Shown here piece after piece: positions 1-64,000 of a stretch of DNA of 64,000 nucleotides (position 1 is the stretch's first letter; each line of letters begins with the position of its first letter). A program made the translations under genes and the position numbers. Below the pieces are notes generated by a model. It made no database searches, had not been told where the DNA came from, and saw only the letters and a program-made list of their open reading frames with translations. This DNA is from Ulva prolifera (taxonomy: Eukaryota; Chlorophyta; Ulvophyceae; Ulvales; Ulvaceae), in the NCBI GenBank assembly GCA_023078555.1, contig CM041197.1:3862310-3926309 (forward strand). The letters run 5' to 3'.

Positions 1-3000
1 GATACAATACTTACGTGCAACGGTGAAGGAGGACCAAGCTGGGATCAAAGTTATTGCTGAAGATCAGACGATGATGCTGATGCCCACCTACTCGAATACA
101 ACCATTCACGACATTAACCCGGACTTTAAGTACGATGCGGACACGTGCGCTGGCACCGTGAAACACCCTGCTGCGATGGTGACATGGCTAGACGACATTT
201 ATGATGGCGTACACAAGCTATTGATGACGAATTTTCAAATAGATCTTGCCGCTGCCAGGGTAAGACTGCACTTGTGTTAACATGCTATGACATATGCTAC
301 GACTCACACCCGCTAGGGGTTTTCTCGCTGGCAGAGTAGAGACAATAATGTGTTACCGGATCGGTGTGCCATTTGCAGACCAAAGCGCTGCGCTATGGGA
401 TTGAGTGGCGATCAGACCTCAAAAACAGAAAAGTCGTGAATAAGGCACTGGTTGTCACTCAGCGAGCATGGTTGGACAAAAACTGCTGCCGTGTCATCAG
501 GTTCCTGGACACAAACAACTTCCTGACGAAGAAACAGAGAGAGGCTTTGACTGACGGCCTTAGCAAGGAACTAGCTGAAAAAGTAATGAACTGCATTCAG
601 AGAGGATGCCTGGTACGTCACATGTTGCAGCGTAACCTGACAGACCAATCTGCAAGCCGCGCCACCCACTAGGAGAATGGCGACACGGTGAAACGGATCC
701 GGGTGTCGTCCGCCAGATTCCGAAAGTCCGTTCACTCTCTGATACCTCTCCGACGTCATCGGAAGCGAGCAGTCGGATGGACCTTGGACTTTGGCACCGA
801 ATCATCCGCCGACCCAGGTATAATCTGCCGGACTGTGGACGTACCTTACCGCTGCAAGTGGCCTTCGCGTGTCTGCGCCGGCTGCCATGATACGAGGTCA
901 CTTCGGGCCCAGCCCGCGCCAGTGTTGGCACTTTTGTATTTCGTATGGCATACGCTGGGCAGCGAATACGGTATGCAAATACGTTTGCGGTGGGGGAATA
1001 CGTGTGTCAAAGTGCACTTGAGGCAGGAACATAGCAACGGGGGTGCGGGGGCGCAGCCCCCGCCGACCAGAGCATCTGTGCATGCACCAAGACAACAGCA
1101 GCTCATTCTGTTGCAACATCCTCGTCGCTGGCATCACTGCTTCCACCCTCGTCCTCCGAAGCAAATGCATCGAAGTACATCTGCTCATAGAGCTCACTAC
1201 GGTTGGCGTGCTCTGTCGCATACAGCGTACGCAGGTTCTGGAACACATAAACAAGCTTCTCAGTCTTGTCTACGCTCAGGCGGTTGCGCTTCTTGCTCAC
1301 AACATGCTCATACGCAGACCAGTTGCGCTCACAAGGCGACGCCGTTGGCCCCAGCGCAGTGATGCGCTCTGCAATTTCTGCAATGCCTTAATATCTACGT
1401 GAGATTTCCAGTCATCATCACGCCCTCGCTTTTGCGCTGCAGGGCCCGCGGCCGCGGGCCTGTTCCCCAAGAACCGCTGCATCGTGCCACAGTGAACAGC
1501 ACGCTGCACGTAAGCCGCAATGTCTCATGACCTCTGACAATACTACAGACACGACTAAACGTTACACGAGGCTCTGTGTGGCGGCATGCGCAGCGCAGCG
1601 GCCGCGGCAGGTGACTATTGAGCCTACGCGCTTGTCGACAAGCGTCTACAAGCGCAGTCTGTGTACAGCGCTAGCACTTAGGCGCCCACACGCTGGCCAA
1701 GTCCAACGTATGCCGTATTCCATACGATGTGGCCATAATACGCGTATTTCATACGTTTTTTTCGAGAATACGCGTATTTTGCCAACACGGGCCCCGCGCT
1801 GACAGTGGATCGAATGATACTATTGGTTACTTTATTACTACACGCGTATCTGGAAACGACTGGATTGGACACGGTGCAGGTATATGTGGACCCATACTCA
1901 TGGCAACTGACATCGACTTTGGGCAGGAGACGAAGCGGCAGGAAGCTGGAGGCAGGCTCACAATAGCGGTGACTTTCTGCATCGCCCAAGATAGCGTTGG
2001 TCCGTATTTCAGGCTCGGCAGCAGTCCATGTAGTGTCGGTCGTCGCCCTGTGAATGGTGGCCGGAAAAGCGTGCACATAGGTTCCTGGATGCGAATGCAT
2101 GCGGTGGTCCAGAGTGGCCATTCGGCGAATGGCCACTCTGGCGGAGTTACGTCATCATGCTCCAGGTAAGGCGTGCGCTCGTCCTCCTGGACGCGAATGC
2201 ATGTGATGGTCCAGAGTGGCCATTCGCCGAATGGCCACTCTGACGGGGTGACGTCATCGTGCTCAAGCAAATGTGTGAGCTCATCCCGATTAGTACCTGG
2301 CTGCGAGTGCATACGCTGATCCAGAGCGGCCATTCGCCGAATGGCCGCTCTGGCGGGATGACGTCATCGTGCTCCAGGTAACGAGTGAGCTCATCCCGAT
2401 TAGTACCTGGATGCGAGTGCATGCGCTGGTCCAGAGTGGCCATTCGCCGAATGGCCGCTCCAGCGCGGTTGATCTCACCCTGCCCTACCCGAGTGATCAG
2501 GCGCCTTTGCATTCGGGGCCCCCAACTTGGGTCGTGCTTCATGAAAGGGACAAACGGTGGATATTGTGTATGATACGGCTAACGTCCAGCGTTTGCATTT
2601 CACCTGGCGTTTCAGTGCACCGCGTCCCTGCTGGCGTCGTATTCCTTCGCCTAGCTGCGCTGCTCGTGACCAGTTACCGCATCCGGCAGTGACTAGAATA
2701 TTTGTTTGCATACAATGGATCCGCGCCATGCTGCAGCAGTTGCAGGGCTGTCAAGTACCCAGAATAGGCCTACTTCCGCGCGCAGCGGAGACTTACTCGT
2801 CGGTCGCATGCGTACTCAGAGAATCCCTGTAGTGGGTACTTTAATTTCAAGGGACGGGCGTTTTACTGATCGTGCCCGCGTCGGCCGCAACGACGGTCCA
2901 CTGTCCGGTCCTGGGGTGTGGGTGTGGTGGTCCCTGGGGGTGGTTCTGCGAGACGACGTGGTGGAGAGTCGGACGAGGGAGCTGGGTACGGCCAAGGAAG

Positions 3001-6000
3001 TGATTGTCACTACCTGTCTCGTGCTCTCCTCCTGGCTGCACGAGCAGGCAATGCTCGTGTCCTCGTGGGAGGGCAAAGGGAAGACCCCACATGGCTGCCT
3101 GGTGCCCCGGCGGTGGAAGCCCCTGTCGGGAAAGACAGAGGTGTGTGTGCCCGGTGTGCTGGTGGATCAGCTGAGCGCGATCTGCATTTACTGCCAGTCC
3201 ACTGACACGGGGCCCGGCTAACCTGTGGAGTGGGGCCAGGACTCAGTGCCGCCATTTGTGCAGGTTGAGATCACCGGCCACGTAAGTGAGTCTGGCCTCC
3301 CTAAGACCAGAATCACAGCGGAGAGAGATCCGGAGCTTCGCCAGCGGTTCGATCTTCCTCAGATCAACGTGGGGGGAAAGCGCAAAGGCCCGGACCCCCC
3401 GCGTCCAGACGGTGTGCTCTCTGCACGCATGTTGTTATGTAACGCAGTCACGTATGCTGTCCCCACATCGTGCGCGGCATGGCCTCCGCATTTGTGCACA
3501 AGTGACATGGGTGTTCTCGGTGCGGTGTATCATTGCTCCACCCCGCGACACGTCGTGTGGGCCTGGGCTTCCTTCATGTCTGGGCTGTCCCCTCATCGCA
3601 CCAAGTTGTGGACAGCCGGAAAGGCGTCTCCCGCGGTGGAGGGTCACGGGTCCTCCAGGCACAGGGAGAGACCCACATCCAACCTCCCAGAGGACCTGAA
3701 CCCGCTGGTGGCGTGGGTGCTGTATGAACACGCACACTACCTCCAGCTCGAGAGCATGGATGAAGATGAGCTCGAGCCGTGTCAGTCGATAGCACGGCAC
3801 ATTGGGGCCCGGTGCCACAGGATGTTGGCGAACACAAACGGGGTCCCTGCACAGCCGGTTTTCCAGCTGACCTCGGGCGTGCCGGTGTTAGCTGACATGC
3901 ACACCTCGCACTCGGACCTCATCAAAGCTTTCGTGCGCTCCTGTGACTTTCCATGACTCCGGCATGGACAGGGGGACTGCCTGTTGGTCTGTGTGCTGTC
4001 CTGTTCTACCAGGCATTTGTGCCTTATCGCATGCATGATCGTGGCCATGGTGCCCCGGGCCCTGTTTCTGTTGATCCCTCAAGTCTGGCCTGTCACCGGC
4101 CTGGGCTCGAGCTGTGTAGTCAGGTCTCTTTGCGTGCAGGATGTCAAGATCCTCGGTGAGTTTGTCGCCGCGCTCGACAACTTAGGACCCTGGGTATTGG
4201 CTTATGCGGCGGAGCACCCTCTGTTTGATTGTGCAGAGGTGCGAGGTGCCACTGACCTGTACATGCCATCGAGAGCTGCGTGTCTGTGCAGAGCTGTATA
4301 TGCTTTCTGTTGCCCGTCCCCCATTGTTGAGTATACCTGGATCTCGCCGTGCAGGGTGACCGAGTAGCCCGAGCTCTCCGTCCGGCGTGGAGTTCTGTGC
4401 AGGCATTCAACTCCCACATCATGTGGGCATGTGAAGGGCTGCAGCTGACCTCTACGGAACTGGCGTCCTTCGCCACGAATGGGATCCACCCGTTCATGCA
4501 TGCTTATCGGCGCCTCGTCGCCGTGGCTGTGACAGGGGACCCGGGGGCGCCTGTCCTGGAGAGGCGGCGTGTGCAGGTCATTCCAGCCTTGGAGCCCAGC
4601 CTCCTGGATCCCGCCTTTGCCGCCATCCTGGTGTGCACGGTGAATACCAGCAGTGCGCTACCAACCTTTTCTTCTCCATTGTTCAGGATTCAGTTGTTAC
4701 CTGCTGTAGCCCCCGATGTGGGGCAAATCTCAGCTTTGCAGACAGTGCTCTCGTCTGAACCACGCGGTGCATCCAGGTTTGGTGAAATCGGGGTATGGTC
4801 AGCCCGTCAAGAGGCTGGCCGACGACCTGATCCCCTTGTGCCCGCCCCACACGCTGTGGCACTGGGCGCTCAGGAGCTGGCGGTACCTTAGCGTGGGGCA
4901 GAAAGACACCGCGGGGAGCAGTTCCGGGAAATCAGCATCCCTGCCGGTTGTCCGCCTTAGGCCAGGATCATTCCCCGAGATCAAGGACTGGGATTATGCC
5001 GGCGCTGAAGAGCTTGCCAAGCTGTCCTTGGCCAAGGGGATGCAGAGCTCTCAGTGTTACATGTGCGAACCCCCGGTGATGGTCCCTAGTCCAGGAGTGT
5101 CTCTTGCAGAACATGCTCCCTGCATGTTCAGTCGTATGCGACTGAGTACTGGCCATCAGATCCTCCTGTTCTTTCACCAACGGGAGCATGTGCTGCTGTT
5201 AGTTGATCCAGAGTTGACATGCACGGGCCCTGGGACTACCAGCGTGTTCTGTTTGTTGTTGGCGACTCCGGTTAATGTTACAGGGCGGAGCTCAATAACA
5301 TTCCCGAAGGTATCCTCGCCACCCTGCCCGAGGACTTGCGGCAGCCGCCTGTCGTAGCACCCCAGCCTACCCCTGGGGCAGGGGGTGCCGGTGACACCCC
5401 TGCCTCTGGCCAGCGCAACCGTCGACGAACCGGGAAGCACGAGGTAGCTAAAGCACGTACCAAGTCGCTAATGCTGCGTAAGATGGGCCTGCCACCAGCC
5501 AAGAAGGGGGACACAGCCGCTGGCGGCACCGATACCGGCGGCAGCGACACTCAGGAATCCGGTGGGGACAGGGGCACCACCCGCCCTGCGTCCAAGGTGG
5601 CCACAGGGCCAGAGGTGCTCGGCCTGGGTTCCGCTGCGGGACCGGGGCAGGGGGGGGCAGTCTCCCAGCCGGGGGGGGGGGGGGGGGTGCGTGTGGCCGT
5701 CCCGCAGAGGCTGTGCCGGTCACGGCAGCGACAGGGGGGTTGAGCCTGACTGTGGGGCGGGGGGTGGTTTGGGGGGGAGCGCAGCGGCGGTGGCAGATTC
5801 GGCGGCGAAGGCGGGATTGAACCCCACTGTGAGGGTGGCAGCCACTGGGGGGGCTGCGGAGGCATTGCCAGTCACAGCGCTGAAGGCGGGACTGAGTCCC
5901 TTGGAGGGGAGGGCAGCGGGGGGGGGGGGACGCGGAGGCTACGGCAGGCTTGGCGGGGCAGGGCGGGGTTGAGCCCAACGGTGGCGGGGGAGGCGGGGGG

Positions 6001-6287
6001 GGGGGGGGGCGCGGAGGCTACGGCAGGCTTGGCGGGGCAGGGCGGGTTGAGCCCAACGGTGGCGGGGGAGGCGGGGGGGGGGGGGGGGGGGGGGGGGGCG
6101 CGGAGGCTACGGCAGGCTTGGCGGGGCAGGGCGGGTTAGAGCCCAACGGTGGCGGGGGAGGCGGGGGGGGGGGGGGGGGGGGGGGGGGGCGGGGAGGCAG
6201 GCTTGGTCGGGGCAGGCGGGTGAGCGGGCGCGGAGGCTAAGGCAGGCTTGGCGGGGCAGGGCGGGTTGAGCCCAACGGTGGCGGGGG

Positions 6288-6318
<31 letters not shown>

Positions 6319-7072
6319 CTGGGGGGGCCGGGCTGCGGAAGCTATGGCAGACATGGCGGCGCGTGGCGGGTTGAACCCACCAGTGGGGGGGGAAGTTGTG
6401 GGGGATTTTGCGGGGATCCCCTTGCAGGGTCAGGACGCTACAGGTCGTCCAGAAGTGGGCCCCTTTGGCCTGCCTGTCCCCGTGCCGGCGGGCGGACCGG
6501 AACCCGTCCCTACAGGGTTTATGCAACCGGACAGTGCGGAAGGACGTGGGGATCTGGTGTACGATCCGGTAGCAGACGCCATGTTTGCAGATGCTCTGGC
6601 GGAGGCAGTGCTGTATCCGGAAGACCACTCCTCAGATGATTTCGGATCCATCAGCTTGGATGACGATTCAGATCGTTCTGACCCAGCGGACCCCCGCTGC
6701 GCTGTGCACGAAGTGGCGACAGAGGACCTTGAGACTAGGCCGTCCCAAATAATCTACCTGCACGATAGTTCGGGGTCAGTTCGTCTAACCGTGGACGAGT
6801 CCTTCGAGGAGCAGAAGACTACCCTGCGCATGGCCGCCACTTTCGTATCTCCTCCGGGTGGTTCGGTCGGGCGTGCTGCTCAACTGCGGCTCATTGTCGT
6901 GGCAGTTGACCTGATGTTGGTAAGCACCGCCGGCATGGATTTGACTAAAGCGGAGCGCTTGGTCCGCATGAAGTCGATCATATCGGCGTACGGGCTCCAA
7001 CCAGATGAAGATCTGTATCCGAAGTTGTGTCACTGATTCAGACGGTGCGCTCCTCCAAGCAAATTACCCCCG

Positions 7073-7104
<32 letters not shown>

Positions 7105-8604
7105 TGGCCAGTCTGTCGCATGGCCGTGGTGGGCCAATTCTCTTCTCCCTCTCCCAAGGCAGACGTACAGAACCCAGGGATGTTGACCGTGCAGGGACGC
7201 AATTCTACAGAGGGCAGCGAAGCCGTCCCAGCCCCGGATCCTGTGGTGAATACTGGTTGATGAGCAAAGTCCCTGGGGGATGGGGGCCTGTGGTGAATAC
7301 TGGTTGATGAGCTAAGTCCCTGGGGGATGGGGGTGCCGGTAGCACAGCTGCGTGGGAGTACACTTTAATGCGGCGTGCAGTGTCCGCTAAGCCATCAAGC
7401 GTAGCACTTCCCGGCAGTATCAGCATAGTCACTTTGTTAATGCAGATGCTACGGGAATACGTCACAATTCTTCCCAGTTCGGCGGTAATACAATGACGGT
7501 GGGCCACATCACTGTCGGTAATACAATGACGGTGGGCCACATCACTGTACAGTGATGCAACCCCGTCTACTAGTGCCATACGCTCTGCTATAATGCAGGG
7601 GTTGACCGTTGTACCCCTCTAATCCTACAGCGCCGACCTGGTGTAGCCGTTGAGGATTGATAGGATTTTTACACGAAATAACGATTAGAATACTGAGTCG
7701 AACTCCGTACGCAAACTGTGGCGTCTTGTCTTCTGCAGACAATGTGTTCAGAACAGTTTCAGCTGTGCCTGCCTGGCAGCAGCCCGCAGCGCTGCAGATA
7801 CACCGAGGTTCAGTGCAGCTGCAGCGAAATGGCATCACCTGGCCTGTGGCGTCGGAATGTCCCGGATGCCACCCTTCAGTGACTCATACACGCGTCTTCA
7901 GCGAAATAGCCATCAGCTTGTTATACTGCTGACTCAGGGTAGCCACTACCGGGCTCGCCTTCTCCAGGAAGGTGTCAAAGCGCGCCTGCAGGTACCACTC
8001 CCTGCAGATCCATCAGCTTCATCAGGCAAAGGTCCCCACCGGGCCTCCAAGGGGGTGCCAGAGGATAGATGGTGACAATGCTGCGGTGGACATGGCAGGT
8101 GCATCGAGTCGCCCGCACCTCAGCCCCTCTTCGGAAAGGTCGTTGAATGGCGGTGTCTGGAGGTGGCGGTCCCACCTAGCGTCGGCTAGCATCTTGGTGC
8201 CGTCCTCGACTGACAAGTGTCCCAACTTGTCGCCCCCTCTCCCGCCTCGGTGCCACTCTTGAATGAGGGCTCGAGTGAGGACGATACGGTACAGCACCGC
8301 GTGCTGCACCTTGACGCGGTTGGTGAGTAACAGGACCCTTCGAGTCGCCTCGTAACCGTGGATGTCACTGCTGAACACAGTTCCCCCCTCCTGTCGCATG
8401 CGGTGGATGACGTCGCACACAGCGTCGGCCAGCATGCATGTGAAAATCCCGCAGTCGTGGCCGTTTGGTTGCTGCGGGGTTCCTCCAACCTGGACACCAC
8501 TGGGGGACGGTTATAATGCTAATGTTACGTCAACAGATCAGGTCCACCGCAGACCTTGGACGCGGGGTGGTTCCAAAGCAGTACGCTGTCCGGTTTCGGG
8601 CAGA

Positions 8605-8635
<31 letters not shown>

Positions 8636-9089
8636 AGTCTGGTGGGCGCAATCAGAGGGTGCTGTTGTGTCAACGATTGCAGTCCATTTGGTAATATGCG
8701 CGACTGTCAAGGGTCAGAGGACAGCATCTGTGTGGATGGTATCGCAGGAGAACAGTGGGACGTGGGCATTGTACCTTCGCCAACTTCAGGGTTATCCTAG
8801 CGGTGGATTCGGTCGGCCGGGTGGCCAGTCGGACGTTGTGTCGGCGGCCCACTGCTTTTACCCGAGGCCGGGTGGTAGATGGGGGGTCTTCCGGGGGGGA
8901 GGGGGCCCGGCCCTCGGGGTAGTCAAGCGCCATGCACAGAGCCTCACTCAAGACGTCCCTGGCCCGTTCAGCGGTCCCTGAGTCGGCGCTTATCAGGCTG
9001 TCAAAGAACGACACAGTCGGCGCCTTATTCTGCTTCATACGCCCTGCATTATGGCTGAAACGTCAGTAGTGGCGTTCAGTGGGCGTCTT

Positions 9090-9126
<37 letters not shown>

Positions 9127-12100
9127 TATGACAGTCCCTCGCACAGCAGGTTACCTCATCACATTGTCAGCTGCTGCGGGAGAGCGTACATGGGTGCCAG
9201 ATGACAGCCAACATCCAGTGGCTGTTCCGGGGAACAGGGACTAAGACGCATTCTTGCTCAAAGGTGTGAGCTCTGAACATCCACCGCCCCATAAATCTGG
9301 TGCGTCCGCTTGACCAGTCTGCGTCCGCATCCCCAGTACATATCCCAGCCATATTCTGGCTAGGCGTTGCAATGACGCCCTGCCCGGCCAGCGCGACACA
9401 CCTACTCAAGGCGTAGTCAACGTGTGCACTCTCGGCCCATGCGGTGGGCCAGCCTCTCGCGAGGGTGTCCAGACCGACTGTAACAGACACCCGAGCATCC
9501 CCAAAATGCCCTAGCTGCAAGGTCACACCGCCCACCACATTCGGGAACCTCTCCCCATCCTCGTCGCCGGAGGACACTACGGTCGGTTCAGCTGCCTCCT
9601 GCGTTGTGTCGGCAGCGGATGAACCGGCGTCTTTGGAAGTGGACCCCCACTGCTGCCTCAGCTTGCCCGGAGGCTTTGCAGGGAGGTTTGTGACCCAATC
9701 CGGTGGCACCACCGGAGGGTGTGCCAGGAGGGATGCTGACAGCCGCGGGACGTCCGGGGCAGGAGGAAGTGCGGACAGGATAGGCCCCTCTTGACCGGGT
9801 GCTGGACAAGCAGGCTCCGGAGAGGACCGGAGCGGGGGGGGGGCCTCGCCGATGGAGCAGATGGCTGCACCGACTGGGGCAGGTTGGGGCCCCTCGCTAG
9901 GGCCATCCTCAGGGGTGACGGATGGAACCTGATTGGCATCGTCCAGCCGTGGCGGCGGCAGACAGCCACTGGTCCGCGATGGCGACGGCGGCCTCACAGG
10001 GCCAACCGGCTGTGGGGACTGCGGGGGCAACGCCACAGGGGGAACCCTTACTGCAGCCGGCCCCTCTGGCGGCGGATGATCCCGGCTAAGGATCTGCGCT
10101 ACGGCCGCAGCCCCCCCCCGTGCGGCACCCCGTGCCCCCCTGCGCAACCTAATTCGTGCGGGCTGCTGCAGATTGGTGCCCCGAACTGCGCGCCCTCTAC
10201 CCGGTGCCCTTGCCCCTTCTGCCTCGCCAACCCGCTGCTGCTGCCGCAGATTGGTGTGTCTGCCACGCCCCTGCCTTCGGTCACCCGGGCCTATACTGGT
10301 GGCTATGGACTCTGTTGGCGGCGGGGCAGCGACTGCACCCGGTCCTGGGGCTGTGGCGGTGCCGGTGACGCCCCCAAGAGCGGCGTCGGGTCCCCCCCGG
10401 TCTTCACCGTCCGACCCGCCCGCCCCACCCCTCTCTAGCTGTAACGCCAACATGGGCGCCTGCAGAGGCCCCACCTGAACCTCGGAGCGAGGCCACTTAG
10501 GATTTGGAGTCCGTGCTAAGTTTGCCTCGCACTGTATCCACTCGCAGATCAAGTCTGTCCCGCCCGTGTGCCGCACACGTTCGAGCAGGCCGCCAGCGTC
10601 TTCTATGATGCCCGCGCCGACCTGGCAAGACCGGTACAGCACGATCTCCTCTGGCTTGCACGGGGCCTTAGTATGGACCGCGCGCTCGAATGCGATCATC
10701 CGGAGGTCGTGCCAGAGGGATTTCATCTTCTGCTCTACCCGCGCGGCGTGGTCGGCGGTTTGTGAAGCCTCTACACTCTCCTTCATCGCCCGGATCGAGT
10801 CCAGGTACATTTCTAACCCTTCCCCCCCGGCCTCCACTATAGAGCCCACCATGGTAACATCTACAGTCGTTAATAGGTAGGCGTTGGCCATGAAGTCTAT
10901 CGGGAACCCGGGCTTCCGGGTACAGATCGTTAGTGCTGGGATCGGCTGGCCAGGCGTCCAGTTACCCTTCAGGGCGGTTTCCAGGAACCGCTTGAAAGAC
11001 GAGTCACACGAACGGTTACTACGAATTGTCGCAAGGTAGGCCCGCAAGTCCCTGTCCGTTATCATACTGGCACACATCGTGTGGACTGTACACCGCACAG
11101 AAACGTTCTATCCGCGCTATCGCGACGCAGTCTTCCTACATCAACTGCATCAGACCTTGCACCTACCATTAATCTGTCCGCTGGACCTGCGACGTGCACT
11201 AACAGACGACACCGACGCTTGAAGAGGGAGCGAAAGTGGCCACGAGCGCACGCCGCAGGACGTGGGTTGTATGGCTCCAACGAGGGTGGCGCCTGTAGAC
11301 ACGCACTGGCGGGGACTCTGGTCCCCCCCGTGGCCCTCTGGCAAGTATGGACAATGCAAAGTGGGCACAACTGGGATTGCAGTCAACTGGGATTGCTGAC
11401 GAAGGCATATGCGGCGGTGGTCTTGTACAATTACACAGTTCGGCCAGAAGCCTTGTTCGCAGTGGCCCAATACTGCACATTTTGTGCACCCCTCCGGACT
11501 GGAACTAACTGGCATGGAACTGCGTCCAAGTCTACGACGTATCTGCCGGCATATGCCCGAGACCCCCTGTTTGCACCCGCCACACCGAAAAACTCAGGGG
11601 GGCGTTTCAACACGGGATCAGGGGCGCGGGCTCCCGGGGTGGCTGGCAAGGTGCAATTATACAGATCAGCAACCCCCAGGTACAATGGGTTTGGTTTCGC
11701 AACACATGACACGCAACACACGCCATCCGGGGCTGCAGACACGCCCTCGTGAAATACTGCAGTTCCCCGACGAAATACGTCACTGTCCCGCCACCCCCGT
11801 CCCCGTCCCCCCCAATGAGGTACCTCAAGAGGCACCACTTGTTGTCTTTCTTCCCTTGCGTACCCTGTTGCGCGCAGCTGAACATGTCTGCAACGCGGGA
11901 TTGCATCTGGTGGAACTTCATCAGTGTCACTGTGCCCTCACGGCGAGCCTCATCAACAGTGCCATTCACCTTCAGGCCCAGAGCTCGGTGGATGGCCGCG
12001 CGACGTGCATATCCAACCCCCAGGCGACAGTGAGTTGGCCAGCCCTCATCCTGTAGGGAATCCTGATGGAAGAGGAGGTACGGCAGCCCTGTCAGCTCAT

Positions 12101-15100
12101 CTCCCACGAAGTCAAGGGGGAGGACCTCTGCAGTCTCAGACTGGGCAGGAGCCCTGCCCACCCCGACGACCCTGCCGGAGATCCGGTCGCTGTCAACTGA
12201 TTGATCCCCGTCAGCGGATCTTCCATTGCGAGTTCGTGCCCGCCGGCGTTTCTCCGTCGCTATGGCATCCGACAGTGAGGTCATGGCAGCAGGCAGTGAA
12301 GCTGCATCATGTAGCAGCCGCATACATGTGCGGCGCAGCAGTTCATCGCTCACGTATACTTGTTCAGGGCAACGAGTCGATCGATATTTGATCAGCCTCT
12401 TCAAGAGCTGGACCATCCGCTCGATCCAGAATTCAAGACTGAAGAAGGATGCACCGCAGCACCTCACCTGATCCGGGAGGTGACAAGCTGCCAGATGCAG
12501 CTTGTACGTGCTGAGAGCGGCGCCCTCAAACGTCTCCTCCGCCAGCTTGGCGTACTGCAGCATCAATCGCTGTGCTTCCGTGATTCGGGCCGGTGTGTGC
12601 TGACCCTCTTCATATCTGAGAAAGTAGAGGGCCCCTGCTCGCAGGAGCCCCCACGACTGCTCAAACACACTGCGTATGCATTTCTCGGAGGCTTTCCACG
12701 GGAGATCGTGCATGAGGTACAGCGAGAATGTCTCGGTGAAGGCCAGCCAGTCTTCCATGAGCCAGCGACTGCGGTGCCTACGCAAACAGTCACCCTGACT
12801 CAGACGGGCTGCTTCAACAGGAGTGCACATGGTTCCTGCAGCTGTGTCCAAGTAACAGTCCGACAAATGGCGCAGCCTCGGATGCGAGCAGGGTGTGCAG
12901 GCGATGGGACTGCGCACTTGGTGATGTCGGTGTACACCTTCTTGAAAAGAGAGGTCTGCATGATGTGGGGCGCTCTGGCAGCTATCGCCTTGACGACATC
13001 CTCTGGCAGTCGGAGCAGGGCCCGGAGGCCAGTCAATGGCGCCTTCTTGGACTTCTTCCGGCCCAGGGGAGGGAGCCACTGGTTCCAGAAGTCCATGAGC
13101 ACACCGAGCAGAAACACGTGCGCCACTCCGAGCCGGAAGAAACGGCAGGGACTGCAACGCCACAGCGTATTTCATAATCAACTCCAGACTCAAGGGCGAG
13201 GCAGGCAGCAGCAGGCTGGGGGTGCTCGTACTTGAAGTTGGAGAGGAGACTGAACAGCGGAGAACGTTTCACCCCCAGTAGCTTGTACTCATCTTTGGCG
13301 AGCTTGGCCCTGGACTTCGGTGTCTTCCGGTCGCAATAGCGTTTCAAGGTTGGTGCGTGGACCTGCACTACCACAGGCCTGGCCAGGGTTACCACAAGAA
13401 AAGAGCCGTATCACCAACGACGCTTGTTCGGTGACAGAGGGGTTGGCAAGATGAGTTGCGGTGCACAGAGGGGGGGCAGGGGAGTAGGCGGCATGTGCAC
13501 AGTTTGCATTCTATGACACTGTAGATGGAATTGCACCTGGGCAGCGATCTTGTCGCCCTTTCGGCCCCTGGCCAGGATCTCTGCCGCCGAGTACTTCAAG
13601 CGGTTGTCAGACTCCCAGGACGAGGGCTGCACATGCCGGGGCTCAGACCACGCGGTCCGCGGAGGGTTGCCACCAGTGTCCGGTTGTACACTCCCAGGCA
13701 CCATCCGGGGGTTTGCAGCCGAAGACGCTGCTTCTTCCTCCGGGGTGAGTGATTTCCCTTTCAGAGGCCCGTCGGCATAGCAGGGCACGGGCTGGTGCAG
13801 AGGGTGATGGTGTCCCATCCACCTGTGTGGCATGCATGATAGCAGTTATAAGCAGGACAGGTACGTGAGACAGCACTAGCAGGAAAGAGATTACAAACGT
13901 AAGTGAACACCCCGGACCTGACAGTGTTGGAGGGGTAATCCCACACGCCGTTTTGGGCACATCTGAAACATGCCCTCTTCGCTGTATGGCCGATGCTGTT
14001 GGTAAGTTTCTCCAGCCATGGGATATCCCCCTCCACACAGCACATCACCGGCCACACGTGCAGTACCTCGCCCCCTGGCAGTGTGATTTCGAGTGCCTCA
14101 CCCCCAGCTCCTGCACTCCAGCCATCACGTGGTGCGGGGGCCAGACGCTACGTGATCGGGAACTGTACACATCACCCGGCAGTGACCAAGAAGACAAGGT
14201 GAGTGCGCGCCCGGATCATGCTTCTTGAAGAACGCCATCACGGACTCCAGAATGCTGGCCATGCATGTTGGTTCGGATGGCCCCTCCACCACTCCAAGGG
14301 GAATCCAGGCCACATTGGTACTTGAGAGATGGGGCGGCAGGTCAAGCAGGCGGATCCCCCAGATGGTGACACCGTGCTGCTTGTTGACATACAGCTGGGC
14401 CCCGTCCCCCCCTGCAGGAAAAGCGACTGTCGGGACACGAGGCAGAGGGTCTCAATTCGCGGAGTTGCATAGGCGTGCCGTTTCGGTGTGCCTGATAGCC
14501 ACCTGCTCAGATGAGGAGGTGGAGCGCACCGAGGCTGAACAGCAGGACAAGCTCCCTATGCTTTGGCTTCAGGATTTTGCCCCCACACGCCAGGTTGAGG
14601 GCCTTTCCAGCCGGGGAGTTGAGGAAGCTGCTTTTGTCTTTGACAGCTGTTGCCCTGGCTTCCCGTACGCTCGTCAGCAGCCCCGGCTGCAGGAGGAGGT
14701 CTTTCAGCGAGGCTTCTTCGCCAAAGAAGAAAGCTGAGCGCACTGGGACACCCTTCCCTGTGAGATCGACATCGAATCGCTGTTGACAACAACCAGGGGT
14801 TCCGCAGGTGTCCGCCAAATGCTGGTGATGGTCACCCGGATCAAGTGGGGGGAACAAGGTCCAGCATTGGGGACAAACGTGGCGCGTCACAGAGGAAACA
14901 GGCGGGACACCCAACACCGCCTTGACGAGGTGAAAGGAGGGGGGGAAAAAGTTGCCATCGGGTAGCAGGAGGTAATGTATGAACCTGCACCACGTATCGA
15001 CGACCACGTCTTGTATGCGAAAGAGGCTCTTCAACTGGGCAATCCACATGCACACCGTGAGGACGGTGAGGGCGCTGCCAGTGTATATGTGTTTCATGCG

Positions 15101-18100
15101 TTGGTCATGCCACCAGGCGCCCGTGCCCTTACGGGCCCCTGTGGTGGGGAGCGGGCCGTCGTCATCCGCCTCCTGCATGGGCAACGATGCGGCCAGTCCC
15201 ACGGAGGAGTACGAGCGGATTCACAGCATTGCATGTAATGGAAGATGAGGACACACCTCGGATTCGTCTGAACTGTAGTCCGTCTCTGAGGAGAAGGCAA
15301 TGGAGTCTGCGTTTGAGGTGTATGAGTCGGCGTCTGAAAATTGTGCGGGGCCCTCGGCATAGTCACTTTCGGACGGTGGGGGCAGCTGTATCACAATCCC
15401 AACACATCAGAGTTGCTTTGGGCGAGCAGGCAGGATACAGCTGAGGGACAGACGCGCTGACACCCATGGCCATCGTGATCACGAGCCGCTGTCAGGCCGA
15501 ACTGCATCATGATCAGGCAAACCGGGACTTAGCACGGTCAACTACCGAAGGTACGCACGTCGAAGAGGTCGTCGGAGTGGGCAGGCTCATCGGGGGGACC
15601 CCCTATGTCTGGAGGTGATGGGGATCTCCCAGAGGGACCGGCCCCGTCGTGTCTGCCGCTGCGGTCATCATCGGCAGTAGCGGAGGTCGGGCCAGCGGCT
15701 GGCCTCGAGTCTGGGCCCGCGACGTCGTGTCCACCAGCGGCTCTCCGCGATGTGGCTGCTGCACTCAGTCGACGGCTGCAAGGACCGTGATGGTTTTGGG
15801 CGGTGTTGTGCCTCTGAAACTTCTCACCACAGGCTAGACACTGGTATTTAAACGGTTCCTTCCCCGTCGGCTCGGGAGGGGTCAGGCGCTTACAGTTCGC
15901 TTTGGCAACCAATTCGTTCACCTCCGCCCTCTTCAGTCTATTCGCCGAACCGGCCATGGTAGCCAGCAGTACTTAAGCATTCTTGTGACGAGGTTCAACA
16001 ATAGCGCGGCCTCTGGTGTTTGTCGTCCCTATGATGGCATTACGTCCCACGAAGACCTCCCTGTCGCATCCCATGTTCGCCCTGACGCCACAATCCCTGG
16101 CGAGGCGCCGGGGTATCGAGGCAGCCAAACCTTTGAAGGCGGACCGCGCGACGACGCTACATCGGCATACCATTCAAAGCACGGAGCAGCAAAGCATGTG
16201 CGAATGACGCGATATGTTAGCTGTGCCTACGATACGACCATCCACAGTACCGGCCATAGACGTGTGTTAATTCCGCTTTGTCTAATCATCCACCATGTCC
16301 AACCTGCAGTTCACGTTCCTCCGCGCGGCGCCCGTCGTCATCGAGAAAGAAGTTGTAGATGACGCAGACAACGGAGCAGGGATGCTTGACGTGCTGGTCA
16401 GCAACGTGTGGAGCAGAGGTGCCGGCGTCGACGGGTTGACTTTGACGTCAACCGTCGACAAAGACAGCTCCGTTGATATCGACAGTGTCGAGAAACTGAT
16501 GACGTGCGTAAAGTACTTCTTCAGGAAAGGCACAATCGCTGGACTGCTGAAGCCGCCCGTGCTGGTGAAGGCGCTGGGCAAGGGCAGAGGGAGCGTGGGA
16601 CAAGCGTCGGCAGCCGTCGGCACTGCACACTCCACAGCTACGGCCTTGACTGCGGACCCCGAAGCTGCCAGGCGGTGGGAAACGATGAAGGATGCGGTGA
16701 TGATGTGGACGGAAGGGATGAGATCCAAGGTGGCGGGAATGGCCGATGCCCACACGCGAGGCAAGAAGGTGCAGGCACTAGTGAACCTGGCCCTCCCAGA
16801 CGACGAGAAGGTGTGGGTCGGGAGTATTCTAACGAAAACACAGGCGGACGCACTCGGCAAAGCTGCACATGGGGTACGGCTGCTGTCTCCGACTAACAAC
16901 GTGATTGCAAACTGGGGTCCACTACCACCCCGTCAGGGCCACGGGATCGCATGCCACCGACTGTCAGTGTAGTGTCTTGGCACGTCAGAGTCGCCATTCG
17001 CGGTCAGTATGCAGTGACGGATATCGTGTACAGGTCGGCAGAACAGGTGAAGCGTACGAAGCTGCTACTAATATCAATCATGCTTTCTACCGCCAGCACG
17101 CCCATTTGAACGCCGTGACCAAAGAGTGTGCCTCTGCTGATGCTCGGGTTATGCCGTACCTGTTGCCGTGCCCAACGGTGGCGGAGAAGGGAAGCACACA
17201 GTATCCGCCCAAACGGAGGTGACCCGATGTGCAGTAAGTTTTCGAGACGGGCGTGGGACCATAACACGGGCCTGCGGAGGAATCCCAGCGCCCGCGAGCA
17301 GAGGAAGCTGCTCGCGGCAATGAATGTGTTCCAGAACACCAAGGCATGTCCTCCACCTTGGTCAGAGTTGGAGTGGCCATTCGGCGAATGGCCACCCCAG
17401 CGCGAATGCATTGTGTTGCACTGCACGCGGCCGGAGTGGCCATTCGCCGAATGGCCACTCCAGCGCGTCATGCATTGTCTTGCACTGCACGCGCCCGGAG
17501 TGGCCATTCGGCGAATGGCCACTCCAGCGCGTCATGCATTGTGTTGCACTGCACGCGCCCGGAGTGGCCATTCGGCGAATGGCCACTCCAGCGCGTCATG
17601 CATTGTGTTGCACTGCACGCGCCCGGAGTGGCCATTCGCCGAATGGCCACTCCAGCGCGTCATGCATTGTGTTGCACTGCACGCGCCCGGAGTGGCCATT
17701 CGCCGAATGGCCACTCCAGCGCGGCGCGGCCTGCTTGAATCCGCACTTGCATGGCCACTGACCTGCCAATCGGCGACTGTGTTCCAACCAATGTGGTTCG
17801 TGCGCAGTTCACCGTGAGAGGAGACCGCTTCCCTATCGATAGCGAACCCATGAAAACCCCCGAGGCCTGGGCTATGGAGGACGGTGAGTATGTGTGCGAA
17901 GGAATCGCCAAGGTTGCTGCGGCCCGGCGCGCCCTCGAAGGGACCGTTGACTCTCCCGTCCAACGGGGCAAGAGACAAAGGAAGACCGAGAAGGTACAAT
18001 CTCACCACACGCTGTACTGCCTGCCTGAGGTTGGCCATCAAGTGGTACCGGGATTGTACGGGCGCCTGTGTGAGCGGCATGTGCCATCATTCGAGGCAGC

Positions 18101-20841
18101 CATGCGTGTACAGGCTCCTACCGCATCGAAGTCAGGAAGACGGGGCACTCATTCCAACAGCGGACGGCGCACAATGCTCGCTGACTTTTCTCCCCGGCGG
18201 CCAGGGCTAGAACCAAGGGCAGACCGCACTGCTGATAAGGACAGTGAGCACCAGCCGGACGTGGAAGAGGTGGGTCACGATCAGATGGGTGAAGAGGAAG
18301 AGCCTGATTCTTCCCAGCGGGCAGACGATCGATGCGAGTCCCCGGAGATGGAGTTACAAGCCGCAGCGCCGGTATGTCCTCTTATGATTTGTGCCAATTG
18401 ACGCCTAGTCCGATTGTACTTGCCCCACCCATCATCAGACCAGGTGTAAGAGCGCCTGTACATTGCAGAAGTCCAACAAAGCTCTTGAGAAGCGAAAGGC
18501 CAAGGCAGAGAAGGAGGCCGCCCACCAAGCGCGTAGGGATATTCGGAAAAAGATTGAGGATTGCGAGGCTAAGCTGGCAAGGCATCAGCCGAGAAGCAAG
18601 GGTGCGAGTGTGCAGAAATTAAAACAGCAGCTTGGTGTATTGACGGTATGTCACTACCCCGATACACTTGATCTGACATGTGACACCAATGCCTGCAATT
18701 GTAGCACTATTTGTGTGACAGTCGCTCAGACCACGAATGCATTAGAGCCGTGCACTCATGCAGCTGGTATTGCATGCAGGCCGAGTTGTCAAAGGTGCAA
18801 GACTCCTTAATTGACGGCTTCCCGGACGAGGGCGAGTAGACATGCCAGTGCATTGTATGGTTGTATTTGGGCCATCTCAGGACCATCTTGCAGCCTGTAC
18901 GTATACATAGGGCCTTTGCCCGGTCCTGTCCGCGGAATGTCAGGGAGTCTGTCCTGAGGAAATGTGTGGGAGTGTGAGCTATGTATGAATCTAGCGATGA
19001 ACAAGGAAAGCACGCGCCATGTAAGCACCTACAGCATATGAATGCAGGCATGTTGCCAACTGCAGCCCCGTGTTCACGTGCCTCATAACAAAGAAAACAA
19101 CCACATCATGCTTCCACAAAACCGCGATCCTTCCTGCACTCCGCTTACATGTGCGCGACCAAGTCTGATCCGGTAATAACGCCCATGACGCCTTTGGTCA
19201 AGCATTGCGTGTCCACAAGTGCACACTCCTCGTAACCAAACGTGAGTATATCTCAAGCCAGACGGATACATGTACGTCAAGAGGTCACCAATCCTACGGC
19301 CCAGCCTGTACTTCCCGCATCCCCGAAGCGGACGCCATACGGATCCGAGACGGATCCGAAATTTAGTGCACGCGTCCGTAGTCCCTCCGTCGGACGCACA
19401 ACGGAACCGTCTTTTCTTCCGTACATCCTCCGGTTGGGCTCCGAAGGCAGGCTAGTAACAAAAGGCGTTGCCCTGGGGCGTACCGGACGTGAATCGGACA
19501 ATCCTACCTGCCTCTGCCCCACCTCCGCCACAAGTCTCCGATACTCCTAGCAACCTACGTCCGGCCTCCACCGATTCTCCGAAGGCTCTCCAACTGCCCC
19601 TCCGTACACACTACTTCAGCTCTCCGATTCACCGTGTCGCCATTCTTCTAGTGACCCCGTGTATGTGCAGGATGCACAGGCCCCAGCCGTTCAGTCAGAG
19701 TACGCTACACATGGCACAGCAGAGTTGCTTGCTTCTGGTATCACCACGCCGAGTCCAAGTCTTCACATGGGTCCTCCCTCGGCACCACTCCAGGCAGTCA
19801 CGCACACCCCACTGGGTCACGCTGTAAACTTGCCTCCACGATCTGCATTTGGGAGCGGTGGACAGCTGCAGGGGTCTGCCTTCAGTGGGGCACTGGTAGG
19901 CCTTGGTGACCTTGATGGCAGCCCGCTCCGACCAATGCGCCGCACTGCATCCGGTGACTCGGTGCACTCCCCGCCACCCAAGCAGCCATCGAATCCTCTC
20001 AGCGCTGAGGTCTACAGTCAGGTAGGTGGATAGACTGTTGCTAAGTTAGCCTGTGTGAGTCTGACATTGCTTGTTCTTGCCTGCTATAGCTAATTGCATC
20101 GCTGCAGCCGAGCACTCCCCTAGATGGGCATCCTTGTCGGATTGCATGTACAGTTGTGAGAACATGTGCTCGGTCATACCCTGCCGGCGTTGCCGACTCC
20201 ATGTCGTGAGTGCAGGACGCCCAACCCAGACATCATGCAGCAGACCAGATGTCTCCAGACTTTCACGACACTACAGAGGAACTGGCAAGGCTCTTGGGCG
20301 GGCAGCCCGCACCGGCAACATCACAGCCTCGGCTTCCGCTTGGCGAGCTGCATGTGCCAGATCACAACAAGCGCAATCATTCTGTTGCTGCAGATCCAGA
20401 CGCAGAAACAGTGTTACAAAGAGGGAAGGTATGAAGAAATGCTTAACCTTCGCATGTCAGCAGGCGTTCACACTGTCTACGTCAGTGTGAAGATGGCTCA
20501 GGCAAGATTTGTGCCTCAGAAATCCATAGCGCATGCAGAGAAGGTACAGTGACACTCTGGAGCTCCCGAGGCTCCCGCAATATTCAGTACGACAGCAGGT
20601 ATGGCATTCACTTCGATGTCTGAGTTGCAATTCCTGACGATCGCATTGGATCCGTGCACAGGCTGCTCTGTCTGACAGGCAATCTCCTCTGTGACCTGTG
20701 CAGCAAAAGCAAATCAAGATGATCACCGAGCAAAACAAGCAACGTGCCTTTGCGGCATTCAAGGGTCTGACGCCCGAATCATTGGCAATTCTCGTTCAGC
20801 AAGGCCAGCCTTCACGACCGAGCAGTGAGAGACAGGTTTAG
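1..20841 (+). CDS. Unidentified multi-exon gene split by CACTA-1 in an intron
   Basis: No domain recognised. Exons inferred from GT-AG signals and frame are 1-259, 379-612, 19671-20021, 20090-20155, 20216-20428, 20502-20543 and 20704-20841 (TAG stop). Every junction is phase 0, so the exons join into about 430 residues; the 5' end lies outside the window. The first two exons read as a mixed charged/hydrophobic domain. The third is Ser/Pro/Gly-rich and probably disordered, and the last is Gln/Lys-rich. The third intron starts with GTACGT at 613 and ends with GTGCAG at 19670. Removing CACTA-1 and one copy of its ACC target duplication leaves a 68 bp intron. The frame continues exactly across the insertion, which supports a single gene. 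It could be a host gene or a gene of an older transposon. Confidence 0.6.
667..919. repeat. Left terminal region of CACTA-1 with TCCG/CGGA motif cluster
   Basis: Starts with the terminal inverted repeat. It is then dense in short TCCG, CGGA and ATTCCG motifs (for example GGATCCGG, ATTCCGAAAGTCCG, CTCCGACG). The same arrangement is conserved at the start of CACTA-3 (51713-52000), and a comparable cluster lies at the right end of CACTA-1. CACTA elements typically have short subterminal motifs bound by their own proteins; this cluster is the best candidate here, but binding is inferred. Confidence 0.55.
920..1790 (-). mobile_element. hAT-family deletion derivative, copy 1
   Basis: A ~871 bp element with ends CAGTGTTGGCA and TGCCAACAC, nearly identical along its whole length to 32318-33188. 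Flanking bases 912-919 (GCCCGCGC) and about 1792-1799 (CCCCGCGC) form an imperfect 8 bp target duplication, the hAT length. CACTA-3 lacks the insertion at the matching place (about 51950-51970), giving an empty-site comparison. Only the C-terminal end of a transposase remains, on the minus strand, so movement would need a transposase from elsewhere. TA-rich, ATACG-containing palindromic sequence lies just inside both ends. Confidence 0.88.
1103..1386 (-). pseudogene. hAT transposase C-terminal (dimerisation domain) remnant
   Basis: The minus strand encodes a fragment containing CERNWSAYEHVVSKKRNRLS followed by KLVYVFQNLR and an acidic tail. This is the usual signature of the hAT C-terminal dimerisation domain (Cys-Glu-Arg-Asn-Trp-Ser, then KKRNRL, then a Leu-Val-Tyr helix). 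Nothing upstream encodes the catalytic RNase-H fold or a BED finger. This copy keeps the conserved Trp, which is Leu in the second copy. It is a remnant, not a working gene. Confidence 0.75.
1791..2110. other. Noncoding part of CACTA-1 between hAT insertion and palindrome array
   Basis: No convincing coding sequence. It aligns by eye to 51968-52280 of CACTA-3, for example around ATGATACT, TTTGGGCAGGAGACG and GACTTTCTGCATCG. It is therefore conserved element leader sequence, probably the distal promoter or 5' region of gene A. Confidence 0.5.
2111..2460. promoter_or_regulatory. Palindrome array upstream of gene A (CACTA-1)
   Basis: Four tandem ~110 bp units. Each holds a near-perfect ~27-33 bp palindrome with half-site GAGTGGCCATTCG, at about 2111-2139, 2212-2242, 2321-2353 and 2431-2460. 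The linker after the first three palindromes carries TACGTCAT or TGACGTCAT, a CRE/bZIP-like core. The last palindrome ends ~255 bp before the gene A start. The same palindrome recurs upstream of gene D (17371-17717) and of gene A in CACTA-3 (52289-52438). Position and symmetry suggest an operator for a dimeric DNA-binding protein; that role is inferred. Confidence 0.75.
2715..7260 (+). CDS. CACTA-1 gene A: large element-encoded protein of unknown function
   Basis: The start ATGGATCCGCG at 2715 is chosen because CACTA-3 has the same start at 52684. Approximate exon blocks are 2715-3140, 3261-3411, 3448-3956, 4141-4245, 4355-4690, 4720-5080, 5285-7015 and 7170-7260 (TGA). The N-terminal part (GTLISRDGRFTDRARVG, then SSWLHEQ and SWEGKGKTP) is shared with gene A of CACTA-2 and -3. 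A basic stretch near 5400-5490 looks like a nuclear localisation signal. The middle (5640-6330) is Gly-rich and contains several long G runs at which the frame changes. The C-terminal part (SSGSVRLTVDE to ERLVRMKSIISAYGLQPD) is again conserved. No known domain is recognised. By position it may play the accessory DNA-binding role seen in other CACTA elements, but nothing in the sequence proves this. Confidence 0.6.
5674..6318. repeat. G-rich tandem repeats and long G runs inside gene A (CACTA-1)
   Basis: Diverged repeats of about 90-120 bp share GGCAGGCTTGGCGGGGCAGG and GAGCCCAACGGTGGCGGGGG, and each ends in a G run. The longest runs are 6163-6189 and 6289-6318. Each run separates two reading frames, so a continuous protein needs the run lengths to differ from those shown, or slippage. 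Run lengths this long are also unreliable in sequencing. Confidence 0.7.
7073..7104. repeat. 32 nt poly-C run near the 3' end of gene A (CACTA-1)
   Basis: An uninterrupted C run lies between the last two gene A exons, most likely in an intron. CACTA-3 has a shorter C run at the matching place (about 57076-57091). Confidence 0.8.
7240..7548. repeat. Two short tandem duplications in the A-B intergenic region (CACTA-1)
   Basis: A 47 bp unit is duplicated at 7240-7286 and 7287-7333 and spans the gene A stop codon. A 33 bp unit is duplicated exactly at 7483-7515 and 7516-7548. CACTA-3 lacks these copies but has its own 61 bp duplication in the equivalent region. The tail-to-tail spacer between genes A and B (7261-7883) holds no other supported feature. 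Confidence 0.75.
7884..11065 (-). CDS. CACTA-1 gene B: Ulp1/C48-type cysteine protease
   Basis: Start at 11065 (MITDRDLR), matching MITDGDLR in CACTA-3. A first exon of about 630 residues has an N-terminal conserved domain (SSFKRFLETALKGNWTPG, GGEGLEMYLDSIRAMKES) and a long Pro/Gly/Ala-rich linker. It then begins the protease domain with VPVPRNSHWMLAVIW, giving the catalytic His. The next exon near 9038 gives KQNKAPTVSFFDSL with the Asp. The next near 8500 gives TPQQPNGHDCGIFTC with the Gln and catalytic Cys. The last exon (about 7985-7884) ends SQQYNKLMAISLKTRV. Ulp1 enzymes cleave SUMO or related modifiers. C48 genes are known passengers in plant CACTA and MULE elements; the role here is unknown. 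Poly-G runs at 8607-8635 and 9092-9124 fall in introns. Confidence 0.75.
8607..8635. repeat. 29 nt poly-G run in a gene B intron
   Basis: An uninterrupted G run lies between the Asp-bearing and Cys-bearing protease exons. CACTA-3 has a G run at 58434-58458 that also lies within its gene B, but between later exons. Confidence 0.8.
9092..9124. repeat. 33 nt poly-G run in a gene B intron
   Basis: Lies between the His-bearing exon, which ends near 9170, and the Asp-bearing exon. CACTA-3 has no run of this length at the corresponding place, so tract position or length is not stable between copies. Confidence 0.8.
11066..11430. other. Spacer between Tnp end and gene B start (CACTA-1)
   Basis: 365 bp of noncoding sequence, presumably the gene B promoter and the Tnp 3' region. 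The matching CACTA-3 spacer is 61631-61976. No clear TATA box or terminator was picked out. Confidence 0.4.
11431..15957 (-). pseudogene. CACTA-1 Tnp2-type transposase, apparent frameshift in last exon
   Basis: The start at 15957 (MAGSANRLKR) is followed by a C2H2/C2HC-like finger (YQCLACGEKFQRHNTAQNHH). A later exon (about 15200-14510) has CPQCWTLFP followed by a His/Cys cluster, probably a second zinc site. The Tnp2 core follows: GTGAQLYVN-like and WGIRLLDLPPHLS, then VWPVMCCVEGDIPWLEKLTN and KRACFRCAQNG (14057-13900), then VAHVFLLGVLMDFWNQW (13126). A DUF4218-like region has KLHLAACHLPDQVRCCGASF and ERMVQLLKRLIKYRST. The C-terminus should end ATANKASGRTV at 11431. Compared with CACTA-2 and -3, one base is missing near 11727, which moves the frame to a premature stop at 11607. 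Transposase is expected to cut the element ends in the nucleus; this copy is probably defective unless the base is a sequencing error. Confidence 0.8.
15958..16294. promoter_or_regulatory. Divergent intergenic region between Tnp and gene C (CACTA-1)
   Basis: 337 bp separates the minus-strand Tnp start and the plus-strand gene C start. CACTA-2 keeps the same head-to-head arrangement with a 330 bp spacer, which suggests a shared bidirectional promoter. Unlike genes A and D, this region has no palindrome array. Confidence 0.5.
16295..16972 (+). CDS. CACTA-1 gene C: unknown ~200 aa protein
   Basis: Starts MSNLQFTFLR and has a clear paralogue in CACTA-2 (24901-24317, start MSDSLQFQFKR). Shared blocks are NGAGMLDVL/NGMLDVL, GVDGLTL/GSDGMTL, VDSVEKL-like/VDNVESLKTC, a short aromatic stretch before KGKIAG or KGTIAG, and a C-terminal AAHGVRLL or AAAGVRLC. 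The paralogue ends at that C-terminal block, so the last ~15 residues here may be an intron read-through or an extension. No signal peptide, membrane segment or known domain is visible. Its own promoter is shared with Tnp. Conservation between diverged copies indicates selection and hence a function in the element. Confidence 0.7.
   Translation: MSNLQFTFLRAAPVVIEKEVVDDADNGAGMLDVLVSNVWSRGAGVDGLTLTSTVDKDSSVDIDSVEKLMTCVKYFFRKGTIAGLLKPPVLVKALGKGRGSVGQASAAVGTAHSTATALTADPEAARRWETMKDAVMMWTEGMRSKVAGMADAHTRGKKVQALVNLALPDDEKVWVGSILTKTQADALGKAAHGVRLLSPTNNVIANWGPLPPRQGHGIACHRLSV
17371..17717. promoter_or_regulatory. Palindrome array upstream of gene D (CACTA-1)
   Basis: Six copies of the GAGTGGCCATTCG half-site palindrome with a ~64 bp period (starts near 17371, 17433, 17496, 17561, 17624 and 17689). 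The centre alternates between CGGCG and CGCCG. Near-identical linkers contain GCGTCATGCATTGTGTTGCA. The last palindrome ends 34 bp before the gene D start. The palindrome core is the same as upstream of gene A but the linker is different, so the palindrome is the conserved part. Confidence 0.8.
17751..18839 (+). CDS. CACTA-1 gene D: basic coiled-coil protein
   Basis: Start at 17751, just 34 bp after the palindrome array. The first exon holds a conserved AWAMEDGEYVCEG block (QWAREDGVYVADN in CACTA-2), then a charged, probably disordered region rich in Arg/Lys and Glu/Asp. An exon at about 18470-18645 encodes a highly charged helix (ALEKRKAKAEKEAAHQARRD and KKIEDCEAKLARHQ) predicted to be a coiled coil. 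The last exon (18778-18839) encodes AELSKVQDSLIDGFPDEGE and a TAG stop, matching EEVRDLQQTLIEMLS in CACTA-2. The basic coiled-coil form and location behind palindromes fit a dimeric DNA-binding regulator, but no known DNA-binding domain is recognised. Confidence 0.65.
18840..19653. repeat. Right terminal region of CACTA-1
   Basis: About 810 bp without a supported gene. From about 19300 it is rich in TCCG/CGGA motifs (CGGATCCG, ACGGAACCG, CTCCGAAGG, CTCCGATTC), mirroring the left end. It finishes with the inverted terminus ending TTCTTCTAGTG at 19653. Confidence 0.6.
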
Positions 20842-20902
20842 GCTGACCATTCGGGGTGCCTGATTGAGAGGCAACCCAAGGCGAGCCAACCCAGTGAGGA
20901 TT

Positions 20903-21320
20903 CACTAGGAGAATGGTGACGTGGTGGTGAGGAACGTGCGAGGACGGCTCGCGGAAGAGGGGTGGATGCGTGGCGGAGCCGTCGGAACGGCGAAAGGATT
21001 GTTGGCGGAGCGTCCGGAAGGCAGCCCGGAGCGTGGGCGGAAGTTCCGCGAGCGTTCCGACCGGGTGGTTTCCAAGTGCACTCCACGTGGGTGTTCCGCC
21101 GGAACGTTTCCGGAGTGGTGCCGGAACGCGCGAAGGATCCGCAATGCATCCAGAGGACTACTTGAGGAAGAATGCTTAAAATTTCGGAATGATTTCGGAT
21201 CCGGGGACGTTCCGGCAGAGCCTTGCGGAAGCCGTCCAGAAGCCTGGACGAACAAGCTGGTTCATGAGGGGTTATTACTTGGTTACTCTCTGTTCGATCG
21301 TGCCGGAGGCAGAGTACGTA
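20903..21320. repeat. Left terminal region of CACTA-2 with TTCCG/CGGAA cluster
   Basis: After the terminus, about 400 bp contain more than a dozen TTCCG, TCCGG or CGGAA motifs in both orientations (for example AAGTTCCGCGAGCGTTCCG, GGAACGTTTCCGGAG, TTTCGGAATGATTTCGGATC). The motif is more sharply defined here than at the ends of CACTA-1. Positions 21321-21875 contain no supported feature. Confidence 0.6.
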
Positions 21321-21875
21321 CGTGGTGAGGTCAGCGAGGCCTCCTTTACATGTGTGCCACGTGCATGTTGCCGTTGATACGGATGCGACCCGGTATCGGT
21401 GTTTGTTCTCTCCCATTCACTCTATTTTAACAGGTGCACCAAGTTTTCAACGAGTTTATGATGATATGCGTACGCAAAACTGCCTTTCCCGCAAGACCGT
21501 ATGTCATGTGCGCACCATTCGCGAGTCTCGTTCGACCGCAAAACTATATTCATGATGTATACAAGCAGCATGTACACCGTGGTTCCGAAACAAGACAGCT
21601 TTGTTGATGTGTTCACACGAGTTTGTAGGCAGGCGGTCATGCATAGGCAATCATAAACTAGTATTGACATTGCTTACATTGAGATCTCTTCACCTTGTGA
21701 CCTCTGCATGTCCATACGGAACGACATTACTACTATAACAAGTCATGCCACGTCTAACATGTCATATACCCCACTCATACACTCGGTCACGACCGCCTGT
21801 GTTCAGGGACAGTATCTTCTCAGCCCCCGTTGGTGTCCAACTAATAGACAGACATCTTCAACCTGAGTCTTCACC

Positions 21876-22945
21876 TCACGACAGCATCTCAATCAAGGTC
21901 TGTTGAAGGTCCCGGACCTCCTCCTGCACGCCCCGCCGCTGTATCATACCGCTGACAGTACACACATATTGAGATATACTTGTTGAGATTTACTGTGGCA
22001 TACCTTGTCCTGTTTAATTGATTCATCGAGCTTCTTTGCCTGCTGACCCTTCCGGTTGCGGGCGGGGCCGGATGCCAGCTTCGCTAATTCGTCCTCAGAC
22101 TTGGCTATTCTTTCATTGAGAACTTCGAGGGCATGCCTGAGACACTCTTCGTCGGCCTCTGCCTGGCGCTTCTCCAGAGCCGGATGCGTATCCTTCTTCT
22201 TTGCCTTCTGCAGAACAACGATGCTGTCACACGATCTCTCGCACCTACGGAAACAACATGACCAGCATATATACGATTTTGATGCATCAGCAAGCGCACT
22301 GCATCATCATGAACGCGCGTACATGAGCCTGGGCTTATGATAGCACAGTTTATGTCAACCTTGTGGAGTTATGTACAGATCAAGGCGTACCGGTTCATCC
22401 TCCTGTATGTCCATGTCTGCTGGGCCGCTTCGCCGAGTCTTGGGCTGTGGCATCTCGTCGTCCGCAACTTCCGGGGCGGCTGCCACTATGTGGGGTAGGA
22501 CCTCGAGTTCTACGTCATCGCTGTCAGTCGGAGGTACATCCTTCCGTGTTCGGTTGAGAATCGGAGGTGAAGGGGGGAGATCGGCGATTGACCTGTCGCT
22601 GCCTCTCTTGCGGGCGCGTCTCCCGCCGTTGCTGGTCTCGGCCTGCGTAGCAAAGCATGTCGCGATTCTGTATCGGCGCGACTTCCACGGCTGACATCGC
22701 TTTAATATCCCTGCGTCATGTACAGCATGGCCGCGAAGACGTACCCGGCCACCCTGTTGGCTCCTCCGGTGGGTGGGACGCAACGGAGATTCCGCTGTCT
22801 GTTCCTTTTTCATCTCACCCAGGATGAAATCCCTAAAGTAGTGGTTGTCAGCCACGTACACTCCGTCTTCCCGTGCCCACTGCGCGGCCGACTTCATCGT
22901 GCCATCGCCGTAAGCAGTCCTGGTTCCGATTCTGGACAGCTGCAT
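21876..22945 (-). CDS. CACTA-2 gene D: basic coiled-coil protein
   Basis: A first exon from MQLSRIGTRT (22945) contains AAQWAREDGVYVADNHYF, the block shared with CACTA-1 gene D. It is followed by a basic region (SNGGRRARKRGSDRS, a likely nuclear signal) and an acidic region with VELEVLPHIV. Next comes a Lys/Glu-rich helical exon (ALEKRQAEADEECLRHALEV and NERIAKSEDELAKL, about 22225-22010) and a final exon encoding RRGVQEEVRDLQQTLIEMLS before the stop at 21876. The frame stays open upstream into the palindrome array, so an earlier start cannot be excluded. Its start lies about 120 bp from the first palindrome. Confidence 0.6.
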
Positions 22946-23066
22946 GTATAGGTGATGTGTCAGTGGCGTGCGCTTGTCGCGTGCACTAGGATGCTGTTGC
23001 CTAATGTGTTCGTTGTGCAGTAGCAAAACGTCCACATCAGATGGGTCAGTTAGGCACGGAGCACGA

Positions 23067-23704
23067 GAATGGTTGGTGGGCCACCAACCATTCGGGCATG
23101 CATGCATGTCAGTATTTTCACGCGCCTTGGAATGGTTGGTGGGCCACCAACCATTAGGGCATGCATGCATGTCAGTATTCACGCGCCTCGGAATGGTTGG
23201 TGGGTCACCAACCATTCGGGCATGCCTGCATCTCACTATCCACGGGCCCCGAATGGTTGGTGGGCCACCAGCCATTCGGGCATGCATGCATGTCACTATT
23301 AACGCGCCTCGGAATGGTTGGTGGGCCACCAACCATTCGGGCATTCATGCATCTCACTATCCACGGGCCCCGAATGGTTGGTGGCCCACCAACCATTCGG
23401 GCATGCATGCGTGTCACTATTAACGCGCCTCGGAATGGTTGGTGGGCCACCAACCATTCGGGCATTCATGCATCTCACTATCCACGGGCCCCGAATGGTT
23501 GGTGAGTGAGCCACCAACCATTCGGGCATGCATGCATGTCAGTATTCACGCGCCTCGGAATGGTTGGTGGGCCACCAACCATTCGGGCATTCATGCATCT
23601 CACTATCCACGGGCCCCGAATGGTTGGTGAGCCACCAACCATTCGGGCATGCATGCATGTCAGTATTCACGCGCCCCGAATGGTTGGTGGCCCACCAACC
23701 ATTC
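23067..23704. promoter_or_regulatory. Palindrome array upstream of gene D (CACTA-2)
   Basis: About eleven copies of a 27 bp palindrome with half-site GAATGGTTGGTGG, repeated every ~60 bp. Linkers are rich in GCATGCATGCATG and CACGCGCC and alternate between two versions. The array lies between the gene D start (minus strand, 22945) and the 3' side of gene C. The palindrome differs from the GAGTGGCCATTCG type of CACTA-1 but has the same length, tandem arrangement and position. Confidence 0.8.
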
Positions 23705-24316
23705 CGAGCAGTCCTCCATGTACGTCACGATCCGGGAGCAAGAAGCACGCGCCTGTTCTTCCTCTACGTCCTTCACTGCCGCGGTCACTCTCGGGTCCTT
23801 GCGGTCTCGCTCGCTCCGCCGCATCTTCTTGTTGTGATCAAAGGCTCGTCGAGGGAAACCGCTGCAAGAAAATGTTGATCACGACTGTGCGTGTGTGCTT
23901 ACACGAACACAGGATGACCACCGATTACGGCCGAACATGTGCATCCTGACACAGTCGTGATGTCGCATGCTCAAGAGGAAACGTACTTGTACTTCACGTC
24001 CCTCAACATGCTTTTCTGGCCCCGAAATGCTTTTACTATGTTCCTCGCAGCCGTGTACGCCGTCCCCTCTTTACCCGCCTGCATAAGTCGATCAAGTCTG
24101 GTCGTCATCGATGTACTGTGGTGGCCATTGCGTCCCGCGGCGCACGGTCCGCGGCGACCACTTCAAGCACGAAAACATCACATGGGTCAATCACACTACA
24201 CGCTCAGCTATACAACACAACACGAAATCATCCCAATCCACCGTAATCTTCACACTACCGTATGGCAACCGCCCCAGCAAGTCCGCCCGGCGATACAGAG
24301 TCAAGTTGTTAGCATG

Positions 24317-24901
24317 CTAGCACAAGCGTACCCCCGCTGCTGCCGCTGCGATCGCACCAACGTGCTGATGCATCAGCATACTTCCTTCATACATCCGCAG
24401 CTTTGGGTCGCTGGTGTCCTTCAGCAGCGCCTGCATGAGCGGAGACGCCTTGTCCTCGTCCCTCATCTGGCCCAGGATCGCCGACAACTTGTCAGTCCAC
24501 ATCAGCACTCCCGACTGTAGTACCTCCCATACATGATCGCTGTCGCCCGTCGCAGCGGTAGCAGTGGAGGCCGCTGTGCGTGCCGACGCCCCTGGAGCGG
24601 AGCCTCGATTCCGGGGGTTGATGGGCTGGACCAGCACCGGGGGCTCGATGCCGCCAGCGATCTTCCCCTTCTGGAAGTAGAAAGAAATACATGTCTTCAG
24701 GGACTCCACGTTGTCGACGTCCAATGTGGCCTTGTTGTCGTTGGCCGACGACAGTGTCATGCCGTCCGACCCCCCTCCCCTTCTCCAGATACTCCTCGCT
24801 AGCACATCCAGCATCCCATTCGCAGAATCGTCGTCCGCTGTCTCTTTGTCGACGACGATCGCGGTATCTCGCTTGAACTGGAATTGAAGGCTGTCCGACA
24901 T
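24317..24901 (-). CDS. CACTA-2 gene C: unknown ~195 aa protein
   Basis: Starts MSDSLQFQFKRDTAIVVDKE and ends at a single uninterrupted frame with AAAAGVRLC. It is the paralogue of the CACTA-1 gene at 16295, with shared spacing of DGMTLSS, DVDNVESLKTC and KGKIAGGIEPPVLV. It is transcribed away from Tnp across a 330 bp spacer. No domain is recognised. The absence of introns and frame breaks suggests it is intact. Confidence 0.7.
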   Translation of the reverse strand: MSDSLQFQFKRDTAIVVDKETADDDSANGMLDVLARSIWRRGGGSDGMTLSSANDNKATLDVDNVESLKTCISFYFQKGKIAGGIEPPVLVQPINPRNRGSAPGASARTAASTATAATGDSDHVWEVLQSGVLMWTDKLSAILGQMRDEDKASPLMQALLKDTSDPKLRMYEGSMLMHQHVGAIAAAAAGVRLC

Positions 24902-25231
24902 CGCGACGTATACACCAGAGAGGACCGGAACCAAACAGACACTTAGCAGCCAATACGTTTACAGTAACTCCAACTTCTTTGGTACTTGGCAAAGCCTATC
25001 CGTCGATGCTGATATCCAACCTTTTGAAAACACAGTGCCGTGTTGGTGCCCGGCCATTGGCCACAGTGACACTCCCTCGTTACATCCTCACGCATGATTA
25101 TCCCCCGCCACTCAACTCGTCCCCGAGTACGCTTGCACTACGCCTGAACCTCGTTTATACCACGCCGCTCGCTTGCCGCGATGTCTTTCCATTCATCCAA
25201 GCAGAGTTCATCGACGTTTACTGTGCGGAGA
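24902..25231. promoter_or_regulatory. Divergent intergenic region between gene C and Tnp (CACTA-2)
   Basis: 330 bp head-to-head spacer equivalent to 15958-16294. GTTTATACC near 25152, about 75 bp before the Tnp start, is a possible TATA element. No palindromes occur here. Confidence 0.45.
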
Positions 25232-28200
25232 ATGGCTCCGCGTAGGCCTCGCACCGCCAAGCGTGCTGTCGACGACGACCTTGCACTCGTTGGCGTGCTG
25301 CGCCTTGATCCTCCACTTCATGATGGGGACCGAAAGCTGCTATACAAGTGCAATAAATGTAGTAAACCGTTTGACAGGCTTCTGACTGCCCAGAATCACC
25401 CCCGCGCCTGCCCCGCCGGGGGACAAGCCGCGGGGCGCGCTCAGACTCGTGACGAGGGCACGGGAGATGACACAGGCAACCAGCCAGTGGCGGGCAACCA
25501 GCCTCCCGGCGTTGTCGACCTCGGTCGAGTCGACGAGGTCCTCTTCGAGGTGCGCCTGTCCCTGATCACCTCGTCTGATCTCCGAGTGCTGACTATCTGG
25601 TGATCGTGATTGGTGTCATGTGGCCAGGTCCCTGAGGGCTCCGACGTATCCGAAGAAGACTACGGAGACGACGATGTGGACAGCCTATACGACGACGCCA
25701 GCAGTGTCTTCTCCAGCCTGTCAGGAGATGACTGGGACACAGACTCTACTGAGGTTTGTCCTTTCGGTGTCTCCCGACGCAGCCTGATTATCCGATTTGC
25801 TCTTGTGCAGGGCACCCACCCCCTGCTCCCTGTCGGTGTAAATGGCTGGTGAATATGTGCAGAGCGACTCCCTCGATGGCCGCGAGGGTCCACAGGTCGC
25901 AGCTGAGGCTGCAGCCGTGAAGGGGACTGCCGCATGGTGGCGTCAGAGACGGATGGATCCGGTCTCCGACACCTGCCGTCTCACAGTGTTGACTGTATCA
26001 ATGTGGATCGCCAGCCTGAAAAGCATGTTCCGGATGAGTGATGTTGTGGTGGACATGTGGTGTCGTTTTGTGCATTACCTACTCTTACCAGATGGGAATA
26101 TGTTCCCCCCATCCTTCCACCTGGTCAAGGCTGTCCTGGCTGTACCAGATGTCTCTTCAGTGACCCGGCACGTGTGCCCACAGTGCTGGACTCTCTTCCC
26201 AGGTATAAAGCCGTGTGATCATACCCACCACTTGGACGACGTCTGCAACACCCCAGGGTGCACCCAGAAGCGTTTCGAGGTGGACCTGGCAGGCAAGGGT
26301 GCACCTTGCCGGAGTGTCTTCTACTTTGGGGAGGCCGCATCGCTGAAAGACCTGATTCTGCAACCTGGCGTCCTTGCCGCGGTTCGTGCTCATCGAGTGC
26401 ACGCCCTAGTGGATCCCGCCGGTTTCTGGCAGTCCCTTGCCGGACGTGCCCTGAACGCCGCATGCGGCGGTATTTTCGACAAGGCTGACCCGGACGAAAT
26501 TGCACTGCTTTTCAGCTTGGGTGCGCTCGGCTTGAGTTTGACCTATCCTGCGTCCCCGTCACTCAGTTGCCAGGCCATCAATATCGTCTGGGTCCAGTGG
26601 GGCCCGCAGTAGCCTCTCCCCGACACTAAGTCCGCTTGCAGGGGGTGACGGCGCCCAACTGTACGTGAACAAGCAACACGGGACCACAATCTGGGGCATC
26701 CGCCTGCTGGACCTCCCCCCTCATCTGTCTCATTGCAATGAGGCCCGGATCCCCCTGGGGTCAGTCGAGGGCCCAACTGAACCCACGAACATGGACAGCA
26801 TCCTTGCACAGGTCCTCGAGTTCTTCAAGAAGCATGACCCAGGTACGTGTCAGTCTGGCGAGTGTGTACCCACCGCACACTCATGTCCGCCCAGTGCTTA
26901 ATGTGGCTGTGTTCACTATAAACCCCCTACAATGCAGCCAGGAAGGGGGAGGACGGGGTCGAGGCTCTCAAAGTCGAGATGCCTGACGGAACAGTTCTGC
27001 GCATCTGGCCTGTGCTCTGCTGTGTGGAGGGCGACATTCCGTGGATGCAGAAGTTGACCAACAGCATCGGGCACGGCGGCAAGAGGGCGTGCTTCCGTTG
27101 CGCCCAGAACGGCGTCTGGGTGTTCGCAGCCAACACAGTTCGGTATGTTGGCTCCAGTTGCCGTGCCGTCGCCATGCTGCCTCTGACCACCCCTGCTTAC
27201 CCCTGGCATCCCTGCCAAGCCCGCCTCCGCCACCCCCTCCGACATGGCTGGGGGGCTCACTACTGTCCTTATCAGACATCCGCCGTGCAGCTGGCTTGGG
27301 TTCCACGGCCCGGTCATCCAGCCTCAGCCGGTTCACGCTGCGGGGCCTGATCAAGGAAAGCCCCTCACAGCGGCGCAAGAGACGGAGATTGCCGCGGGGG
27401 CGGTGCCGAGGATGGTGCCCGGCAGTATGGAACCAGACCCCGGGGCCCCCCCCCCTCGCACGAAGTGGTCCGAGGTTACCACCATCGACCCGGCGACCCT
27501 GGCAAAGGACTGCCGGCTGAAGTACTCTGCTTCAGAGATGTGCGCTCGCGGCCACACAGCAGACTTGTTGATCGATCAGGTGCGGCTACCCTTGTATTTG
27601 TATCTTTCCTCTGTCCTGCGGCCCATGTGCCAGCATGCATTGTCGACGTTCTGCCATCACGCCCACCAGGTGGCTTGCATGCAGACCACCAGCCCCACGT
27701 TGGACCGCTACACCGCCAAAGACACCCTGCTGGAACGGCAGAAACTTGCGAAGAAGGAGCACATCCGCCTGGGGGTGAAAGGGTCTCCCTGTTCAGCACC
27801 CTCTCATACTTCAAGTGCGCACCCCTACCTCATGACAGCTGCCATACCGTCATCTGGACCCACGAATTCACCGTGACGGATGTTGTTCTTGCAGTCCCTG
27901 CCACTTCTTCCGCTACGGCGTCGCGCACGTGTTCCTCCTTGGCATCCTCATGGACTTCTGGAATCAGTGGCTGCCGAGTTCGAAGCGGCGTAAGAAAGCC
28001 CGCCCAGCAGTCCCCCGTCGGTTGTATCAGCTGCCTAAAGAGGTGGTGGCCCAGATCGCTGCCCGCGCGTCCCACATCATGCACACTCATCTGTTCAAGA
28101 AAGTGTACACCGACATCACCAAGTGCGGTCACTGGTTACTGCTGGCAGCTGTCCCATGCACACGTGTCGTGAGCCTTACAGCTCGTGGAGGCCAGCAGGT

Positions 28201-29576
28201 GGCTCGCTTCAAGTTTGCACTGCTGCAGGCACCGGTCTCGGTGGCTCATGGAGGACTGGCTTGCGTTCACAGAGACATTCTCCCTCTACTTGCTGCACGA
28301 CCTCAAATGGGAGCCCGACCAGGAGGGTGTTCGACAGGTGTTCGAGGAGATGTGGACGCACCTCCGGGCAGGCACCCTGTACTTCCTGCGGTACGAGGAG
28401 CTCCAGCATACCGCACCCCGGATCAAAGCAGCTCAAGACGCGTTGATGAAGTACGGCGCGATGGCAGAAGATCTCTTTGGGGGGGAGGTGATCTGCACCT
28501 TCAAGCTTCATGTTGCAGCCTGGCACCTACCGGACCAGGTGAGATGCTGTGGGCCTTCGTTCTTCTGTCTGGAGTTCTGGATCGAACGCATGGTGCAGCT
28601 ACTCAAACGGCTGATCAAATATCGTTCCACCAAATCACCAGAGAAAGTGTATGTCAACGATGAGCTGCTGCGGCGCACATGCATGAGATTGCTTCACAGC
28701 AGCGATACGGCTGAGGCGGCCATGCGCACGTTGCAAGAGGCCGTGGCCTCAGAGAAACGCCGTCGGTCAAAACGGCGCAAGGTCCGGGCCGCAGCGGGCG
28801 ACACTGAATCTGATGACGGTGATGACGACAGGGTGTTTGGGGCGGGTAAGGACCTCGACGCCGAAGAGAAGAAAGAAGTGATGCCGCTGGGGTACACGGG
28901 GGTTGGTGAGTTGTCCGGGCTGCCTTACCTGCTCTACCACCAGGACGCCCTGCAGGTTGCAGGGTGGCCGACCCAGCGGGTCTTGGGTGCGGGCTACGGC
29001 AGGAGAGAGGCCATCATGCGGGCGCTTGGGCTGCCGGTCGCTGGGGAGGTTGTTGCTGAGCGGCAGCTCTGTGAGGTGCACCTGCGAAAATTCCTGCGAG
29101 GGCGGGCTTTGGTAGGGGATAACCTGACCTGTGCGCAGCACACTGGTCAGGGTAAGAAAGACAATCGATGGTGCCTGCTGAAGTACCATGTAGTAGAGGA
29201 GGGTACGAATGTGGGCCAGGATCGGTACTATGTGGGCGACTTGCAGTACATTGTCCGTGCCAGGCTCAGCACGGCAGATGGGTCTGGTATCTGTAGAACC
29301 TGCACTGTCGAGGCCAGAGACCTGTATCTCGGTGTGACAGACGTGTACGACTGTAGTACTCCCTATACACCCGGATGCAGGGAGGCGGATGAGGTGCTGA
29401 ACCGCGCTCCCGAGTTTTACAGGGTGGATGGTGTGCATCACCGTTCCTCGGCTTACACTGGCCGGTATGTAGTGAACATAGATGCTATGGCCGGGCAGCT
29501 GGTTCCGGTGAAACGGACGGCAGGAGGTGTTCAGTACTGGCAGACAGCCAATAAGGCCTCCGGGCGTACTGTGTAA
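25232..29576 (+). CDS. CACTA-2 Tnp2-type transposase with N-terminal zinc finger
   Basis: Start MAPRRPRTAKRAVDDD at 25232; an upstream in-frame ATG at 25181 is possible. The first exon (to 25549) has YKCNKCSKPFDRLLTAQNHPRAC, a C2H2/C2HC-like finger. The second exon (25628-25753) is acidic. Exon three (from 25863) carries HVCPQCWTLFP and the following His/Cys cluster. Later exons (by about 26640, 26940, 27300, 27665, 27890 and 28185) carry WGIRLLDLPPHLSHCNEA, WPVLCCVEGDIPWMQKLTN with RACFRCAQNG, FFRYGVAHVFLLGILMDFW, and a DUF4218-like segment (FKLHVAAWHLPDQVRCCG, ERMVQLLKRLIKYRST). The last exon runs unbroken to ANKASGRTV. These are the marks of Tnp2-family CACTA transposases. It has no obvious break and is the best candidate active transposase in the window. 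Exact exon edges are approximate. Confidence 0.82.
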
Positions 29577-29646
29577 ACAGGTCATCCCCCAGATGGCGGG
29601 ATGGGACCACCATGCGGAATGCATGTGCCCAGTCAGCGCCATCGCG

Positions 29647-29935
29647 GAATGGTTGGTGGGCCACCAACCATTCCGCATGCGTGCAATGCATGTGCCCAGT
29701 CAGCGCCATCGTGGAATGGTTGCTGGCCCACCAACCATTCCGCATGCGTGCAATGCATGTGCCCAGTCAGCGCCATCGTGGAATGGTTGCTGGCCCACCA
29801 ACCATTCCGCATGCGTGCAATGCATGTGCCCAGTCAGCGCCATCGTGGAATGGTTGCTGGCCCACCAACCATTCCGCATGCGTGCAATGCATGTGCCCAG
29901 TCAGCGCCATCGTGGAATGGTTGCTGGCCCACCGC
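29647..29935. promoter_or_regulatory. Palindrome array upstream of gene A (CACTA-2)
   Basis: Five units at a ~66 bp period carry the GAATGGTTGGTGG-type palindrome. Units two to four have a G-to-C change that weakens the inner symmetry, and the last is a half copy. Linkers contain GCATGCGTGCAATGCATGTG and CAGTCAGCGCCATC. The array ends about 295 bp before the gene A start and follows the Tnp stop by 70 bp. It moved together with gene A in the A-B inversion. Confidence 0.75.
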
Positions 29936-30229
29936 ATGCGAGCAATGCACGTGCCCTGCACGGCTGAAGTGTCTACAGGATGCCCGCGTGCACAGTGTCG
30001 ATGCTGTGACGTCCTGTGGAGCTCGCCAAGGCCAGCCTGGTTTCTAATGGCGAGGTAATTCCCTTTATATGAGGCATCGTCGGCCCCGCGTGTCTTCACT
30101 GCATCGATCTCCACTCTGACCTGTGTGTACGTACGCGGTATTGTCCCTCGGCTACTGACGCCGGCAGTACCCAAGCGCGTACTGCGTCCCGTTCAATACC
30201 CGCGAGCTGTTAAATTAGTGTTACAGAAG

Positions 30230-33200
30230 ATGTCGGCCGTAGGCGGCGAGGGTGCTGTTGCCTGCCGTGAAGGGGATGTCCAGCCTGACACCAGCGTCAC
30301 AGTAACCATCCCGCATAGCCGTCTGCGGGCGGCGCTATTGCCCGCTATTGGGACATTAATATCTAGGTCAGGTCATTTCACCAATGTGGGGCGGGTCGGG
30401 CCCAAAGGGACGCCCGACTCCCACGCTGCTTGCGATGCTTGGTTTGACGTCGGGCTACAGGTCGTAGACCGGGTCGAAACAACCGTAGATCAGAGCGTTG
30501 CATTCGTAAAGTATGCTGTAGTCCTCGCCTGCCTGCAACTCGGGGGGTGGCTGCGCGAGCAGGAGAGGATGTTGGTGCCCGCATGGGAGGGACTATCCGC
30601 ACCCCCGCCTGGATGTGACGCCCCTTTGGCCTGGGTCAAGCTGTATGGTAGGAGGAAGGTGTGCCCATCTCAAGTGATTTTGATCCCGTCGGCTCTGCTA
30701 CAGGACCCCTTGGAGGGCACTCTTAGCGCCCTTGCCCGGCCGCCACGCCGGCCCATTGTCGGGGCCTTCGACCTCATGAGGTTACCCCGAGCATGCAGGA
30801 ACTGGTCAGTGGACATGTGCGCCCACGTGCCCCACCGGCGCCCGCACAGGCTTCGGATTCGGGTCGCGCCGGGCCTGCCGGCTCCGAGACAGTGCAGCAG
30901 ATCGATAGGGCGGTGCTTGGGGTCCCGTCCTTGCAGAAAACCAAGAAGCGGAAGGAGGCGGACCCAGCCCCGAAGGCAGACACCGGTGCGTTTCAGTATT
31001 GGGTTTATGCCAAGTCATGCATTGTCGCCCGACTTGTGCAGCCGTATGGTTACGAATGCAGGTTTTGTGGAGTATGCGGTGACCGGCCCCCGGTCCATTC
31101 TGTGGGCCTGGTGCTTTTTTTTCAGTCGCATCCACCCTGACTCCCAGCCCATGAGGGTGCCGTCCAACAAGCGGCAGAAAACCGGGGCGGAGACGGACAG
31201 TCAACGGCCCATAGGCAAAACCAAGGTGGCTGAGCCCACCTGTAATGTGCCTGTCGGCATGAATCCGCTGTGCACCCTGTTCTTGACCGAGAAGACAGTG
31301 GCCCGCACTTTTTGCGGTGCAAACGATCTGACCCCAAGCCAGCAGCTGGCGCAGAGGGTGTACCTGCAACCCTCCTGCCGCGCCGTGCTTGCACAGCATG
31401 CTGGCGCCCCCTCAACCACGGTGACACAGCTCTCCGCCGCCAGTAATCTCCTATACCAGATCCACATCTACTTCCCTCTTCTGATTGAAGTTTATGTGTG
31501 CCCCCCCCCAGTCAGCGGCTGGTGCTGGGGGTGCTGGTGGGGATGACCCCGCCACCGCGGCCGGGGGTGCCGCTGCCGGCGCTGCTGATCAGGCCAAGCC
31601 CTCTCTGTGCGCCACGGGTGACGGGGGGAAACAGTCAGCGGCTGGTGCTGGGGGTGCTGGTGGGGATGACCCCGCCACCGCGGCCGGGGGTGCCGCTGCC
31701 GGCGCTGCTGATCAGGCCAAGCCCTCTCTGTGCGCCACGGGTGACGGGGGGGAACAGTCAGCGGCTGGTGCTGGGGGTGCTGGTGGGGATGACCCCGCCA
31801 CCGCGGCCGGGGGTGCCGCTGCCGGCGCTGCTGATCAGGCCAAGCCCTCTCTGTGCGCCACGGGTGACGGGGGGGAACAGTCAGCGGCTGGTGCTGGGGG
31901 TGCTGGTGGGGCTGACCCCGCCACCGCGGCCGGGGGTGCCGCTGCCGGCGCTGCGGATCAGGCCAAGCCCTCTCATGGCGCCACGGGTGACGGAGGGGAA
32001 CAGTCAGCGGCTGGTGCTGGGGGTGCTGGTGGGGATGACCCCGCCACCGCGGCCGGGGGTGCCGCTGCCGGCGCTGCTGATCAGGCCAAGCCCTCTCTGT
32101 GCGCCACGGGTGACGGGGGGAAACAGTCAGCGGCTGGTGCTGGGGGTGCTGGTGGGGATGACCCCGCCACCGCGGCCGGGGGTGCCGCTGCCGGCGCTGC
32201 TGATCAGGCCAAGCCCTCTCTGTGCGCCACGGGTGACGGGGGGGAACAGTCAGCGGCTGGTGCTGGGGGTGCTGGTGGGGCTGACCCCGCCACCGCGGCC
32301 GGGGGTGCCGCTGCCGGCAGTGTTGGCACTTTTGTATTTCGTATGCCATACGCTGGGCAGCGAATACGGTATGCAAATACGTTTGCGGTGGGGGAATACG
32401 TGTGTCAAAGTGCACTTGAGGCAGGAACATAGCAACGGGGGTGCGGGGGCGCAGCCCCCGCCGACCAGAGCATCTGTGCATGCACCAAGACAACAGCAGC
32501 TCATTCTGTTGCAACATCCTCGTCGCTGGCATCACTGCTTCCACCCTCGTCCTCCGAAGCAAATGCATCGAAGTACATCTGCTCATAGAGCTCACTACGG
32601 TTGGCGTGCTCTGTCGCATACAGCGTACGCAGGTTCTGGAACACATAAACAAGCTTCTCAGTCTTGTCTACGCTCAGGCGGTTGCGCTTCTTGCTCACAA
32701 CATGCTCATACGCAGACAAGTTGCGCTCACAAGGCGACGCCGTTGGCCCCAGCGCAGTGATGCGCTCTGCAATTTCTGCAATGCCTTAATATCTACGTGA
32801 GATTTCCAGTCATCATCACGCCCTCGCTTTTGCGCTGCAGGGCCCGCGGCCGCGGGCCTGTTCCCCAAGAACCGCTGCATCGTGCCACAGTGAACAGCAC
32901 GCTGCACGTAAGCCGCAATGTCTCATGACCTCTGACAATACTACAGACACGACTAAACGTTACACGAGGCTCTGTGTGGCGGCATGCGCAGCGCAGCGGC
33001 CGCGGCAGGTGACTATTGAGCCTACGCGCTTGTCGACAAGCGTCTACAAGCGCAGTCTGTGTACAGCGCTAGCACTTAGGCGCCCACACGCTGGCTAAGT
33101 CCAACGTATGCCGTATTCCATACGATGTGGCCATAATACGCGTATTTCATACGTTTTTTTCGAGAATACGCGTATTTTGCCAACACTGGCTGCCGGCGCT

Positions 33201-34254
33201 GCTGATCAGGCCAAGCCCTCTCATGGCGCCACGGGTGACGGGGGGGAACAGTCAGCGGCTGGTGCTGGGGGTGCTGGTGGGGCTGACCCCGCCACCACCG
33301 CGGCCGGGGGTGCCGCTGCCGGCGCTGCTGATCAGGCCAAGCCCTCTCTGTGCGCCACGGGTGACGGGGGGGAACAGTCAGCGGCTGGTGCTGGGGGTGC
33401 TGGTGGGGATGACCCCGCCACCGCGGCCGGGGGTGCCGCTGCCGGCGCTGCTGATCAGGCGGAGCCCTCTCTGTGCGCCACGGGTGACGGGAGTGGGCCA
33501 TCGCTGTCCTCTTCTGAGGGGGGGTGGGATGGTGGGAGTGTGGAATGGGGGGTCGCCTCGAGCCTGTATGGACGCAACGCCGCTAGGTGGCCTGATGGGG
33601 GAACCCTCCTGGATACTCTTGCCCGAGTTTCTGGGATTGCCAGCCCCCCCCAAGACCCCTCCACCGGGGTCCCAGACGGGGCGGGGGGGGGGCCTGCAAG
33701 CGGTGGTTTGCCCTTCAACTCACATGACCCTGCTCTCGGCCCGCAATATAACCCTGCATCCGAGCAGGTGCTTCCTTGCTTCGACCCCTCCACCGCTCTG
33801 GTTCCGTCGGTCGGGGTGACTGTTAACACGCAGGATAACAGTCGGCAAATTGTCATAACCATAGACGACGAGCTGCCTCCGTCCGGGAACACCACCTGCA
33901 GCAGGGAGACTCTACTGCATTGTGCCGCCGCCACCTGGCGCATCATGACGCGTTGCAACCAGCGGCTCCAGTCGCCCGGTGATGACCAGAGGATCATGCT
34001 CATGATGGTCATCTCTGGGCACGGCCTGATCCCTGATCCTGCCGCTATGGACGAGGTTATCCTACTAAGTCAGGAGGTGTGTCGCATGCTGGCTCCGGGG
34101 CCTGAATCACGGTGCTTTGTATGTAGTGTAACAACTTGTAGTGCAGTGTAACAACTTGGCGCCTGTGCAGACTCCCCAGGACGACGTGGGGGACTTACTG
34201 GAGACGCTAGACCTACTGGCCGCACCTGGAGATCAAGCTGTCGAAGATTCGTAG
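30230..34254 (+). CDS. CACTA-2 gene A, interrupted by a hAT insertion
   Basis: Start MSAVGGEGAVACREGD at 30230. The N-terminal domain (AIGTLISRSGHFTNVGRVGPKG, LGGWLREQERMLVPAWEG) matches gene A of CACTA-1 and -3. A middle block (31047-31470: FVEYAVTGPRSILWAW, MNPLCTLFL) is also shared. Instead of Gly-rich G runs, this copy has a 41-residue tandem repeat (SAAGAGGAGGDDPATAAGG and following), six to seven copies before the hAT element and two to three after it. The conserved C-terminal domain (NSRQIVITIDDE, RIMLMMVISGHGL) ends near 34125. A last exon, 34177-34254, encodes TPQDDVGDLLETLDLLAAPG and a stop. The hAT element introduces a stop at about 32430, so the full protein is not made unless that segment is spliced out. 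Confidence 0.6.
32318..33188 (-). mobile_element. hAT-family deletion derivative, copy 2 (exact 8 bp TSD)
   Basis: 871 bp with 11 bp inverted ends CAGTGTTGGCA and TGCCAACACTG, flanked by identical GCTGCCGG at 32310-32317 and 33189-33196. That 8 bp duplication and CAG-type ends are diagnostic of hAT elements. It differs from copy 1 by only a few bases over its length, so the two moved recently or from one source. Element plus duplication add 879 bp, a multiple of three, but the inserted sequence holds stops in the gene A frame. Confidence 0.93.
32501..32784 (-). pseudogene. hAT transposase C-terminal remnant, copy 2
   Basis: Same fragment as in copy 1: TALGPTASPCERNLSAYEHV followed by KKRNRLS and LVYVFQNLR. 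The normally conserved Trp after CERN is Leu here (TGG to TTG). No catalytic part of the transposase is present. Confidence 0.75.
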
Positions 34255-34564
34255 ATTCCATGCTGAGGCAGGGGTCTGGGGTTGGGGTGGCCTGTCGTGC
34301 AGCGTGTACGACAGTTGGGGGATACGTGGTGCCATTCAGCAGTGCTGGTGCCACCACGCCACATGGTTCTAGGCAAGTACGGTATTGTGTAGTGTCGGAT
34401 CTGGCTACGGATTCATCAAGTCCCCTGTACCCCGTGTCCGCTTAGCATTACACACTACAGCTTATGCACTCGAGCTTCCACACGATATGTTACAACCGCT
34501 GCCGCCCTGACAAGAACCTACGCCTGACCGCAGCCATGCTTTTATAAAAACGCCTGTATACCTG
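34255..34564. other. Tail-to-tail spacer between genes A and B (CACTA-2)
   Basis: 310 bp between the two stop codons. No gene, repeat or structured element is apparent. Confidence 0.4.
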
Positions 34565-37156
34565 CTATGTCTTTCGATTGAGCGGCGGCAGTGGCGTCTT
34601 GAACAGATCTTTGTACTGAGCCCCGAACACTCCATCCGGCTTCTGAACACTGCGGAGTATGTCGGGCCACAATGTCGTCTGGAATAGGTGCCTGCAACAT
34701 TGAGTGATTCAGCTACGGAAGGAGGTCTCACTTGCCTACCTGGTGAAATGCAAAGTTTGTCAGGGTCTATACCTCACTTCTTCTTCTGACTGGTCTGGGC
34801 AGATAGCATCATCCAGGTTGATGTCCCATCTGGCATCGGTCAGGATTCTCCGAGCTTCCGCCACCCCAACGTCACCCGCGTCGTCGCCTGCACGCCCTCT
34901 CTTCTCCCATTCTTGAATCACGGATTGTCCGATGAGGATCCGATACAGGACCACCTCCTCTGCCTTCAGCGCCTTCAGTCTACCAACGACCAACCGGTCA
35001 ACGCTGCTGCCATCTCTGAGCTGAAGTGGCGTCTCGTCCTTGCGTTTGTTGTCCACTTGTTTGATTACGTCACACACAGTCTCTGCATACAGGCACGTGA
35101 AAACGCCGCAGTCGTACGTGTTCCGCTGCTGTGGGACGTCTTTCACCTGTACACCCACCTTGTGTATGGGAGCTGAGCCTACGTCTGCCCAGGTGTTGTA
35201 TGTCAAACCGGGATGCAACCCCTCCTACAGTGTCAGGCGGCGACTGCCGAGTAGGACGCACCATGCGTAGGTTTAGTGTTTGCTTCGGCATCAATGCTGG
35301 CACATTCCCCTGTTTGGCGCCCCGCTTTGGCAGAACCCTGGGCCGACCACCCGACTGAACCTTGGGCAAGGGGGGGAGGGCGGGGGCGCCGTCAAGGCAC
35401 TGACACAGAGCCACGCTCATCACCTCATTGATGGCGGTCGGTGCGGTTCCCGAGGCGCTCGGCAGGGAGTCATACCAGCTCATTGTAGGGCTCTTTCCTG
35501 ACAGCAAGAGTCCTGCGAATCGGCATGTGATGTATCAGCCCCCCGTTGCGTTGTGGATGGTGGGGGTAGCACCAAGGACATAATGCAGTCAGGGTCATTG
35601 GAGCCGCACCTGGCGAGTACACCACTGCAAGTCCCCAGTGCTTCCCGGTGGGGACCGGGATGAGGATACACCTCGCTGCTAGTGCTTTCGCCTTCTTCAG
35701 CCACGCGATGAGGTGTTGGAGCATCGCGCGGGCCTCTGCGTCGCTGCTGGGGTCCCGACTGGCCAGGCCCTTCAGGTGGTCGGACGGGACGGCAATGACC
35801 CCCCCTCCGGCCAAGACTGCAGCCTTGACTACCCCATACTGGACTGAGGTGCTGCTGAACCACTCCGCCACCCAGAAATCCCTGAAGTGCAACACAGAGA
35901 CGGTGATGGAGACCGTCGCGTCCTCAAATTTGCCGAGCTGCACCCCTACACCCTTGATAAATGAGGATCCTGAACAACCCTCAATGTCGTCCGGTCCGAA
36001 CACCTGGCCGCGGAGGCGTACCCCTGTGGGGTCGTCGTGCGAAGGTTCGGCTGCCAGCCGCACCAGCGGGCGCGTCTGAGCCCTCTCCAGGGCTTGGACT
36101 AGAGGCTGCCTCCGAACATCGCTACCCGGAGGCAGCAAGCACGCTGGAGACAGCGTCCCTGGCTGGACTGCCGAGGGGCCTGCAGCGGCCTCCCCACCGT
36201 CTGGGGTGTCCACCTCCATAGGCGTGGCACATCCGGCATCCTGGCGCGACGGCCCCAGAGGTGGCTCTGGGGGGACCACTGCAGCCGCAGCTTGTGCTGC
36301 GCCGTGGGCCCGCCGGCGGGGGACGGCGGGCTGCATCAGTGGACGCCCGATTGCAGCCCCCCCCGCCACTGTGGGGCCGGCGCTGCCTCCTCGTTGTGCC
36401 CCCACCGCTCCCTCTTTCCGTCCAGCAGCGCCTGGATCACGTGTCCGGGTCTCACGTGACCCGGGAATACCGCCTGTGCGAACTCGCAAGGTGGACTCGT
36501 GGACAACACTTTGCCCTGAGGATTCCGCCTGCTGGATCGGCGCCCTGACGGGGGCCGGCGATTGGGCTGCGCCGACCACCCCTCCACGTGAGTCCGATGG
36601 CTGCCCTCCCATGCTCGCCAGATGGGCCGGCACATCTGGGGCCGAGAGAGGGTGCTCAATGACTGGCTCTCTCGGCCACATCGGGGTGGTCTGCGGCTCG
36701 CTATCCTGCAGCCTTCCCCACCATGCCATAATCGGGGCCCCTCCGACTGTCATCTGGATTCGCAGGAGCATCCCCCCCATGTCCTCGTCGAACCCCTGGG
36801 TCGTGGCTATGGACCGGTACAGCTGGATCTCCGGTGGCCCGCATGGGGCTCCGGTCTGAACCGCCCGCTCAAAAGCGCCTTCACGAAGCACTACCCATAA
36901 CATTTTGAGGTGGATGGTCGCAGCGCTGTACTCAGTCGTCGCCTCCATGTACTCCGTCGTCAGCATTCGTCGCATTGCCTCGAAGGCTGCCATCATCCGG
37001 GGCCCCGCTGCTTCGTCGCCCGCTAATATGCTATCTATTGTGGCTACATCGCAAGCTGTTAACAGCCACCCGCATTCCATCAAGTCGACTGGAAAACCGA
37101 GTGGTCGGTACTGGACCAGTCGCGGTATACTGCTATCTCCATATGCCTCTTTTACC
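34565..37156 (-). CDS. CACTA-2 gene B: Ulp1/C48-type cysteine protease
   Basis: Exon boundaries are approximate. The first visible exon (37156 down to about 35490) begins after a CAG acceptor with KEAYGDSSIPRLVQYRPLG, matching the first-domain region of CACTA-1 gene B; the initial ~30 residues were not found. It continues through a Pro/Ala-rich linker to LIPVPTGKHWGLAVVYSPG (catalytic His). The next exon has KSPTMSWYDSLPSA (Asp). The next has VKDVPQQRNTYDCGVFTCLY (Gln and Cys). The last exon (about 34670-34565) encodes LWPDILRSVQKPDGVFGAQY and ends FKTPLPPLNRKT. The full H-D-Q-C set is present, so the protease may be active. Loss of the N-terminal exon suggests a rearrangement breakpoint near 37.16 kb. 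Confidence 0.72.
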
Positions 37157-37158
37157 CT

Positions 37159-37485
37159 GTGTTAGCGGCACGTGCGCCGTGCAGGTACTTTAGCGCACAC
37201 CGTTACTACCCAAAGGACTCGTTTGATGACAGTGTGCACAGCCTGCGCCTGATGGCGCACGCTGACCTTGCCAAGTCAGCGCTGTGGTCATTTGCCAAGA
37301 GCACCTCCGACCCAGGAACCACGTTGCTGCTGCTGGAGCGCAACTTCGACAGGACAGCCATTGATGTGAAGGGGTGGTACCTAGCGATCTCCGACAGTGA
37401 CAAGGCCGAGCGCGACTGTATTTCAACATACCTGACTGTCACTGATGACCAGTCCAAGGCTGCTTCTGTTGAAATTATCCCCTAG
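37159..37485 (+). CDS. Possible coding fragment of unknown origin
   Basis: A plus-strand open frame reads from a possible acceptor (CAG at 37183-37185) as YFSAHRYYPKDSFDDSVHSL to ISTYLTVTDDQSKAASVEII and then stops. Its composition is protein-like, and it has no counterpart at the same place in CACTA-1 or CACTA-3. It lies immediately beyond gene B of CACTA-2, so it may be flanking sequence reached after the element's lost right end. Function unknown; chance is possible at 109 codons. Confidence 0.25.
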   Translation: MLAARAPCRYFSAHRYYPKDSFDDSVHSLRLMAHADLAKSALWSFAKSTSDPGTTLLLLERNFDRTAIDVKGWYLAISDSDKAERDCISTYLTVTDDQSKAASVEIIP

Positions 37486-38560
37486 GGCATCGCTGAGTTG
37501 TTGATGAACTGCACGAGCGGACTTTGCTGGCTGCTATAGACAAAGAAACAGACCCCCTGTATGCACTTGTCATTGTCAGGGGGAAGTGCCTGATATTCTC
37601 ATGTCACCAGGTAATATGCTGACATCGCCATCACAGTTCTAATGCTTTACACTGACTGGAACGATGCAATCGAGTGCCGGTGATTCGGGGCTTATGCAGC
37701 TTGCATAAATATTTCACTACAAAAGTTGCAACATAGTTCTGCAAGGACGCAGTGCTGGTGAAGGCACCCACGTCTTGCCGGGTACTACCTATCCTATCGT
37801 CCTATAGTATACCATGGACCGCAACTTTTGGCACCTCCAGCCGGGCCATTGTGTGCCGGAAATCCCATCTCCAGATCACACACGCTTCCACAAGACGTTG
37901 CTGCAAAAGTAAACCTAAGCCATATGCCGGTTGTCAGGCCTCCATCGGCGAATGTATCAGCTTTTGCAGGCCAGACGACTCCGCATATCGTTTGTTGTAT
38001 GCGCGCTACCACGAAGCAGCGAACGAACGTCCCTTGTCGTAAATCACACAGACATGAGTTTGGCGCATGCAGTACCGCAGCGCAATGTACATCGTGGGTG
38101 AGGTGCCAGTGCCGAAGCTCATGCATCACTGCATAGCCAACCAACAACCCCAGTCGCTCTGCATGTGCGGACGGCATTAATGCCGTCCCCGTCGTGCCCT
38201 TTCACTAGAATATTCTAGTGAAAGGGCCAGGCGCGCTTTGCATGCGCGGACGCCGCGCAGTGCGACTGCGATCCACGACACATTTCCAATGAGTCCACAA
38301 ACATGCATGTACGAGAGGCAACGATGAGTTCAGAGGCACTCGCTCGCCCACAAGCAGGGAGCACCTGGCCCCAATGGGCGCCCAGTACTAACGTTTCTCG
38401 TGATGTTTTCGAAGTGTAGGGGGGTGCACTCAAGCTACAGTGGCTGCAGATCAGAGTGGGCATTTGAATTGCGTGCTAGTGGGGACTTGGCAGTTGTGTG
38501 GCACACGACATGCGACAAGCATCATTGCAACCTCAACATTGACAAATTAACATTGAAACT
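37486..38560. other. Noncoding stretch with a CACTAG palindrome
   Basis: No supported gene. At 38200-38229 a perfect 30 bp palindrome reads CCCTTTCACTAG, then AATATT, then the complement. It sits inside a longer imperfect inverted repeat (arms ~55 bp, both beginning CAGTCGC). A second short palindrome (GGACGGCATTAATGCCGTCC) lies at about 38170. CACTAG and CTAGTG are the terminal bases of the CACTA elements here, so this may be a collapsed element end or an unrelated foldback. Confidence 0.4.
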
Positions 38561-38761
38561 TCAACATCGAACGCGGCGGCTTTCAAAGCATACATGGAAT
38601 GCTTTTGGAACAATACGAGAGCACTCCGTGGAAATGGCATTGGTGACTTCGAGGAACGCCCCTTGGAGGACGCCGCTGAGCGTGTCTACAAGCGCCAAAG
38701 GCGCACCAGCCGCAGCAGAAACGATCAGTGCAAGCAAAGATGCTACTGTGAAGATCCGCAT
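38561..38761 (-). CDS. Possible short secreted protein (66 aa)
   Basis: From the ATG at 38761 the minus strand reads MRIFTVASLLALIVSAAAGA, a textbook-like signal peptide: a charged start, a hydrophobic core and small residues before a cleavage site. A short region with three Cys follows before the stop. No homologue or supporting context is known, and the opposite strand is also open, so this is only a candidate. Confidence 0.25.
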   Translation of the reverse strand: MRIFTVASLLALIVSAAAGAPLALVDTLSGVLQGAFLEVTNAISTECSRIVPKAFHVCFESRRVRC

Positions 38762-39479
38762 GTCGAGTTGGGTGAGACTGAGAGCTTCTGTACAGGCCAG
38801 GGGTTCGCCTGAGCGGGGTCTCGGCAAAATAAATTGCTAAGGTGCAGGGACAGAGCTTCACATCCAACCGGGCTTTCACAGAGACTACAGCTTTATTGGC
38901 GCACCTGGGTGCGCCACCTATTGGGTGCGCGTTTTGAGGGTGCGCGATGTGCCAACTTACGCGTTTGCCGCCGGAATTGTGTTTAAAGGCTTTGACATAG
39001 TGTGTATATGCGTACTGTGTTCACTGAAGCCCGATTTGCATAGTTGCGCGGGCTCCAGAGCCGCAATGGCTTGTGTTAGAGTGGCCATTGCGCACCGCTC
39101 GGGTGCGCGACGCTGATGGGTGCGCGAGTCACAGGTGGGCGCGACCTCCCACTCATGGAGTGAGCAGTCGAAATCACATCAAGAGGCTTTTTTACAATGT
39201 TGATATGTACACCATGCATGTCATCACCGCTTTGGGATTAATCCGTGCATCCCGGGGATTCAAAGGCTGTACCAAGAGTACTTGCTGCGCACCCGGACAG
39301 GTGCGCAACGAACTTGGGTGCGCGAGGTATCGGTGGGCTGAGGCTGCGGTCGACTGTTGCCGAGAAACCGACGCGCGCGTAATTCAGTATTGACACTGCT
39401 TCTTGGCCGTACGGAACTTCGTCTGGTCAAGAAGAATCTACTCGTACGTCTCAGCAGCGTGAGTGATATCACAAGCTCT

Positions 39480-39533
39480 CATCTTACTACGGTCGGCAAT
39501 CGGCCATTATACTACGGTCGGCAATCGTGTGGC
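39480..39533. repeat. Short direct repeat before the transposase gene
   Basis: TACTACGGTCGGCAATCG occurs twice with a spacing of about 27 bp, around 200 bp before the transposase start. Confidence 0.5.
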
Positions 39534-39736
39534 GTCGGTGTGTAGGAGGGTTCGACATTTTCTTGCGCTCAACACTTCCATTAGTCACGGCATATGCAGC
39601 GACTAATTTTACATTGTGCACTGAGAAGAATGAATGCATTTTGCAACTTACCTACATGTGTTGTGGTTCTTGCGTGCACCCCAGTGGCAATTTTCTCGTG
39701 TACATGACGAATGGATTCGTCTGGATCCTGACATAG

Positions 39737-42700
39737 ATGACCAAGAGGAAAGCGAAGACGACCCCCAGCTCTGTCAAGTTCATCCAATTAGCTCATGGGT
39801 GGAAGTTTTGCAACAAATGCGACGATTGGTTCCAGCGAAATGATCATCTTCAGAGGCATCTCAAATCCGAGCGACACTACCTTGCAGAGCTAGAGACTCG
39901 CAACCAACCAGATCTGCTATTTCCTGTTCCAGATGTAGTTACCGAACTCGGATGTTCTCGCTCGTATGTTCTGTCGGCAAAACTACAAGCCAGAATTGCC
40001 AAAGCGCCCACGCCGACAGGCAATGCTTCAGTGGTGTGCAACGAGCACCAGTCCGAGACCGGGCCATCCGATCGGGCTCAGGTTTCTCCCCAGCATGCAT
40101 ACGAGCCTCAAGATGATCCAGGGGTCGGTCCCAAGCTTCCCGAATTGCCGGCACATCTGCGGGGCATCCCTGACCACAGGGACAAGGAAGCTCCTTTGTC
40201 GTGGGAAGTCGAAGACAATGCAGAAGGTGACCATACATCGGACGCCGCATGGGATGCAGCAGATGTAGATGATGTGTATGCGGTGGGTACCTATTTTCCC
40301 TTTCTATTTGTCCCTGTGGAATGCGTATGTGGTGTGGCTGTGGAAGTGAGTGCGGCTCATTCTCTTCGTGGCTGCAGCGATCGTTCACTGCCTTTACACC
40401 CTGTGTTGATTTCTGGTCGGCATCTTGTTTATGGTGGTATGGGCTACAGGAAATAGATGACCTGGTGCATTTTGGACTCGAAGATTGGCGTGCGCGAGGA
40501 GGAGTTGATGTTGATGCCATTCTACAAGCTGCCCGTGTGTCCGGGCTACGTACAGATTCAGGTGTCAGCATGGAAGTGTTGCGGGCGGAGCTAGAGGACC
40601 GAATCGATGCTATGCAGGGTCAGCAAGGCCTTGATACGCGACCCCCACCACAAAAGGGTACCGTGCGTTGGTACTTGCAGAATGCGGATAAGCCTATAGC
40701 TGCCGGAGTGGCCGTGACTGTTAGGCAGGCTTGTTTTTGTATGGCCGCTTTGAAACTCAGAGGGGGGATGACGGTGTCAGCTCTTGACACAATGTGCCGG
40801 ATGCTAGCCTCCGGTGGTTTCTTGCCAGCTGAAGACAACCTGATGCCTAGGTGTGCGCGTGCCCACTCGTACTATGACTGCATTGGGTTCGTGAAATTGC
40901 ATTGCTGATAGCATCGTGCATTCTCTGCATGTCTGTATAAATCCGATGTTGCTGTGCTTCAGGTCAGATCACATCGTCAAAGGGGTTTTAGGCCTCCAGA
41001 AGCCTGATGATTATGGCTGGGAGATGTGTGACAATGGACAATGTGCAACAGTTTATGGGCCGCAATTAACCGTGACAGAGCGCTGGCGCAAGCAAGGAGA
41101 GCGATGCCGATTGTGTGGGAACCTCCGTTACCATGTGCGGGGGCGGCAGATCACTCCCGCCCGCAGGTACGTTGTTGTGGTCATCTGGGTGTGTATTCCG
41201 GTCATGGATGCCAGTTCATCATGGTGCCCCGCTCACATGATACCCGCCGCAGTGCATATATCCTCAAGCTTGGCGACGTGGTGCGCCATCTATTTGGTGT
41301 GCCCATGTTTGCGAGATTTGCGGGCACCAGGACCAAGGCTTGGTTGCATTCGCCATTCTACCAGCACCTTGACCTAGTGCATGGGCATGCCATCTCGACT
41401 CTCGCATGTGGAGAAGATGCAGTCGCATCAGGAATTGCATCGGATGAAGGACACACTATTGAAGGACGGGCCACTGAGGCAGCGCCACCCATATCACAAC
41501 TCAATGCCCCATCAGATGCAGCACCAGGCTCACTTGCATCCGGTCCATCCTGTACACCAGGCCCCTCGCACCCTTCTCATATTCCTGAAACAGGTGAAGA
41601 CGAAGTCGACGCTGACCCGGGCGACGAGGTCATGACAGGTGCAGGCGACTGTCTAACGCTCATGTTTGCAGTCTTTGTCGATGGAGTGCAACTCCATCAA
41701 CACGGCAGAGCTACTACTGCGGTGATTGGGCTCAAGTGTCTAGACCTGCCCGGTTTTCTCGCAAATACCGACCTTGCGTGTTATGCCCTCGCATTCATTG
41801 GCGGTTCCAAGGAGCCGAGTAATTTGTATCAAATCATGGGTATCATACTGAAGCAGTTCAAGGATCACGAGCCCACAGGGCAGAAAGATGATAAAGGTGA
41901 GTCCCCCCTACATGACTTCAGTTGTTGATCTTGTGAATGTTCTGGACTGCTGCAATGCTGCATATGGCCATGGTTCCCCTCAATTATCAACTGTTCAAAC
42001 ACTCCAGGTAACATTGTTGTACGGGGTGATCCCATCCTTGTTTGGGACAGTCACCGACAGAGAGAACGCACCGTCTTTCCCATCTTTGTGTTTGCATTTG
42101 CTGACACACCAGCCAGACGAAGCTGGGCTCTCACTTGTGGCCATGCCGGGGGTTCCGGATGTGACAAGTGCAACCTCCGTGGATCACGTCAGCTACCAGA
42201 CGGTACGCAGATCGGTTGGTGTGCCTTTGGCGGATATCACTGCAAGAGTAAGGCAGTCTGGCTACAGCGAGACCCTAAGGTGGGTGTGCCTGTGCTATTG
42301 TACATGGTGTAACGAATGTGCTTGGACTCTAGCATTGGTTCAATTGCTGCGGTGTAAGTTGCCAGAAACCCTTGTACCCTTCTATCTATACCCCGGCACT
42401 GCAACATATAATCGTGTCGATAGTGCTAGCCTTTCACAGACAATTGCCGGTTAATTATATCGACAATGGTTTGCCTTGCAGAATGCCAGTCGTCTCAATG
42501 CGCTTGAGATCTCAGTGCAACTTGGAAAGAATGGACAACCTGATCTCGCGATGTTAGGACGCCTCCGTGTGACAGATGAGCAGCACCGCATCCGGAGTGA
42601 TGCTGCAGAATACATCACAAGAACCTGGGAGAAGCAGGTGCAATTGCCTGCGGAAGCGCGGGGAGGAGGCCAGCCTGCACTGAATCCAAACACCAAGGAG

Positions 42701-44813
42701 CAGCGGCGACTGAGCCGAGGTATGTAGGGACCCAGTGTTGTTGTACAATCGGGGCCCCCATTGGCTAGATTGATCATTTGTGAGCACTTGTGCTGGGCGC
42801 GCTTTGTGAATATACTGGTGATGCATGTGTTCACTGCCAGGCTTTGCTGAATCCGTGGCGGGAGTGTCAAGCAGGGAAGCGTGTATGCAGTGTGTGCTAA
42901 ACGGTGGGAGGAACGGTACAATGGTGCTAATGAGGAGCACAAGAAGATTGGATGTCGAGGAATCAATCCCTTCCAGGCTAGTGGCCTCCGGTCGTACAAG
43001 TGTGGACTCTGTCTCCATGCTCTGCGTCGAAAATAGGCTTGCTCTTGCTTGATTGTGCAACTCCGATCTGATGTGTGCAGCTTTCAGCTCACTTTCATCG
43101 ATCCAATGTCACACTCGATTTTGTACTCTCTGGTGCGTGCGTTTTTGGAGTTGATCAGGCATCCCCGCAATGGGTACATTGTGGATGGACAGATGTTTTC
43201 TCTGGACTTTCTATTGCAGATCAAGATGGACATCTTTGCTGAGAAGCTAGAGTATCCAAGTGCCTACAATCGCCGGCCACCGATGTTGTTTGAGTAACGC
43301 TCCGCCTCTTTTATACTGTTTTCACTTGCATGAGCAAGTAGGTGACACAAGTCGGAGCGAGCTGAAGTACAATGATCATGTCGACAATGTCCTGACATCC
43401 GCTTACAGGGGAGTGCCCATATCAAAGTGGCTTTTTGAAGAGCTCAACACATTCGTGGAGATCACTGGAGCGATATGCTTCTATGTGGCAAGAGCCGAGA
43501 TTCATCCCGGAATTTTGAAGATGTGGTCGCATTTGAGGAGGTTCACACTTTATTTTCTGCATTACAGGCCTGGACAACATACACCGTCCCAGATCCGCGC
43601 TGCACAGCGAGAACTTTTCCAATTCGGGGAGTATGCGGAGCGGAACCTAAGCTCCAAAATGCTCACTTGCCTTGTCCACAGATGTTATGCTCATATTCCA
43701 GAGCAGGTGACAGAGACCCTGCCGGGCGCCTTCCTACGGGAGGACTGGGGGGAGCGGATGATTCGGCAAACCAAAGGTAGAATCACTGGTCACGCCACCA
43801 GGTTCGCTGCACGGGCTTCGGCTGAAGTCTGCCTCACCGAGATGGCACTCCGCATTGTCCAGAAGAAGTTCCCGGATGTAGATGAGCCATTGTTGAGGGT
43901 TCAACCACAGCCCCGTTCAAGGCCTCACGACTCGGGCGATGACTATGGGACTCTCCTGCATTCCCTATGGCCAGCTTACACTGGAGATGACAATGACGAG
44001 GTACATCGTGTTCCCTCAGATGTTTGTTATACATGCACTATCGATGTAACTTGAATCATGCGCATGATATGCTCTGGTCCGCTTGTCTGCCCCTGACAAA
44101 AACTGTGTTTTCAGGAGACCCGGCTGGCTAGAGTACTGCGATGCATGGCTGGCAGGTGTGGCCGAGGGCACCAGGTGCAAGGAGACTTGCAGATTGGTGG
44201 CAAGCTTACAGCAGATCATGTTACGGGAACGTGGGATCGGGACGCAGGAAAACGAGTGTATCCACAAGGCAGTATACCGACAGTCTGTGTCTCAGACACG
44301 GCCACCATCCAGTCAGGTGCATTCCTGATCCGTACCATAGATGGCAGTTCGGCGTTTCAAGGCACCCACACTGATCACTATGTCTACATTCCTTTTAGAG
44401 CTGGCTCGACACATAATGCATGTGTCATGCTTGTTCGCCAATTGGTCTTGATAAAATGCCGGGGTATGGGCTGGAGGAACGACGAGGCTCGTATTGCAGT
44501 CGGCACCCTTTGGGACCATCTCGCCATAAGGAAGGGGGCGGGGCTGGAAGTCGACTTCAACGATGACCCTAGTAGGGGGTCATGCAGTGTTCCACGGGCG
44601 TTGTTGTTGCCACCCAAGCGGAAATCTATGGGGTATGACCACGCTGTGTTCATCCGGCAAATTCACTGTCCATGTGTTTTCATTCCTGATCCTGACGGTG
44701 ACATGTTCGTGACGGTTAGCAAAATGGGGTATCACGGTAGGAAAGACTTGCTGTGGAAGGCCATCTGTGGTCAACCTGAGGAGCAGGTGGAGAGAGAGAG
44801 ATGGGAGAAATGA
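39737..44813 (+). CDS. Tnp2-lineage transposase with N-terminal C2H2 finger
   Basis: The first exon (39737-about 40280) opens MTKRKAKTTPSSVKF and has a clear C2H2 finger (FCNKCDDWFQRNDHLQRHLK, then a final His). Later exons begin near 40451, 40964 and 41246. The Tnp2 core shows YILKLGDVVRHLFGVPMFAR with LHSPFYQHLD, then VFVDGVQLHQHGRATTAVIG and LKCLDLPGFLANTD, then FADTPARRSWALTCGHAGGS with CDKCNLRG, then FQLTFIDPMSHSILYSLVRA. A DUF4218-like segment follows (ILKMWSHLRRFTLYFLHYRP, HIPEQVTETLPGAFLREDWG). The last exon starts after a CAG near 44114 and ends QVERERWEK. It is only distantly related to the CACTA-1/2/3 transposases, sharing architecture but little sequence. Exon edges between 41.9 and 43.3 kb are uncertain. 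Confidence 0.7.
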
Positions 44814-45535
44814 GTGTGATTATACAATGGAGATGATACCAAGCTGTGTAAAATGTCAGCAATTGTTTTAACGGTTGTGTTCGAATGTCTAGTACTAGTG
44901 TGGTATGCTTTTGGGGAGTCATGTCAACAGAGGATCATGTGTTGGAACATAATGATGTGTGTCATGTACATGTCGTTTGATGCTGATGTTCACGCTTCCT
45001 GAAATATGATAATGTTGGCATCTGCCTTTCGCTGCATTTCGCTGCACTGCAGTCAAGGAAAGGGCCACCTTGGCAACCTGCGTGTACAGATATGGGCACT
45101 CAATGCTTCAAACTCGCATGGATTTTCTCCATTACAGCCTACTTGCCACGTCAGCTGCAGATAAAGAGTATCCCTTCGTGTCTACATGTTGTGAGATGTC
45201 CATCTCACCTCCGGTGCAGCTGCAGCATGGCATGCAGGTGCTCTCAAGCACGTACATGAACAAATAATATAACGCGGTCCGGATATTGCGACATCACATA
45301 TGTTGCATATCATAATCACTTGTCATTTCGCATTGTCGAATACCCGGACAACGATCTATTATTTGGCCTTTGGCGAAGCACTTCAACGTGGTGGAGCTAC
45401 TGCACTGGTGGCCACGAGGACAACTAGCACGACTGCATTTTGTGTAGCCTACCATCATAATCTGATATTTATCATCGCCATAGATTCCGGTGCAGCCGAG
45501 AAGTTTTGTTCGAGCTGATCTCGAAGTTGTGTACG
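44814..45535. other. Intergenic region between the two genes of the GTGCGC unit
   Basis: 720 bp, AT-richer than its surroundings, with no supported gene, long repeat or palindrome. Confidence 0.4.
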
Positions 45536-48500
45536 ATGACTGAGAATCCGCCTGACATGAGCATTCGGAATTTGACTGGTCTGATCATCGTCGTTGAAGG
45601 CAAGCAATGCCGTTTCAGTGTCCGGAAATCGTCAAAGCAGTCCGTCGAGGAATTCCTGAGCAAAGTTCGCTCGGAATTTGTCAGGAGAGTGAGCGCATGT
45701 TCTAGCCTGAGCTATTTCAGTGTCCTTGGCTACCCGAATCTCGAAGATTCGACAATCGATGACATTTTCGCAGAGTTGTTTCTGATAGCATATGAAAATG
45801 AAGATGATTGGACGCTTGCACGGGATCCCACGGATAAACTGACGGGCGTCATAGTTTTGAACGCCCCGCAGGATACCCAACACACCGACCACCGGAATGC
45901 ACCAGCGAATACAGCAAACAAGAAAACCTGTCGGCTGGCTTCCAAGGTACGGTTTCGGGATATCTTTCATCGCAAGTCGGCGAGTAACCTGGTCGTTGTT
46001 ACGAGCCACGCCCACACTAGACGATTCACATGCCACGACGGGACGCAGGCTGAAAAGACGATGAATGAGGCGTTTCAAATGTATATGCCTCGTATCACTG
46101 TCGAGGCGTTTATCTACATCATCATCCATGTTAGCGTCGCAGTGATAGTGAAGACGCCATCACTTTGCATCGGCGCAGTTATGTCCCATACCATTCGCAA
46201 CCTCTTGAAGAGCAAATACATTAAGGCCTGGACGCTGCCAGACAATATTGACGACACGGATGTGCGCCCTCTTGCCGCACCTTGCCCAATTGCAGGCTAC
46301 GATTTGTACTTGTGCAGACGCGTATGCACCATTTGGTGATGTAGCACAGTTGCATCGGCATGCTTGCAGGATTATGAGGGGCTGGTCCAGTTAAGGAATG
46401 GATGGGCAATCAAGAAGGTGAAAAGCATGGTGGTGCGAATGGTGTATTTGTACATCAAGCGTCGTAGTGTACTCGATCATAAGCCAGAGGTTGCAGCAGA
46501 TGCGAAGGGGGCGCTGAAGCACCTCTCCAAGAAATATGACGCTGACAACAGGCGGAAGATTCAATCATCGACAGACCTGCTTTTCTTGTCTTGGGCACAG
46601 ATATTGAAGAATCGAGTCACTCAAGGGAATAAAAAGAATAAACTGGAGGAAGCCATGTTGCATGAGGTGGACGGTATGACTGAAGCAGATGCAAGACCTG
46701 TCTTGAAGCAATTGTATAACATTTTCCAAAAAATAGACAAATCTGAGCGGACTACAATCGCGAAGACTTTCAGGGACAATATCAGAGCCCACATGAGGGC
46801 CCTCGTGGCATCCACACATACACTGAAGGTGAGCCATCACAGAAGAATCACACTATAATTGCTCAAGCTCAGCCATACAACATGTCAGCAGGCCATCAAC
46901 TGCATTCACCAGCTGGCCGCGCAGGGAGTTCGCTTCCTACTCAGCAACTTTGCAGGGACACTGCAGCAGGACAAGACTTTTGAAGTGGACAACTGGCTGG
47001 AGGCAGCGAGCCAGACTGATTTCCGGAACCTTATGTCATATCCGCCTCACTGGGGCACACCGTGTGATAACAGCCCATGCAGTCCATTTGCATTTGTGTC
47101 CAAGTCTCTGAAAAAAGGCGACGGTGATGCTCAGAAGGAGATCGAATTACTTGCTGAGGCGGGACATTGTACTATGGGTCGACTGTTTGCAGCTACTGGA
47201 AGACCTGCATCCATCGGTTACCAACTGTTCCAGCAATCGCACGAGGTATTGAGATGGCCTGTTCCATTCCGGGACTTCGATCTAGGGATGTCTAACGATA
47301 GTCAAACACTGGAAGGCAGCGATGCCGCGGATGCTTTTGCGGAAGTTGCTACAGAGGACACAGCCCAACCTCCAGAGGGAATTGACGAAGCTGCGGCTGC
47401 GGATGGCGGGGTTGGGAGTGCACCAATACCAACACATCTAGATGCTGAGGTGCCACTGCCCCGGGGGCAGCTGAATGTCGCCGGGGTGTTCATGTTGATG
47501 CAAATTGTCCCGTGGGTGGTATGCCACTTCCGCAAACTAGCAGCTCTTACTGACCTGCGAGTACCAAGCGCACCCAGCCCGTGACGGTGTTTCGTGTGCT
47601 CGTACAAGCTGCATTGCCAGTAGTTCCCACATGTCTAGCTCACCACCGGTACATGCAGGAGCAGTTGTTCAAAGAGCACCAAATGTCCCCTCCAGCGAAC
47701 CTACTCCTGTTTATGGACGGCCTCAAAACAGCTGTGCCCCAAAGACCAGGCGACCTCGTAAGTCTAGATGTAGACGATGGTGAAGATGCTGCTGGGTCTG
47801 ACCAGGAGCTTGTTTCTGAGGACGAGACCAATGATGACTCTGTTCCCGTCAATACTACAGCTACAACTAGCTCCAGAGCAGCACGCTTGCAGAAGAGAAA
47901 GACCACTGCACAGGGCCCATCGAGACGTCCAGTTAGCGATGCTGCACATGGCAGCGCTCCTTGTGCAGACGAGTCGGATCATCTAAACAAAGGACTTAGC
48001 AGAAGGGTGATATCAGCAGAGGTCACCGCCCATTCGAACTCAGCCACACAGGTGGAAGCAACCACCGCAGATGAGAGCAGCGCTCAGGTGGGTCCTGAAT
48101 CGGAATGTCGTGCACAGCACGTTCCCAGCAGGCTCCAACTGCTTGACAGTGTGACGCCATCCCCATGGACTCAACACTTGTAGCCGTATGAAGCCAAGAG
48201 CTCATATTTACTGGCAAACCTCCCGCATGCAGACAAAACAGGCTTCAGCAGAGGGCACGATTGCCCAAGAGGTGGTTATTGAGCCATCTGGTACTGCCAG
48301 AACGTCCAAGCGACTTGCCAAGAAACGCGGCACAAGCACCCATGTAGGGGGTCAACCACTCCCGGTACATGGTGGGCCCACCTACGGCGCGCAAGATCGG
48401 CTGCGAATTTGGCCGCTTGGGGAAGACTTTGGCTAATGTCTATGTTGAATGGGCATTCGTAGTGTGTCATCTCACTCCGGTGGGGAAAATGGCCCATGAT

Positions 48501-49788
48501 CGTCCATATGGCTCGTCTGGTTGGGGAAAATCGGCCTTTCGCGACGCTGGCTCCCCAACAGGCCCAGACGCTCAGTCGCCTCCCCAAACCTCCCCAAACG
48601 TTCGCATGTGTCCCCAAACGCCTTTAAAATGAGCTTTCTGAAGCTCTTGTTGGTGATCGCAAGGCTGTATGTGCATGTTTTTCGTCGGTGAGGCTTCATG
48701 AAGCTGTATACGGCTGAGTTTCCTGGAGGCTGGCCACATAGTGACGCATGGTATGCAATTTGAGTCGTATTAATCCTTCTGATAATGCTGGATAGGTCCG
48801 AATCTCTGGATATCCGGACAGGGCGTCCTACCTGCGATCTGTGTGTAGCATGGGATAGTGGCTCGAACTGAATTATACACGAGATATCAAACCTTCACTG
48901 CCTGATCCTGATTGATCGTCACTCTCGTAGAACGTTTGATGTCGGCATGGGGCACATGAGTATCTTGATTCCTGTGACAGGCCTGACAGGCCCTTGTGAT
49001 GGAGCATGATCCGGAGCTTTGCAGTCCACCTGCTAGGTGTGTACTTCTCAACGAAGACGTCAGCGTAGGTATGCTTAGGTCATCTTTTGCGTAGTGTCAC
49101 TGGAGACGTTTTGAGTTACTCTGGCCTGCTGTGATCATGCCTCGCCATTGTACACTAATGAATCATTTCAATCGAGCGGTGGATGCTGGATACACGGTGG
49201 ATACATCATTGATGCGCATTAATTTTGCGGTATCATTAGAGTGACATGCTGTGAAATAAGGTGTAGATGTGACGGTGCATTACAAAACATGGGCATTCCC
49301 CATTGCACATAAAATTGAGGCAGGGTCCTTCAACACGCAATATTCAACACGCAACATGCTGCCAATCAATGCTGGCATGTCGCCTGACCAGTGCGTGAGC
49401 GCCCCGCCATGTCGGCCCGATCAGGTTGAATAGTACCTCACTTGCCGAATGCTACCCACAAATGTGACAGAAGCAATATGTCATAACCCGGTGAATATTA
49501 TAGCATAGTTTGAGTGTGCTGTGTGTTCTCGATGCAATGGCACACGTTTGGGCATGAACGACCCTCGTTTGGGGAAAAGCGCGGTAGATCGACAAAACCC
49601 GGGTTTGCGTTGGGGAGACTCCCCAACAGCGAGATGGCACACTACGAATGCCCATTCAACATAGACAATAGCCAAAGTCTTCCCCAAGCGGCCAAAATCG
49701 CAGCCGATCTTGCGCGCCGTAGGTGGGCCCACCATGTAGCGGGAGTGGTTGACCCCCTACCCATGTTGCCAAGAAGGCTCGTCAGTAA
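45536..49788 (+). CDS. Unknown long gene of the GTGCGC unit, 3' exon split by a TIR element
   Basis: Start MTENPPDMSIRNLTGL at 45536; an earlier ATG lies at 45506. The first exon ends at a GTACGG donor near 45948. Further exons begin near 46056 (AEKTMNEAFQMYMPRIT), 46370 (DYEGLVQLRNGWAIKKVKSM, then a Lys-rich helical domain of about 150 residues) and 46920 (GVRFLLSNFAGTLQQDKTFE). The later part is acidic and low-complexity (47.3-48.3 kb) with a basic end, SKRLAKKRGTSTH. Joining across the nested element gives THVAKKARQ and a TAA at 49786, the likely original C-terminus. With the insertion, the frame instead runs into the element and stops at 48436, adding ~30 foreign residues. No domain is recognised; by position it is the partner gene of the transposase. 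Confidence 0.5.
48345..49759. mobile_element. Unclassified 1.4 kb element with ~130 bp inverted repeats
   Basis: Outer ends are TAGGGGGTCAACCACTCCC and its inverted complement. About 130 bp of each arm match with few differences (48345-48475 against 49625-49759). The sequence CCCATG flanks both sides (48339-48344 and 49760-49765), a 6 bp target duplication, possibly 7 with the adjacent base. The ~1.1 kb interior has no supported gene, so it is non-autonomous. Long TIRs suggest a MULE-like or foldback element, but a 6-7 bp duplication does not fit MULEs well. Confidence 0.82.
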
Positions 49789-51712
49789 CCTGGCCAAGGT
49801 ATGACAAATCCGTGTCATCACGTCCCTCATGTGTCAGTGATAGGTAGTGCCATGTTATTCCAGCAACGCCTGTTGACAGCAACTCTGATTGTGTACTGCT
49901 CGACAAGCATACGAAGATGAGATCTGATTCTCGTCTTTGTAGACTGCTAGTATATATGGCCACTTGCCTGGACTGATTCGTTTCGGGTTCCTTGGTCTCT
50001 ACACATGATGTTGTTGTACGTGCAGGTGCAAGCCAGAAGCAAGCTCCGGTTTGAATCATGATATATACCGCTTCTGGCCAGTGGTAACGTACCCTGCATT
50101 CTAGTTTGTCTGGCTGGTGACCGCACCAGTGGCCCGAAGTGGCTACATGGTGCAATGGGTAATGGTCAATGCACTAGTGGAACCATGGGGCGATGGGATG
50201 GTGTAACAGAACGTTTTACAACATCAAAAAGGATTACGAATGCAATTGAATTATGGTAGACGCGAAAAGGATATCTTTTGTGGCACTGATGAATTGCGCA
50301 CCGAGAAGGCGCACCTGGGGATCAAGGCGCGCACTGGTGTCGCGCACCCCCAAAGTGAGCGATTGTTGTGGCGAGCGCAGTCGGCAAAAGTGCGCGGAGC
50401 AAGGTGCGCATTGCACCGCCGGTGCGATCAAGACCACTGTTGCGCCTACAATGGGCTTAGATATCGTCTGCACAAGTATTTATTGCAATATGATGTCATT
50501 CCGACCGCTGGATGTCATGATCAGCCAGTGCCGCGGTGCTTCGGACCAACCGCAAACGTGCTTATAGGTTGCGCCCAACGCACCGCACCATGAACTCGAA
50601 CCACGTGGATAATGAAACATAAGATGCTTGCATGTAGACCTGGCGTGTGCGAGAAGACTCGGCAACATGCCGGCTCGGGTGCTTCGGCTCTCGAATCTGA
50701 AGGTACACGCGACTTACTGCAGAGCCACGGCCTCTACAGACGTGTCATCAGTGGCGCATAAAAGGCAGCAATAAGATAGAAAATTATCATACTGCATTGC
50801 ATTCCAGATCGGTGCCCTCGAAACTCGCGATCGCGGCTCGGACAGCCAGGGCAGCAGCTGCGGCACAACCGCTGGCATGGCCGTAGGCGCACCTGATTGC
50901 GACAGTTGAGTAGTCTGTGTTCATTCATAAGCCTACGTGAATACACAAATTGGGCAGGACAGGCGCTGATCTATCTCCTAGTGCCATGCCAATGTAATAC
51001 GACCCAAACCATACCACGTAATGGATACCTATGGCGAAGATGCCAGGCAAGGAAATGACGGGTTTGCTCGCCTCAAGACTCCAACATAATATCAGTAAAT
51101 GATCTGGGCGCCCTGAGCGTCCGCCGTGTGCATACACCTTCTCCAGACCAGTGAAGATGTACGACAGGCACAACAGACACGCAGCACCGCAAGGCCAATA
51201 TCATGCTGGAACTGCACATCCAACACTCAAGGCACATCATTAGGCCGCCCAGCAGAACATGTACCTAAAACCCGACATCTGAAGACGTCGGGATTCTTAC
51301 AGTATCATGCCACTCGCCACGTGACGTGGCTTACGGAAACAGCTACAGAATCCTGAAATCGACGCCGATCGCGACCGGAACAGTTCGATAGCACTCCAAA
51401 GAGGTCTACCTACACGCTGAATGTGGTTTCAGGCAATTTTAAGCCTTCTGCGGTCTTCAGCAATTGGCGCCTGGTCTCGCGCACTCATGACGCGCACCAT
51501 GGGTGCGCGACAAACGCGTAGCCAATGAATTCCGCTTCTACAGCGCTTTTGTTGAGAAATCCCTCAGTAGGTGAGCTTAAGGCAGCGATTTCGCACGCTG
51601 ACAAATTTAAAGTAGGTGTTAGCATGCGCAGCCCCATGGGATCGGGCCCGGGATGTAGCAGCGGTCTTGCCCGCTGGAAATTGTACCACGCGAGCGAAGC
51701 GAACAAGATGTT
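49789..51712. other. Noncoding region with GTGCGC motifs left of CACTA-3
   Basis: No confident gene. GCGCAC/GTGCGC motifs cluster at 50285-50420 and 51475-51515. A short frame at 51525-51737 (MNSASTALLLRNPSVGELKA) has a possible donor (AG|GTGAGC) at its 15th codon and runs into the CACTA-3 terminus. It could be part of a gene hit by that element, but the evidence is weak. Confidence 0.4.
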
Positions 51713-52288
51713 CACTAGGGGAATGGCGACACTGTGAAACGGATCCGGGTGTCGTCCACCAGATTCCGAAAGTCCGTTTACTCTCTGTTACCTCTCCGAT
51801 GTCATCAGAGGCAAGGTGACGGAATGACCTTTGACTTTGGCCGCGAACTATCCGCTGACCCAGGTATAATCTGCCGGACTGTGAACGTACCTTTCCGCTG
51901 CAAGTGGCCTTCGCATGTCTGCACCGGCTGCCATGACACGAGGTCACTTCGGCCCAAGCCCTCGCTAATAGTGGATCGAATGATACTTTTGGTTACTTTA
52001 TTACTATACACGCGTATCTGGAAACAACTGCACCGGACACGGTGCAATTGCAGGTATACGTGGACCCATAACCAGGCCTGCAGCTGCCATCGACTTTGGG
52101 CAGGAGACGTTGCGGCAGGAAGTAGGAGGCAGGCTCACAATAGACGGTGACTTTCTGCATCGACCAAGATGGCTTTGGTCTGAGTTTCAGGCTCGGCAGC
52201 TGTCAATGTGGTGTTGGTCGTCGCCCTGTGAATGGTGGCCGGAAGAGCGTCCACCTTGGTTCCTGGACGCGAATGCATGCGCTGGTCC

Positions 52289-52438
52289 AGAGTGGCCATT
52301 CGGCGAATGGCCACTTTGGCGGAGTGACGTCATCGTGCTCCAGGTAACGCGTGAGCTCATCTTCATTGGTTCTTGGACTCGAATGCATGCGCTGGTCCAG
52401 AGTGGCCATTCGCCGAATGGCCACTCTGGCGGAGTGAC
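52289..52438. promoter_or_regulatory. Palindrome array upstream of gene A (CACTA-3)
   Basis: Two copies (about 52289-52317 and 52409-52438) of the GAGTGGCCATTCG half-site palindrome lie in ~120 bp units. Each is followed by GGAGTGACGTCATCGTGCTC with the CRE-like TGACGTCA. CACTA-1 has four units at the same place. The second palindrome ends about 245 bp before the gene A start. Confidence 0.75.
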
Positions 52439-52683
52439 GTCATCGTGCTCCACCCGAGTGCGCAGGCGCCTTTGCCATCGGGCCCCCCGACTTGTGTCGT
52501 GCTGCATGATAGAGACGAATTGAGGATCTTGTGAATGATACGGTTACACGTCGGCGATCGTAGCTTACCTGGCGTAGCAGTTTGAGGCTGTCATAGGAAC
52601 GTGGTCTTCCATCGCATATCTGCAGTGCTAGTGACCAGTTACCGCCTGCGGTAGTGGTTTTGTTACATACGTGATTACATACG

Positions 52684-55600
52684 ATGGATCCGCGCGATGC
52701 TGCAGCAGTCGCGGGACTGTCAAGTACCCATAATGGGCCTACTTCCGCGCGCAGCGGCGGCTTGCTCGTCGGTCGCATGCGCACTAGTAGAATCCCAGTA
52801 GTGGGAACTTTAATTTCTAGAGACGGCCGCTTTATGGACCGTGCCCGCGTCGGCCCAAACAGCGGTCCAGCATCCGGTCCAGGGGTGTCGGTGTGGTGGG
52901 GTCTGGGGGAGGTCCTGCGAGACGACGTGGTGGACAGTCGGGAGAAGGAGATGGGTACGGCCAAGGAAGTGGTCGTTACAACTTGTCTCTTGCTCGCCTC
53001 CTGGCTCCACGAGCAGCTTATGCTCGTGTCCTCGTGGGAGGGAAAAGGGAAGACCCCAGGGAAGTGCACGAATTCCCTTAAGCCCCTGCGGTGGAAGCCT
53101 CTGTTGGGAAAGACGGAGGTGTGTGCCTGGTGTGCTGGTAGATCAGCTGACCTCTATTTGCTGCAACCGCCTGTTCAGTGACAAGGGGCCCAGCCTACCT
53201 GTGGAGTGGGGCCAGAACGTAGTCCCACCAGTTCTGCAGGTTCAGATCACCGGCCACGTCTGTGAATCTGGCCTCCCTAAGACTAGAATCTCAGATGAGA
53301 GAGATCCGGAGCTTGCCAAGCGCTTTAATATCCCACAGGCCAACGTGGGGGAGAAGCGCAAAGGCCCGGACCCCCCGCGTGCGCCTCCGGACGGTGTGCT
53401 CACTTTCTGTCTGTTGTTTTCTTAGGCAGTCCCTCATGCTGGCCCCACATCGTGCGCGCCAAGCCCTCCGCATTCGTGCGTAAGGTCCATGGGTGTTCTC
53501 GGTGCAGTTTATTATTGCTCCACTCCCCGACACGTCGTGTGGGCATGGGCATTCTTCATGTCTGGGCTGTCCCCTCATCGCACCAAGTTGTGGACAGCCG
53601 GAAAGGCGACTCCCGCGGAGGAGGGGGGCGGGTCCTCCAGAAGCAGGGAGAGACCCACATCCAACCTCCCAGAGGACCTCAACCCGCTGGTGGCGTGGGT
53701 GTTGTATGAACATGCACACTACGTCCAACTCGAGAGCATACCGGAAGATGAGCTCGAATCGTGTCAGTCGATAGCTCGGCACATTGGGGACCGGTGTCAC
53801 AGGATGCTGGCGAACACAAACGGGGTCCCTGCACAGCCGGTGTACCAGCTGACCTCGGGGGCACCGGTCTTAACGGACATCCACACCTCGCACTCGGGCC
53901 TCATCAAGGCTTTTGTGCGCTCCTGTGACTTTCCATGACTCCGGTCTGCACAGGGTGACTGCCTGTTTGCCCGCGTGTTGTCTGGATGTGCCAGGCATTT
54001 TTGCCTGCACGCATGCATGAGAGTGGCTATGGTGCCCCTGTTTCTGTTGATACCTCAGGCCTGCCCAGTCAGTCAGTTGTCCAATAGGCCTCTTTGCGTG
54101 CAGGAAGTTAGGCTCCTCGGGGAGTTCGTCGCTGCACTTGACAACTTAGGACCCTGGGTGTTGGCTTATGCGGTGGTGCATCCTCTGTTGGATTGGTCAG
54201 GGGTGCGATGTCCAACTGTTCTGCATATGCCATCTTGAGCTGCGTGACGCTTTCCTGCTCTGCGTGCTTGCAGTAGCCCCGTCCCCCCTTGTTGGTAAGA
54301 CCTGGATCTTGCGGTGCAGGGTGACCGTGTAGCTCGAGCTCTCCGTCCGGCGTGGAGTTCTGTCCAGGCGTTCAACTCCCACATCATGGGAGCATGTGCA
54401 GGGCTGGCGGAGACGTCTGTGAACCTGGCGTCTGTCGCCACGGTTGGTGTCGAGCTCTTCATGCAGGGGTATTTGCGCCTTGCCGCCGCGGCTGCGACTT
54501 GCGACCCTAGGGCGCCTGACCTGGAAAGGCGGTGTGAAGAGGTCATTCCAGAGATGGAGCCCAGCCTCCTGGATCCCGCCTTTGCGGCCATCCTGGTGTG
54601 CACGGTGAATACCAGCAGTGCGATACCATTCTTTCATTTGCCATGGCACAGGAATAAGTTGTGTCCTGCTGTAGCCCCCAGTGTGGGGTAACTCTACGCA
54701 TTGCAGACTCTGCTCTCGCCTGAACCTCGCGGTGCATCCAGGCTTGGTGAAATCGGGGTATGGTCAGCCCGTCAAAAGGCTGGCCGACGCCCTGATTCCC
54801 CTGTGCCCGCCCCACACGCTGTTGCACTGGGCGCTCAGGAGCTGGCGGTACCTCAGCGTGGCGCAGAAAGGCGCCGCGGGCAGCAGTGCCGTTGCAGCGG
54901 CCTCCCCGTCTATCCTCCGCCTCAGGCCAGGTACATTCCCTGAGATCAAGGACTGGGATTATGCTGGCGCTGAGGAACTACCAATGCAGTCCATTGCCAA
55001 GGGGATGCAGAGCTTTGCTTGCTACATGTGCGCACACCCTTGATGCTTGGCCCCGCAGTGTCCATGGGTGTCTGCGAGAGACCCAGCTCCTTGTATGTTC
55101 AGTCATAATCGAACAAAGCTGTGGCCACCGGGACCTCCTGCCGATCCATCAATGGATCCATGTGTTCTGCTGATATTGATGTGGTTCTCCATTGCATGGG
55201 CCCTGCGACCCGCGCCGCGAGCTGTGGGTTGTGTGCAATTCCGGTTTGTTTCGCAGGGAGGAGCTCGTTGACATCCCCGACGGGATCCTCGCCACCCTCC
55301 CCGAGGACTTCCGGCAGCCCCCTGTCATGCCAGCCCACGCGACCCCAATGCCTGGGGGTGCCGGTGACACCAGTGCCTCTGACCAGCGCAAGCGTCAATC
55401 GCAAGGTCAGGGCAAGGCCGCCAAAGCACGCACCAGGTCGCTGTTGCTTCGTAAGCTGGGTATGCCCCCATCCGAGAAGGAGGACCCAGCCCCCGCCGTC
55501 ACCGGACCTGGTGACAGCGACACACAGCCATCCGATGGGGAGGGGGCCCCCACCCCCCCTGTGTCCGGGGGGGCCGCGGGGCCTAAGGTGCTCGACAGGG

Positions 55601-57259
55601 GCGCGGCGGCCTGATCCGGGCAGGGGGCACCAGCCTCCCAGCAGGGGGGACGGGGGGGCGGGGGGGGTCCAGCACTTGCAGTGGCGGGCACGGCCGCGTC
55701 GGGGGGGTTGCACCCCACTGTTGCAAGTTCGAGCGCGCAACCCTGTACCTTGGCTCCGGGCGAGGCGCCGGACCATGTTGCGGCGTCACCAAAGCCCGCG
55801 TCTCGTGCGCCTGAAAGGTGCGGTGCATACGACGTCGTGGCCGGCTTCTCCGAGCATCCTCTTGCCCGGGGAGGTGGGGGGGCCGGCCCGACAGATGCGC
55901 CGCCAGGGGGGGCCCACGTGGCCCGCCTGTCCCCGTGCCTGCGGGCGGACGGGAACCCCTCCCCACAGGGTTATTTTCAGCGTGTGGTGGGGAAGGCTGT
56001 GGGTTTCCGGTGTTCGATCCGGTTGCAGACGCCGACTTTGCAGCAGCTTTCGCTGAGGCTGTACTCCTCCCGGACGACAACGACGCGGACGAGCCCGGAT
56101 CCATCAGCTTGGGTGACGTATCGGAGCGTTCGGACCCGGCGGACTCCCGCTGCCCTGAGGACGAAGTGGCGACAGAGGACCCTGACACCAGGCCCTCCCA
56201 GATGATTTACCTGCACGACAGTTCGGGCTCGGTTCGTCTGACCGTGGACGAGTCTGTCGAGGAGCAGAAGACCACCCTGCGCATGGCCGCCACCTTCGAC
56301 TCCCGCCATGGTGCTGGGGTCGGGCGTGCTGCTCAACTGCGGCTCATCGTCGTGGCAGTCGATCTGATGATCTTAAGGCTGTGTTCAGCGGAGCGTGCCC
56401 CATACAAAAAAATATCGTAAAAACCACGAAGCATGTAGCTAACATAAAACCATGTTTTATGTATTGCTGCATCGGTCGCATGCCCTGATTCGATGTTGTT
56501 TGGATGTTGTTTTATGAGACGTGATGCGTCCAGACAATGTGTCCGGGAGGGTATGTGTCCCCCTCCGAGGGGGGTACATATTCCCAGGGACACATGACAT
56601 GAGGATGCGACTGGGGACACATACGTTTCACTGACTGGAAACTCATCGCGAGGCACACCAGAACATCAATTATGTCATATAATATCACATCTAGCATGCG
56701 CCAGTGCTTTGTAGTAATTCCGAGCCGCTTTCGCAGTCGATTGTGCTGTTCACCAGAGTGACAGCAAATTCCTTCTGAACACAGCCCGTAACGTGCCCGG
56801 TCGCATCGCCCGTGTCCACCCCATGTGTCCTTCGTTGGACACGTGCCGCTGAACACGGCCTAAGCACCGGCGGACTGCATGTGGATGATGCCGAGCGTCT
56901 GGTCCGCATGAAGGCAATCATCTCGGCGTACGGGCTCCAGCCAGATGATGCCTCAGTAGCAGAGGTTGTGTCACTGATCAAGATGGTGCGCTCAGTCATG
57001 TGTACCCCGGTGATTTCCTGCTTGACGGCCGGGCATGTGACCATCCCCTCAACCCCCCCAACCCCGCTCCAACCCCCCCCCCCCCCCCCCCAACCCCCGA
57101 ATTGCCTCCTCTGTATCATGGCCATGCTCCTGCCACTCTCTACTCCCGCCCCCATGGTACAAGTTGATTAATCATGGTATGTTCATCGTGCAGGGACGCA
57201 ATGCTACCGAGGGCAGCCAAGCCGACCGAGGCAGGGATCCTGTTTCGAATAGTGGTTGA
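52684..57259 (+). pseudogene. CACTA-3 gene A, disrupted by a MITE
   Basis: Starts MDPRDAAAVAGLSSTHNGPT. The first exon ends GKTE near 53120, and a CAG near 53240 opens the next (VQITGHVCESGLPKTR). Conserved blocks follow in the same order as in CACTA-1: GVLGAVYYCSTPRHVVWAWA, VAWVLYEHAHYVQLES, SVQAFNSHIM, KARTRSLLLRKLGMP and SSGSVRLTVDESVEEQ. The Gly-rich middle is much shorter than in CACTA-1 and lacks the long G runs. A 484 bp MITE at 56377-56860 breaks the conserved C-terminal domain and brings a stop at about 56418. Beyond it the coding sequence resumes (ERLVRMKAIISAYGLQPDD) and the last exon ends at 57259. Probably inactive unless the MITE is removed by splicing. Confidence 0.65.
56377..56860. 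mobile_element. Harbinger/Tourist-like MITE
   Basis: 484 bp with inverted ends GGCTGTGTTCAGCGG and CCGCTGAACACGGCC, flanked by TAA at 56374-56376 and 56861-56863. A 3 bp TWA duplication with GGC-type ends is characteristic of PIF/Harbinger elements. CACTA-1 has an uninterrupted gene A at the same place (6918-6930), giving an empty site. The interior has repeated TGTGTCC and GGGGACACAT segments and no coding sequence. Confidence 0.85.
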
Positions 57260-57290
57260 AGAGCTGTGTCCCCTGGTGGGGGGTTGGGCC

Positions 57291-57292
<2 letters not shown>

Positions 57293-57334
<42 letters not shown>
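57293..57334. repeat. 42 nt poly-G run after gene A (CACTA-3)
   Basis: Longest homopolymer in the window, 34 bp downstream of the gene A stop codon. No counterpart of this length exists downstream of the CACTA-1 gene A stop. Confidence 0.8.
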
Positions 57335-57337
<3 letters not shown>

Positions 57338-58228
57338 GGATGGCCGCTATCACAGTGGTCTGGGAGTGCATTTCGCCGATTCATGAGTGTCGTGTTGAGG
57401 TAGTCTGTAGGTCGTACTCGTAGAGGAAGTCCCAGTTGATGCTGTGGTCCCTGTCCGCCGTGCAATCGGCCGCACGCGACGCCCACCGCAGCAGCTGCTG
57501 CCACCATGCCTAGGCCCTTCGATTACTGGCGCGCTGTGGCGTGTAGTATCAGCTAATCCAGCCAGCGTAGCTCCGCCTGGCAGTAACATCCTCGTGCGTT
57601 CCATTTAATATGGCAGACACTACGGGCTTACATCACAATTCAACCCACGCATTCATCCGGTGTATTGGGTAAGCATGACCTACTGATCCGAATCGCATCA
57701 GCATGTTAGGAATCACGCATGTTGGTTTACAGAACAATCAATAGTGTACTTTGATATCAGCTTGCGCTGTGGCATGAGAGCTGTGCAGTCCCACTCCTGG
57801 TACATTGGACCGTCCGCAATTACAGGGCGACGATACATGGATACTGGGCCACAGTGACGCGATCACGTGGATGTGTGCTGCTCGCCCTGCTATGAGTTCG
57901 GGGTGGCGGTCCTGACAAAGCTGTAAATTCACCTACTACTGCAAGTCATCTGCAGCGCAAAGCGTGTCCTCCTGCCTCAGGGCCGGAATCAACCTAACAC
58001 TGCAAGTCATCTGCAGCGCAAAGCGTGCCCTCTTGCCTCAGGGCCTGTGTCTCTGGACCGCTTTGGCGTTTGCTGACGGTAGCCGCCTGATGCCACACAG
58101 CATGTGTGGCCCCGTTGACAGCAGTCAGGCGGGGAGGAGGAATGCTCAACCTGTAGACACCGTCCCGTCCACCTGGCGCCGGGCGATCACACCAGTGTTG
58201 CTTCCCGGATGCCGCCCTACAGGGTGAC
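57335..58228. other. Tail-to-tail spacer between genes A and B (CACTA-3)
   Basis: About 890 bp without a supported gene. A 61 bp unit beginning ACTGCAAGTCATCTGCAGCG is duplicated from 57938 and 57999. Confidence 0.5.
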
Positions 58229-60303
58229 TCAAAGACGCGTCTTCAGCGGTGTAGCCATCAGCTTGTTGTACTGTTGACTCTGGGTTACCACGTGTGGCTG
58301 CGCCTTCTCCATGAAGGTGTCGAAGCCCGCTTGAAGGAACCACTCCCTGCAAACCAGCATCATCATCCGTAAATGGTTCCACTCTCGCTTAGGGTATAGG
58401 GGTTTCGGAGCTGTTCGCGGCAGTCCATGTGCAGGGGGGGGGGGGGGGGGGGGGGGGGTCTGCTGCGCCCACAGAGGATACCACAGGTGAACAACAGGGG
58501 CCTGCTCGAAATCCAGTGACAAGAGGATTGGCGGACACGGAAACGTAGTGGTCCTCTACAGTGCACAACGTAGCGCACACCTCATCTCCTCTTCGGACAG
58601 CTCTGCGAAGGGCGGTGACTTGAGGTGGCGGTCCCACCTTGCGTCGGCTAGCATCTTGGTACCGTCCTCAACGGACAGATGGCCCAACTTGTCGCCCCCT
58701 CTCCCGCCTCGGTCCCACTCTTGAACGAGAGCACGTGGCAGGACGATACGGTACAGCACCGCGTGCTGCACCTTGAGGCGGCTGGTGCGATTCAGAACCC
58801 TTCGAGTCACCTCAACACCGTGAACATCACTGCCCAACACATCCTCCCCCTCCTGTCGCATGTCGCTTATGACCTGGCGTACAGCGTCGGCCATCATTGC
58901 AGTGTACACCCCGCAATCGTGGCCGTTCGGTTGCTGTGGGGTTCCTCTTACCTGCACTCCATCGTGGGACGGATTATATGTCATTGTGGCGGAAGGGGCT
59001 GTTGTGGTGTCAATGGAATCATGCCATTTAGTACACCGCGAGACTCCCTGTGAGCGGAGGACAGCAATGGGGTGGACGATGTCGCAGGAGGACAGTCGGC
59101 TGTGAGAACCGTACTTTCCCCAGCTTCAGGGTTATTCTCGCTGTGGACACCGACGGCCGGGTGCCCAACCTTACGTTGTGTCGGCGGCCTACTCCTGGTC
59201 GCCCTGTCCGGGATTTCGATGGGGTATCCGCCGGGGGGGAGGGGGCCCGGCCCTCCGGGTAGTCGAGCGCCATGCACAGAGCCTCACTCAACACAGCCGT
59301 GACCCGCTCAGCGGTGCCAGTCCCGGCTTCCATCATGCTGTCGAATATCGACACACTCGGAGCCTTGTTTTGCTTCATCAGCCCTGCAGGAGGACGACCG
59401 AATATGTAGAGTCAGTCAGTGTCCCCCCATGACGGACCAAGGCAACAGGCTAACGCAACTCATTCGCACACAACACGGACAGAGTTAAGTGGCGCGGGGA
59501 CGGGGGCGTACCGGGATGCCAGATGACTGCCAGTACCCAATGCCTATTCCGGGGGACAGGGACGTGGACACATACTTGCTCAAAGATGTGAGCTCGGTAC
59601 ATCCACCGCCCCAAACACCTGGTGCGGCTGTCAGACCATGCTGCACCTGCATCCCCAGGACATACCCCGGCCATGTTCTGGCTAGGCACTGCAATGACGC
59701 CCTGGCCTGCCAGTGTCACACATCTACTCAAGGCGTAGTCCATGTGTGGGGTCTCCATCCACTCGGTGGGCCAGCCTCTTGCGAGGACTGACAACCACAC
59801 AACAACGGACACCCTGGCCTCCCCAAAATGCCCCAGCTGTACCGTGACACCCCCCGGCTGTGACGGTGGCACTTCATCGTCTTCGTCGGAGTTAATCTCC
59901 GTTGGAGGTTCTGCCTCTTGCGTCAGGTCGGCGGCTTCGTTGCCGGCCTCTTGGGAACTGGGCGACCACTGCCGTTTCAGTTTGCCTGGAGGCTTCACCA
60001 GGCTGTTCGTAACCCATGCCGGTGGCGCCACCGGAGGGTGTGACAGTAGTGATGCGGACAGCCTCCGATTATCCGTACAGGCGGCGGATCTCTCCGGGAC
60101 TGCCGCGGCAGGGGTGGGTGCGGGTACAGTGGGCCCCTCCCCACAGGGTGCCGGAGATGTCGGCCCGGCAAAGGGCCGGTGCGTGGGGAGAGGCTTGGGG
60201 GGGGGCGGGGATGGGGCCGTTATGGCCGCGCTGCTCCCTGCCGCAAGGGGGGGGTCGGGGCCTGCTTGAGCTTCCGGGCCGGAGTGTACAGGGAGCCCGG
60301 GGA

Positions 60304-60345
<42 letters not shown>

Positions 60346-60967
60346 TCGCCGGGGCCATCCGCTGGGGAGGCGGCCTGGACCGGCATGGCCTGGGTGTTGC
60401 ACCTCTGCTGTGGGTCTCCTTCGGCAGGGGGGTCCGCGATGGGTCCTTCCCGGGCGGGGGGTTCGTCCGGGGGCCCTGCCGGGCGCATCACTGCGGTAGC
60501 CAGTGGTGTGGCGGCAGCTGTAGCAGCTTCTCTCTGAAGCGGCGGCGGCATGCAGCCGCTGGTCCTCGATGGAGACGCAGACCGGTCCGGGCCATCTGGC
60601 TGCGGGGACTCCGGGCGCGTGGCCGGAGGGTGTTTCCCCACTGCAGACGGGACGCCTGGTGGCGGAGGATCCCGGCTGAGGACCTGCGCGATCGCCGCAG
60701 TCCCGCCCCGTGGGGCCCCCCTCTGCACACGCGCGGGCTGCTGGAGACTGCGACCCCGGACTGCTCGCCCCCTACCCTGTGCCCCTGAACCTCGTGTCAC
60801 CACATCCCTCCGCTGCGGTAGCATATGGGTATGACTGCCGAGTCCCCGCCTGCTGGCACCCCAGGGGACGCTGCTGCCACTGGAATCTGCTTTGGGCGAA
60901 GCAGTCCCCGCACCCAGTGTCGGGGCTGTGGCGGCACGGGTGACCCCCGCCTGAGCGCTGTCGTGGG

Positions 60968-61001
<34 letters not shown>

Positions 61002-61630
61002 AGCTGTAAGGCCATCATTGGCGCTTGCAGGGGGCGCTCTACAACCTCAGACACTGGCCACTTCGGATTAGGATTCCGTGGTGCATTGGTCTCCCGCTGC
61101 ACCCACTCGGCAATCCTTTCTGTCCCGCCCGTGCGGCACACGCGGTCAAGCAGGCCGCCAGGATCTTCTACGATACCCACGCCGACCTGGCAAGCCCTAT
61201 ACAGTACTACCTCCTCGGGCCCGCACGGGGCTTCCGTACGGACCGCGCACTCGAACGCGATTAGCCGGAGGTCGTGCCACAAAGACCTCATCTTCTTCTG
61301 AACATCCGCGGCGTGGTCCGCGGTGTGTTCTGCCTCTACGCTTTCCTTCATCGCCCGAATCGAGTCCAGGTACATCTCCAGTCCTTCCCCACCGGCCTCG
61401 ACTATCAAGCCCACCATGGTGATATCTATCGTCGTTAAGAAGTAGGCGTTGGCCATGAAATCTAGCGGGAACCCAGGCTTCCTGGTACAGATCGAGAGAA
61501 CAGGGATTGGCTTTCCTGGCGTCCAGTTCCCCTTCAGGGCGGTATCCAGGAACCGCTTGAAAGACGAGTCATATGCTCCTTTGCTACGTAAGGCAGCTAT
61601 GTAGGTCCTTAGGTCCCCGTCTGTTATCAT
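58229..61630 (-). CDS. CACTA-3 gene B: Ulp1/C48-type cysteine protease
   Basis: Start MITDGDLRTYIAALRSKG at 61630. The N-terminal domain closely matches CACTA-1 (SSFKRFLDTALKGNWTPGKP, GGEGLEMYLDSIRAMKES). Two homopolymers interrupt the linker, a 29 nt run (60970-60998) and a 39 nt run (60305-60343). The conserved protein switches frame at each, so the region must be mis-sequenced, broken or read by slippage. The protease domain follows: HVPVPRNRHWVLAVIW (His), KQNKAPSVSIFDSM (Asp, about 59378-59240) and GTPQQPNGHDCGVYTAMM (Gln, Cys, about 58950). The last exon ends SQQYNKLMATPLKTRL at 58229. All catalytic positions are intact. Confidence 0.7.
58434..58458. repeat. 25 nt poly-G run in gene B (CACTA-3)
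   Basis: Lies just upstream (in gene B orientation) of the last exon, probably in an intron. Confidence 0.75.
60305..60343. repeat. 39 nt homopolymer within gene B linker
   Basis: A G run on the plus strand, giving a polyproline stretch on the coding minus strand. Conserved coding sequence on the two sides is in different frames. Confidence 0.8.
60970..60998. repeat. 29 nt homopolymer within gene B
   Basis: A C run on the plus strand, giving polyglycine on the coding strand (LQLEGGGGG). The frame that matches CACTA-1 after the run differs from the one before it. Confidence 0.8.
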
Positions 61631-61976
61631 AGTGACACACCACCTAGGTACTCCACGCACCACCGTAACGTTATACCCACGGCAACGCGTCGCAGTCACC
61701 CGGTAGCTGTTACAATCATCATTGCACCTACCTTTCCTCGGGTCGCAGGGCCTGGTACATGCACTCCAAGGCGTCACCGACGCTCGAAGCAGGCGTGAAT
61801 ATGGCTACACGCGCCCACCTCTACCGTATGTCGAGGGACTGATGGCTGCCGCAAGGTATGCACCGGTGGACACACAGTGGCGGGGACTTTGCTACAACCT
61901 GTGGCGTGCTGGCAGGTATGGTAAATGCCGCATTGGTATAAATGGGCTTGCATACGAAGGCAGTGGTGCTGTACAT

Positions 61977-64000
61977 TTACACTGTGCGGCCAGAGGCCTT
62001 GTTAGCAGTGGCCCAATACTGCACGCATTGTGCACCCCTCCAGACAGGAACTAATTGGCATGGAATCGCATCCAAATCTATCACGAACCTGCCGTCATAT
62101 GCCCTAGATCCCCGGTTTGCACCCGCAACAAAAAAAAAATCGGGGGGTCGCCGCAACACGGGATCTGGGGCACGGGCTCCCGGGGTGGCTGGCAGGGAGC
62201 ATTTATACAGATTAGCAACCCCCAGGTACAATTGGTTTGGCTCTTCAACACATGACACGCAAGTCACCCCGTCCCGGGGCTGCAGACACGCCCTCATCAA
62301 ATACTGCAGTTCCCCGACGTAATACGTCACTGTCCTGCCACCCCCGTCCCCGTCCTCCCCAATGAGGTACCTCAGGAGGCACCACCTGTTGTCTTTCTTC
62401 CCCTGCGTAGACTGTTGAGCGCAACTGAACATGTCTCCAACGCGGGATTGCATCTGGTGGAACTTCAGGAGGGTCACTGTACCCTCACGGCGAGCCTCGT
62501 CAACAGTGCCATCCACCTTCATGCCCAGTGCTCGGTGGATGGCCACCCGACGTGCATAACCAACCCCCCGGCGACAGTGAGTAGGCCAGCCCTCGTCCTG
62601 TAAAGAATCCTGATGGAAGAGGAGGTACGGCAAACCGGTCACCTCCCCCCCCCCCTCGAAGTCAAGTGGGAGGACCTCTGCTGACTCAGACTGGGCAAGG
62701 TCCCTGCCCACCCCGACGACCCTGCCGGTGATCCGGTCGCTGTCCAATGACTGCTCCCAGACAGTGGACCTTCGATTCCGAGAGCGCGCCCGCCGGCGCT
62801 TTTCCGTTGCTATGGCATCCGACAGAGAGGTCATGGCAGCAGGCAGAGAAGCTGCATCATGCAACAGCCGCATACAAGTGCGGCGAAGCAGTTCATCGTT
62901 CACGTACACTTGTTCAGGGCGACGAGTCGATCGGTATTTGATCAGTCTCTTCACAAGCTGGACCATTCGCTCGATCCAGAATTCAAGACTGAAGAAGGAT
63001 GCGCCGCAGCACCTCACCTGATCCAGAAGGTGACAAGCCGCCAGATGCAGCTTATACGTGCTGAGAGCAGCGCCCTCAAATATCTCTTCCGCCAGTTTGG
63101 CGTACTGCAACATCATTCGCTGTGCTTCCGTGATTCGGGCCGGTGTGTGCTGACCCTCTTCATATCTGAGAAAGTAGAGGGCCCCTGCTCGCAGGAGCCC
63201 CCACATCTGCTCAAACACTCTTCGTATGCGTGTCTCGGAGGCTTTCCAGGGGAGATCGTGTAGGAGGTACAGAGAGAATGTCTCGGTGAAGGCCAGCCAG
63301 TCCTCCATGAGCCAGCGACTGCGGTGCCTACGCACACAGTCACCCTGACTCCGAAGGGCTGCTTCAACAAGAATGCATATGTTTCCCGTGTCCAAGTAAC
63401 AGTCTGACAAGTGGCGCAGCCTTGGATGCAAGCAGGGCGTGCAGGCGATGGGACTGCGCACTTGGTGATGTCGGTGTACACCTTCTTGAACAGAGATGTT
63501 TGCATGATGTGGGGCGCTCTGGCAGCTATCGCCTTGACGACATCCTCTGGCAGTCGGAACAGGGCCCGGAGGCCCTTCAACGGCGCCTTCTTGGACTTCT
63601 TCCGGCCCAGGGGAGGGGGCCACTGGTTCCAGAAGTCCAGGAGCACACCGAGCAGAAACACGTGTGCCACTCCGAGCCGGAAGAAATGGCAGGGGCTGCA
63701 ACGCCACAGCGCATATCATACCCAATTCCGGCCTCAAGGGCGAGGCAGGGAGCGGCAGGCAGGGGGTGCTCGTACTTGAAGCAGGAGAGGAGACTGAAGA
63801 GTGGGGAACCTTTCACCCCCAGTAGCTTTTACTCGTCTTTCACGAGCTTGGCCCGGGACTTCGGTGTCTTCCGGTCGCAATAGCGTTCCAAGGTTGGTGC
63901 GTGTACCTGCAATACCACAAGCCCGGCCAGGGTCACCACAAGAAAAGAGCCGTATCACCTACGGCGCTTGTCAGGGGTCGGAGGGGTTGGCAGGATGAGT
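61977..64000 (-). CDS. CACTA-3 Tnp2-type transposase, 3' part only
   Basis: The window holds the C-terminal exons. An exon near 63670-63460 has MAHVFLLGVLLDFWNQW and AARAPHIMQTSLFKKVYTDI. A last exon from about 63390 to 61977 holds the DUF4218-like region (KLHLAACHLLDQVRCCGASF, ERMVQLVKRLIKYRST) and the conserved tail (VTYYVGELQYLMRACLQP, then NKASGRTV). The last exon is open throughout, unlike CACTA-1, which lacks one base. The rest of the gene, including the zinc finger and GDIPW core, lies beyond the window, so overall integrity cannot be judged. Confidence 0.75.

Follow-up and report, generated by a model that had tools for sequence, protein, structure and literature searches.

To our knowledge, the control that transposons exert over their own genes is understood in detail for few elements. 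The VANDALs of Arabidopsis are Mutator-like transposons and do not belong to the CACTA superfamily. As far as the available parts of the sources go, VANDAL21 and VANDAL6 carry tandem, family-specific motifs in their non-coding parts, including the region upstream of VANA21, and the VANC protein that binds them is encoded by the element, with related VANDAL families differing in motif (PMC5735166, PMC10398659). TnpA of Spm is a parallel for element-encoded control, again going by parts of the sources (PMC2613891, PMC10398659).

An earlier note on the DNA discussed here described five palindrome arrays in CACTA elements and took them for promoter-linked operators that accompany genes A and D in every copy. 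We lean, with slightly better than even confidence, towards a related reading, in which the arrays would be sites linked to promoters, at which a dimeric DNA-binding protein encoded by the element, most likely the gene A product, sets the accessory genes together.

CACTA Elements and Their Gene Layout

The window, meaning the whole stretch of 64,000 nucleotides (C2:3862310-3926309 of the 88.9-Mb assembly used for all genome searches), includes three CACTA elements, all of them large:

667..19653, element 1, complete transposon of the CACTA type, family 1, 18,987 bp, TIR at both ends
20903..37131, element 2, family 2a, left TIR at 20903, right end missing
51713..64000, element 3, family 1, TIR at 51713, extends beyond the window

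The TIR of element 1 begins CACTAGGAGAATGG; it reads CACTAGGAGAATGGCGACACGGTGA at 667 and CACTAGAAGAATGGCGACACGGTGA (reverse) where it ends at 19653. It thus starts with CACTA, as members of the superfamily do, and the element is flanked by a 3-bp target duplication, ACC on both sides (664-666 and 19654-19656); two smaller elements described below have AGT and TAT in this role. No right TIR of element 2 was found in the window by a pattern scan allowing up to 3 mismatches. Element 3 matches element 1 in blocks that are 66-89% identical. The genes of elements 1 and 2 are as follows:

2715..7036, + strand, gene D of element 1, multi-exon, approximate end, ORF 2706-3221 containing the N-terminal exon
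7900..11081, - strand, gene C of element 1, predicted Ulp1-type protease, ends approximate, ORF 9167-11098
11607..15960, - strand, Tnp of element 1, ends approximate, placed by inverted matches to Tnp of element 2
16295..16972, + strand, gene B of element 1, 225-aa ORF
17751..18840, + strand, gene A of element 1, ATG at 17751, end approximate
22010..22945, - strand, gene A of element 2, ATG at 22945, end approximate
24300..24902, - strand, gene B of element 2, approximate, assigned by position, ORF 24317-24934
25176..29576, + strand, Tnp of element 2, one exon of which has 138 match rows genome-wide
30230..34252, + strand, gene D of element 2, end approximate, insertion inside at 32315-33201
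35470..37083, - strand, gene C of element 2, 5' truncated, matches beginning at query residue 45

From left to right, the order is therefore D forward, C and Tnp reverse, B and A forward in element 1, and A and B reverse, Tnp and D forward, C reverse in element 2. Gene D of element 1 has 95 matches in the genome. The two Tnp genes share about 66-70% identity and also have matches elsewhere in the genome, where a third Tnp family is seen in about 30 match rows at 34-40% identity. Tnp starts with a zinc-finger-like segment and matches DUF4218 under the curated Pfam cut-off (E 0.0019 and 0.007); the exon pieces tried gave no Transposase_21 match.

Several further features lie within or between the elements. 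An insertion of about 886 bp is shared by element 1 (917-1801) and element 2 (32315-33201), the two copies being 99% identical; its ends read CAGTGTTGGC.../...GCCAACACTG, and the element 2 copy, which disrupts gene D, has an apparent 8-bp duplication, GCTGCCGG. It resembles a non-autonomous hAT-type element. Gene D of element 2 also contains 123-bp (41-codon) tandem repeats, about 95-97% alike, at 31509-32318 and 33189-33491. Runs of G or C, 25-45 bases long, are found in the elements at 6064-6327, 7067-7104, 8607-8635, 9092-9124, 57293-57334, 58434-58458, 60305-60343 and 60970-60998. Between elements 2 and 3, a series of plus-strand ORFs at 39737-48183, perhaps another transposon, starts with a C2H2-like zinc finger resembling the Tnp start; none of the ORFs tried exceeded a Pfam cut-off. 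Two inverted copies of a repeat of about 143 nt, matching at 94% and lying 1.1 kb apart (48344-48486 and 49620-49760), are possibly the ends of a small element.

Palindrome Arrays Within the Window

Each array is a tandem series of a 27-bp near-identical palindrome, P1 (GAGTGGCCATTCGSCGAATGGCCACTC) in elements 1 and 3 and P2 (GAATGGTTGGTGGSCCACCAACCATTC) in element 2:

2111..2460, + strand, P1 array before gene D of element 1, 4 palindromes, 254 bp to the ATG at 2715
17371..17717, + strand, P1 array before gene A of element 1, 6 palindromes, period 64, 34 bp to the ATG (17716 to 17751)
23067..23704, - strand, P2 array before gene A of element 2, 11 palindromes, period about 61, 121 bp to the ATG
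29647..29935, + strand, P2 array following the Tnp stop and preceding gene D in element 2, 4 full and 1 partial palindrome, period 67
52289..52438, + strand, P1 array before gene D of element 3, 2 palindromes, 257 bp to the ATG (52426 to 52684)

The distance to the ATG at 30230 in the fourth array is 355 bp from the last full monomer (29874) and 294 bp from the last partial one (29935). Tandem Repeats Finder detected all but the fifth array (2084-2460, 17370-17723, 23067-23704 and 29611-29933); the fifth, with its two monomers at 52290-52316 and 52400-52426, was recovered by repeat search and pattern scan. The existence of all five, and their place ahead of gene A or D, thus agree with what had been described. 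A scan of the window with up to 5 mismatches returned 12 P1 and 15 P2 monomers, every one of them inside the five arrays, and no extra copy appeared in the 64-kb window at up to 7 mismatches. At this same level, there was no palindrome in the intergenic stretches between Tnp and B of elements 1 and 2 or upstream of gene C of element 1. The earlier statement that no array is near Tnp, B or C holds for the window scan, but not for the genome, where family 2 has an array before C.

In element 1 the A start codon follows the last palindrome by just 34 bp, so that transcripts may begin within or ahead of the array, and this would allow the palindromes to be RNA-level elements, that is, hairpins in a transcribed 5' leader that control translation or feed small-RNA production. 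We think this very improbable, given that the D arrays of the window are at least 254 bp from the ATG, that the window has no Rfam match at gathering score, and that conserved pairing beyond the conserved core was not seen.

Array Positions Across the Genome

The genome has 38 matches to chlorophyll-binding genes, which marks its source as photosynthetic, perhaps a green alga. At up to 2 mismatches, it contains 338 forward and 324 reverse matches to P1 and 901 and 900 to P2; since a palindrome can match both strands, this corresponds to roughly 340 P1 and 900 P2 sites. Reversed control patterns had no match in the genome on either strand, and a chance origin was rejected.

Array positions were compared, in four listings sampled in contig order, with the starts of A, D and C obtained from protein searches. 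Among the matches listed, all 25 P1 arrays of the first listing precede A and all 45 D-type P1 arrays precede D, so that C is needed to explain none of these 70 P1 arrays. Among the matches of the second listing, 9 arrays lie before A (6), C (2) and D (1), and among those of the fourth, 36 lie before C (24) and D (12). With the three arrays common to the second and fourth listings counted once, 112 distinct arrays were placed, and among the matches listed every one of these 112 stands ahead of A (31), D (57) or C (24), at a distance of 32-676 bp. A second sample consisted of loci fetched for the 30 best matches per gene of element 1 together with hand-picked distant ones, the window copies (L010, L036 and L039) included. 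A palindrome (at up to 5 mismatches) was present at 35/35 D loci and 35/36 A loci. At the single A locus without an array (C3:2069679), 1.2 kb of upstream sequence fails to match the window, and this copy therefore looks interrupted there. These counts are not independent events, as most copies are recent.

The earlier claim that arrays are linked to A and D starts in every copy is in this way borne out for A and D themselves, and has to be widened to a third gene: full-length copies with arrays unlinked to A or D do occur, in that family 2 has arrays at C, while among the listed arrays none lies away from A, D and C.

Gene C Arrays and the D-C Inversion

In family 2, one copy (L083) has five palindromes before gene C, ending about 234 bp upstream of the ATG, and another (L110) has four. 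The alignment of element 2 with L083, which retains both the array and the C start, stops at window position 37131. The absence of a C array from element 2 is thus attributable to truncation of its C copy near this position, with the promoter, the array and the right TIR lost. Gene C of element 1 has no array upstream (up to 7 mismatches).

Element 2 had been thought to carry an inversion of A and B, through which the array stayed with gene A. This is not what comparison of the subfamilies indicates, as the relative arrangement of A, B and Tnp is unchanged between elements 1 and 2 and the flipped part is the D-C block. Subfamily 2d has the order of element 1 (e.g., on C2, D at 6945683 +, C at 6952822 -, Tnp at 6956989 - and A at 6960524 +), and 2a has D-C turned around (e.g., on C2, A at 6986478 -, Tnp at 6989190 +, D at 6993478 + and C at 7000264 -). 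The breakpoints fall at arrays, and the arrays probably acted as the inverted repeats for the flip. Under recombination between arrays, it is to be expected that both genes keep an array afterwards, and the inversion was dropped as proof that arrays travel with genes: between 2a and 2d, the array that comes next after the Tnp stop agrees at 91-95%, even though the next gene is D in the former and C in the latter. Copying between arrays must also have occurred, since the terminal C-array of 2a is 93-95% identical to the 2d C-array as opposed to 81-88% (short stretches) to the 2d D-array.

A-Only Elements

Two smaller elements that contain A without the other genes could be followed end to end, from two loci each (L086 with L081, and L087 with L082), and measure about 6.0 and 8.4 kb by coordinates; a third stretch (L080) is a composite whose outer flanks are mismatched. 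This A-only type, which accounts for 25 match rows in the genome search with gene A, carries exon 1 of gene A with 10-23 palindromes upstream (10, 11 and 23 in three). The opposite end has a D start that runs into a stop, preceded by two complete palindromes whose arms are 11 bp long. The A-only ORF was examined for purifying selection, and none was seen: the 23 copies have 30 distinct non-synonymous changes (179 sites) against 3 synonymous ones (52 sites).

Element Ends

The ends of the elements have short repeats of their own:

667..866, no strand, TCCG/CGGA-rich subterminal repeats, D end of element 1, 7 motifs in the outermost 100 bp and 3 in the next
19254..19653, no strand, TCCG/CGGA-rich subterminal repeats, A end of element 1, 4, 4, 9 and 4 per 100 bp inwards
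20903..21202, no strand, TCCG/CGGA-rich subterminal repeats, A end of element 2, 3, 9 and 7 per 100 bp

At all seven ends read, which come from two related families, the first 200 bp have 3-9 TCCG/CGGA motifs per 100 bp against an average of 0.9; the density stays high to 300-400 bp at the three A ends, and both ends of one element are rich in the motif in element 1 and in an A-only element. These repeats fit ordinary CACTA subterminal repeats. With the ends so occupied, the palindrome arrays appear as a second system, and they are not restricted to element ends, for full family 2 elements have one internal array, which precedes C in subfamily 2d and D in 2a. On both counts, the view that the arrays are unlike classical CACTA subterminal repeats stands.

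These observations bear on the possibility that the arrays are transposition signals, in effect palindromic subterminal repeats at which a TnpA-like protein joins the ends, so that nearness to genes is a by-product of gene position. In element 1 and the A-only elements the palindromes lie about 0.7-1.9 kb from both ends, and the two complete A-only elements (those with AGT and TAT flanks) retain two palindromes where D is dead. Soybean Tgmt*, as far as the part of the source available goes, has subterminal repeats that can form 2 + 12 palindromes at its borders (PMC2613891). In addition, the TIR has GAATGGC in common with P1, and with P2 it shares GAATGGT; a 7-bp match arises in 1.5% and 7.5% of shuffled TIRs, respectively, and with both palindromes at once in 0.06%, the two families being related and not independent. 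One protein may recognize both TIR and palindromes. We nevertheless regard transposition signals as a rather unlikely explanation, in view of the internal array, of the separate short repeats at the 7/7 ends, and of gene A sitting between its array and the element end. Moreover, the dead D end of the A-only elements has two palindromes compared with five in the 2d D-array.

Palindrome Cores and Spacers

Families 1 and 2 have different palindromes, at A and at D alike, and within a family the A- and D-arrays have little in common beyond the palindrome core and the motif ATGCAT. Their periods differ (64 vs 102-110 bp in family 1, about 61 vs 67 bp in family 2), and when the sequence ahead of A is aligned locally with that ahead of D, the best hits span 27-29 bp in element 2, as against 37-44 bp in element 1, and are in effect the palindrome. 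Between elements 1 and 2, neither the A nor the D upstream regions gave an alignment at E 1e-3. The D- and C-arrays of family 2 do share spacers and downstream flank, and they are not mutually independent, being related by duplication.

ATGCAT, which we take to resemble the plant RY motif, is present in 328 of 388 spacers (summed over classes), from 8 of 14 in the A-arrays of 2b up to all; the D-arrays of 1c consist of single monomers and hence have no spacer to count. At the dead D ends of A-only elements it occurs in 0 of 4 spacers. Its density is 13.5 per kb within the arrays of the window versus 0.42 outside, and the longer ATGCATG is common to the example spacers of four classes, A and D of element 1 and A and D of element 2, whereas 300 shuffles gave no shared 7-mer. 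Compensatory change between palindrome arms was not above permutation (344 and 180 of 2000 as low or lower), and strict co-variation of palindrome sub-variants within an element was dropped, since in a 2d copy the A- and D-arrays have mostly GGTCGG and the C-array GGTTGG.

Alternatively, the arrays could be passive and functionless minisatellites, expanded by slippage near promoters, with palindromes perfected by template switching. Array length does vary (1-7 monomers per D locus and 2-15 per A locus, in addition to the 10, 11 and 23 of the A-only elements), compensatory arm changes are not in excess and the A-only ORFs evolve unconstrained. Passive repeats would not so readily place the same core, in each of two families, at both A and D within spacers that are unrelated, nor leave 0 of the 112 placed arrays, among the matches listed, away from A, D and C, and we judge this origin unlikely.

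Gene Products and Selection

The predicted product of gene C is an Ulp1-type protease, its C48 catalytic domain being found in element 1 in the piece with DCGIFTC, which contains the catalytic Cys (Peptidase_C48, PF02902, E 5.3e-05, 23.6 bits vs a cut-off of 20.7); the piece with HW matches the same family under the cut-off (E 0.17, 12.2 bits). The pieces of A, B and D tried had no Pfam match above cut-off, A and D had no PDB sequence match up to E 10, and none of the pieces tried, from A, B, C and D, matched the VANC domains DUF1985 and DUF287 in Pfam. The gene A translation of element 1 can be described as a conserved N-terminal exon, an acidic middle and charged, helix-like last exons. Fold predictions were of low confidence, with a mean pLDDT of 51.5 for A and 36.9 for D.

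By the counting method, dN/dS of A exon 1 is 0.42 between 2a and 2d and 0.50 between 2a and A-only, and it is 0.96 between 1a and 1b and 0.89 between 2d and A-only. For D, the values are 0.20 between 2a and 2d and 0.44 between 1c and element 3.

A Proposed Role for the Arrays

In the reading that we favor, each 27-bp palindrome would provide two half-sites for a dimer made by the transposon. The binder would most likely be the gene A product, with its short conserved N-terminal exon and coiled-coil-like end, and its loading on the clustered sites before A, D and, in family 2, C would set their joint activity. The effect would probably be to keep promoters open against host silencing, or else autorepression, and transposition itself would use the TIR and the TCCG/CGGA-rich subterminal repeats. 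The sequences themselves show the arrays, their positions, the family-specific cores and the separate end repeats; a binding protein, its identity as A, whether it activates or represses, and a role against silencing are what we infer.

In favor of promoter sites are the positions (112/112 among the matches listed), the family-specific cores, the internal arrays, the separate ends, ATGCAT and the lower of the dN/dS values. Against them stand the lack of a Pfam or PDB match for A, the poor folds of A and D, the A values of 0.96 and 0.89, and the persistence of A-only arrays though the A-only ORF is without purifying selection; likewise the absent arm covariation, the sub-variant mismatch in 2d, the missing ATGCAT at dead D ends, the lack of an array at C of element 1, and counts made non-independent by recent copies. 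What remains of the operator proposal is its core, carried by the position at gene starts, the internal array and the separate end repeats, and the inversion lends it no independent support.

A more elaborate version would see here an independent CACTA anti-silencing system, with an A dimer on the arrays, protease C stripping SUMO from silencing factors there, the palindrome as a family-specific key, and A-only elements (up to 23 palindromes) competing for the A of full elements. As a whole, we hold this to be improbable.

Comparison With Known Systems

A search of titles and abstract openings, with subscription literature mostly outside its range, found no description of promoter-linked palindrome arrays in CACTA elements. 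Maize En/Spm, with its TnpA, also has a CACTA TIR, a 3-bp duplication and short subterminal repeats; it differs in that here long near-perfect palindromes lie before separate genes, one of them internally, and apart from the subterminal repeats. The soybean element Tgmt*, a CACTA of 20.5 kb, is similar in size, in its CACTA TIR and in having many potential palindromes in its subterminal repeats; those repeats, in the part of the source available, lie within 159 and 732 bp of the ends (PMC2613891), in contrast to arrays at gene starts and other repeats at the ends here. The grapevine CACTA-ULP is a CACTA element with an ULP1-like region, like gene C here, and the available portion of its text uses neither "subterminal" nor "tandem" and leaves arrays undescribed (PMC2528002).

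The VANDAL motifs are 8-9 bp long and also found in introns, and "palindrom" is absent from the part of the text available (PMC5735166), as opposed to the 27-bp palindromes here. In the best reading, the arrays would follow the logic of maize TnpA or Arabidopsis VANC. With many recent copies, two families that differ in palindrome and a natural inversion in one genome, the system offers a ready test of co-change between protein and site. If the anti-silencing reading is true, these elements would represent a second origin of VANC-like logic, this time in CACTA elements.
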